Positions 1 to 31,572 of a DNA stretch of 31,572 nucleotides are shown here, piece after piece. The notes beneath the pieces are model-generated. The model saw nothing but the letters and a program-made list of their open reading frames with translations. It ran no database searches and had not been told where the DNA came from. Position 1 is the first letter of the stretch, and the number at the start of each line of letters is the position of its first letter. This DNA is from a virus, in the IMG/VR virus record IMGVR_UViG_3300035204_000383, positions 1-31,572 of that record; one strand, 5' to 3'. The translations under genes were made by a program, and so were the position numbers.

Positions 1-1
1 C

Positions 2-3000
2 TCATCCCTTTCCGGGCAAGATCCACAAGCGCTTGCAGCACACTATGGAGTTATTGATCCTGACCAGGGTGACATAAGTAGAGGTTGGGGTAGTGGAATA
101 GATTCAGCACAAGCAGGATTATATGGTGTCACTTCTTGGGCAATGGGAGATAAAGTTCCAGAAGGTTCTGTTCGAGAAAAAATACGAGATTGGGGCTATA
201 AAGGCTATGAAGATAACATGGCTAAAGTACAGCTCCGTTCTAAACCCTATGACGATATTACACAAGCCGAAAGTTTTAGTGATGTTGTTGATTCTGCACA
301 ATATTGGCTTGCTTACGCCGGGCCTCAAATTATTGAAGCCGTACTTGGTAGTAAAGGTGGCGCTTTTGTAGGTAAAAAAGCTGTAGAACACCAAGTCAAA
401 AAAGAATTAAAAAATAAACTAGGTAATAATACTGGTGCTATAAATGCTGTTTTAAACTCCAAAGCAACAAAAGAGCTTATAAACAAATGGAGTACTCGTG
501 GTAGTTATGGTGGTATTGGAACTCAAGCTGTAGCTACGGAATTAGGCCATACTTATGGTGGTGCAGTAGATGAAGCAATAGCGAAAGGTGGAACCATTAA
601 CGATGTTGATTGGGGACGTGCTACTAAATATGGTCTTGCTGCAGGTGCTGCAGAGTTCGGTGCTGATGTACTTACGTTAGGTCTTGCTAAAGTAGGTCCT
701 GCTAAAAATTTAATGAATATGGCGGGTAAAGGCAAAAGCAGAGTTAGAAATGCAGCAACTCGAGGTCTTACAGGTGGTACTTTAGAAGCTGGTACAGAAA
801 TGGTACAAACTGGTTTAGAAGAAATGGGTGCTGGCCATTCGTTTAAAAACGCTAATTTCTTAGACCCTACTTCTGCTTGGGCTGGTTTTATCGGTGGTGG
901 TGCAATGGGACTTGCTGGTGGAGCCATGACTAAAAAACCAGATACTAAAGAACAAATTGATGAAGCTCTTGAAATAGCAAACCAAGAATCGCAGGAAGCA
1001 GACCAAGAACGACAGCAACAACAGCAACAATATCAACAGCAACAGCAACAGCAAGAACAGACCCTTGATGAATTAGAAGAGCTACGCGATAAGCACTCTA
1101 GAACATTTCCTGATGAAAAAACATGGACAGCAGAGCAGAAAGCAGAACAGGAACTAATGGATCGTGCAGAACTTGCAGATGAAACTTCAGAGTTAAGTCT
1201 TGAATTTAAAGAATGGCGAAAAGCTAATCGAATACATTTAAGCAATAACGAAAAAGCTAATGATAAAGTTATCAAGGATTTTCTTAAAGCAAGCGCAGGT
1301 TCTGTAACAAATCAACAAATGAGAGATGCTCACATTGCTGCCTTGGATGCTCATGCCGACCTCCAAGAACAAAAAGCGAATAGGTCTGAAGACCAGCAGG
1401 CTCTGATTAATGAAACTCTTGACGAAATGATAGCACAGCGTTCTGAAGCTTTAGAAACACAAAATATGGAATTGTTACGAGCAGTAGAACAACAGGCAAT
1501 AGACCTTTCAACTGAATCACCGGAATTTATGGCAGAGTGGAGCGAGGCTAAACGTATTTGGGCACAAGCGCAAGCAGAAGCTGAAGCAGAAGCCGTAGCA
1601 GAAACTAAAAAGACAAAAGGCAGAAAGACTAAAGAAACTACAGAAGAATTAGAAGTAGAGACAGAAGAAACTCCAGTTGAAACAATAGCAACAGAAGAGC
1701 TAGGCGAAGCAACGCAATTAGATATGTTTGGTGCAAAAGGAACAACAAGACTACCAGATGTAGTAGAAGAGGAAACGGAAGTAGAGACAGATACGACAGA
1801 TCAATTAGAATTATTTGTACCGAATCCATTTCAGCAACATAGAACTGTAAAGGGTAAAAAAGTAACTTCCAAAAAATGGCAAAGGTTTGAAGATGCAGTA
1901 GAAGAATTTGGGCGTGATATGGAGACTGTATATCCAGAACTTATGAGAGCAATAAAGAATAGCGTTGCAGATACAACTTATCAAAATAAATTAACAGCAG
2001 CAAGAGAACGTAAAGAGATTATAGCTGCTGGCGCACAAATAACAGGTCCAGAGGCAACTGTATTAGGACAAGTTCAATTAAAAGGACAATGGCAACAAAA
2101 ATTACTACCTTTTCTACTGGATGCTGCGAAACGAGGTTCTTTAGAAGACTACATGTGGTTCGACTCTAAAAAAACTGGTGATGCTAGAATTCAGTGGCGT
2201 ATGTCAGCTATCTCTAATGCGTTAGGCCTTATAGACCCTAAAACAGGAAAAACTTATACACCTAAAGAAGGAAAGAAATTAGTTAACTCAGCGTTAAAAG
2301 CATACAGAGAAAAGCAAATAGCTATTGGAGAGGCTGATAATATTAGGGAAACAATAGATACCTTTTTGGAGAGAACAGAAGCTAAACGAAAAGCCGCTAT
2401 TAAACAGACTGCTGAAGAAGAGACTACTGAAATAGGGATTGAAGAAGAAACTGCAGAAGTAGCGCCACAAGCAGAAGAAGATACTGCCGCAGCACAGGAT
2501 TTCGCAACTCAGAAAGAGGGTGTACCTTCTGGTGTACGAATACAAGATAGGCCAAGTGATACTGGTGTTGGTGCAGCGCCTGCATTTACTCCTCTTAATG
2601 AAAGAGAACTTAGACGGTCTGAACTTGACCCTGGAGCTTCACCAGAGCGATCAATTGAGAAAGCTGTTGCACGACTTAACGACATCATACCGAAACTGAA
2701 AAGGGCAGCAACAATAGCAGAAAATAAGGCTAAAGCTAATCCAAAAAGTGCAAAACTGAAAAAAGATGCCGAGCAAAAAAGAAGAAAGGCAGATAAGGCA
2801 ATACGTGAACGAGAGAGTATTGAGGACTTTAAAGAAGATACTACTAGAGAAATTCGAGATGAATATGAGGGCACCCCAACACCTGAACTTGAAGCAAAGC
2901 GAGAGAGAAAACAACAAGAACAAATAAAGAAAGCTCAAGATATTCTTAGTGTAGAAGGTGCTAAAGATGATGTTGCTGGTGAATGGGATGCTATGAAATC

Positions 3001-6000
3001 AGAAGATATGCCAGATTTCAATTCGTTAAATCCGGAAGATCAATATGAGTGGACTATTATTTTATCTGAAGCTATTCTTGATAATAACTTATTAAGCTTA
3101 GAAAGATTACAAAATTCCATGGAGGGGAGAATAAGAAATGAAAAAACCTACAGTAAGTCAAAAGCTAAAGCTAAAGCAGTGGATGAAAAACCAAGTGCCG
3201 ATACTAAAGGAAAAGAAAAACCTAAAACAGGTAGAAAAAAGGCTACTAAAGAAGTACGGAAACCAAAAATAGTTGAAGCACAAAACTATGCAAGAGAGAA
3301 ACTAGGTAAGTTCTGGAGAAGAGACAACCCACGATTGCCAAAACTATTAAAAGAAAGGAAGTTTGCTGCTTTCAATAGGTTAGTTGATAAATACGCCAAA
3401 GAAGCTGAAGTTACTACATCTAAAATGGATATAGATACAAGCCAGATGGGAGAAGTAACTTTTGATAGTGCAGAAAACGAAGAGAAAAAAGAAACATTAG
3501 AAACTATGTTCCGTCGTTTACTTGGTGAAAAAGGATATAGAAAAATACGCAAGAGAGTTTATTTCTTTGCAAATGCAAAAGAAGCAAAAAGAGTAATGGA
3601 CAAGGAATATAATTACGACCATACAATAGGTCGTGAGTCTGCTTATGTTCAAAAATGGCGCCCTCGTATAGCAGGTCAGCCAGATACAATAGTATTCATT
3701 TTAAATAGAGTAGCTTTAGGTAAGGAAGTTTCAACATTCATGCACGAAGTTGGTGGCCATATAGGTTTAGACAATATACTAAATAAAAAAGAGCGAGAAG
3801 CACTTCAGAATAAAATAAGGCAATGGCACATAGAAGATAAAGCTAAATATGGAAACGAAGAGTTTTACGATTTATCCCTAAATGAAATTTTAAATGCGTC
3901 CGATGGAGTTATTGCTGATAATCCATGGGGACAACTTGCTGACTCTACTGAACATTTAATAGCGAGGTATGCAATCAGGCATGCAATGTCAGAAGGGTAT
4001 ATAGATAAGACAACCGGTGAAGTTCCCGCTGATGTAGCAACTGCAGAAACACTAGCTTTCTTTATTCAAGTTGGAGTTGAAATAGGAGTTAGACCAGATG
4101 GTTTATGGTCTTTTAAAGCTGCACCTGAAGCTAATATGGTTTTGCAAAAGTTTAAACAGGCGTTTAAAAAATTTTTAGGGTTTATGAAAGGAGACCGTCT
4201 TGATATAACTGCTCACGATATTATGGATATGGCCTATGGCGCTGCTAAGATAGAGCTTGAGACTGGAATTCGTCGCCCAGGTCAAAAAATGGTGCAAGAT
4301 ATTAGAATGGTTACTCAACGGGCTATTACGACTTGGGATGATAAGATTGATGCTTTTGTAGCTCGTAAGTTCCCTAAAAATGAAAGGGGTAAATATATAC
4401 ATACTAGTTACTTAAATAAAGCAGAGTACATAAAATTTCAAAAAGAACAGTGGGCAGCAGAAAAGAAACTTCGTGCTGGTTTAAAAGCTGAAGTTGCGAA
4501 GCGACAGAGAGATGCTGCTAGGCATGAGCAAGCCATGCAAGACCCAGATAGTGTCATAACAAATCGCCAAATAGACCCTGAAGAGAAAAAACAAAGCGAT
4601 AAAGAAGTTAAAGAGTTTAGAGATTGGGTGGGTGATAATTTAGGCACAACAGTGAAAAAGATATGGGATAACCTCGCTAATCTTTTCGTAAATGGAACTA
4701 ACTATACTAAGTTCTTACATACATTCATAAACCAAGTTAAAAAAATAATGCCTGCTGCTAGAGAATGGCATCGACATATTCTTTTGTCCGAACGAACACG
4801 TAGCGAAATTAAAGAAATAGTTGACAAAATAGTTGTCCTTGCTCGTGATATGTCTGAAGCAAGACTGAATAAAGTTAACTTATTCATTGCAAAATCTACT
4901 ATAGATCAAAAATGGGGATATAACCCTTATGAAGAGGGTGATCCACGACATGAGGAAGTTACCATCGATAAAGAAATGCGAATTGCATTCAATAAGCTAG
5001 ATAAAGGGCAAAAAGAATTGGTTCAAGATATATTTGCTCATGGAATTGCAATGCGTGCGCGTAAAAAAGAAATTGCTGAACGCATTTTTGGAAAGAGTAA
5101 TAAGTTTAATCGCGCAAAAGAAGAATTCTTCGGTTCTTCTGGATTAGATGGTCCATATGCACCGCTTAGACGTTTTGGTAGCCATGTAGTTGAACTTAAA
5201 TCCCAAGAACTATTAGATGCAGAAGCTGCATTTGCAGAAAAAGATAGCGATATCAACCGAGATAAAATGATGGATTTAAAAAGGCAGAAAAAACATTATG
5301 AAATTAGTTTTCATGATACAAAAGGTGATGCGCTAGAAAAAGTAGACAAAAACAAAAAGAAATATGCTTATGCAATAGCCTCTGAAAAAACTAAAACTAT
5401 TACAGAAGGACGAGCAGTTGAACATAGTGTGCTTCAAAAAGTTTTAGCTAGCTTGGGAGCTGTAGACCAGAACGGTAATGCTTTATTAGATCCAGCATCA
5501 AGAGAATACAAAGCAGTTGTGGATATGATTAACGATATGTATCTTGATTCTTTAGAAGAGGAAAATGCAAGACGTTCACAAGTAAAACGTGAAGGTTTTG
5601 CTGGTTACGAAGGGAATATGGTGCGTTCGTTCATTTCTAATGCAACAGCTGAAGCTAACTTAATCGCTAATATGGAACACGGTAAAGATATTAATACTGC
5701 CCTTATTGAAGCGAAAAAAAGTATAAAGCTAGATGCTGATGGAAATTTAAGAGACCAGGAAACTACTGATAAGCTCAGTAAAATTTACAATATGTTAGTT
5801 TCTCATTATTCTGCAAACTTAAATAATAAGCCAACACCATTCCAAGATCGTTTAGCAGCGATGAATACCGTATATATGTTGACATCCAGTATTGGCTATC
5901 ATATAACCAATGCAACACAACCTATGATGGTCACCATTCCAAAACTAGTAGGTGATTTTGGCACTGGTAATTATACTAAAGCCCTAAAGTTATACTATCA

Positions 6001-7387
6001 AGGGTTAAAAATTGCATCTGATGTAGTAACCTTTAATTGGAAAACGTTTAAGTTCCAAACTAAAATTGATATTAAGAAAGCTCCTAAAAAATACCAAGCG
6101 CTACTTAGAGAATTACAACTAAGGCAACTATTAGACGTAGGTATGGAGCAAGACTTAGCTGAATTTAATCGTTCTGATTCCGGATTTGAATTAGTTGATA
6201 AAATTACTAGAAAGTCAAGTAGCTTTGCGCATCGTTTGTACCAAGTTGCTCGTATGGTTGAGGCTTACAATCGTATATCTACAGCAACTGCTGCGTTTGA
6301 AATGGCTGAGTCTAATAAGTCTAAAGTTGCGAAAATGGGGTACTACGCAAATTCTGCAGAGTATGCAATTAATATGGTTGAAGATACTCAAGGTAATTTC
6401 TCTGCAATGGATGCACCGTTAATTCTTAAAAAAGCTCCTAAGATTACCGGACAGTATCGTAAGTATCAAATTATGATGGCATGGGTGTACGCCGATGCTA
6501 CTAAAAAAGCTTTTGCGGGAGCATCTTTAGAAGAAAAAGCAGCAGGACAAAGAACAATGGGCTTTATGTTAGGACATGCAGCATTATTCTCAGGGGTGAC
6601 AGGTGTCCCATTTGCAAGTGCTATAGGGTATTTATTTATGGCTATGGGCGAGGGAGAGGAACCTGAAGATTTAGAGCGTTGGATAAAAGAAAACATCGAT
6701 AATAAAACTTTAGCGACAGCAATTTCTAATGGACTACCTTCTATTTTTGGTATAGATATGTCTACCAAACTAAGTCAAGATATGATTTTCCACCCATTAC
6801 CATACACCGACTTTTCTACCGAAGATGGTAAAGTGCAAGAAGCGTTCTTCGAGGCTTTTGCTGGTCCGTTTGGAACGACGCTGACTAATTTTTTCCGAGG
6901 TTATAATTTTGCGAAAGAGGGTAATGCCTATCGTGCAATGGAATACATGTTGCCTAAAGGCGCTCGTACGGCAATGGAATCATATCGTCTTGGAACAGAA
7001 GGGTACTCGTTGAGAAATGGTGATATTATGACTGATGACTTTAGTGTGTGGCAGTTGGCAGTAAATGCCCTAGGTATTCCCGCAACAGATATAAAACACC
7101 TAAAGTGGAAAAGAGGTCAACAGTATGAATTAACTAAATGGTTTGAAGATCGTCAGTCTGAAATACGCAAACAATATGTAAAAGCTAAACAAGACCGTAA
7201 CAACTCTAGAATGAAAGAACTAATGGTGGAATGGAAAACGTTACAGAAGTCTAAGGATAGAGTAAGGCCGTTCTTCCATGATGAACGTAGTGCGCTTAAA
7301 AAAACACCTCTGTCAAGTTTACTTACAGCCCCTAGAAAACAGCAGAAACGAGAAGAGAAATACAGAAAACAACTAGGAACGAACTAA
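2..7387 (+). CDS. Giant virion (ejection-type) protein, 5' end outside the window
   Basis: The frame is open from base 2 to the TAA at 7385-7387, so the ATG at 143 is internal and the protein exceeds 2,460 residues. Numbering from that ATG, residues 60-270 are rich in Gly and Ala, as in phage ejection proteins. A Gln-rich stretch lies near 290-312 (nt 1010-1060). Long charged, coiled-coil-like Glu/Lys/Ala segments run to about 1150. A possible metallopeptidase site HEVGGH is at 1201-1206 (nt 3743-3760); its spacing is HExxxH rather than the classical HExxH. The C-terminal 400 residues contain hydrophobic Gly-rich helices near 2150-2180 and end in PLSSLLTAPRKQ. This ending resembles giant phage polyvalent proteins of the LPD38/PLxRFG type. 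Such proteins are thought to be packaged and ejected with the DNA; that role is inferred. It is the last + strand gene before a terminator. Confidence 0.8.
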   Translation, partial: SSLSGQDPQALAAHYGVIDPDQGDISRGWGSGIDSAQAGLYGVTSWAMGDKVPEGSVREKIRDWGYKGYEDNMAKVQLRSKPYDDITQAESFSDVVDSAQYWLAYAGPQIIEAVLGSKGGAFVGKKAVEHQVKKELKNKLGNNTGAINAVLNSKATKELINKWSTRGSYGGIGTQAVATELGHTYGGAVDEAIAKGGTINDVDWGRATKYGLAAGAAEFGADVLTLGLAKVGPAKNLMNMAGKGKSRVRNAATRGLTGGTLEAGTEMVQTGLEEMGAGHSFKNANFLDPTSAWAGFIGGGAMGLAGGAMTKKPDTKEQIDEALEIANQESQEADQERQQQQQQYQQQQQQQEQTLDELEELRDKHSRTFPDEKTWTAEQKAEQELMDRAELADETSELSLEFKEWRKANRIHLSNNEKANDKVIKDFLKASAGSVTNQQMRDAHIAALDAHADLQEQKANRSEDQQALINETLDEMIAQRSEALETQNMELLRAVEQQAIDLSTESPEFMAEWSEAKRIWAQAQAEAEAEAVAETKKTKGRKTKETTEELEVETEETPVETIATEELGEATQLDMFGAKGTTRLPDVVEEETEVETDTTDQLELFVPNPFQQHRTVKGKKVTSKKWQRFEDAVEEFGRDMETVYPELMRAIKNSVADTTYQNKLTAARERKEIIAAGAQITGPEATVLGQVQLKGQWQQKLLPFLLDAAKRGSLEDYMWFDSKKTGDARIQWRMSAISNALGLIDPKTGKTYTPKEGKKLVNSALKAYREKQIAIGEADNIRETIDTFLERTEAKRKAAIKQTAEEETTEIGIEEETAEVAPQAEEDTAAAQDFATQKEGVPSGVRIQDRPSDTGVGAAPAFTPLNERELRRSELDPGASPERSIEKAVARLNDIIPKLKRAATIAENKAKANPKSAKLKKDAEQKRRKADKAIRERESIEDFKEDTTREIRDEYEGTPTPELEAKRERKQQEQIKKAQDILSVEGAKDDVAGEWDAMKSEDMPDFNSLNPEDQYEWTIILSEAILDNNLLSLERLQNSMEGRIRNEKTYSKSKAKAKAVDEKPSADTKGKEKPKTGRKKATKEVRKPKIVEAQNYAREKLGKFWRRDNPRLPKLLKERKFAAFNRLVDKYAKEAEVTTSKMDIDTSQMGEVTFDSAENEEKKETLETMFRRLLGEKGYRKIRKRVYFFANAKEAKRVMDKEYNYDHTIGRESAYVQKWRPRIAGQPDTIVFILNRVALGKEVSTFMHEVGGHIGLDNILNKKEREALQNKIRQWHIEDKAKYGNEEFYDLSLNEILNASDGVIADNPWGQLADSTEHLIARYAIRHAMSEGYIDKTTGEVPADVATAETLAFFIQVGVEIGVRPDGLWSFKAAPEANMVLQKFKQAFKKFLGFMKGDRLDITAHDIMDMAYGAAKIELETGIRRPGQKMVQDIRMVTQRAITTWDDKIDAFVARKFPKNERGKYIHTSYLNKAEYIKFQKEQWAAEKKLRAGLKAEVAKRQRDAARHEQAMQDPDSVITNRQIDPEEKKQSDKEVKEFRDWVGDNLGTTVKKIWDNLANLFVNGTNYTKFLHTFINQVKKIMPAAREWHRHILLSERTRSEIKEIVDKIVVLARDMSEARLNKVNLFIAKSTIDQKWGYNPYEEGDPRHEEVTIDKEMRIAFNKLDKGQKELVQDIFAHGIAMRARKKEIAERIFGKSNKFNRAKEEFFGSSGLDGPYAPLRRFGSHVVELKSQELLDAEAAFAEKDSDINRDKMMDLKRQKKHYEISFHDTKGDALEKVDKNKKKYAYAIASEKTKTITEGRAVEHSVLQKVLASLGAVDQNGNALLDPASREYKAVVDMINDMYLDSLEEENARRSQVKREGFAGYEGNMVRSFISNATAEANLIANMEHGKDINTALIEAKKSIKLDADGNLRDQETTDKLSKIYNMLVSHYSANLNNKPTPFQDRLAAMNTVYMLTSSIGYHITNATQPMMVTIPKLVGDFGTGNYTKALKLYYQGLKIASDVVTFNWKTFKFQTKIDIKKAPKKYQALLRELQLRQLLDVGMEQDLAEFNRSDSGFELVDKITRKSSSFAHRLYQVARMVEAYNRISTATAAFEMAESNKSKVAKMGYYANSAEYAINMVEDTQGNFSAMDAPLILKKAPKITGQYRKYQIMMAWVYADATKKAFAGASLEEKAAGQRTMGFMLGHAALFSGVTGVPFASAIGYLFMAMGEGEEPEDLERWIKENIDNKTLATAISNGLPSIFGIDMSTKLSQDMIFHPLPYTDFSTEDGKVQEAFFEAFAGPFGTTLTNFFRGYNFAKEGNAYRAMEYMLPKGARTAMESYRLGTEGYSLRNGDIMTDDFSVWQLAVNALGIPATDIKHLKWKRGQQYELTKWFEDRQSEIRKQYVKAKQDRNNSRMKELMVEWKTLQKSKDRVRPFFHDERSALKKTPLSSLLTAPRKQQKREEKYRKQLGTN

Positions 7388-7399
7388 GTCGCTCGCCTC

Positions 7400-7419
7400 G
7401 GTACTAGGCCAAAAGTACC
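7400..7419 (+). other. Small stem-loop after the giant gene
   Basis: GGTACT pairs with AGTACC across an 8-base loop, 13 bases after the stop codon of the giant gene. There is no T-run, so it is not a terminator alone. It may protect the 3' end of the mRNA or be incidental. Confidence 0.35.
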
Positions 7420-7422
7420 ATT

Positions 7423-7460
7423 AAAGACCCGGATTTTTCTTCCTTTTGTCCGGGTCTTTT
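7423..7460 (+). terminator. Rho-independent terminator of the giant gene
   Basis: AAAGACCCGGA (7423-7433) and TCCGGGTCTTT (7449-7459) form an 11-bp perfect stem around a 15-base pyrimidine-rich loop. The right arm runs into TTTTCT. The opposite strand has a weaker T-run, so some bidirectional activity is possible against transcripts arriving from the facing gene at 7580-7753. Confidence 0.75.
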
Positions 7461-7470
7461 CTATGAATAG

Positions 7471-7492
7471 TTACCCACAAAAATGTGGATAA
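7471..7492. promoter_or_regulatory. Inverted pair of DnaA-box-like sites
   Basis: TTACCCACA (7471-7479, one mismatch to TTATCCACA) faces TGTGGATAA (7484-7492, the exact reverse complement of TTATCCACA) across AAAA. The pair lies between converging genes. It also forms a short hairpin, so DnaA binding is only one reading. Confidence 0.4.
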
Positions 7493-7579
7493 CTGGGGGA
7501 ATAATCCCTAAGATTTGTAAAGAAACCGCGTTAGAACAACGAATTCTACGGTTCTGCTTAATAAATAAGCAATCCACAT

Positions 7580-7753
7580 TTAAAGAACCTCATAAAGTTC
7601 ATTAACTAGTGTTTCTTTTTTCTTACGCTTGTCTAAATCGATTCCATGCTCGACACCAATTTTTTCAAGTTCGTCTGGTGTTTTTTCCATTAACTTTTCT
7701 TTGTTAAGGGACATTGACCAGTAGGGTTTGTGTTTACTAAATTGTCCTATCAT
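7580..7753 (-). CDS. Small HeH/SAP-like protein, 57 aa
   Basis: The start is set at ATG 7753 because AAGGAG lies five bases upstream; the longer frame back to 7825 crosses the likely promoter. The C-terminal half has the pattern kTPDELekiGvehGIDldkrkKkeLvneL. This matches the helix-extended-loop-helix / Rho-N / SAP-like fold that often binds nucleic acid in phage proteins; function is otherwise unknown. It is the last gene of the - strand block, separated from the primase-helicase by its own promoter-like region. Confidence 0.65.
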   Translation of the reverse strand: MIGQFSKHKPYWSMSLNKEKLMEKTPDELEKIGVEHGIDLDKRKKKETLVNELYEVL

Positions 7754-7798
7754 AATAACTCCTTTATAATTGAAAGAGCCCGTAACGTGGGCTAGTCG

Positions 7799-7832
7799 GC
7801 GAGTATTATAGGGACTATAGCGCACTACTCGC
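7799..7832 (-). promoter_or_regulatory. Promoter-like region with nested inverted repeats
   Basis: On the - strand TATAAT (7810-7805) is a perfect -10 box about 50 bases before the ATG at 7753. The hexamer 17 bases upstream is a poor -35, so an activator may be needed. The -10 sits inside a 7-bp inverted repeat, GCGAGTA (7799-7805) and TACTCGC (7826-7832). A smaller palindrome, TATAGGGACTATA, lies between the arms. The layout suggests an operator-controlled promoter. Confidence 0.45.
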
Positions 7833-7844
7833 TGTGCTTGGGGG

Positions 7845-10748
7845 CTATTCCGTTTCCACTAAATTCTCCAAAGGCGCACTATCACCGAATAACTTGCTGT
7901 ACTTAAACTCATAACATCTTGACTGTCCACTTGGCACTGTTGAACCAGAGCCAATATAGCACTTGCTACTGGGAGACCCGTCGGCGGCATATATTAAGTA
8001 TCCCCCCTTGTCGAGTTCTTCCTTCATCGTCGTTGGTGCTACTCCGTGATCCTTACACCAGTCGTTGACTGTCTTAGCAGTTATGTAGACTTTCTTATCC
8101 GCTATGCACACTCGACCGACAGCAGGGGCTCTAAGTATTTCCATAGGCGTTTCCTTTGTCTTGGCTCGAGCGTCGTTAAAATGTTTTGTAATGATGAGTC
8201 GTCCCGGAAGCGTAGATATGAACTGAGCTATATGTTCGCCAATATCTGTGTTGGTTTCCTTACGGCTTTCACGCATACGTTCCACTTGGTCTACCGCCCA
8301 TTTCTTCATACCCTTAAGGTCAAATAAAATCAAACCTAGTTTCTCCGCGATTTTGCCAGCAACTAACGCTGTAACAATTGTATCCCTGTAAAAACGCTCT
8401 TTGTTATCTTCATTCGACTGAGGGTTAAACTTTCCTCTAGCCGCTGTAATTTGTCTGCGTACCCAATCCTGGTTCTTGATTAGGAACCTAATGAAAGGTC
8501 TACAGGCTTCACCATATACATTGTCCATGTGGTTTTCTATAAATGCCTGTGTTATGTCTGGGAAAACATCAGTTCTATAATGTTCTGGAAGTTGTACTTC
8601 AAAGAAACGTAGTTGAGTTGCCTCAACTCTATAGCCTGCTGGTAGTTTACTTATACTATCATGCAGGGAGTCATTTGATGTAATGAAACTATTTTTATAC
8701 CACTGACCACCAACTGTAGCGAACCTACCACTAGAACCAAGGCGTTCTTTGTCCCGTCCATTCGCAAGTGCATAACCTGTTCGTGTTAATTCGTCCGGTA
8801 GCCTACCTGAAAACTCGTCTAATAGCATAGGCAATGAACCCATTATAGCAATACGCTTGATTACAGCGTTCAGTGTGGCACCTTGCTCACCCGTTTGGCG
8901 TTCCATATATTCTGGGTTTCCATAAAAACCACAAGCAATTTTCGCCGCCGTCGATTTGCCGGTACCGCCGTGCCCGGTGAACGCAAGCGGTAAACCATGC
9001 CAATTTGACGAACCCATTAATTCCACAAGGACTGAACCCATTGAATGGCATAACGCAAACTGAAACGGCTCCGCTCCAGGCCTGTTATACAACTTATCTA
9101 TATTAGAAATCCATTCATCAATAGTACCTGAAGTACCAAAGTCCAGTGCAATGTCAGTTGGTATGTCTGGGTCGCATAGTACTTCTTCCTCATCTTTTAG
9201 GGTAATCTTTTTGGTTCCCATAATAAAACCTTTCCTATCTTCTGTCCAACCAAATTGACTATACGTTTTTGTTTCTATCCTCCACGCTTGGAGAGTTTCA
9301 ATTAAACCTTCTGAAAATTCAGCCATATCGTTCCTCGCTTTTTGTGTTCTTACTAAAAATATCTCGTGTGCGGCTAAAGTCTTAGCCATTAAATCAGTAG
9401 ACGCTAATTCTGATGTCGGCATAAAGAATTCTCGCCAGTTACCATTCTTCTCTTTCGCTCGCCAGTGTACCACCCACGTACCTTCTCTGTCTTTAATTCT
9501 GTTGATGGGGTAGATGAACGACCGACAAAAGGCCCGCCAGCGAACGACGCCGTCGTCATCCTTGATCGACCGAGACAACGCTTTACCATTCCATCTGTAA
9601 CCCCTGGTAGGCCAGTAAGGGATAGTCTGTCCTTCTACTACTGGTACTGTGCTTTGTGGGACTGAATCATCTGGTTTCGTTTCTTCTGCTACTGACTCAA
9701 CTTCCTCTTTATGCCCAAGTTGAATAGAAAACTTGCACTTACTTGCCATAGGACAATCTTTCTTACATCCTATAATAGAGTCCATCTCAACGCAAGAAGT
9801 CGGGCCAACTACCCAATCGTTAATCTTTGCCTGTGTTTCTGCTCTACTGTACCCCTCGTGTCCTTTACTCCATTCGTGAATAATCTCTTCACCGTTCTCA
9901 CAGTGTTTAACAACGCCAATCGCTCTGTGCCAATGAGGTTCTGATATGTCACCTTTTTTATCACGGAACTCACGGATAGCGAAACAGTGTTCAGCAATTA
10001 AGTTGGCGTCTGCCGTGGGGTAGTCCCCTAACGCCGCTGCGAATGGATTGGGAATTGCCTTGTTTTTAGTTGGTACGGAAATGACTTTATTCGCTTTGAT
10101 ATACTCTTTAAGTCTATTTCTAATAGTTTCCAGAGGGTACTGTTTGCCTTTCTTTATTAGTTGTACCTCTACTGGTGGATTCTTTTTACGGTTGTGTGTG
10201 CCGACTGGTCGTAATATTCTAGCGCTATCCATGTCGACGGCTCTATCTGCTTTAACCCCCAGATGAGTCGTGACATTGCGTTTGAGTGCTGATAGTTCTT
10301 CCCAAGTTTTCTTGTCTATATCTTGGTCTAATGAGAAGTAACAATGATAGCCCCCGCCTGACGAGGTAATGGTAGGTGTTAGTCTTAGCACTGTTGCAAG
10401 CCTAATTATGTCTGCTAGTGCTTCCTTTCTCGTCGTGTATTTTTTAAGGTCGTCCGAGCCCACGTCGAAGTCGTCGTACAACGAACGACAGGAGGAAACA
10501 TTCTCTTGAGTTCTTATACGTTTCTTGCCTTTATCTTCGTCTAAGTACCAACCATTGAAGGAGTTAACTGCAAAATAAACAGTTTCGCCTTCGTCGTCGA
10601 AAGCTACAGCAGCTGTTGCCGCTTCTTCGCTAGTGTTATAACTCTTATACTTAAACCAAGTTCCACCGTTTTTCGTCGGTGTAGCTAATGCTAGTAGTTT
10701 GCCCCCCTCGTCTGGCAGTATTAAGTCTAAAAATTGTTGAGTCCCCAT
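7845..10748 (-). CDS. Primase-helicase fusion (AEP-like primase plus DUF927-like ATPase)
   Basis: The 967-residue protein has an N-terminal archaeo-eukaryotic-type primase pattern. It shows YDDFDV with acidic residues D93 and D95, SGGGYHCYF with H135, and ARILRPVGTHNRK at 176-188. A cysteine cluster at C319, C328, C332 and C338 probably binds zinc. The C-terminal part has a P-loop GHGGTGKST (592-600) and Walker B LLDEF (642-646) in a DUF927-like helicase domain. It most likely primes and unwinds DNA at the phage fork with the polymerase at 16.2 kb. ATG 10748 has only a weak SD (AGGGA). It follows the SSB candidate after a terminator, so it may have its own promoter. Confidence 0.85.
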   Translation of the reverse strand: MGTQQFLDLILPDEGGKLLALATPTKNGGTWFKYKSYNTSEEAATAAVAFDDEGETVYFAVNSFNGWYLDEDKGKKRIRTQENVSSCRSLYDDFDVGSDDLKKYTTRKEALADIIRLATVLRLTPTITSSGGGYHCYFSLDQDIDKKTWEELSALKRNVTTHLGVKADRAVDMDSARILRPVGTHNRKKNPPVEVQLIKKGKQYPLETIRNRLKEYIKANKVISVPTKNKAIPNPFAAALGDYPTADANLIAEHCFAIREFRDKKGDISEPHWHRAIGVVKHCENGEEIIHEWSKGHEGYSRAETQAKINDWVVGPTSCVEMDSIIGCKKDCPMASKCKFSIQLGHKEEVESVAEETKPDDSVPQSTVPVVEGQTIPYWPTRGYRWNGKALSRSIKDDDGVVRWRAFCRSFIYPINRIKDREGTWVVHWRAKEKNGNWREFFMPTSELASTDLMAKTLAAHEIFLVRTQKARNDMAEFSEGLIETLQAWRIETKTYSQFGWTEDRKGFIMGTKKITLKDEEEVLCDPDIPTDIALDFGTSGTIDEWISNIDKLYNRPGAEPFQFALCHSMGSVLVELMGSSNWHGLPLAFTGHGGTGKSTAAKIACGFYGNPEYMERQTGEQGATLNAVIKRIAIMGSLPMLLDEFSGRLPDELTRTGYALANGRDKERLGSSGRFATVGGQWYKNSFITSNDSLHDSISKLPAGYRVEATQLRFFEVQLPEHYRTDVFPDITQAFIENHMDNVYGEACRPFIRFLIKNQDWVRRQITAARGKFNPQSNEDNKERFYRDTIVTALVAGKIAEKLGLILFDLKGMKKWAVDQVERMRESRKETNTDIGEHIAQFISTLPGRLIITKHFNDARAKTKETPMEILRAPAVGRVCIADKKVYITAKTVNDWCKDHGVAPTTMKEELDKGGYLIYAADGSPSSKCYIGSGSTVPSGQSRCYEFKYSKLFGDSAPLENLVETE

Positions 10749-10768
10749 TATGTCCCTGTCTAAGTTGG

Positions 10769-10823
10769 TGAGAGAGGGTTCTTACCTCACAGTCTTGGGC
10801 CTCTGACATAGTCGCCTCTCTCA
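10769..10823. repeat. 9-bp inverted repeat upstream of the primase-helicase
   Basis: TGAGAGAGG (10769-10777) and CCTCTCTCA (10815-10823) are exact complements 37 bases apart. They sit between the SSB terminator and the primase start. In RNA this would be a leader hairpin; in DNA it could be an operator. No convincing -10/-35 pair is visible here. Confidence 0.4.
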
Positions 10824-10825
10824 TT

Positions 10826-10848
10826 GAAAAACCGGAGCGTACTCCGGT
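10826..10848 (-). terminator. Rho-independent terminator after the SSB candidate
   Basis: Read on the - strand, ACCGGAG and CTCCGGT make a 7-bp stem with a TACG loop (10831-10848), followed directly by TTTTTC. It lies 7 bases after the SSB gene and would reduce read-through into the primase-helicase. Confidence 0.8.
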
Positions 10849-10854
10849 CTGATT

Positions 10855-11730
10855 TTAGTCGTCGAAGTCTAAGTTGTCTAAAGCCTCATCGACTTCATCT
10901 TCCTTAACTTCTTTAACTTCCTTCTTAACAGGTTTAGGTTTTTTCGCTTTTGCTTTCGTTTCTGCTTTTTCCGTAGGTTTAGTTTCTCCTACTGGCTCAA
11001 CACTAAGACTGGGTTTTTCAGTTACACCAGTAATTTGGTCTATTAAGTCCCCCTCGTCCACAAGCGTCTCTTCAATTAAAGCTAGTTCATCCTCTTCGAC
11101 GAAACGAACGGCTTTGAATGTTAGTGCTGGATGTGCCACGTTGTAATCGAAACCAACTTTTGTAACAACATACTGAGGTTCTACACCACGCTTAGCCAAT
11201 TGAGAACCATATAGCCCTAACGTTTTAAGTGTCGCTGCAGGAACTCTAAGTAGCATAGGGTCGTTAAGCATACCTGCCGCTGACACACATAGGCGCATAG
11301 AATCACCACATAATTTACCTTTAGCCCCACTGTCTGTTATGCGTGAACCCCATTGATTGTGAGGGCAAACATTACATTTGTTGGACTGTGGTTCTTCAGC
11401 ATCAGTTGCTGGTGCCACGCCATTATTAGAATAACAGGTAGGTTTAGCAACACTACCTTCTACAAAACCACTGTCGTAATAGACTTTTGATTTATTAGGA
11501 TTGACAGATAGTATAACTACCTCTAATGACGCCGCCGGTTCGTCGTCGGTACCTACCTTGGTGACAAGTTGTCGTTCGTCGCCACGCTGGATATGAAATA
11601 CCTTACCCTTAATTGAAATTACCGGAAAACCACCTACCGCTACTGCCGCAGCAAACAGGTTGCTCGTCTTAGTCTTACCTTTCAGGTGAGCGGGTAGCCC
11701 CCCTGACTTTATTTGAACCATGTCGCTCAT
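10855..11730 (-). CDS. Probable single-stranded DNA-binding protein, 291 aa
   Basis: The N-terminal 200 residues contain a cysteine set (C-N-V-C, then KGKLCGDSMRLC) that could hold zinc. The last 80 residues are a Lys/Pro/Glu linker ending in an acidic tail, DNLDFDD. Phage and bacterial ssDNA-binding proteins use such a tail to recruit replication partners. The position beside the primase-helicase and other fork genes fits this role. The OB-fold itself cannot be confirmed by eye. The start at 11730 has GAGGT six bases upstream, just after the stop of the upstream gene. Confidence 0.6.
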   Translation of the reverse strand: MSDMVQIKSGGLPAHLKGKTKTSNLFAAAVAVGGFPVISIKGKVFHIQRGDERQLVTKVGTDDEPAASLEVVILSVNPNKSKVYYDSGFVEGSVAKPTCYSNNGVAPATDAEEPQSNKCNVCPHNQWGSRITDSGAKGKLCGDSMRLCVSAAGMLNDPMLLRVPAATLKTLGLYGSQLAKRGVEPQYVVTKVGFDYNVAHPALTFKAVRFVEEDELALIEETLVDEGDLIDQITGVTEKPSLSVEPVGETKPTEKAETKAKAKKPKPVKKEVKEVKEDEVDEALDNLDFDD

Positions 11731-11742
11731 ATTAGTACCTCG

Positions 11743-12144
11743 CTATTTACGTCTAAAATTAATAACCTGCGTTTCGCCCCAGTCCACACCAGGAGGCAAG
11801 TCCTTTGTCTCAGCCTTGAATTGCTCCACTGCCACCTTACTCACTCGGCGCTCTAACATTTCCCAAGCACCTTCTTTCTTGATAAACTCAAGTAAACTAT
11901 CCCAGTCAGAAACTCTTGCTGACGCTCTTACTGTTCTGTAAGCAGTTCCAATACCTCTGGCAGATACATTATCTATACCACGTTTGTTGAAACGCTTTAG
12001 GAATTCAATTTCTATTTTTTCCTGCTTTTCTTTATCATCTACGTCGTCCAGTTGGTAGTCCGCTTTACGTCGGGCTCTACGGTCACGTAGGGCTATGAAC
12101 AATTTCACCAATGTGGCGTCGTCCATTTCACTCGCTTTTGCCAT
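11743..12144 (-). CDS. Conserved-looking replication-block protein, 133 aa, function unknown
   Basis: The protein is hydrophilic, predicted mostly helical, with many Arg/Lys/Asp residues and no membrane segment or recognised motif. AGGAG lies seven bases before ATG 12144. It overlaps the HTH gene upstream by 17 bases and is followed after 12 bases by the SSB candidate, so the three are probably one transcript. A role with the SSB is a guess from position only. Confidence 0.7.
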   Translation of the reverse strand: MAKASEMDDATLVKLFIALRDRRARRKADYQLDDVDDKEKQEKIEIEFLKRFNKRGIDNVSARGIGTAYRTVRASARVSDWDSLLEFIKKEGAWEMLERRVSKVAVEQFKAETKDLPPGVDWGETQVINFRRK

Positions 12145-12322
12145 CTATGCTCTCCTTTTTATTAAGTAACCAATTATTGATATCTTCCTCGTCCCATCTT
12201 AGAATCTTTTGGGACACCCTAATGGGTGGGGGGAAGCTACTATCTCGTCTGCGTAGGGCTGGTAGTGCCCCTTTAGTAATGCCTAATTTTTCCGAAACTT
12301 GGTTCGGTTTAAGTAATTTCAT
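12128..12322 (-). CDS. AlpA/excisionase-like helix-turn-helix protein, 64 aa
   Basis: The sequence MKLLKPNQVSEKLGITKGAL then RWDEEDINNWL matches the MerR-like HTH_17 / AlpA pattern: an HTH followed by a W-x-x-x-D-I-x-x-W segment. Such proteins are small DNA-binding regulators or excisionases. It is the first gene after a strong sigma70-like promoter that carries a palindrome, so self-regulation is plausible. The nearest SD-like AAGGA is unusually far (about 12 bases) from ATG 12322. Confidence 0.75.
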   Translation of the reverse strand: MKLLKPNQVSEKLGITKGALPALRRRDSSFPPPIRVSQKILRWDEEDINNWLLNKKESIDGKSE

Positions 12323-12362
12323 ATGAGTACTATTTCCTTTTAGTTGAGTTCGTATAGATGTA

Positions 12363-12391
12363 ATACTACACTAAATTTAGAGTGGTGTCAA
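12363..12391 (-). promoter_or_regulatory. Sigma70-like promoter with embedded palindrome
   Basis: On the - strand a perfect -35 TTGACA (12391-12386) is followed by a 17-base spacer and -10 TAGTAT (12368-12363, 4 of 6 matches). The spacer contains the 10-bp palindrome CTAAATTTAG (12371-12380), well placed for a repressor. The -35 overlaps the end of the helicase gene. It drives the HTH gene and probably the next two genes. Confidence 0.7.
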
Positions 12392-13962
12392 GAAATAACT
12401 TCACCTCTGCTCGCTTTTATTTCATCAAGCAACGCACCCTGCATTTTCTGCTTGTTTTTGAGCCTTGAGTAAATCCTTTTTTCGACTTTTGTACCCTCAA
12501 GCATGATAACAAAATTGTTCATTTTCTGTCCCGGTCTGTTAATTCTACCGTTGGCTTGTTCAAATATCTCATTAGAGGTAACGCATGAATACCAAATAAT
12601 GGTACTAGCCGCCGTCAACGTCAAGCCATGGGACATGGCACCCGGCTGAGCGACGATAACTCTCAATCGCTTCCCTTTTTGGAACTCACCGAATATACGG
12701 TCACGCTCTGATTTCTTCACTCGCCCATAAATAGTTTCAACCGTGAAGTCCTTACGCAGTTCATCTGCCACCATTTTGACGGAGGATACGTAGGGAACGA
12801 ACACAATAACTTTACCCTCTGCTGATTCAATGATGGCTCTCGTCTCTTCTATACGGGGGTCAGATGGGATGGTGAACTCTGTACCGTCGTCGGCGTACAC
12901 TACCCCGCATGCGATTTGTATCAACTTACCCATCTTGACTGCCTCATTGACTGCCGTTATATCTCCGTCGTCCGCTTGAGTCTGTAACTTAATCATCATC
13001 TCTTTATAGGCTTTGGCTTGTTCCTTGGTTAAATCAACGAGCCGCGTTTCATACATAATAGGTGGTAAGTCTATACACTCGTCCCTGGTAAATCTCACCG
13101 ACGGCTGCATGATTTCCTTTACAACTTCCGTCGCTCCGGGCTTAGGAATCCAAGTGAATTGACTCAACTGCCTCATAACCTGCATCTTAAACCTATTGAA
13201 ATATGGTGGCACTTTCTCTGGCACTAGCATCTTGCATTGCGCCCAAGCATCTGTTGGTGCGTTAGGTGTGGGCGTTCCAGTCATTCCCCAGCACGCACGT
13301 TTTTCTTTATGTTTATTCACTACTGTATTAATAGCTTTCCATCTATCTGTACTGGCGTTGCGAGCGCACTGTGCTATTTCATCTACTATAATTAAATCTA
13401 TGTCTTGTCTTTGTCGCAGTGCTTTCTCTACGATGGACACCCCGTCGTGGTTTATTATGTATATATCTATGTCATGTTGCTTCAACAGTTTCAGTCTTTT
13501 CTCTCTAGTGCCGTGAAGTACAGCGCATGTCAAATGAGGAAAATGATTGAATATTTCATCTGCCCAAGTCCTTTCTAGTGTAGATAAAGGTGCTATAATT
13601 AATGCTTTGGTTAGTTTACCTAACTGTTTCAGGAAGTCATACGCCCATAGCGACGCTAGTGATTTACCAGTTCCCAGTTCACTTAAATTGAATGCTCTGC
13701 TGTTAGTTGTGAGGAACGCCGCTGCGTCTTTCTGTGCTGAGAACGGTTCAAACCTTCCAGGCCAGTCATAATGGTATCTAATGGGTGATGGTGCGTCATG
13801 TCCTAAAGCGCGCAAGGCTCTTGTTTCGTCGAGACGATGGGGTACAGCTACGTAATCTGCACCATTCGACTTTACTAGTTTTGCCGTTGGTATTACGTTT
13901 AGAACTCGCTCTGGTTCTTTAAGTTTTAGCAGTAACGCTTTTTTCTTTTCCCAAACTAACAT
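12388..13962 (-). CDS. SNF2-like superfamily 2 DNA helicase/translocase, 524 aa
   Basis: Ordered SF2 motifs are visible: motif I ELGTGKS (95-101), Ia APLSTL, motif II DEIA (194-197), motif III TGTP (228-231) and motif VI QANGRINRPGQ near 469-479. The RPGQ ending of motif VI is typical of SNF2-family phage helicases. It probably remodels or unwinds DNA during replication or recombination. GAGG lies about eight bases before ATG 13962, and the gene overlaps the end of the DUF3310 gene by 44 bases, suggesting coupled translation. Confidence 0.88.
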   Translation of the reverse strand: MLVWEKKKALLLKLKEPERVLNVIPTAKLVKSNGADYVAVPHRLDETRALRALGHDAPSPIRYHYDWPGRFEPFSAQKDAAAFLTTNSRAFNLSELGTGKSLASLWAYDFLKQLGKLTKALIIAPLSTLERTWADEIFNHFPHLTCAVLHGTREKRLKLLKQHDIDIYIINHDGVSIVEKALRQRQDIDLIIVDEIAQCARNASTDRWKAINTVVNKHKEKRACWGMTGTPTPNAPTDAWAQCKMLVPEKVPPYFNRFKMQVMRQLSQFTWIPKPGATEVVKEIMQPSVRFTRDECIDLPPIMYETRLVDLTKEQAKAYKEMMIKLQTQADDGDITAVNEAVKMGKLIQIACGVVYADDGTEFTIPSDPRIEETRAIIESAEGKVIVFVPYVSSVKMVADELRKDFTVETIYGRVKKSERDRIFGEFQKGKRLRVIVAQPGAMSHGLTLTAASTIIWYSCVTSNEIFEQANGRINRPGQKMNNFVIMLEGTKVEKRIYSRLKNKQKMQGALLDEIKASRGEVIS

Positions 13963-14161
13963 CGTCGTTAACCTCGATCAGTTTCTCTAAGTAATGTTGC
14001 GCCTTGTATAAATCATCAAGGCCTCCTTTTTTCTTGTGGCGAATTATATATTTAATGATATTGCCCTCGAGGAAGTTGAGCCTATTCGCTAATATAAAAT
14101 CCCACGGTTGCATTTCAGTCTGGTAATGGTTACCGCTGACCTGCCTATCGTTCGCATCCAT
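13919..14161 (-). CDS. DUF3310 family protein, 80 aa
   Basis: The pattern HYQteMQPWDFIlaNrLNFLEGNIIKYIiRHKkKgGldDLyKAqHYLEkLI is the signature of DUF3310. This family is common in phage replication blocks and includes relatives of T7 gp1.7, which acts in nucleotide metabolism. The biochemical role here is not shown by the sequence. GGGAGA precedes ATG 14161 by six bases. The gene directly abuts the HNH-like gene and overlaps the helicase. Confidence 0.8.
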   Translation of the reverse strand: MDANDRQVSGNHYQTEMQPWDFILANRLNFLEGNIIKYIIRHKKKGGLDDLYKAQHYLEKLIEVNDDVSLGKEKSVTAKT

Positions 14162-14434
14162 TTACTTTCTCCCTTTCTTATATACCTTCGGGTGTTTGCT
14201 CCGCCACCCTCTATTTGCTTTTCGGCTAAGCACTGCAGTGTTTGAATCTTTTCCGCTGCCGCCTTTAGCAAGCATTACTTTGTGGTGTACATCTCTACCA
14301 TCGCCTTTTCTAACCTTGCCAGCTGCAATCGCACGGCGCCTTGCTCGGTTTTGAAGTACCCTTTTGGCTTGTACACTCGGCCTTTTGTTATATGCCGCTT
14401 TCGTTCTTAGCGACTTAGCTGATGTCTTTGGCAT
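14162..14434 (-). CDS. HNH-like small basic protein, 90 aa
   Basis: The protein is very basic at its N-terminus. It then has DVHHKVMLAKGG and SNTAVLSRKANR, spaced like the beta-beta-alpha metal site of HNH endonucleases with the final His replaced by Asn. No zinc-binding cysteines are present. It may be a compact nuclease or only a DNA-binding relative. GGAGGT precedes ATG 14434, inside the VRR-NUC gene, which it overlaps by 20 bases. Confidence 0.65.
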   Translation of the reverse strand: MPKTSAKSLRTKAAYNKRPSVQAKRVLQNRARRRAIAAGKVRKGDGRDVHHKVMLAKGGSGKDSNTAVLSRKANRGWRSKHPKVYKKGRK

Positions 14435-14714
14435 TTATTACCTCCTTAACTTGTTCAACATCGTCAACTACAATAGCAATACCTAACGCTTTATTAATAC
14501 CTGCGATTTCTCTATCCTGGTTTGCCGTTGTGTTCTTTATCTTTCCTGGTGGTTTAACTTCAAAAGCCAGAAAATGACCTTTGTAACATACTAATATGTC
14601 AGGGCAACCCACTCTACCCATACCGTTTGATACTGGCATATAATACCACGCACCAGTAGTTGCTAGGTACTCCTTAACTTTCTTTTTTACCTTACCTTCT
14701 GGTGTCATGCCCAC
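14415..14714 (-). CDS. VRR-NUC domain endonuclease, 99 aa
   Basis: The pattern GrVGCPDILVCYKGHFLAFEVKPP is the VRR-NUC core: the catalytic Asp of PD, then E-x-K after a short strand. Stand-alone phage VRR-NUC proteins act as structure-specific or Holliday-junction nucleases. The start is GTG 14714 with AAGGA about ten bases upstream; an in-frame ATG at 14708 is the alternative but is farther from the SD. The 86 bases upstream are AT-rich with no clear promoter. Confidence 0.82.
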   Translation of the reverse strand: MGMTPEGKVKKKVKEYLATTGAWYYMPVSNGMGRVGCPDILVCYKGHFLAFEVKPPGKIKNTTANQDREIAGINKALGIAIVVDDVEQVKEVINAKDIS

Positions 14715-14800
14715 GGCAAATTATTCCTTTTATTATGTAGTAAATAAAACATACATGGTAGCTGATTTTGAATGCTACTCTATACAGTAAATTTTGTTTC

Positions 14801-15469
14801 TTATACCCCACAGAAGTCACACAGTTTTCTACCCACAGGACACCAGTTTTTACATAACCCTGATGGTTTTGCAGGCCACTTGTCCTCGTTGAACGCTATC
14901 TCTAGACGCTCAACTCTAGGTAGGAACTCCTCCCATATTTCACCTAAATCGTCTTTTGAATAGGTTTCCTTGTCAAACTTATAATCCTTTAACCAGATAA
15001 ACCCACATACCACCTTGTCTATCCACGGATAGTGAGCGAAGGCTAGTGCAGCAAATAATTTCAGTTGGTCTGAATTCGGTTTACGCTTTCCTGTTTTCCA
15101 ATCGAGTAGGTATGCCTTCTCTGAACTAATTACACCTATATCTATGATGCCTCTGCACCACACATTCTTGGCCATCCATTTCGTCGGTTGAAAGTTGTTG
15201 TTTATGGCCAGGCGCTGTTCGACGATACGCTTTCCTTCATAGGTAAAAATCTTGTCTACATACTTAGCGTACTTCTGCAGTTCTTCTGGTAGTGGTTTTT
15301 TGTGGTTGGCGTAATTTTCCAAATACTTATGTACTTTGTTACCCCATATGGTTGCTTCGTGTTGCTTTTCGAGTACTTCCTTAGTCACTCTTGTAATTTG
15401 GTACCTGCGTGGACATGTCTCAAACGCGCTTAACGCTGAATAACTCCACGGTCTGGTTGGTTTTACCAT
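14801..15469 (-). CDS. PD-(D/E)XK exonuclease, RecB/Cas4-like, 222 aa
   Basis: The N-terminus has the RecB/Cas4-type S-x-L-x-x-F-x-x-C-P-R-R-Y pattern and H47 of the nuclease core follows in KVHKYLE. The catalytic set continues with RGIIDIG and DWKTGK (D...D-x-K). C-terminal CKNWCP and CDFCG together with the early Cys suggest an iron-sulphur cluster, as in Cas4 and AddB nucleases. It likely resects DNA ends in phage recombination or replication. AAAAGGAG precedes ATG 15469, which lies within the upstream small gene. Confidence 0.82.
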   Translation of the reverse strand: MVKPTRPWSYSALSAFETCPRRYQITRVTKEVLEKQHEATIWGNKVHKYLENYANHKKPLPEELQKYAKYVDKIFTYEGKRIVEQRLAINNNFQPTKWMAKNVWCRGIIDIGVISSEKAYLLDWKTGKRKPNSDQLKLFAALAFAHYPWIDKVVCGFIWLKDYKFDKETYSKDDLGEIWEEFLPRVERLEIAFNEDKWPAKPSGLCKNWCPVGRKLCDFCGV

Positions 15470-15626
15470 TAGTTAACTCCTTTTCTCTGTATTTGGGTAA
15501 GTACTTATCCATAAAATATGCAAAGGCTTCATCATAAGTAACGCCGTTGCCACTTCGCGCTACTATGTCAGCGTAGTTACTTGCTTCTTCTTCACACTCT
15601 TCTCTAAATGTCGGCTTTCCAGTCAC
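15420..15626 (-). CDS. Small acidic-to-neutral protein, 68 aa, unknown
   Basis: It starts at GTG 15626, with AGGAA upstream inside the DUF1353 gene. It overlaps that gene by 23 bases and the exonuclease by 50. The middle is EECEEEASNYADIVARSG, then a Tyr-rich helix. No family is recognised. The long double overlap makes it likely that it is translated by coupling. Confidence 0.6.
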   Translation of the reverse strand: MTGKPTFREECEEEASNYADIVARSGNGVTYDEAFAYFMDKYLPKYREKELTNGKTNQTVELFSVKRV

Positions 15627-16167
15627 AATTCGCTTTCCTATGTTTTCGCCACGCTAGGAATCCACCAAGTCTTAATCCGTAATAGGCTAAGTAGTTAAGC
15701 ACAAAAAATCCGTTGACGCTGATGTTCACGTCGCGGAAGGTTTCGTCCATTCCTTTTTGGCTGCTCTTGCCAGTCGTGGTGTTTTTGCTCGCATGCAGTA
15801 AAGTTTGGTACTTATATCCATAGTCATGTATCAGTCCCCCCATAAGCAACACCCCCATTGGCGAGAGCCAAGACCTAAAGAACTTAGGCACAGACGCACC
15901 ATCAAACACAAAACCTTTTGGCACGACATAGGTACCACTATTTATAGTGTACTCCCAGTCCTCAATGATTTCCCACTTGCGTGATGTCGCAACCCACATC
16001 CATATACCTTTCCAGAAACCGATGCCTTTTGTGGGAATAGGTAAAGGTTTCATGTGAGGCATCTCTTTTGCTTCAAATGTAACTTTGGATTGCTTTTTAT
16101 CGAATTTGTTAATAATCCACCCCAATATGATAGCAACTGCTATAACACTATAGATTACATACATCAT
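15604..16167 (-). CDS. DUF1353 family membrane-anchored protein, 187 aa
   Basis: Residues 3-20 form an N-terminal membrane helix. The body carries the DUF1353 signature: YVVPKGFVFDGASVPKFF (VPxGFxxDxASVP) followed by GLIHDYGY. DUF1353 proteins are common in tailed phages but have no settled function; the conserved His-Asp could be catalytic. AAGGAG is seven bases before ATG 16167. Just upstream is a perfect inverted repeat (16183-16200). Confidence 0.75.
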   Translation of the reverse strand: MMYVIYSVIAVAIILGWIINKFDKKQSKVTFEAKEMPHMKPLPIPTKGIGFWKGIWMWVATSRKWEIIEDWEYTINSGTYVVPKGFVFDGASVPKFFRSWLSPMGVLLMGGLIHDYGYKYQTLLHASKNTTTGKSSQKGMDETFRDVNISVNGFFVLNYLAYYGLRLGGFLAWRKHRKANCDWKADI

Positions 16168-16182
16168 AGTTTATCTCCTTGA

Positions 16183-16200
16183 TTGTTGTTAATACAACAA
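16183..16200. repeat. Hairpin between DNA polymerase and the DUF1353 gene
   Basis: TTGTTG and CAACAA pair across a 6-base AT loop, immediately upstream of the Shine-Dalgarno of the DUF1353 gene and 10 bases after the polymerase stop. It has no T-run, so it is more likely a processing, operator or translation-control element than a terminator. Confidence 0.4.
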
Positions 16201-16210
16201 GTTTACCTTA

Positions 16211-18136
16211 TTATTTGGCATCGCCGTAAGTATCTGCAATGGCACCTTCGCTCCATGTCAAGAGTTCAGGCCACCATGTCGGGGGCGTACGCATTATTTC
16301 TTGTACCATGTCGAGCGTCGATTGAGCTTGATCTGCAGGAACTACATAGACGAGTTCGTCATGCACCATAAGGGCCGGTTTCAAGTCAGCGACGCGTCGA
16401 ATCTCTAGCGCGTTATCAGCAATGACGCACCTCGCCAAGTGTTGAACAATGTTTTCGTCTATTTTTCCTGCATATATCCTAGAAGTATTCCGATGAGTCG
16501 TGCCATATATGAATTCAGTTCGACCAGTATCATCATTGATTTCAGTTCGCAAATTGGGATATCTGATAATACCCTTAGGTGTTTGTAACCCTTCTGGAAT
16601 GGGGTAAATCATACCCCACGGGTCTAACGCACCACCACTAGCACCTTGAATTATTGTTGCCAGTGACTTATGACAAGTCCTCCACCCGATAGTTATTTCG
16701 GGATATGCCCTTCGCCATGTGTCGACGATGTCTTTTGACTCGTCCAAGTCTATGTCGACGCCACCCATAAGTTTTGCTACTCGTTGAAATGTCTTTGCCC
16801 CTGCTCCGAACCCAAGACCTAAGTGAGCAACCTTGCCCACCTGCCGTTGTTCCTTAGTCACCGATGAGTCGTCAACCTCGTATAGAGTGCTAGCAAAATC
16901 CTTGTATAAATCAGCGTTTTCCCTGTCTTGTTTGAATAACTCCATGCTCGATGGCACTTGCCATAAGAAGTGGTTAACCCTTAATTCAATACCCGATAAG
17001 TCAGCAACTACTATCTTATGTCCTTTGGGGGCAACTAGTGATTTTCTAAGTGCGTCTGATGGTTTAGGGTATTTCGGGTTTACTCTTGGTAAATTTTGAG
17101 GGTTGTACGCCCACCCCGACCAACGCCCTGTGGTGTCAGCACCGTAATACTTTAATGGTATAGGGACTTTTTTTTGAGGGTGCGACTCTGCTGCTGCGAG
17201 AAACGCTGTAATGCGTGTCTGCAATATCGTACTCTTAGCGTCTAAACGAGCGTTCGCCACCGTCGCTACTAAGGGATTCTCATGTTCCTGCATAGCGATA
17301 AATGCTTCATCTGTCTTTGCCAACGCAGGTATCTCTTTACCAGTTGTAGGCGAAATTTTTTTAGGCACTTCAACATTAATACTCTCTAGAAATTTAGCAA
17401 ACTTTGGGGTAGACGACAATAATTTTAATATCGCCGATATTCTTTCCTCACCGTCGTCGTCGATTCCCCTGGGCATGCCGACTTTGTCTGCACAGTCTAA
17501 AAGAACCTCCTTTTTGCGTATGCCTTCTTCTACCAAAGTGTTATTCAGTAAATCAATATCGCAGTCGAACTGAGGTTCTACCAACGAACGGATAGTCATA
17601 TCTATTAATATAACCTCGTCCTTTTTGGTCTGTGGTATGAGTCGTGACAGCAACCCATAGCATTGGTCTACATCTTTCTTGTTGTATGTACCCATGTCTG
17701 CAATCTCTTGTTCTGTGAAATCACATAAGTGTCTACCTTTAGTTTGAAGTAGTGCGAAGTTATCTTTCTCACCAAGTCCATAATGACTTACCAACTTAGC
17801 AAGTGATAGTCCAACATCTTTCGCATGGATAGGTCTTGCCATTGCAAGAGTACAACCCCATAGCATAGGTTTAATATTGAGTCTCCACGATAAAATCATG
17901 GAATCGAATCCCGACAGATTGTGTCCGACAACCCAATACTGCGACCAATCAATAGCGTCGCAGTATTCTTTTACATTGTCCTCGCCGAAGATGACTTCCG
18001 TTTCCTCGTTGCCGAACTTAAACGCACAACTGATTATCTCCGTGTCGGGGTGCATACAGTATGCGATAGGGGACATCTTTGATAGTGAGTGACCTGTGTC
18101 CCAAAAGGTCTCTAAGTCAACGATACATAATTTCAC
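16211..18136 (-). CDS. polA: Family A DNA polymerase with 3'-5' exonuclease, 641 aa
   Basis: The exonuclease domain shows Exo I VDLET (D7, E9), Exo II GHNLSGFD (N73, D78) and Exo III YNKKD (Y151, D155). The polymerase domain shows TGRWSG (336-341) and motif A ADLSGIELR with D379. Motif B is RQVGKVAHLGLGFG with R431, K435 and L439. Motif C is VHDE (591-594). It copies the phage genome with the primase-helicase and SSB candidate. Leu439 aligns with E. coli Phe762. The start is GTG 18136, overlapping the upstream TGA as GTGA, so translation is coupled. It contains one perfect copy of the 15-base palindrome at 17427-17441. Confidence 0.93.
   Translation of the reverse strand: MKLCIVDLETFWDTGHSLSKMSPIAYCMHPDTEIISCAFKFGNEETEVIFGEDNVKEYCDAIDWSQYWVVGHNLSGFDSMILSWRLNIKPMLWGCTLAMARPIHAKDVGLSLAKLVSHYGLGEKDNFALLQTKGRHLCDFTEQEIADMGTYNKKDVDQCYGLLSRLIPQTKKDEVILIDMTIRSLVEPQFDCDIDLLNNTLVEEGIRKKEVLLDCADKVGMPRGIDDDGEERISAILKLLSSTPKFAKFLESINVEVPKKISPTTGKEIPALAKTDEAFIAMQEHENPLVATVANARLDAKSTILQTRITAFLAAAESHPQKKVPIPLKYYGADTTGRWSGWAYNPQNLPRVNPKYPKPSDALRKSLVAPKGHKIVVADLSGIELRVNHFLWQVPSSMELFKQDRENADLYKDFASTLYEVDDSSVTKEQRQVGKVAHLGLGFGAGAKTFQRVAKLMGGVDIDLDESKDIVDTWRRAYPEITIGWRTCHKSLATIIQGASGGALDPWGMIYPIPEGLQTPKGIIRYPNLRTEINDDTGRTEFIYGTTHRNTSRIYAGKIDENIVQHLARCVIADNALEIRRVADLKPALMVHDELVYVVPADQAQSTLDMVQEIMRTPPTWWPELLTWSEGAIADTYGDAK
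17427..17441. repeat. 15-base palindrome, perfect copy inside the polymerase gene
   Basis: AATATCGCCGATATT lies within codons for R-I-S-A-I-L near residue 232. It is identical to the copies found upstream of other genes of this block, but no start codon follows it. Confidence 0.7.
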
Positions 18137-18339
18137 TTAAGTGTCAACCAAGCGACGACGAACGCTACTCCTAATATGAATACGAAAGTTATAATGAAAA
18201 CCCGAAACTTATCATTTCTTGGTGCTTCAAACTTCTGTACTGGTATCGGAATACCCTTGTTAACTTCCTTTAGTGTAATACCTTGACTTGACGCTCTACG
18301 CTTAAGTGGACTCGGTGCTTTCTTTTTTGCTTTAGTCAT
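18133..18339 (-). CDS. Small membrane protein, 68 aa
   Basis: The basic N-terminal 45 residues (many Lys, Arg, Pro) are followed by one C-terminal membrane helix, VFIITFVFILGVAFVVAWL. This predicts a tail-anchored inner-membrane protein with a cytoplasmic basic domain. GGAGT precedes ATG 18339. It is directly coupled to the polymerase start by a 4-base overlap. No family recognised. Confidence 0.68.
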   Translation of the reverse strand: MTKAKKKAPSPLKRRASSQGITLKEVNKGIPIPVQKFEAPRNDKFRVFIITFVFILGVAFVVAWLTLK

Positions 18340-18342
18340 ACA

Positions 18343-18642
18343 TTACTCCTTAACAGATAAAAATCGTTGGCGTCTGTCAGCACCTTCTGTTGACTGAATA
18401 AGTCCTGCCTTAGTTAAAGCAAGTACTCCTCTCTTTACAGTCGATTGCGAAATGTCACCGAAGTACGAGTGACCAACCATATCCGTTATAGTAGCGTTAC
18501 CATTTTGATGTGCTATAAAGCACAGTATGTCAAACTCGGTAGCACTTAAATCGGTAGCAGTGTACTCCTGTGTCCTGTCTTTAGTATCTCGCAACACAGT
18601 TATCTTTTGCCACCCTCGTTTTAGTTCATCTGTTTTAATCAT
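18343..18642 (-). CDS. Winged-helix DNA-binding protein (MarR-like), 99 aa
   Basis: LSATEFDILCFIAHQNGNATITDM, then SQSTVKRGVLALTKAGLIQ and a short basic hairpin form a winged helix with a recognition helix at about residues 68-81. Such proteins bind palindromes as dimers. AAGGAG precedes ATG 18642, and a perfect 15-base palindrome lies 18 bases upstream. It is therefore a reasonable candidate for the protein that reads the palindrome family, though nothing in the sequence proves this. Confidence 0.72.
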   Translation of the reverse strand: MIKTDELKRGWQKITVLRDTKDRTQEYTATDLSATEFDILCFIAHQNGNATITDMVGHSYFGDISQSTVKRGVLALTKAGLIQSTEGADRRQRFLSVKE

Positions 18643-18660
18643 AGTATCTCCTTTTATTTT

Positions 18661-18675
18661 AATATCGGCGATATT
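18661..18675. repeat. 15-base palindrome upstream of the winged-helix gene
   Basis: AATATCGGCGATATT, 7-bp arms around one central base. It ends 18 bases before the ATG, just ahead of the SD, and touches the stop codon of the upstream gene. Confidence 0.8.
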
Positions 18676-19361
18676 TATTCCCCACTAGATGTTATTCTGT
18701 GGGCAATCGCTGCTCGTGTTATTGCTTCTAAATCAACCGTAACCTCATCGTCATCATCGTCCTTAAGTGGAAAAACCTTCTTGTGTTTAACGGTTTCCTC
18801 TGCAAGTCTTTTGAGGTAATGCTCGGGGACATACATCTCTAACTCAGGCATTTCTTTGATTGCCGTATTAAGAGATGCGTGTTTACCCATGAAAGCAGTA
18901 AGTTGTTTTTTAATATCCTCAAACATATCAATCGTTTCACTCCTAAGTTTGTCCTGCTTTTTTACTTCTTCTATCCACTCCCTAATAAGTGGTGTAGACT
19001 CTGAATCGTAGATTTTACAATCCCAATCAGAACTATACTTATTGTATACAGGGGGGCATTTAAACTTATCGTCGACAGGTGATTCAACATGGGTAGGTAT
19101 ACCAACCGAAGGCGAAGGGGGATAGAAAGTTACTTGGATTTCATCTTCGTTTTTACACCACTTCTTGGGCATTTTATTTTTCAAGTCGGGTGCGTCTTTC
19201 CAAAGAAATTCCTCGATTGCTTTTTTGACCTCGTCGTGTAGGGGTGTACCTATTTCAATCTTGGTACTCGTACACACTTTATCGATTTGATTGTTTTTCA
19301 TTGAGTCGACTGTGTTTTGTATGTCGTCGACTAGTGTCATAGTTTTTCTTACATAACTCAT
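18675..19361 (-). CDS. Acidic protein, 228 aa, unknown
   Basis: The protein is helical and charged, with a run of five Asp near residue 204. The segment SLNTAIKEMPELEMYVPEHYLKRL vaguely resembles Nmad5-like phage proteins, but the match is too weak for a call. GGAGA precedes ATG 19361. The upstream gene ends 11 bases before, so they are cotranscribed. Confidence 0.65.
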   Translation of the reverse strand: MSYVRKTMTLVDDIQNTVDSMKNNQIDKVCTSTKIEIGTPLHDEVKKAIEEFLWKDAPDLKNKMPKKWCKNEDEIQVTFYPPSPSVGIPTHVESPVDDKFKCPPVYNKYSSDWDCKIYDSESTPLIREWIEEVKKQDKLRSETIDMFEDIKKQLTAFMGKHASLNTAIKEMPELEMYVPEHYLKRLAEETVKHKKVFPLKDDDDDEVTVDLEAITRAAIAHRITSSGE

Positions 19362-19372
19362 AATTGCTCTCC

Positions 19373-19915
19373 TTACTTTATTATATACGAAATAGATAAC
19401 AATGAACCACTTCTTATTAAATTAATTAGTTCGGCTCGTTTTATCTGCTCTTGTTCTTCTTGTGGTTTGAGATAGTCCTTTACAAACTTCTCCTTGTCTT
19501 TGTTACTGAACTCCTGTGGAATGCGTATGTGTTTTATGTCGGCAACTACTTTATCTTCTAGTTCGTTTAACCAACGCTCCTCGCCATACCCAAGTCTGCC
19601 CTGTTGCATTTTATATATTGCTGCCACATAGGCGATGGACTCCTCCAATTTGTCGGGTTTAATCATGTTGGTGGGTAAGTCAGAATGCCACCCCCAAATA
19701 CTTACCGTACTTAGTTCGTGGTGTTCTAAAAATTTCTTAATCCACCACGCAGTTTCATAACCACAGTGTGATACTCCTGTGTCAATTGCTTTACACACAA
19801 TGTTCTTCATTCGACCAGACCACCTACTGGTATCAAAATCGATTTCAACTCGTGCTTCCTTAGTGGCATAGTTTTTCGCCATACCTACTGCCTCACTAAA
19901 ATTATCTTGGTGCAT
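19373..19915 (-). CDS. Hypothetical protein, 180 aa
   Basis: No family recognised. The N-terminal half has conserved-looking aromatic residues (CGYETAWWIKKFL, SIWGWHSDLP) and the C-terminal half is a charged helix ending in a hydrophobic tail. AGGAGG precedes ATG 19915. A variant of the 15-base palindrome lies 21 bases upstream. Confidence 0.68.
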   Translation of the reverse strand: MHQDNFSEAVGMAKNYATKEARVEIDFDTSRWSGRMKNIVCKAIDTGVSHCGYETAWWIKKFLEHHELSTVSIWGWHSDLPTNMIKPDKLEESIAYVAAIYKMQQGRLGYGEERWLNELEDKVVADIKHIRIPQEFSNKDKEKFVKDYLKPQEEQEQIKRAELINLIRSGSLLSISYIIK

Positions 19916-19936
19916 TATTTCCTCCTTTCAGAAATT

Positions 19937-19951
19937 AATATCTGCGATATT
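19937..19951. repeat. 15-base palindrome variant, upstream of the 180-aa gene
   Basis: AATATCTGCGATATT keeps both 6-bp arms and differs only in the centre (TGC for GGC). It overlaps the stop codon of the upstream gene and precedes the SD of the next one. Confidence 0.75.
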
Positions 19952-20636
19952 ATTTAATATATAAAAAATCTACCGTTTCGCATTTGCGTGGTAGTTTGAA
20001 ACCCTTTTTTGCTACCATCTTAGTATCCATCGAGTCTTTGCTTATTTCAGCAACGATGTCCTCAGCCGATGAGTCGTGCCATTCGGGTTTCGCCTCGTAC
20101 TTGTATCCTTCCCAGTACCTATGCCTATCTTCCTTTATACGATAGATGGCAGTTATAGCGACTCTTACTTCCTGTAATGTCTTGAGTACTTTTTTCTTGT
20201 ACTCGTTGTCGGGGGTGTATATACACACCATCGTTAATGGGATAGGTCGTCGCTTTGCCCCTCCCCAATACGCAGTTGCCTGTTTTACATGTTCCCCTAA
20301 TGAAGGGTGTAGGTTCTTTCGCCAATTACTACCCAGTCTTATTGCAACTTTCTGTTCGTGGTCTATTGCTAGGTGTTGTTGCCCTTTCCAATTCAACCAC
20401 GCTTTCTTGCAGAGTTCTGTACACTCCTTATCGAGATACAAATCGGGACATTTGCTGTCAGAAGTCGTCACCAACTGTATCCCGAACCTTTCATACATAT
20501 GTCGGTCGTCGGGGTGGGGGTGTCCTATTACCATCACCTCGCCTGTTTCAAATTCCACTATGTTCCTATTCCATGCGTGGAACGACTTAAACCTGTCCCA
20601 CGCTCTACCATCATTGTTAAATTCAAATGTTTTCAT
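19950..20636 (-). CDS. Hypothetical protein, 228 aa
   Basis: No family recognised. The N-terminal part has FETGEVMVIGHPHPDDRHMYERFG and the centre has LAIDHEQKVAIRLGSNWRK. It is rich in Trp, Tyr and His and has no membrane segment. GAGGAG precedes ATG 20636, which overlaps the end of the Cys-rich gene by 14 bases. It contains a CGACTCAT motif at 20069-20076. Confidence 0.65.
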   Translation of the reverse strand: MKTFEFNNDGRAWDRFKSFHAWNRNIVEFETGEVMVIGHPHPDDRHMYERFGIQLVTTSDSKCPDLYLDKECTELCKKAWLNWKGQQHLAIDHEQKVAIRLGSNWRKNLHPSLGEHVKQATAYWGGAKRRPIPLTMVCIYTPDNEYKKKVLKTLQEVRVAITAIYRIKEDRHRYWEGYKYEAKPEWHDSSAEDIVAEISKDSMDTKMVAKKGFKLPRKCETVDFLYIK

Positions 20637-20808
20637 TATTGCTCTCCTCTATTAAAATTTCGCAAAACCCCTTAGAGTTTCGCACTAAAGTAAATTCGCA
20701 AAGTCCATATTCCTTATCATCTTCCTGTACTTGGTATGTAGGACATGCTTTTTGCCACACAGGGAAGTACTTACACCTGTGTTTGTCTTGCAACGGTTTC
20801 TCGCTCAT
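20623..20808 (-). CDS. Small Cys-rich protein, 61 aa
   Basis: Four cysteines (C12, C22, C37, C49) in a 61-residue protein suggest a structural metal site, though the spacing fits no standard zinc finger. GGAGG lies just before ATG 20808. It is followed by a 14-base overlap with the next gene. Function unknown. Confidence 0.6.
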   Translation of the reverse strand: MSEKPLQDKHRCKYFPVWQKACPTYQVQEDDKEYGLCEFTLVRNSKGFCEILIEESNNENI

Positions 20809-20817
20809 AACTCCTCC

Positions 20818-21093
20818 TTACGGTTCATCATCTTCCCAATCATATTCGCCTATCGGCGTCCTTTTGTCATTACTTCGACCACATGCACAACCAATACTAG
20901 GTCTTAGATGTCCATCATCATAAGCACAATCATCACAAACTATTTCTTGGTCGTGGTCTACTTCAAACTCCGACTTCATCTCAATATGATAAGTCTTGAA
21001 CACTTTGGGTTCTTTGTGGAGTATCCGTTCAGCAGTTAACTTTGCTACTGCTTGTTCCAACTCTGCAATTTTTTCGTCTTTATCCTTGCTCAT
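20818..21093 (-). CDS. Small protein with coiled coil and zinc-ribbon-like cysteines, 91 aa
   Basis: The start is placed at ATG 21093 because GGGAGA lies six bases upstream; a start at 21114 lacks an SD. Residues 1-25 form a charged coiled coil. Later CDDC and CGCACG-type pairs (C-x2-C ... C-x-C) could bind zinc. The tail is acidic. The start overlaps the upstream gene by 14 bases. Function unknown. Confidence 0.6.
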   Translation of the reverse strand: MSKDKDEKIAELEQAVAKLTAERILHKEPKVFKTYHIEMKSEFEVDHDQEIVCDDCAYDDGHLRPSIGCACGRSNDKRTPIGEYDWEDDEP

Positions 21094-21304
21094 TATCTTT
21101 CTCCCATTCAGCAAGTTTAAGTTTCTGGATTACTAACGAGGCGTCATATTTCGTCATTGGTAAAGTGTGTTCTTGTCCAAGTTTTAGAGACAAATAGTTA
21201 ATAGTCCATAGTTGTTTAGAAGTCGCAGGTTCTGGTTCTGCGTCCATTTTCTTTAACATATGATTTGTGTACCCAAATTGAATACTTTTCTTAAGTTTTT
21301 TCAT
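21080..21304 (-). CDS. Small protein with ATSKQ motif, 74 aa
   Basis: ATSKQLWTINYLSLKLGQ then LTK-like MTKYDASLVIQKL resembles the short helical repeats (DUF3072-like: KQ...I..L.....lTk.eAs..I) seen in small phage and actinobacterial proteins. The match is modest. Its ATG overlaps the stop of the VWA gene as TAATG, so it is translated by coupling and may serve the same process. Confidence 0.6.
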   Translation of the reverse strand: MKKLKKSIQFGYTNHMLKKMDAEPEPATSKQLWTINYLSLKLGQEHTLPMTKYDASLVIQKLKLAEWEKDNEQG

Positions 21305-22455
21305 TACTCCTCCTCTTCAAATGTAATAACTTCCCCGAAAGGGAACTCTTCTCTATCAGTCGTTAACCACACAGTATCAACTGCTGGTTCATCTAACTCG
21401 TTTTGGTCGCCCCACCCATCTGTGAAATAGATAAGACACTCTATCTCACCTGCATAGGTGGTTAACCATTTGAACACAGGCACAAACGAAGTACCCCCAC
21501 CACCTACTGGTTTCAGTACTATGGGTAGGTCGTCGGGTGTGTACTCAACTTCCCCACCTATGTCGTAGTCGCAATACAACACAGTTACCTTCTCGGGTAA
21601 ACAAGTTTCCAATATCCGATTGATGTGTGCGTTGAAGTACGCTAACTCGTTACTACTCAAACTTCCCGAAGTATCGACGGCAATCACAACCTCACCCATT
21701 CGGGGTGTGTAGTCATAACCTGGCAAGTACAAACCCTGTCCGACGAAACGACGATTAGGTCTGTTCCATGAGTAACCATCTTTGACTTTGGAAGTCATAT
21801 ATCTCTCTAACTTCTCATGCCACGGGGTTACTACATTAACCATCTCATCTACTATTCTCTCAATAGACGAGGGTAACTTTCCAGTTTGCTTAGCAACTTT
21901 TGCTGATTGTATAGTTTCGATTTTTGCCTGTGCTTCTAGTTGGTGTATTTGAGAATCGTCTAATACTTGACCATTTTCGTCAACTATATCGCCGATATCT
22001 TTACCGATACCACCATCACCCATGTCGTCGTCGTTCTCGTCGTAAAGTTCTTCCGACGCATGGTGTCTGCCGTCGTCCATAGTAATGCCACCATCAATGA
22101 AGTCACCAACACCTGCATCTATCAGCGTGTCGTTAATGACTTTATCACACGCTACATTCCATGCTTCATGTTTTCGGTGCTTTCGCCTTAGTGCGTGAGA
22201 TAACATATAGTGCATTGCCTCATGTGCCATCAAGAACATTATCTCTTTAACTGTTAATGGTTCTACCCACGCAGGATTTAATATCATCTGACCTGTTGCC
22301 GACATACCTGCCGTTGGCACTCCATCACCATACTTTATAGGTCGCCTAGATACGGCAGTACCAAAAAATGGGTGGTCTAGTATCAGTAACGCTTTCGCCT
22401 TACCGACTTTTCTTTCGACCTCTGCTTGGTCGAATACTACTTCTGTATTACTCAT
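21304..22455 (-). CDS. Metallopeptidase-like plus VWA-like protein (DUF2201 type), 383 aa
   Basis: The N-terminal domain carries HEAMH (78-82) within LMAHEAMHYMLSHALR, a zincin HExxH, with a downstream helix rich in Asp and His. An acidic linker (about 138-165) follows. The C-terminal VWA-like domain has the MIDAS motif AVDTSGS (259-265), then a GGGGTSF loop and FTDGWGD. This architecture is known as DUF2201 and is usually paired with a MoxR-type AAA+ ATPase; such an ATPase gene lies at 24.7 kb in the same operon. The pair may remodel or cleave a target protein. AGGAG precedes ATG 22455, with the palindrome 19 bases upstream. A degenerate palindrome copy lies inside the gene at 21986-21998. 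Confidence 0.85.
   Translation of the reverse strand: MSNTEVVFDQAEVERKVGKAKALLILDHPFFGTAVSRRPIKYGDGVPTAGMSATGQMILNPAWVEPLTVKEIMFLMAHEAMHYMLSHALRRKHRKHEAWNVACDKVINDTLIDAGVGDFIDGGITMDDGRHHASEELYDENDDDMGDGGIGKDIGDIVDENGQVLDDSQIHQLEAQAKIETIQSAKVAKQTGKLPSSIERIVDEMVNVVTPWHEKLERYMTSKVKDGYSWNRPNRRFVGQGLYLPGYDYTPRMGEVVIAVDTSGSLSSNELAYFNAHINRILETCLPEKVTVLYCDYDIGGEVEYTPDDLPIVLKPVGGGGTSFVPVFKWLTTYAGEIECLIYFTDGWGDQNELDEPAVDTVWLTTDREEFPFGEVITFEEEE
21986..21998. repeat. Degenerate palindrome copy inside the VWA gene
   Basis: ATATCGCCGATAT retains the 13-base core of the family but both outer bases differ. It codes for D-I-G-D-I in an Asp/Gly-rich linker, so it may be a chance match. Confidence 0.4.
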
Positions 22456-22921
22456 CTTGTTCTCCTTTTGAATTAATATCGGCGATATTTGTTCTTGAGG
22501 GCATATTTTCTTCGTTGACTCCCGACTCTATGGATAGACAATAATCAACTTCGCCGTAGTAATGTACTTCGACATCACCTGTCTCCTCACCTACCCTTGC
22601 TATTTCCATACACAATGATGTGTTACTAAACGCATCTTCCCACACACTCGCTAGGTCATTCCAGTAAGCAATCTCGGGATATGAGTCGTACCACTTGATT
22701 TCCTGCCAAGACCACTTCATCATAGTCTGCCCTTTACCATAGTCGTATACATCTCGTTGACCGTTTAACCAATTGCCAATCGGTTCACTCAAAGGGTGAT
22801 GCTTTATATTTGAGGAGGAAAATCCTTTAGGTAGACCTTTCAGTCGTTCCGTTGCAACGAATGCAGTAACCTCATCTTTGTCACCATAGATAACTATGGT
22901 GACTTGACTTCGATAGCCCAT
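22448..22921 (-). CDS. Conserved-looking protein starting MGYRSQV, 157 aa
   Basis: The N-terminus MGYRSQVTIVIYG looks like a family of short phage proteins with an alpha-beta fold, but function is unknown. It is rich in Trp and Tyr. GGAGGT precedes ATG 22921. The C-terminal residues NIADIN are encoded by the 15-base palindrome (22475-22489). The same peptide ends another gene at 25784, so this tail probably reflects a DNA element rather than protein need. It overlaps the VWA gene start by 8 bases. Confidence 0.7.
   Translation of the reverse strand: MGYRSQVTIVIYGDKDEVTAFVATERLKGLPKGFSSSNIKHHPLSEPIGNWLNGQRDVYDYGKGQTMMKWSWQEIKWYDSYPEIAYWNDLASVWEDAFSNTSLCMEIARVGEETGDVEVHYYGEVDYCLSIESGVNEENMPSRTNIADINSKGEQDE
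22475..22489. repeat. 15-base palindrome upstream of the VWA gene
   Basis: AATATCGGCGATATT, perfect copy, 19 bases before the ATG of the VWA/metallopeptidase gene and inside the 3' end of the preceding gene. Confidence 0.8.
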
Positions 22922-22922
22922 A

Positions 22923-24002
22923 CTATACCTCCTTATCCAACATTTTACTAATCAGCACATTTAGATAGTTTTGTGCTAATTCCCGAGAACTCTGATTGCT
23001 ACGCAATAAAGATTTATTACCCGATAGTGTTGTTCCTATATCAAGCAATTCGTCAATCTTATGTTGGACATCGTCGTCGTCGCTGATGTTAATTTTGTTC
23101 ATGCGTTCTGCTACTTCAACGAGATTGTCGACTAGCGTATCCCTGAACACCGAACCATCTTTACCTATCGGTACTGACAACTTCTTCAACGCACTTTCCA
23201 AAGGTTTCACCATTGACTTAATCACATGATTAGTCGCATTCACTTCAGCATCATCTATCTGCTGTTGCAACGACGCTTTGTCCTCGTCGGATATGCCTAC
23301 ACGAAAATCACCAGTAGTTGGTACTGGCATATATCGTATATCTATTCCAAACCTTGAACGCAACTCGTCGACATCGGGATAGTCCTCAGCATTTGCTAGG
23401 TTGGGTTTCCCTTTTGCCTGTGCAATTTTTTCAAGTCGGTCTAAATCTGCCTTGACTTCGTCGTCCCAATGCGTACATAAATCGTCGATAGACCTGTATG
23501 CTTCATCAACTAAAGGTCGCAACGCACCTGTGAACTCCATATAGTGTTCTATGTTGAGCATATCCACTCCAGTAGTCCACGGCACAGTATTGTTCTTTAC
23601 ATAGTTATAAACCTCTGTGAACTTGCTTATTGTTTCTTTCACTCGGTTATCCCTACCCTCGAACAGGTGCTTGTTAACATTTCCTGCACCATACTCCTTA
23701 CTTTCTTCCTTGTCTAACTTGTATGGTGAGTACATATTACGCTTGACACTTATCAAGACTGCCTTCTCATCAAGTCCTTTAACCTTGATAGGACTATTTA
23801 CATATTCCTTTACTTCGTCTAACTGTTGTTGCAACTCGGTACTGACAACTTCATCTATCACCTCCGATGAGTCGTGAGGTACGCCTTGTCCAGTCGATGG
23901 TTCGATTGGCGAAGATACCTCGTAGTCCTCAACTAATATCGGCGATATTTGTTCCTCACTATCAATCGCCTTTTGCATAGCGTCTGCTAATGTTTTATTC
24001 AT
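22923..24002 (-). CDS. DUF3150-like protein between MoxR and VWA genes, 359 aa
   Basis: The protein is soluble, helical and acidic. SVKRNMYSPYKLDKEESKEYGAG and YMEFTGALRP, followed by coiled coils, resemble DUF3150 proteins. These sit beside CobS/MoxR-like ATPases and VWA partners in other phages; the assignment is tentative. ATG 24002 overlaps the upstream stop as TAATG. A perfect palindrome lies at codons 18-23 (23935-23949) and a CGACTCAT motif at 23867-23874. It probably acts as an adaptor of the MoxR-VWA pair; that is an inference from position. Confidence 0.65.
   Translation of the reverse strand: MNKTLADAMQKAIDSEEQISPILVEDYEVSSPIEPSTGQGVPHDSSEVIDEVVSTELQQQLDEVKEYVNSPIKVKGLDEKAVLISVKRNMYSPYKLDKEESKEYGAGNVNKHLFEGRDNRVKETISKFTEVYNYVKNNTVPWTTGVDMLNIEHYMEFTGALRPLVDEAYRSIDDLCTHWDDEVKADLDRLEKIAQAKGKPNLANAEDYPDVDELRSRFGIDIRYMPVPTTGDFRVGISDEDKASLQQQIDDAEVNATNHVIKSMVKPLESALKKLSVPIGKDGSVFRDTLVDNLVEVAERMNKINISDDDDVQHKIDELLDIGTTLSGNKSLLRSNQSSRELAQNYLNVLISKMLDKEV
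23935..23949. repeat. 15-base palindrome near the start of the 359-aa gene
   Basis: AATATCGGCGATATT, perfect, about 53 bases downstream of the ATG at 24002. It is the only operon copy placed just inside a coding start rather than ahead of one. Confidence 0.75.
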
Positions 24003-24229
24003 TATTCTTCTCCTTCATAAAGTAACCACCCGTCACACGAGTGGGGAAAATCTGCGTCGGGTATGCAACGCAGTTGGTCTGTGTGTATTGCTTTATCGGG
24101 TAGGGGTTGCAAGGTGTTCAACGAACACCCCCCTAGCGACATTACCCATACAATAATGATACTTCCCATTATGAAAACTGCTAAGTATCCTGCTACCATA
24201 AGTAACCAGTAAAGTTGTTTATCTATCAT
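24002..24229 (-). CDS. Small lipoprotein-like membrane protein, 75 aa
   Basis: A membrane segment runs from about residue 7 to 32 and is followed by SLGGC, a possible lipobox with Cys35. The remaining 40 residues include two more Cys (in RCIPDADFPHSCDG). It may be an outer-membrane-directed lipoprotein or a simple signal-anchored protein. It overlaps the upstream gene by 4 bases and the downstream gene by one base. A lysis role (spanin-like) is possible but unsupported. Confidence 0.6.
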   Translation of the reverse strand: MIDKQLYWLLMVAGYLAVFIMGSIIIVWVMSLGGCSLNTLQPLPDKAIHTDQLRCIPDADFPHSCDGWLLYEGEE

Positions 24230-24741
24230 AAGTTTTCCTCCTTAAATCTTTGCTGGATTGTAGGGATATCCTTTTCGCTGATAAATTCCCAAAGGATATC
24301 GAGAGACCTTGCTTTCTGATAATACTTCTCTCTCTTAGAAGTTAATGAGGTAGTTGACTTTTCTGACTTTTCGTGCATAGTAAAGTCTATCTCTAAGTCC
24401 TCCAACCACGATTCGATTTCATTTTTAATAGAATTTTTCAACTCTAGGTCAGTAGGGTTTTCGTGGTCTTTCCAACTTGTATGGTGAGCGTTCCAAAAAT
24501 CAGAAGAGATATCCTCCTTATTACTGTCTATATCAAATGTCAGTAACAATTCCATATGGTTATCCCCTCGTTTCAACTCACTTATGAAACCTTGAGGTGG
24601 GTTTTTGCCGTTGTAACACCTCTTGGAATGAAGTGTGAGATTTAAGCGTTTTCTCTCGCCTGTTAATTTATGCCAACGCTTATTTATCTCTGTATTGACA
24701 TACCTTTCCCACGCATTTTTTATTTGTTGTTCAGTCCACAT
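24226..24741 (-). CDS. Hypothetical protein, 171 aa
   Basis: It is a basic-acidic mixed helical protein with no recognised motif. The segment MELLLTFDIDSNKEDISSDFW may be a beta strand followed by an acidic helix. GGAGG precedes ATG 24741 by seven bases, one base after the MoxR gene stop. Its position inside the MoxR-VWA set suggests it belongs to that module. Confidence 0.65.
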   Translation of the reverse strand: MWTEQQIKNAWERYVNTEINKRWHKLTGERKRLNLTLHSKRCYNGKNPPQGFISELKRGDNHMELLLTFDIDSNKEDISSDFWNAHHTSWKDHENPTDLELKNSIKNEIESWLEDLEIDFTMHEKSEKSTTSLTSKREKYYQKARSLDILWEFISEKDIPTIQQRFKEENL

Positions 24742-24742
24742 A

Positions 24743-25756
24743 TCAATTTCCTCCCATAAATATGTCTTTATTGTGTAATGCCCAGTCGATAAAATCTTTC
24801 GTCTGTTGCAGTTTAGGGTGTAATCTCAGGGCGTCTTGTACATACACCATCTGAAACTCTTTCGGCATACGAGAAATATAAATCATATCTCGTGAAAATG
24901 CGTCTGGTTCAGTCGACATAGACAACGCCGTTGCTATCGCATACTTAACGGCAGGTTCTTCGGGTATCTCTATCTTGTCGGGTGAAAGTCTGATTGAATC
25001 AATGCTCGGCATCTTATTCATTAAGTCTTTCGCTGCTACCCATTCGGCTGCAGCACCTTCACCGACTTTCGCTTGGCATGAGTACATATATAAGTCAGTC
25101 GGTAAATCTCTTGGCACTTCCGTAAACAGTTGAGTCCATGCTCGTTGAGTCGGATTAACAGAACGATTAGCGTCAAAGTCATTGAGCAGTTGTGGTCGCA
25201 GTCTTATGAACGCTATACCTATCGGGTCGACACCATTAGTCATTGCCCACTCGCACCAGTCGTCAAGTGATGTTTCCATCTCGAACTCGTACATTCTATT
25301 AGATAAATGACTAAGCAGTTGTTTCGCACCTGCCCTATCCTCTACCCTGTTACCTGTAACAAGAAAGCGAACTTCATCATCTAACTTGAATGTCGGGGTT
25401 GTTCTCTCTAAAAGAAACCCTGCTGCCCAAGTTTGATGGTGTATTGATGATTGAGGTAGTTCCTCTAAGACTATAAGTCCTGCACCAGTACCTTCCCGAA
25501 ACTGATAGAACATCTCGGTTGGATTGAATTGTGTCTGTCCGTCGGTTACTGATGGTACACCTGTAAAATCTACAACATCGTGGTTGTTGACATGCACGAC
25601 AAGTATCCTATCTTCCTCGATACCTAACTGTCGCCCTACCTCTATACAGGCGTCTGACTTTCCCATTCCAGGTTTTCCCTTAAAAAATGGAACTGCTTTT
25701 GGTGCTTTCTTTAATATAGATGTCGTTGCATCTATCACTTGGTTTATTGATGGCAT
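24743..25756 (-). CDS. MoxR/CobS-like AAA+ ATPase, 337 aa
   Basis: Walker A is GKPGMGKSDA (28-37). Walker B is GLIVLEELPQ, with Glu in place of the usual Asp. A sensor-1-like VTGNR and arginine-finger region SHLSNRMYEFEM follow. This is the MoxR pattern; such ATPases act with VWA proteins as chaperones or metal-insertion machines. Its likely partner is the VWA/metallopeptidase protein at 21.3 kb, three genes downstream in the same orientation. AGGAGG lies four bases before ATG 25756. A palindrome variant lies 51 bases upstream. Confidence 0.88.
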   Translation of the reverse strand: MPSINQVIDATTSILKKAPKAVPFFKGKPGMGKSDACIEVGRQLGIEEDRILVVHVNNHDVVDFTGVPSVTDGQTQFNPTEMFYQFREGTGAGLIVLEELPQSSIHHQTWAAGFLLERTTPTFKLDDEVRFLVTGNRVEDRAGAKQLLSHLSNRMYEFEMETSLDDWCEWAMTNGVDPIGIAFIRLRPQLLNDFDANRSVNPTQRAWTQLFTEVPRDLPTDLYMYSCQAKVGEGAAAEWVAAKDLMNKMPSIDSIRLSPDKIEIPEEPAVKYAIATALSMSTEPDAFSRDMIYISRMPKEFQMVYVQDALRLHPKLQQTKDFIDWALHNKDIFMGGN

Positions 25757-25783
25757 ATGCCCTCCTTTTGTTATGGGTTTGCG

Positions 25784-26185
25784 TTATTGCCCACCCTCTG
25801 GTGAATTAATATCTGCGATATTATTTCTTTTTCTATAAAGTATCACTCCACATCTATCAGAGCAATAGTTCCTGTACCCACCACAATATATTATTGCGTT
25901 AAGTTCGTCTGTGGTTAACCATTGAATATCGTCTACTTCTGGTTCTGCCATAGTCTGGTGTTTGCTTGTAGTAGGTGAGTACTTATCGTCATTACCGAAC
26001 CACATCTCACATTGAAAGTCGTACACATATATCGGGAAGTGTTCCCCATACGAATATACGACATACAAGTCCTGTCCTTCAAAAGAGTTGGGTGGTTCTT
26101 TAGCGAACACCGTGTTGGTGCTGTTTTTAAATGGCAGACGATATGTAGTGTATTCACTCATCTGCTTTAGTGTAATCGTATCCAT
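25784..26185 (-). CDS. Conserved-looking phage protein, 133 aa
   Basis: The core YVVYSYGEHFPIYVYDFQCEMWF and NDDKYSPTTSKHQ has the look of a conserved family found in several phages and bacteria, but its function is not known. Cysteines near the C-terminus (YCGGYRNYCSDRCG) may bind metal. The final NIADIN is encoded by the palindrome variant at 25808-25822. ATG 26185 follows the upstream stop after 2 bases, with only a weak SD, so translation is probably coupled. Confidence 0.7.
   Translation of the reverse strand: MDTITLKQMSEYTTYRLPFKNSTNTVFAKEPPNSFEGQDLYVVYSYGEHFPIYVYDFQCEMWFGNDDKYSPTTSKHQTMAEPEVDDIQWLTTDELNAIIYCGGYRNYCSDRCGVILYRKRNNIADINSPEGGQ
25808..25822. repeat. 15-base palindrome variant upstream of the MoxR gene
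   Basis: AATATCTGCGATATT, the same central variant as at 19937. It lies in the 3' end of the 133-aa gene and about 50 bases before the MoxR ATG, farther than the other copies. Confidence 0.72.
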
Positions 26186-26187
26186 AA

Positions 26188-26343
26188 TTACACCACCATT
26201 GGTTCATAATGATGAAACCATAAGGCGATATACACAAGACAGAATGTCATAGTGTAATAACATAAATACTTGGTTGCCTTAATGATTATCATTAGTTCAG
26301 TAGGTTGTACCCTTACTGCTTGAATGTTATAACTGTTTCTCAC
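26188..26343 (-). CDS. Small membrane protein with GTG start, 51 aa
   Basis: GTG 26343 has AAGGAGG four bases upstream and reads MRNSYNIQAVRVQPTELM, then a hydrophobic Cys/Tyr-rich helix (about YLCYYTMTFCLVYIALWF), ending HHYEPMVV. The adjacent ATG is followed at once by TGA, so GTG is the only useful start. A perfect palindrome ends 11 bases upstream. It is two bases from the next ATG, so it may mainly couple translation. Confidence 0.6.
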   Translation of the reverse strand: MRNSYNIQAVRVQPTELMIIIKATKYLCYYTMTFCLVYIALWFHHYEPMVV

Positions 26344-26354
26344 ATTACCTCCTT

Positions 26355-26369
26355 AATATCGCCGATATT
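26355..26369. repeat. 15-base palindrome directly before a Shine-Dalgarno
   Basis: AATATCGCCGATATT on the + strand, so the - strand reads the GGC-centred form. AAGGAGG follows within two bases, the closest of all copies; a bound protein or hairpin here would cover the ribosome site. Confidence 0.8.
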
Positions 26370-26375
26370 TGTTTT

Positions 26376-26409
26376 TGTCTCAATTTCGGTCATTGCCCTA
26401 TGAGTCGTG
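26376..26409. repeat. 34-bp direct repeat, copy B
   Basis: It matches copy A (26691-26724) at 30 of 34 positions in the same orientation, 315 bp away. It contains CATTGCCC and ATGAGTCGTG. The pair brackets the TTGTCTTA-rich locus. Confidence 0.7.
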
Positions 26410-26594
26410 CCGTTGTAATAAGTCGCTTGAATAAGACAATCTAATAATGTCTTAATCCTTTGGTAACAACGAATTAGTTTGTAATAAGACAATAAGACAC
26501 AAAAAAAGAGAGACGACAAGTCAGCAGTGAAAAATAGTGTTTTTTCATCAAATCTAATACTAACTTTGTTCATCTCTCTATACATTTATTTATA

Positions 26595-26618
26595 TTGTCT
26601 TATTGTCTTATTGTCTTA
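26595..26618. repeat. Three tandem TTGTCTTA repeats
   Basis: Exact 8-bp units at 26595-26602, 26603-26610 and 26611-26618, in an AT-rich setting. They form the centre of the wider TTGTCTTA/TAAGACAA cluster. Confidence 0.85.
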
Positions 26619-26690
26619 ATAGGCACTTGCAACCCCTACTGTTACTGCGTTTTGTAATAAGACAAAGTTGTGTGATATTGTCTTAATCGC

Positions 26691-26724
26691 TGTCTTAATG
26701 TCCGTCATTGCCCGATGAGTCGTG
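26691..26724. repeat. 34-bp direct repeat, copy A
   Basis: Partner of copy B (26376-26409), with four mismatches. It contains the full ten-base core of the one-orientation CACGACTCATCGG motif. Confidence 0.7.
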
Positions 26725-26769
26725 GCATGGTCGTTATCTGCATAAACAATATCGTTTGATATGCTAAAA

Positions 26770-26784
26770 AATATCGGCGATATT
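26770..26784. repeat. 15-base palindrome downstream of a terminator
   Basis: AATATCGGCGATATT, perfect, about 35 bases beyond the terminator at 26820. No gene start follows within 400 bases. A looser relative with a 4-base centre (AATATC-GTTT-GATAT, 26748-26762) lies beside it. Confidence 0.75.
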
Positions 26785-26816
26785 ATTTTCTGACCAGAAT
26801 TAACGACCAGACGCAC

Positions 26817-26841
26817 GAAAACCCCGACCGAAGTCGGGGTT
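26817..26841 (-). terminator. Rho-independent terminator with UUCG tetraloop
   Basis: On the - strand AACCCCGAC and GTCGGGGTT form a 9-bp stem closed by C(TTCG)G, an especially stable tetraloop, followed by TTTTC. It lies 18 bases after the 155-aa gene and separates it from the operon below. Confidence 0.88.
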
Positions 26842-26859
26842 ATAAAGGGTGTCAACTTA

Positions 26860-27327
26860 TTACTGTACAACAGGGAAAACAAGTTTTTCACCGAAAGCAA
26901 GATACTGCTCTTTCGTGATTGCGAACTCGTCTACAGTTTTTTGCAGGTCGCCATCAGCAGTTGGAACAGGTTTCGCTTTGATAGGTGTAGTAAAGTAAAA
27001 GTACTTTTTACTATCAATATCTGCTTGGGTGCATAAACCCTCACCAAGTAGTTTCGTGTTTGCTCGTTTCATACGGAACTGTTCGGTAAGTTTCTCGTCG
27101 CTATTAACACCTAAGATATAGCGTTGAGTTGTTGCTTTGTTGATACAGGTCTGACCTCTAGCAACACTTTTCATATCCGACTTTGCAAGGTTCGTTATGA
27201 AGTTAAGATACTCATCAGCATGTTTACCTGTAACAATGGACGCTTGTTGTTTTTGCAATTCAACAACAGACTCAGCGTTGTCATTCAAGGCTTTATGATG
27301 ATTAGTAAATGTAGTTAGTGCTTTCAT
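26860..27327 (-). CDS. Hypothetical protein, 155 aa, first gene of the - strand block
   Basis: The start is placed at ATG 27327, seven bases after GGAGA; the ATG two codons earlier is too close to that site. The protein is soluble, basic and helical, with a segment FYFTTPIKAKPVPTADGDL near the end. No family is recognised. It has its own upstream palindrome (27351-27365) and its own strong terminator, so it is an independent unit, perhaps an early, abundant product. Confidence 0.7.
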   Translation of the reverse strand: MKALTTFTNHHKALNDNAESVVELQKQQASIVTGKHADEYLNFITNLAKSDMKSVARGQTCINKATTQRYILGVNSDEKLTEQFRMKRANTKLLGEGLCTQADIDSKKYFYFTTPIKAKPVPTADGDLQKTVDEFAITKEQYLAFGEKLVFPVVQ

Positions 27328-27350
27328 AAGCATATCTCCATTTGGAAAAT

Positions 27351-27365
27351 AATATCGGCGATATT
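27351..27365. repeat. 15-base palindrome upstream of the 155-aa gene
   Basis: AATATCGGCGATATT, perfect, ending 23 bases before the chosen ATG and just ahead of the SD. An AT-rich stretch with TATAAA on the - strand lies immediately upstream of it. Confidence 0.8.
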
Positions 27366-27556
27366 ATTTTATTTATAGGTCTGAATAAGTCCTTATGGAC
27401 ATATCCCCTATACTATAGGTATATGGTCGCATGAAACACGCTAATGAGGTAGGGGTAGGGAACGAGGAAGTGGTCATGACCACCCATGCCTTAGGTAGTC
27501 CATTCATCACAACCCCTATTTTTTAGATACATCTCATTTTGAGCCTCTTAAAATCA
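27366..27556. promoter_or_regulatory. Divergent control region with two exact palindromes
   Basis: Between the - strand block and the terminase genes there is no gene. It contains the 13-base odd palindrome CCTATACTATAGG (27407-27419) and the 14-base perfect palindrome GTGGTCATGACCAC (27470-27483), both operator-like. TATAAA on the - strand near 27372-27377 may be a -10 for the 155-aa gene, but no good -35 is seen. Confidence 0.5.
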
Positions 27557-27586
27557 TTGACAAACACCCCCCTATACGTGTACACT
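27557..27586 (+). promoter_or_regulatory. Sigma70-like promoter of the terminase genes
   Basis: A perfect -35 TTGACA (27557-27562), an 18-base spacer and -10 TACACT (27581-27586, 4 of 6). Only seven bases separate the -10 from ATG 27594, so transcription should begin at or next to the start codon. Confidence 0.65.
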
Positions 27587-27593
27587 TGCGGAA

Positions 27594-27947
27594 ATGAGCA
27601 ACCCCGTAGATAAACTTACCGATCCCGAGTTCGCGCATAAAGCAATATTATCTCGCGGGCAGCTGCAGATGATAGAGAACGATCCGAAGAAAATGGAGAC
27701 TCTCGCACGTCTTATGGGGGCGGTCAACTTGGATAATCTATTCCGTCAGATGCAGAACCCCACAATAAATCCAGCAACTAGATTAGAATTTCAAAAAATG
27801 CTCAACAAATTAGGAAAACTTGAACCAGACGGCAAAGCAGTTGTCGGGACAGAGGGTTCTCCCCAAGTCGTTATCAATATAACTAGAGCCAAGGATAACG
27901 AGGAAGAAGTAGTTATCGACGGTACAAGTACTGCGATAGAGGCATGA
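27594..27947 (+). CDS. Small terminase subunit candidate, 117 aa
   Basis: The helical acidic-basic protein lies directly before the large terminase and overlaps it as ATGA. Its size and place match a small terminase that recognises phage DNA for packaging. It shows no clear HTH by eye, so the call rests on position. There is no Shine-Dalgarno; the promoter position implies leaderless translation from ATG 27594. Confidence 0.6.
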   Translation: MSNPVDKLTDPEFAHKAILSRGQLQMIENDPKKMETLARLMGAVNLDNLFRQMQNPTINPATRLEFQKMLNKLGKLEPDGKAVVGTEGSPQVVINITRAKDNEEEVVIDGTSTAIEA

Positions 27948-29365
27948 CCGATTCCCACGAGATTAACTTTGAGGTTATTGCGTCACTGGATGACTTCTTT
28001 TATTCTGACAAGTTCATATCGCTTGCTGTTGGTCCAGTAGGATCGACGAAGACGACGGCGGGCATTATGAAAATTCTGCACCACGCTGCCATGATGGCGC
28101 CATGTAAAGATGGTATCCGCAGGTCTCGCGCTATCTGGGTACGTAATACTAGAGAGCAGCTTCGCGATACATCTATACCTGACTTTATGAAATGGATACC
28201 CGTGGATGTGATGGGTTCATTTTTGAAAACGGAGTACAAGTTCGTCATAGAAGTAGGCGATATAGAGTGCGAGGTCTTATTCAGGGGACTTGATGATGCA
28301 AACGACGTCCGTCGTCTATTATCTCTTCAGGCATCCTTCTTCATCTTCGACGAGTTTCGCGAGATTCACCCCGACATTTTCAATGCCGCTCAAGGTCGTC
28401 TAGGACGATATCCGGACAAGATGATGAATACTGTAGGATGTAAAACGGACGATGGTGATTCAAATGCACACTTATGGGGGATGACTAACCCTCCCGACCA
28501 GGACACGTTCTGGGAAGACATCCTCACGAAGCCGCCGGAGAACTGCCACGTTACTATACAACCGTCGGGGCTAGCCCCGGAAGCAGACTGGACACAGTAT
28601 CTGCCAGATGACTACTACGATAATTTGGCTCATGGTAAAACAGAGGACTGGATTGATGTGTATATTCATGCGCAGTTCGGCAAGTCACTGTCCGGGCAAC
28701 CGGTATTTCGTTCGTTTGATAGAACTACTCACACTGCCAAGGAAGGGATAACCCCGATGTTCAGCGATGCTCCGTTATTGATAGGAGTTGATGCTGGACT
28801 AACTCCCGCTGCAGTTATAGGGCAACTAGCGTATGATGGTAGGTTGGTAATATATGACGCGCTGATCTCTGACGGCATGGGGGCTCTCAGATTTGTGAGG
28901 GAAAAACTTAAGCCTTTATTGACAAATAAGTTCCCAGGAAGAAGATCCCTTGTTATAATTGACCCAGCTGCGTTCCAACGAGTACAAACAGATGAGAGAA
29001 CTGTAGCAGATATTTATAAAAACGAAGGTTTTACGTTAAAACCTGCGCGGACGAACTCAATTGCTGCTAGAATAGCAGCTGTAGAGAAATTTTTGACTAG
29101 GGTAGTTGATGGAAAATATGGCCTTATAATAGACCCCGAATCCGGAAATCAGCTGATAAAAGCTCTTGCTGGTAAGTATCGATACAAAATAAATACTAAA
29201 GGGGTCAAAGATGAGAAGCCAGAAAAATCACATCCATGGTCTGACATTGCGGATGCATTTCAGTACATGTGCTTGCATGCTGATGGAGGAGAAGTATTTG
29301 GAAGTATGAAAGTTGCTAATAACCGTAGAGAGATTAAACAAGTATCAGCTCAAGGCTGGACATAG
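27944..29365 (+). CDS. Large terminase subunit, 473 aa
   Basis: The ATPase P-loop is GPVGSTKTT (30-38), with Thr35 where the usual GKT glycine stands. Walker B is FFIFDE (D136, E137). The RuvC-like nuclease shows GVDAG (D283), VIIDP (D340) and a late HPWSDIADAF (D434, D437). It pumps DNA into the procapsid and cuts it. The start overlaps the small terminase gene by 4 bases, so the two are coupled. The unusual P-loop residue needs checking against relatives. Confidence 0.9.
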   Translation: MTDSHEINFEVIASLDDFFYSDKFISLAVGPVGSTKTTAGIMKILHHAAMMAPCKDGIRRSRAIWVRNTREQLRDTSIPDFMKWIPVDVMGSFLKTEYKFVIEVGDIECEVLFRGLDDANDVRRLLSLQASFFIFDEFREIHPDIFNAAQGRLGRYPDKMMNTVGCKTDDGDSNAHLWGMTNPPDQDTFWEDILTKPPENCHVTIQPSGLAPEADWTQYLPDDYYDNLAHGKTEDWIDVYIHAQFGKSLSGQPVFRSFDRTTHTAKEGITPMFSDAPLLIGVDAGLTPAAVIGQLAYDGRLVIYDALISDGMGALRFVREKLKPLLTNKFPGRRSLVIIDPAAFQRVQTDERTVADIYKNEGFTLKPARTNSIAARIAAVEKFLTRVVDGKYGLIIDPESGNQLIKALAGKYRYKINTKGVKDEKPEKSHPWSDIADAFQYMCLHADGGEVFGSMKVANNRREIKQVSAQGWT

Positions 29366-29375
29366 GAGATAATTT

Positions 29376-31409
29376 ATGGCTTTACAAATAATTCCCGTAG
29401 CAAGCGCATCAAAATTAGAAAAAGAAGCCTTAGCTGCTAACGAAAAAAAGCAACAAGCACCGCTTATCCAAGGGTTGTCTTCTCACGTTCGAAAACGGTG
29501 GGAAGTTATGCGCGACCACAAAAGGCAGGATATCGAAGATCGGCTAACTAAAACAGCTCGAGCTCGTAACATGGAGTACTCTCCAAGCAAGCTAGCCGAA
29601 ATCAAAGCGCAAGGAGGTTCCGAAATATTCATGGGTATTGTCAGTACGAAATGCCGTACAGCCACTGCGTGGTTAAGAGATACTCTACTTGGCACTGGAG
29701 AAGACAAGCCTTGGTCCATCTCTGCAACTCCCATTCCAGATGTTCCACCCGATATTATTACTCGGCTACAAAATATAATGCAGCAAAACCTTATGCAGTT
29801 CTATGCGCAAGGGGGAGGAGAAGTTGACCCTGCAAATCTGAAACAACTAGCATCCGGTATGAAAGATACTGCTATGCGTGAAATGAAATACGAATCGGAG
29901 AAGCGTGTTGATAGGATGGAAAAGAAAATGGAAGACCAACTAATTGAAGGTGGTTTTATTAAGGCTTTATTCGAGTTCACTAACGATATAGCAACTTATC
30001 CTTTCGCAGCTCTTAAAGGTCCTGTTCCACGTAAGCGTTTAGTATTGGAATGGGCAGAAGAAGGATTAGCTCCTACAGAAACTGTTCGGGATGAGTGGGA
30101 ACGTATTGACCCATATAAATTCTATTGGGCTCCTTGGGGAGATGATATACAAAACATGCCTATAATAGAGATACACCATTTAACTAGGGAAGACGTCGAA
30201 GCTATGATAGGCGTCGAAGGCTACGACGAGGACGCGGTACGATCGTTGTTATCGGATTTCGGAATAAGCGGTCTTGAATGGTTAGATCGTGATGATTCAG
30301 AACTCGAAGATTTAGAAGGCAAGGATTTTGATGATGCTACTTCAGATTTAGTAGCTGCAATACAATTGTGGGATTCAATTCCAGGACATTTATTACTTGA
30401 ATGGGGACTGAAAGAAAAAGAGATTGATGATCCCCAAAAATCATATCCGTGTGAAGTATGGATGGTAGATAATGTAGTTATTAAAGCTGTATTAAATTAT
30501 GACCAACTGGGACGGAAGCCATATTACGTTACGTCGTTTGAAAAGGTCCCAGGGAGAATCGACGGCAACGGTGTAGCAGATTTATGTATGGATGCGCAAA
30601 GTATGTGTAATGCTGCAGCTCGTTCCCTATCTAATAATATGGGAATTAGTTCGGGCCCGCAAGTAGGAGTGAATGTAAGTCGCTTACCTGCTGGTGAAGA
30701 TATTACTCAGATGTATCCTTGGAAGATTTGGCAGTTTCAGCAGTCGGAGTACGGAGATGTTTCTCAACCGATAAACTTTTTCCAACCTAATTCAAATGCG
30801 CAAGCCCTTATGGCTGTGTTTGATAGATTTATGGATATTGCAGATGAAATCACAGGCATTCCTAAATATATGACGGGACAGCATGTGCCAGGTGCAGGTC
30901 GTACATCGTCTGGTTTATCTATGTTAATTTCTAATGCAGGTAAAAGTATTAAGCAGGTAATAGCTAACATCGACCATGATGTGCTAACTCCTATGCTCGA
31001 ACGACAGTACCAGAGAAATCTGCGTTATAGTAATGATCCGGATTTGATAGGAGATGTACAAATTATTGCAAAAGGTGCGATGTCACTGGTTGTTAAAGAA
31101 GCAGAGTCCGTTCGTAAAACTGAATTCCTAAGATTAGTATTAGAAAGTCCTGTGGCGCAGCAGATTGTTGGATTGCCTGGAACGGCTGAACTTATGCGTG
31201 ACTTGGCTGGAAATCTCAATACTAATATTGACAGGCTTGTGCCGTCGCGTGAGGATATTGAGAAACAGCAACAACAGCAAATGATGATACAACAACAAAT
31301 GCAGCAGCAGCAAATGGCTGCGGAACAAGCTGCGATGTTGCAGGAAGATGGAACCGAAATGGGTGGTCGACAAGACAATTATATAAGTCCAAAACCAAGC
31401 GGAAGATAA
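29376..31409 (+). CDS. Portal protein, 677 aa
   Basis: It follows the large terminase after 10 bases, with AGGAGA before ATG 29376. Its size and N-terminal content (WEVMRDHKRQDIEDRLTKTAR, IFMGIVSTKCRTATAWLRD) and the EITGIPKYMTGQ segment fit podovirus-type portals, the dodecamer through which DNA enters. The C-terminus is Gln/Met-rich (about 631-660) and low in complexity, like the Gln tract of the giant protein. A short intergenic promoter follows. Confidence 0.85.
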   Translation: MALQIIPVASASKLEKEALAANEKKQQAPLIQGLSSHVRKRWEVMRDHKRQDIEDRLTKTARARNMEYSPSKLAEIKAQGGSEIFMGIVSTKCRTATAWLRDTLLGTGEDKPWSISATPIPDVPPDIITRLQNIMQQNLMQFYAQGGGEVDPANLKQLASGMKDTAMREMKYESEKRVDRMEKKMEDQLIEGGFIKALFEFTNDIATYPFAALKGPVPRKRLVLEWAEEGLAPTETVRDEWERIDPYKFYWAPWGDDIQNMPIIEIHHLTREDVEAMIGVEGYDEDAVRSLLSDFGISGLEWLDRDDSELEDLEGKDFDDATSDLVAAIQLWDSIPGHLLLEWGLKEKEIDDPQKSYPCEVWMVDNVVIKAVLNYDQLGRKPYYVTSFEKVPGRIDGNGVADLCMDAQSMCNAAARSLSNNMGISSGPQVGVNVSRLPAGEDITQMYPWKIWQFQQSEYGDVSQPINFFQPNSNAQALMAVFDRFMDIADEITGIPKYMTGQHVPGAGRTSSGLSMLISNAGKSIKQVIANIDHDVLTPMLERQYQRNLRYSNDPDLIGDVQIIAKGAMSLVVKEAESVRKTEFLRLVLESPVAQQIVGLPGTAELMRDLAGNLNTNIDRLVPSREDIEKQQQQQMMIQQQMQQQQMAAEQAAMLQEDGTEMGGRQDNYISPKPSGR

Positions 31410-31414
31410 ATTTG

Positions 31415-31444
31415 TTGACACAGCTATATATTATTAGGTATTAT
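31415..31444 (+). promoter_or_regulatory. Sigma70-like promoter after the portal gene
   Basis: A perfect -35 TTGACA (31415-31420), an 18-base spacer and -10 TATTAT (31439-31444, 5 of 6). The next ATG is at 31453, eight bases on, the same geometry as the terminase promoter. Confidence 0.7.
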
Positions 31445-31452
31445 ATGAATAA

Positions 31453-31572
31453 ATGATTAATGTTAATAAACTGAGTTCATCAGAGATAACAGCCTTAAAT
31501 AGGATAAGAGAACCAGGAATTAACCAAGTATTAAAAGTACTTCAGGATGAACTTGAAAGTACTAAGCAGAAG
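31453..31572 (+). CDS. Start of a gene downstream of the portal, cut by the window edge
   Basis: Forty codons are open to the last base, beginning MINVNKLSSSEITALNRIRE and continuing as a helical, charged peptide. There is no SD before the ATG, and the strong promoter ends eight bases upstream, so it is probably translated from a leaderless mRNA. Function cannot be judged from the fragment. Confidence 0.6.
   Translation, partial: MINVNKLSSSEITALNRIREPGINQVLKVLQDELESTKQK

Follow-up and report, generated by a model that had tools for sequence, protein, structure and literature searches.

A strand-exclusive nine-base word in a metagenomic phage group, probably the site of a strand-specific nicking system

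The window analysed here is a stretch of 31,572 nucleotides of viral DNA (IMG/VR record IMGVR_UViG_3300035204_000383), in which the eight-base word CGACTCAT occurs exactly ten times between positions 8194 and 26722, always on the minus strand. What purpose might a short word serve when it is repeated in a single orientation through a set of genes? All ten copies lie on the sense strand of a replication/early gene block (7845..27333, minus strand), defined by gene calls and PHROG and Pfam matches, which encodes a primase-helicase (AEP-like N-terminus plus DUF927), an SNF2 helicase, a PD-(D/E)XK nuclease and PolA. The early end of this block meets the terminase-portal block at a divergent junction (27334..27593), recognised from the ORF layout and the terminase and portal matches. 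The comparisons described below indicate that the word is probably what a strand-specific nicking system of this phage group recognises, with a 90-residue HNH-like protein as the most likely nickase.

Ten copies on one strand

Dinucleotide shuffles of the window predict 0.75 copies of CGACTCAT on both strands together, and the largest count in 100 shuffles was 4. A ninth base is common to all ten copies, giving ACGACTCAT (10 on the minus strand, 0 on the plus strand), and every copy lies inside a minus-strand gene, in one of three frames (RLI, TTH, DSS/DSY). Shuffling the synonymous codons of the genes bearing the motif leaves 0.34 ± 0.57 copies expected (maximum 3 in 400), which together with the three frames excludes coding or codon bias as its source. 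Among the strand-exclusive 8-mers and 9-mers of the window, the motif ranks first in over-representation (log10 p -13.3). The first-pass annotation, which had counted ten one-strand copies where chance predicts less than one and had discounted protein coding, was thus borne out, and its caveat that comparable 8-mers might be equally frequent fell away. The 13-mer CACGACTCATCGG, given in its title as the ten-copy motif, has only four copies in the window, and the remaining sites vary at their edges. An extended repeat or mobile element was excluded, as the context is random past 14 bases at 50 distinct positions. The sequence CGACTCATAA presumably resembles a tRNA anticodon arm.

Two copies (8194..8202 and 10263..10271) lie in the AEP-like primase/helicase gene (7845-10748, encoding a 967-aa protein) and three (16493..16501, 16864..16872 and 17637..17645) in the PolA gene, the others being at 20069..20077, 22681..22689, 23867..23875, 26400..26408 (context CACGACTCATAGG) and 26715..26723 (context CACGACTCATCGG), all on the minus strand. 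The first-pass annotation had asked for conservation at synonymous sites in relatives, and two positions provide it. At codon 850 of the primase/helicase (8194..8202, GGACGACTCATC) the synonymous codons CGA CTC are kept in 14 of the 17 relatives readable there, and 12 of 15 close relatives retain the site at PolA codon 165 (17637..17645). At 16864..16872 the relatives have no motif, nor do they at 16493..16501, where it has been gained here.

Related words in relatives and in nicked phages

In relatives with 74-89% protein identity the motif is found at about 50 different positions, with the consensus kCWCGACTCATMRS, and across 33 contigs it keeps its orientation in 117 cases against 1. Sense and antisense copies number 75/0 in the replication block of the window clade and 5/1 in the structural block. 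Two other phages carry versions of their own, GCGCACTCAY (9/0) in Rhizobium phage TM27A and GGTCKATCA (16/0) in Alcaligenes phage QDWS535, so that the word is conserved within the clade and drifts between clades. Sites in the replication and structural blocks number 7 + 2 in TM27A, 12 + 1 in contig G006 and 15 + 3 in Bjorn. Within the structural block the strand of the motif is independent of gene sense (2 copies in TM27A; 5 vs 1 in the window clade), and some copies in other genomes are intergenic. The motif is denser toward the early end in most genomes; the gradient within the window alone is not significant (6 vs 4).

A blind scan for strand-exclusive 9-mers, ranked by log10 p, was applied to the window, its relatives and control phages. 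Beside the -13.3 of the window, it gave -15.7 for G006, -12.9 for TM27A and -16.6 for QDWS535, and the best words of lambda, P22, N4, KPP25 and Rollin reached -5.1 to -7.7. The KPP25 word was CGTACTCA (6/0), and contigs G013 and G014 have CTCA-type words; these are weak or lie on both strands. As positive controls, the scan put first the proven nick site of Pseudomonas phage tf (TACTGTGAC, 11/0, log10 p -16.4) and the cognate tf-type site of LUZ24 (7/0, log10 p -11.1).

Strand-specific nicking systems have been described in phages T5, phiKMV, tf and Rembedalsseter (PMC3517423, PMC11780129). Nearest in kind to the window word are the sites at which phage tf is nicked experimentally, TACT/RTGMC (PMC3517423), with a strand count of 14/0; the Rembedalsseter word is WACTRTGAC (PMC11780129). 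Like these phages and LUZ24, the window group has a 9-base asymmetric word in 9-18 copies, on one strand only and in any frame. In the tf/LUZ24-like phages, as here, most sites are on the sense strand of the replication block and a small number are antisense to structural-block genes (the mapped tf nicks are 12 and 2, respectively). The two groups differ in the word itself, in having the RTGA core on opposite strands relative to the replication genes, in primase type and in nearly all other genes, and whereas the tf nicks are proven by experiment, the sites of the window group are known from assembled sequence. The nicks of phiKMV (CGACxxxxxCCTA/CTCCGG) and T5 (R/GCGCRGG) are likewise strand- and site-specific interruptions but at motifs unlike that of the window; the three consensus sites of phiKMV fall inside annotated phage promoters. 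As in the first-pass annotation, no described counterpart of the exact word came to light, although the kind of element is already described. The annotation is thus supported in part: its view of a real, strand-biased and probably DNA-level polar signal that coding does not account for stands, but its candidates (primase start sites, Chi-like sites, replication polarity, uptake-type sequences and RNA binding) lacked the best fit, strand-specific nicking.

A nickase predicts a further pattern, because double-strand breaks become a danger once both strands are nicked. One-mismatch sites are depleted on the opposite strand only, in the window group and in tf and LUZ24 alike. In coding DNA of the window clade, opposite-strand near-sites number 4 against 18.0 ± 3.8 expected under synonymous-codon shuffling in the replication block and 2 against 7.1 ± 2.8 in the structural block; on the motif strand of the replication block there is no depletion (26 vs 24.6 expected). 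The opposite-strand counts are 1 vs 9.0 in tf and 2 vs 8.6 in LUZ24, and pooled over eight genomes or clades they are 36 seen and 114 expected, against 118 and 131 on the motif strand. Negative controls for the tf motif gave ratios of about 1. This purge suggests that cutting takes place in vivo and matters for fitness. Three features of a phage localized single-strand interruption (sci) system are found here: a short asymmetric word repeated many times along one strand but missing from the other, an uneven spread rich in the early/replication half with few same-strand sites elsewhere, and near-matches restricted to one strand, as reported for tf.

A small HNH-like protein as candidate nickase

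We infer that the DNA is nicked at the motif, on either the strand that bears it or the complementary one. A phage-encoded nicking endonuclease would recognise the asymmetric site (K)CWCGACTCATMR and cut a single strand, so that each genome would have some ten localized single-strand interruptions, confined to that strand and lying chiefly in the early/replication half. If the geometry of tf (TACT/RTGMC) is a guide, the cut might fall just 5' of ATGAGTCG, in the complement. The enzyme would most likely be the 90-aa HNH-like protein encoded at 14162..14434 (minus strand), perhaps with a DNA-binding partner, a candidate singled out by its invariant residues, fold model and gene sharing.

Comparison of orthologues shows R32, G39, D45, H51, G58, G59, N65, V68 and N74 to be invariant. 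The predicted structure (pLDDT 83) is beta-beta-alpha (E47-51, E66-70, H71-80) and would, with the invariant H51, N65 and N74, have the fold and the H-N-N/H residues of HNH (bba-metal) nucleases. Most Foldseek matches of the model (best E 0.05) are HNH nucleases, and the Gme HNH nicking endonuclease 4h9d is among them. Orthologues match PF01844/PF13395 weakly, below the curated cut-off, and the window copy has no match to either. Small phage HNH nickases such as gHNH of phage Gamma (AC/CGR), with a nicking domain of 76 aa (PMC8845596), and Gme HNH offer a precedent for strand-specific nicking by a small beta-beta-alpha-metal protein. They differ in that the window protein has no zinc-binding cysteines and in reading sites of 3-5 bp, against 9 or more here, so the window protein may need a partner. 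A PHROG 'HNH endonuclease' at 21304-22455 was rejected as the nickase, since Pfam assigns it to a DUF2201 metallopeptidase plus VWA.

Where motif-bearing contigs span the locus, they have the HNH-like gene; it also occurs in TM27A, QDWS535, tf, LUZ24, Bjorn, SE131 and Vp_R1, while searches of lambda, P22, N4, T7, KPP25 and Rollin found none. Its coordinates are 15622-15933 in LUZ24 and 16129-16416 in tf. It is the only gene detectably common to QDWS535 and the window, G006 and TM27A (E 6e-18), and the only recurrent gene common to the window clade and tf. QDWS535 was chosen for its HNH-like protein, and its motif was found only afterwards. SE131 and Vp_R1 carry the tf word but are not independent tests, because they have many other genes in common with tf and LUZ24. 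The link between protein and motif is imperfect because in several carriers no strand-exclusive motif could be detected (Zobellviridae CW02, 1.208.B, 172P1 and VR7901; LAh_8, GAP52 and SU10), and contig G015 has the protein and a weak motif. The prediction failed in part among Zobellviridae picked as carriers (ICP2, CW02, CVT22, 1.208.B, 172P1, VR7901), where no convincing strand-exclusive word was found. The highest-ranking words of CVT22 and ICP2 resemble Shine-Dalgarno sequences, and that of CW02, TGATGACTT, is in-frame coding. No homologue was detected in phiKMV, which is nicked according to the literature, so this protein cannot be the sole kind of nickase.

Other readings and significance

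The primase/helicase might instead start lagging-strand synthesis at the motif on the displaced sense strand. Its gene product appears to combine an AEP-like N-terminal region (phrog_2478, residues 12-215) with a DUF927 part, phrog_2478 and phrog_10514 matching the N-terminal ~215-245 of its 967 residues; the motif points the same way as a fork that sets out from the early end; and the NrS-1 PrimPol, also a phage replication enzyme, depends on strand-specific recognition of an 8-nt sequence, although this has two copies, one per strand (PMC7102993). We consider priming unlikely, because the structural half also needs replication yet has 5 sites in 199 kb against 75 sense sites in 201 kb of the replication half, and because QDWS535 and tf carry the same kind of motif without a detectable homologue of the window primase, the tf primase/helicase matching that of T7 instead. 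It is improbable that CGACUCAU acts as a processing or regulator-binding site in early/replication mRNAs. The sense orientation of 75 of 75 replication-block copies and the nearly free structural block would suit an RNA signal, but two perfect TM27A copies and two proven tf nicks are antisense to structural genes, several copies are intergenic, and antisense near-sites, neutral for such a signal, are purged.

Very little weight attaches to a repressor halting transcription at the word, as at the stoperators of L5-like mycobacteriophages. In cluster A mycobacteriophages these are numerous 13-bp asymmetric sites that share one orientation; they resemble the window word in length, in number and in running with transcription (PMC9283540), and a wHTH gene (18343-18642) was found only in motif-rich contigs. 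Stoperators, however, follow transcription in short intergenic spaces of temperate phages, whereas all ten window copies are inside genes, orientation in the structural block is independent of transcription, and neither an integrase nor a repressor was recognised. Since a stoperator is inert when reversed, near-sites on the opposite strand should have escaped the purge. A Chi-like or other host-directed recombination signal, though also short, asymmetric and strand-biased, is just as hard to credit, as the word varies between phage clades, is largely limited to one gene block and as a Chi-like site gives no reason for the purge. A T7-like promoter is largely refuted. The motif and the T7 promoter have eight identical bases (ACGACTCA), and T7 promoters also emerge as strand-exclusive 9-mers (CGACTCACT, 14/0), but no TATAGGG, A+T-rich part or melting region follows the motif, its logo is flat past +3, its sites are inside genes, the bases resembling T7 are missing from the TM27A version, and a PF00940 polymerase is absent from G006 and the complete TM27A in a search positive for T7 and phiKMV.

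Strand-specific nicking is thus the reading we prefer. With more reserve, we suggest that the ~90-residue HNH-like family, mostly unnamed in records and spread over hundreds of phages from several groups with no other kinship, may be the nickase of nicked phage genomes, reading clade-specific words with an RTGA core (TACT/RTGAC in tf, ATGAGTCGW in the window, RTGAGTGCGC in TM27A, TGATMGACC in QDWS535), with opposite-strand near-sites removed by selection. Phages with nicked genomes have been on record for some 50 years. If the nicking reading is true, it would extend the phenomenon to a metagenomic phage group and to Rhizobium and Alcaligenes phages, with new site sequences, and would put forward a small candidate enzyme that is easy to express and to delete, making the nickase testable. 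Most natural nicking enzymes recognise 3-7 bp, and the protein, should it prove to be a strand-specific nickase for sites of 8-10 bp, would also be of practical use.

Setting and distribution of the word

The window represents a portion of a phage genome of ~60 kb organised like those of Pseudomonas phage Rollin and Rhizobium phage RHph_TM27A (TM27A), in which a replication/early block occupies one strand and the structural genes the opposite strand. The replication/early block (7845-27333, minus) encodes PolA, an AEP-like/DUF927 primase-helicase, a SNF2 helicase and a PD-(D/E)XK nuclease. The structural strand carries the terminase (27944), the portal (29376) and a giant protein of 2414 residues (143-7387) with a PLxRFG-domain match, for which no nuclease or polymerase match was found.

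As the first-pass annotation had reported, CGACTCAT occurs ten times on the minus strand (8194-26722) and never on the other, against 0.75 expected on both together. All ten copies share the 9-base form ACGACTCAT and lie within minus-strand genes. Coding does not explain them, also as claimed, with three reading frames used and a mean of 0.34 copies after synonymous-codon shuffling. The 13-mer originally named occurs at full length four times only; the edges of the site vary. The motif is genuine and has a function as DNA.

Relatives were drawn from two IMG/VR scans (46 loci). All contigs of the close clade carry the word in a single orientation. Over 33 contigs the count is 117 vs 1, and merging homologous sites gives ~50 distinct positions with the consensus kCWCGACTCATMRS, outside which these positions have no conserved context. 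Positions are mostly unshared among relatives. At primase codon 850 (GGACGACTCATC) the synonymous bases are kept in 14 of 17 readable relatives, some with only 58% protein identity, and at PolA codon 165 those of the word are kept in 12 of 15 close relatives. Replication-block sequence (201 kb) contains 75 sense copies and none reversed; structural-block sequence (199 kb) contains five in sense orientation vs one reversed.

Other repeats were seen. The family contigs have a second strand-exclusive word, TAGACCAAG (16/0), which is less strong than the main motif. The window has eight copies of a near-palindrome, ATATCGSCGATAT (mostly AATATCGSCGATATT), intragenic and intergenic (17430, 18664, 21988, 22478, 23938, 26358, 26773, 27354), which six close relatives lack; it is perhaps a phage-specific operator or mobile element. 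Near the early end (26430-26656), AATAAGACA / TGTCTTATT repeats cluster in both orientations, and their word is over-represented across the whole family.

Nicked phages and opposite-strand depletion

Pseudomonas phage tf has 14 ligatable nicks on a single strand, every one at TACT/RTGMC (PMC3517423); its record places 12 of them on the sense strand of the replication block, whereas the other two are antisense in the structural block. Phage Rembedalsseter has 13 nicks on one strand at WACTRTGAC. Across 61 related phages this word is enriched, predominantly though not exclusively on the coding strand, and clustered in one genome part (PMC11780129). In a blind scan for strand-exclusive 9-mers, the words of tf and of Pseudomonas phage LUZ24 rank first, with strengths similar to the window clade, and negative-control phages are far weaker. 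The three published-consensus nick sites of phiKMV (NC_005045; 6314, 13986, 24128) lie within annotated phage promoters.

If the word is cut, its near-sites should be purged from the opposite strand, because cuts on both strands threaten double-strand breaks. Against synonymous-codon shuffling, one-mismatch sites in the replication block are undepleted on the motif strand (26 vs 24.6 expected) and depleted on the other (4 vs 18.0 +- 3.8); the opposite strand of the structural block has 2 vs 7.1 +- 2.8. Opposite-strand near-sites number 1 vs 9.0 expected in tf and 2 vs 8.6 in LUZ24. Pooled over eight genomes or clades under a Markov null, the opposite strand has 36 against 114 expected and the motif strand 118 against 131; nominal significance is overstated because contigs within a clade are related, although the effect recurs in separate groups. 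The tf word shows no purge in lambda, N4, KPP25 or GAP52. An mRNA signal or a stoperator would be indifferent to a reversed copy, yet opposite-strand near-sites are purged, which argues against both.

Cognate words occur elsewhere. With no prior choice of word, the top 9-mer of the TM27A replication block is GCGCACTCA; extended to GCGCACTCAY it has nine copies on one strand, none on the other and zero one-mismatch copies. Seven lie in the replication block and two are antisense in the structural block, so that orientation is tied to the DNA strand rather than to genes. Alcaligenes phage QDWS535, whose word was discovered after its HNH-like gene (below) was known, has GGTCGATCA (11/0; 16/0 in the form GGTCKATCA) on the strand of the replication block, and the spacing grows away from the early end. 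This gradient has the same direction in nine genomes and is significant in no single one, the window included. An RTGA core appears common to TACT/RTGAC (tf), ATGAGTCGW (window), RTGAGTGCGC (TM27A) and TGATMGACC (QDWS535), a suggestive likeness, although its strand with respect to the replication genes is reversed in tf. PQ867841.1 (Zobellviridae, oyster metagenome) has the HNH-like gene and, on one strand, ATGATMGCW (13/0), which resembles TGATMGACC. Rollin (OR577172.1), without this gene, has AMCGGRGAG (10/0) on one strand, possibly related to ribosome binding sites.

A candidate nickase

Cross-group gene comparison picked out one small HNH-like protein (14162-14434, minus). Orthologues occur in the motif-bearing contigs that span its position and in TM27A, tf and LUZ24, and also in Zobellviridae, phiEco32-like phages and QDWS535. 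QDWS535 has no other gene in common with either the window clade or TM27A, and among the genes in common with tf this is the sole recurrent one. D45, H51, G58, G59, N65 and N74 are invariant, and an AlphaFold model (pLDDT 83) has a helix-helix-beta-beta-alpha arrangement with H51 ending the first strand. Foldseek matches to the model, with weak E-values, were mostly HNH nucleases, one a nicking enzyme; phage HNH nickases of similar size are known (PMC8845596).

The association of word and gene is imperfect. CW02, 1.208.B, 172P1, VR7901, LAh_8, GAP52 and SU10 lack a clear strand-exclusive word despite having the gene, and no homologue was detected in phiKMV, a nicked phage. The tf word is also present in SE131 and Vp_R1, but these phages have many genes in common with tf.

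Another gene, 21304-22455, has a PHROG label of HNH endonuclease, which was rejected as Pfam gives DUF2201 metallopeptidase and VWA instead. Together with the ATPase at 24743-25756 it resembles a pair of the MoxR/VWA type, which among the relatives compared occurs only in the window clade and TM27A.

The word is best read as the putative target of a nicking system, a previously undescribed form of a known but unexplained phenomenon, for which the HNH-like protein is a named, testable candidate nickase.
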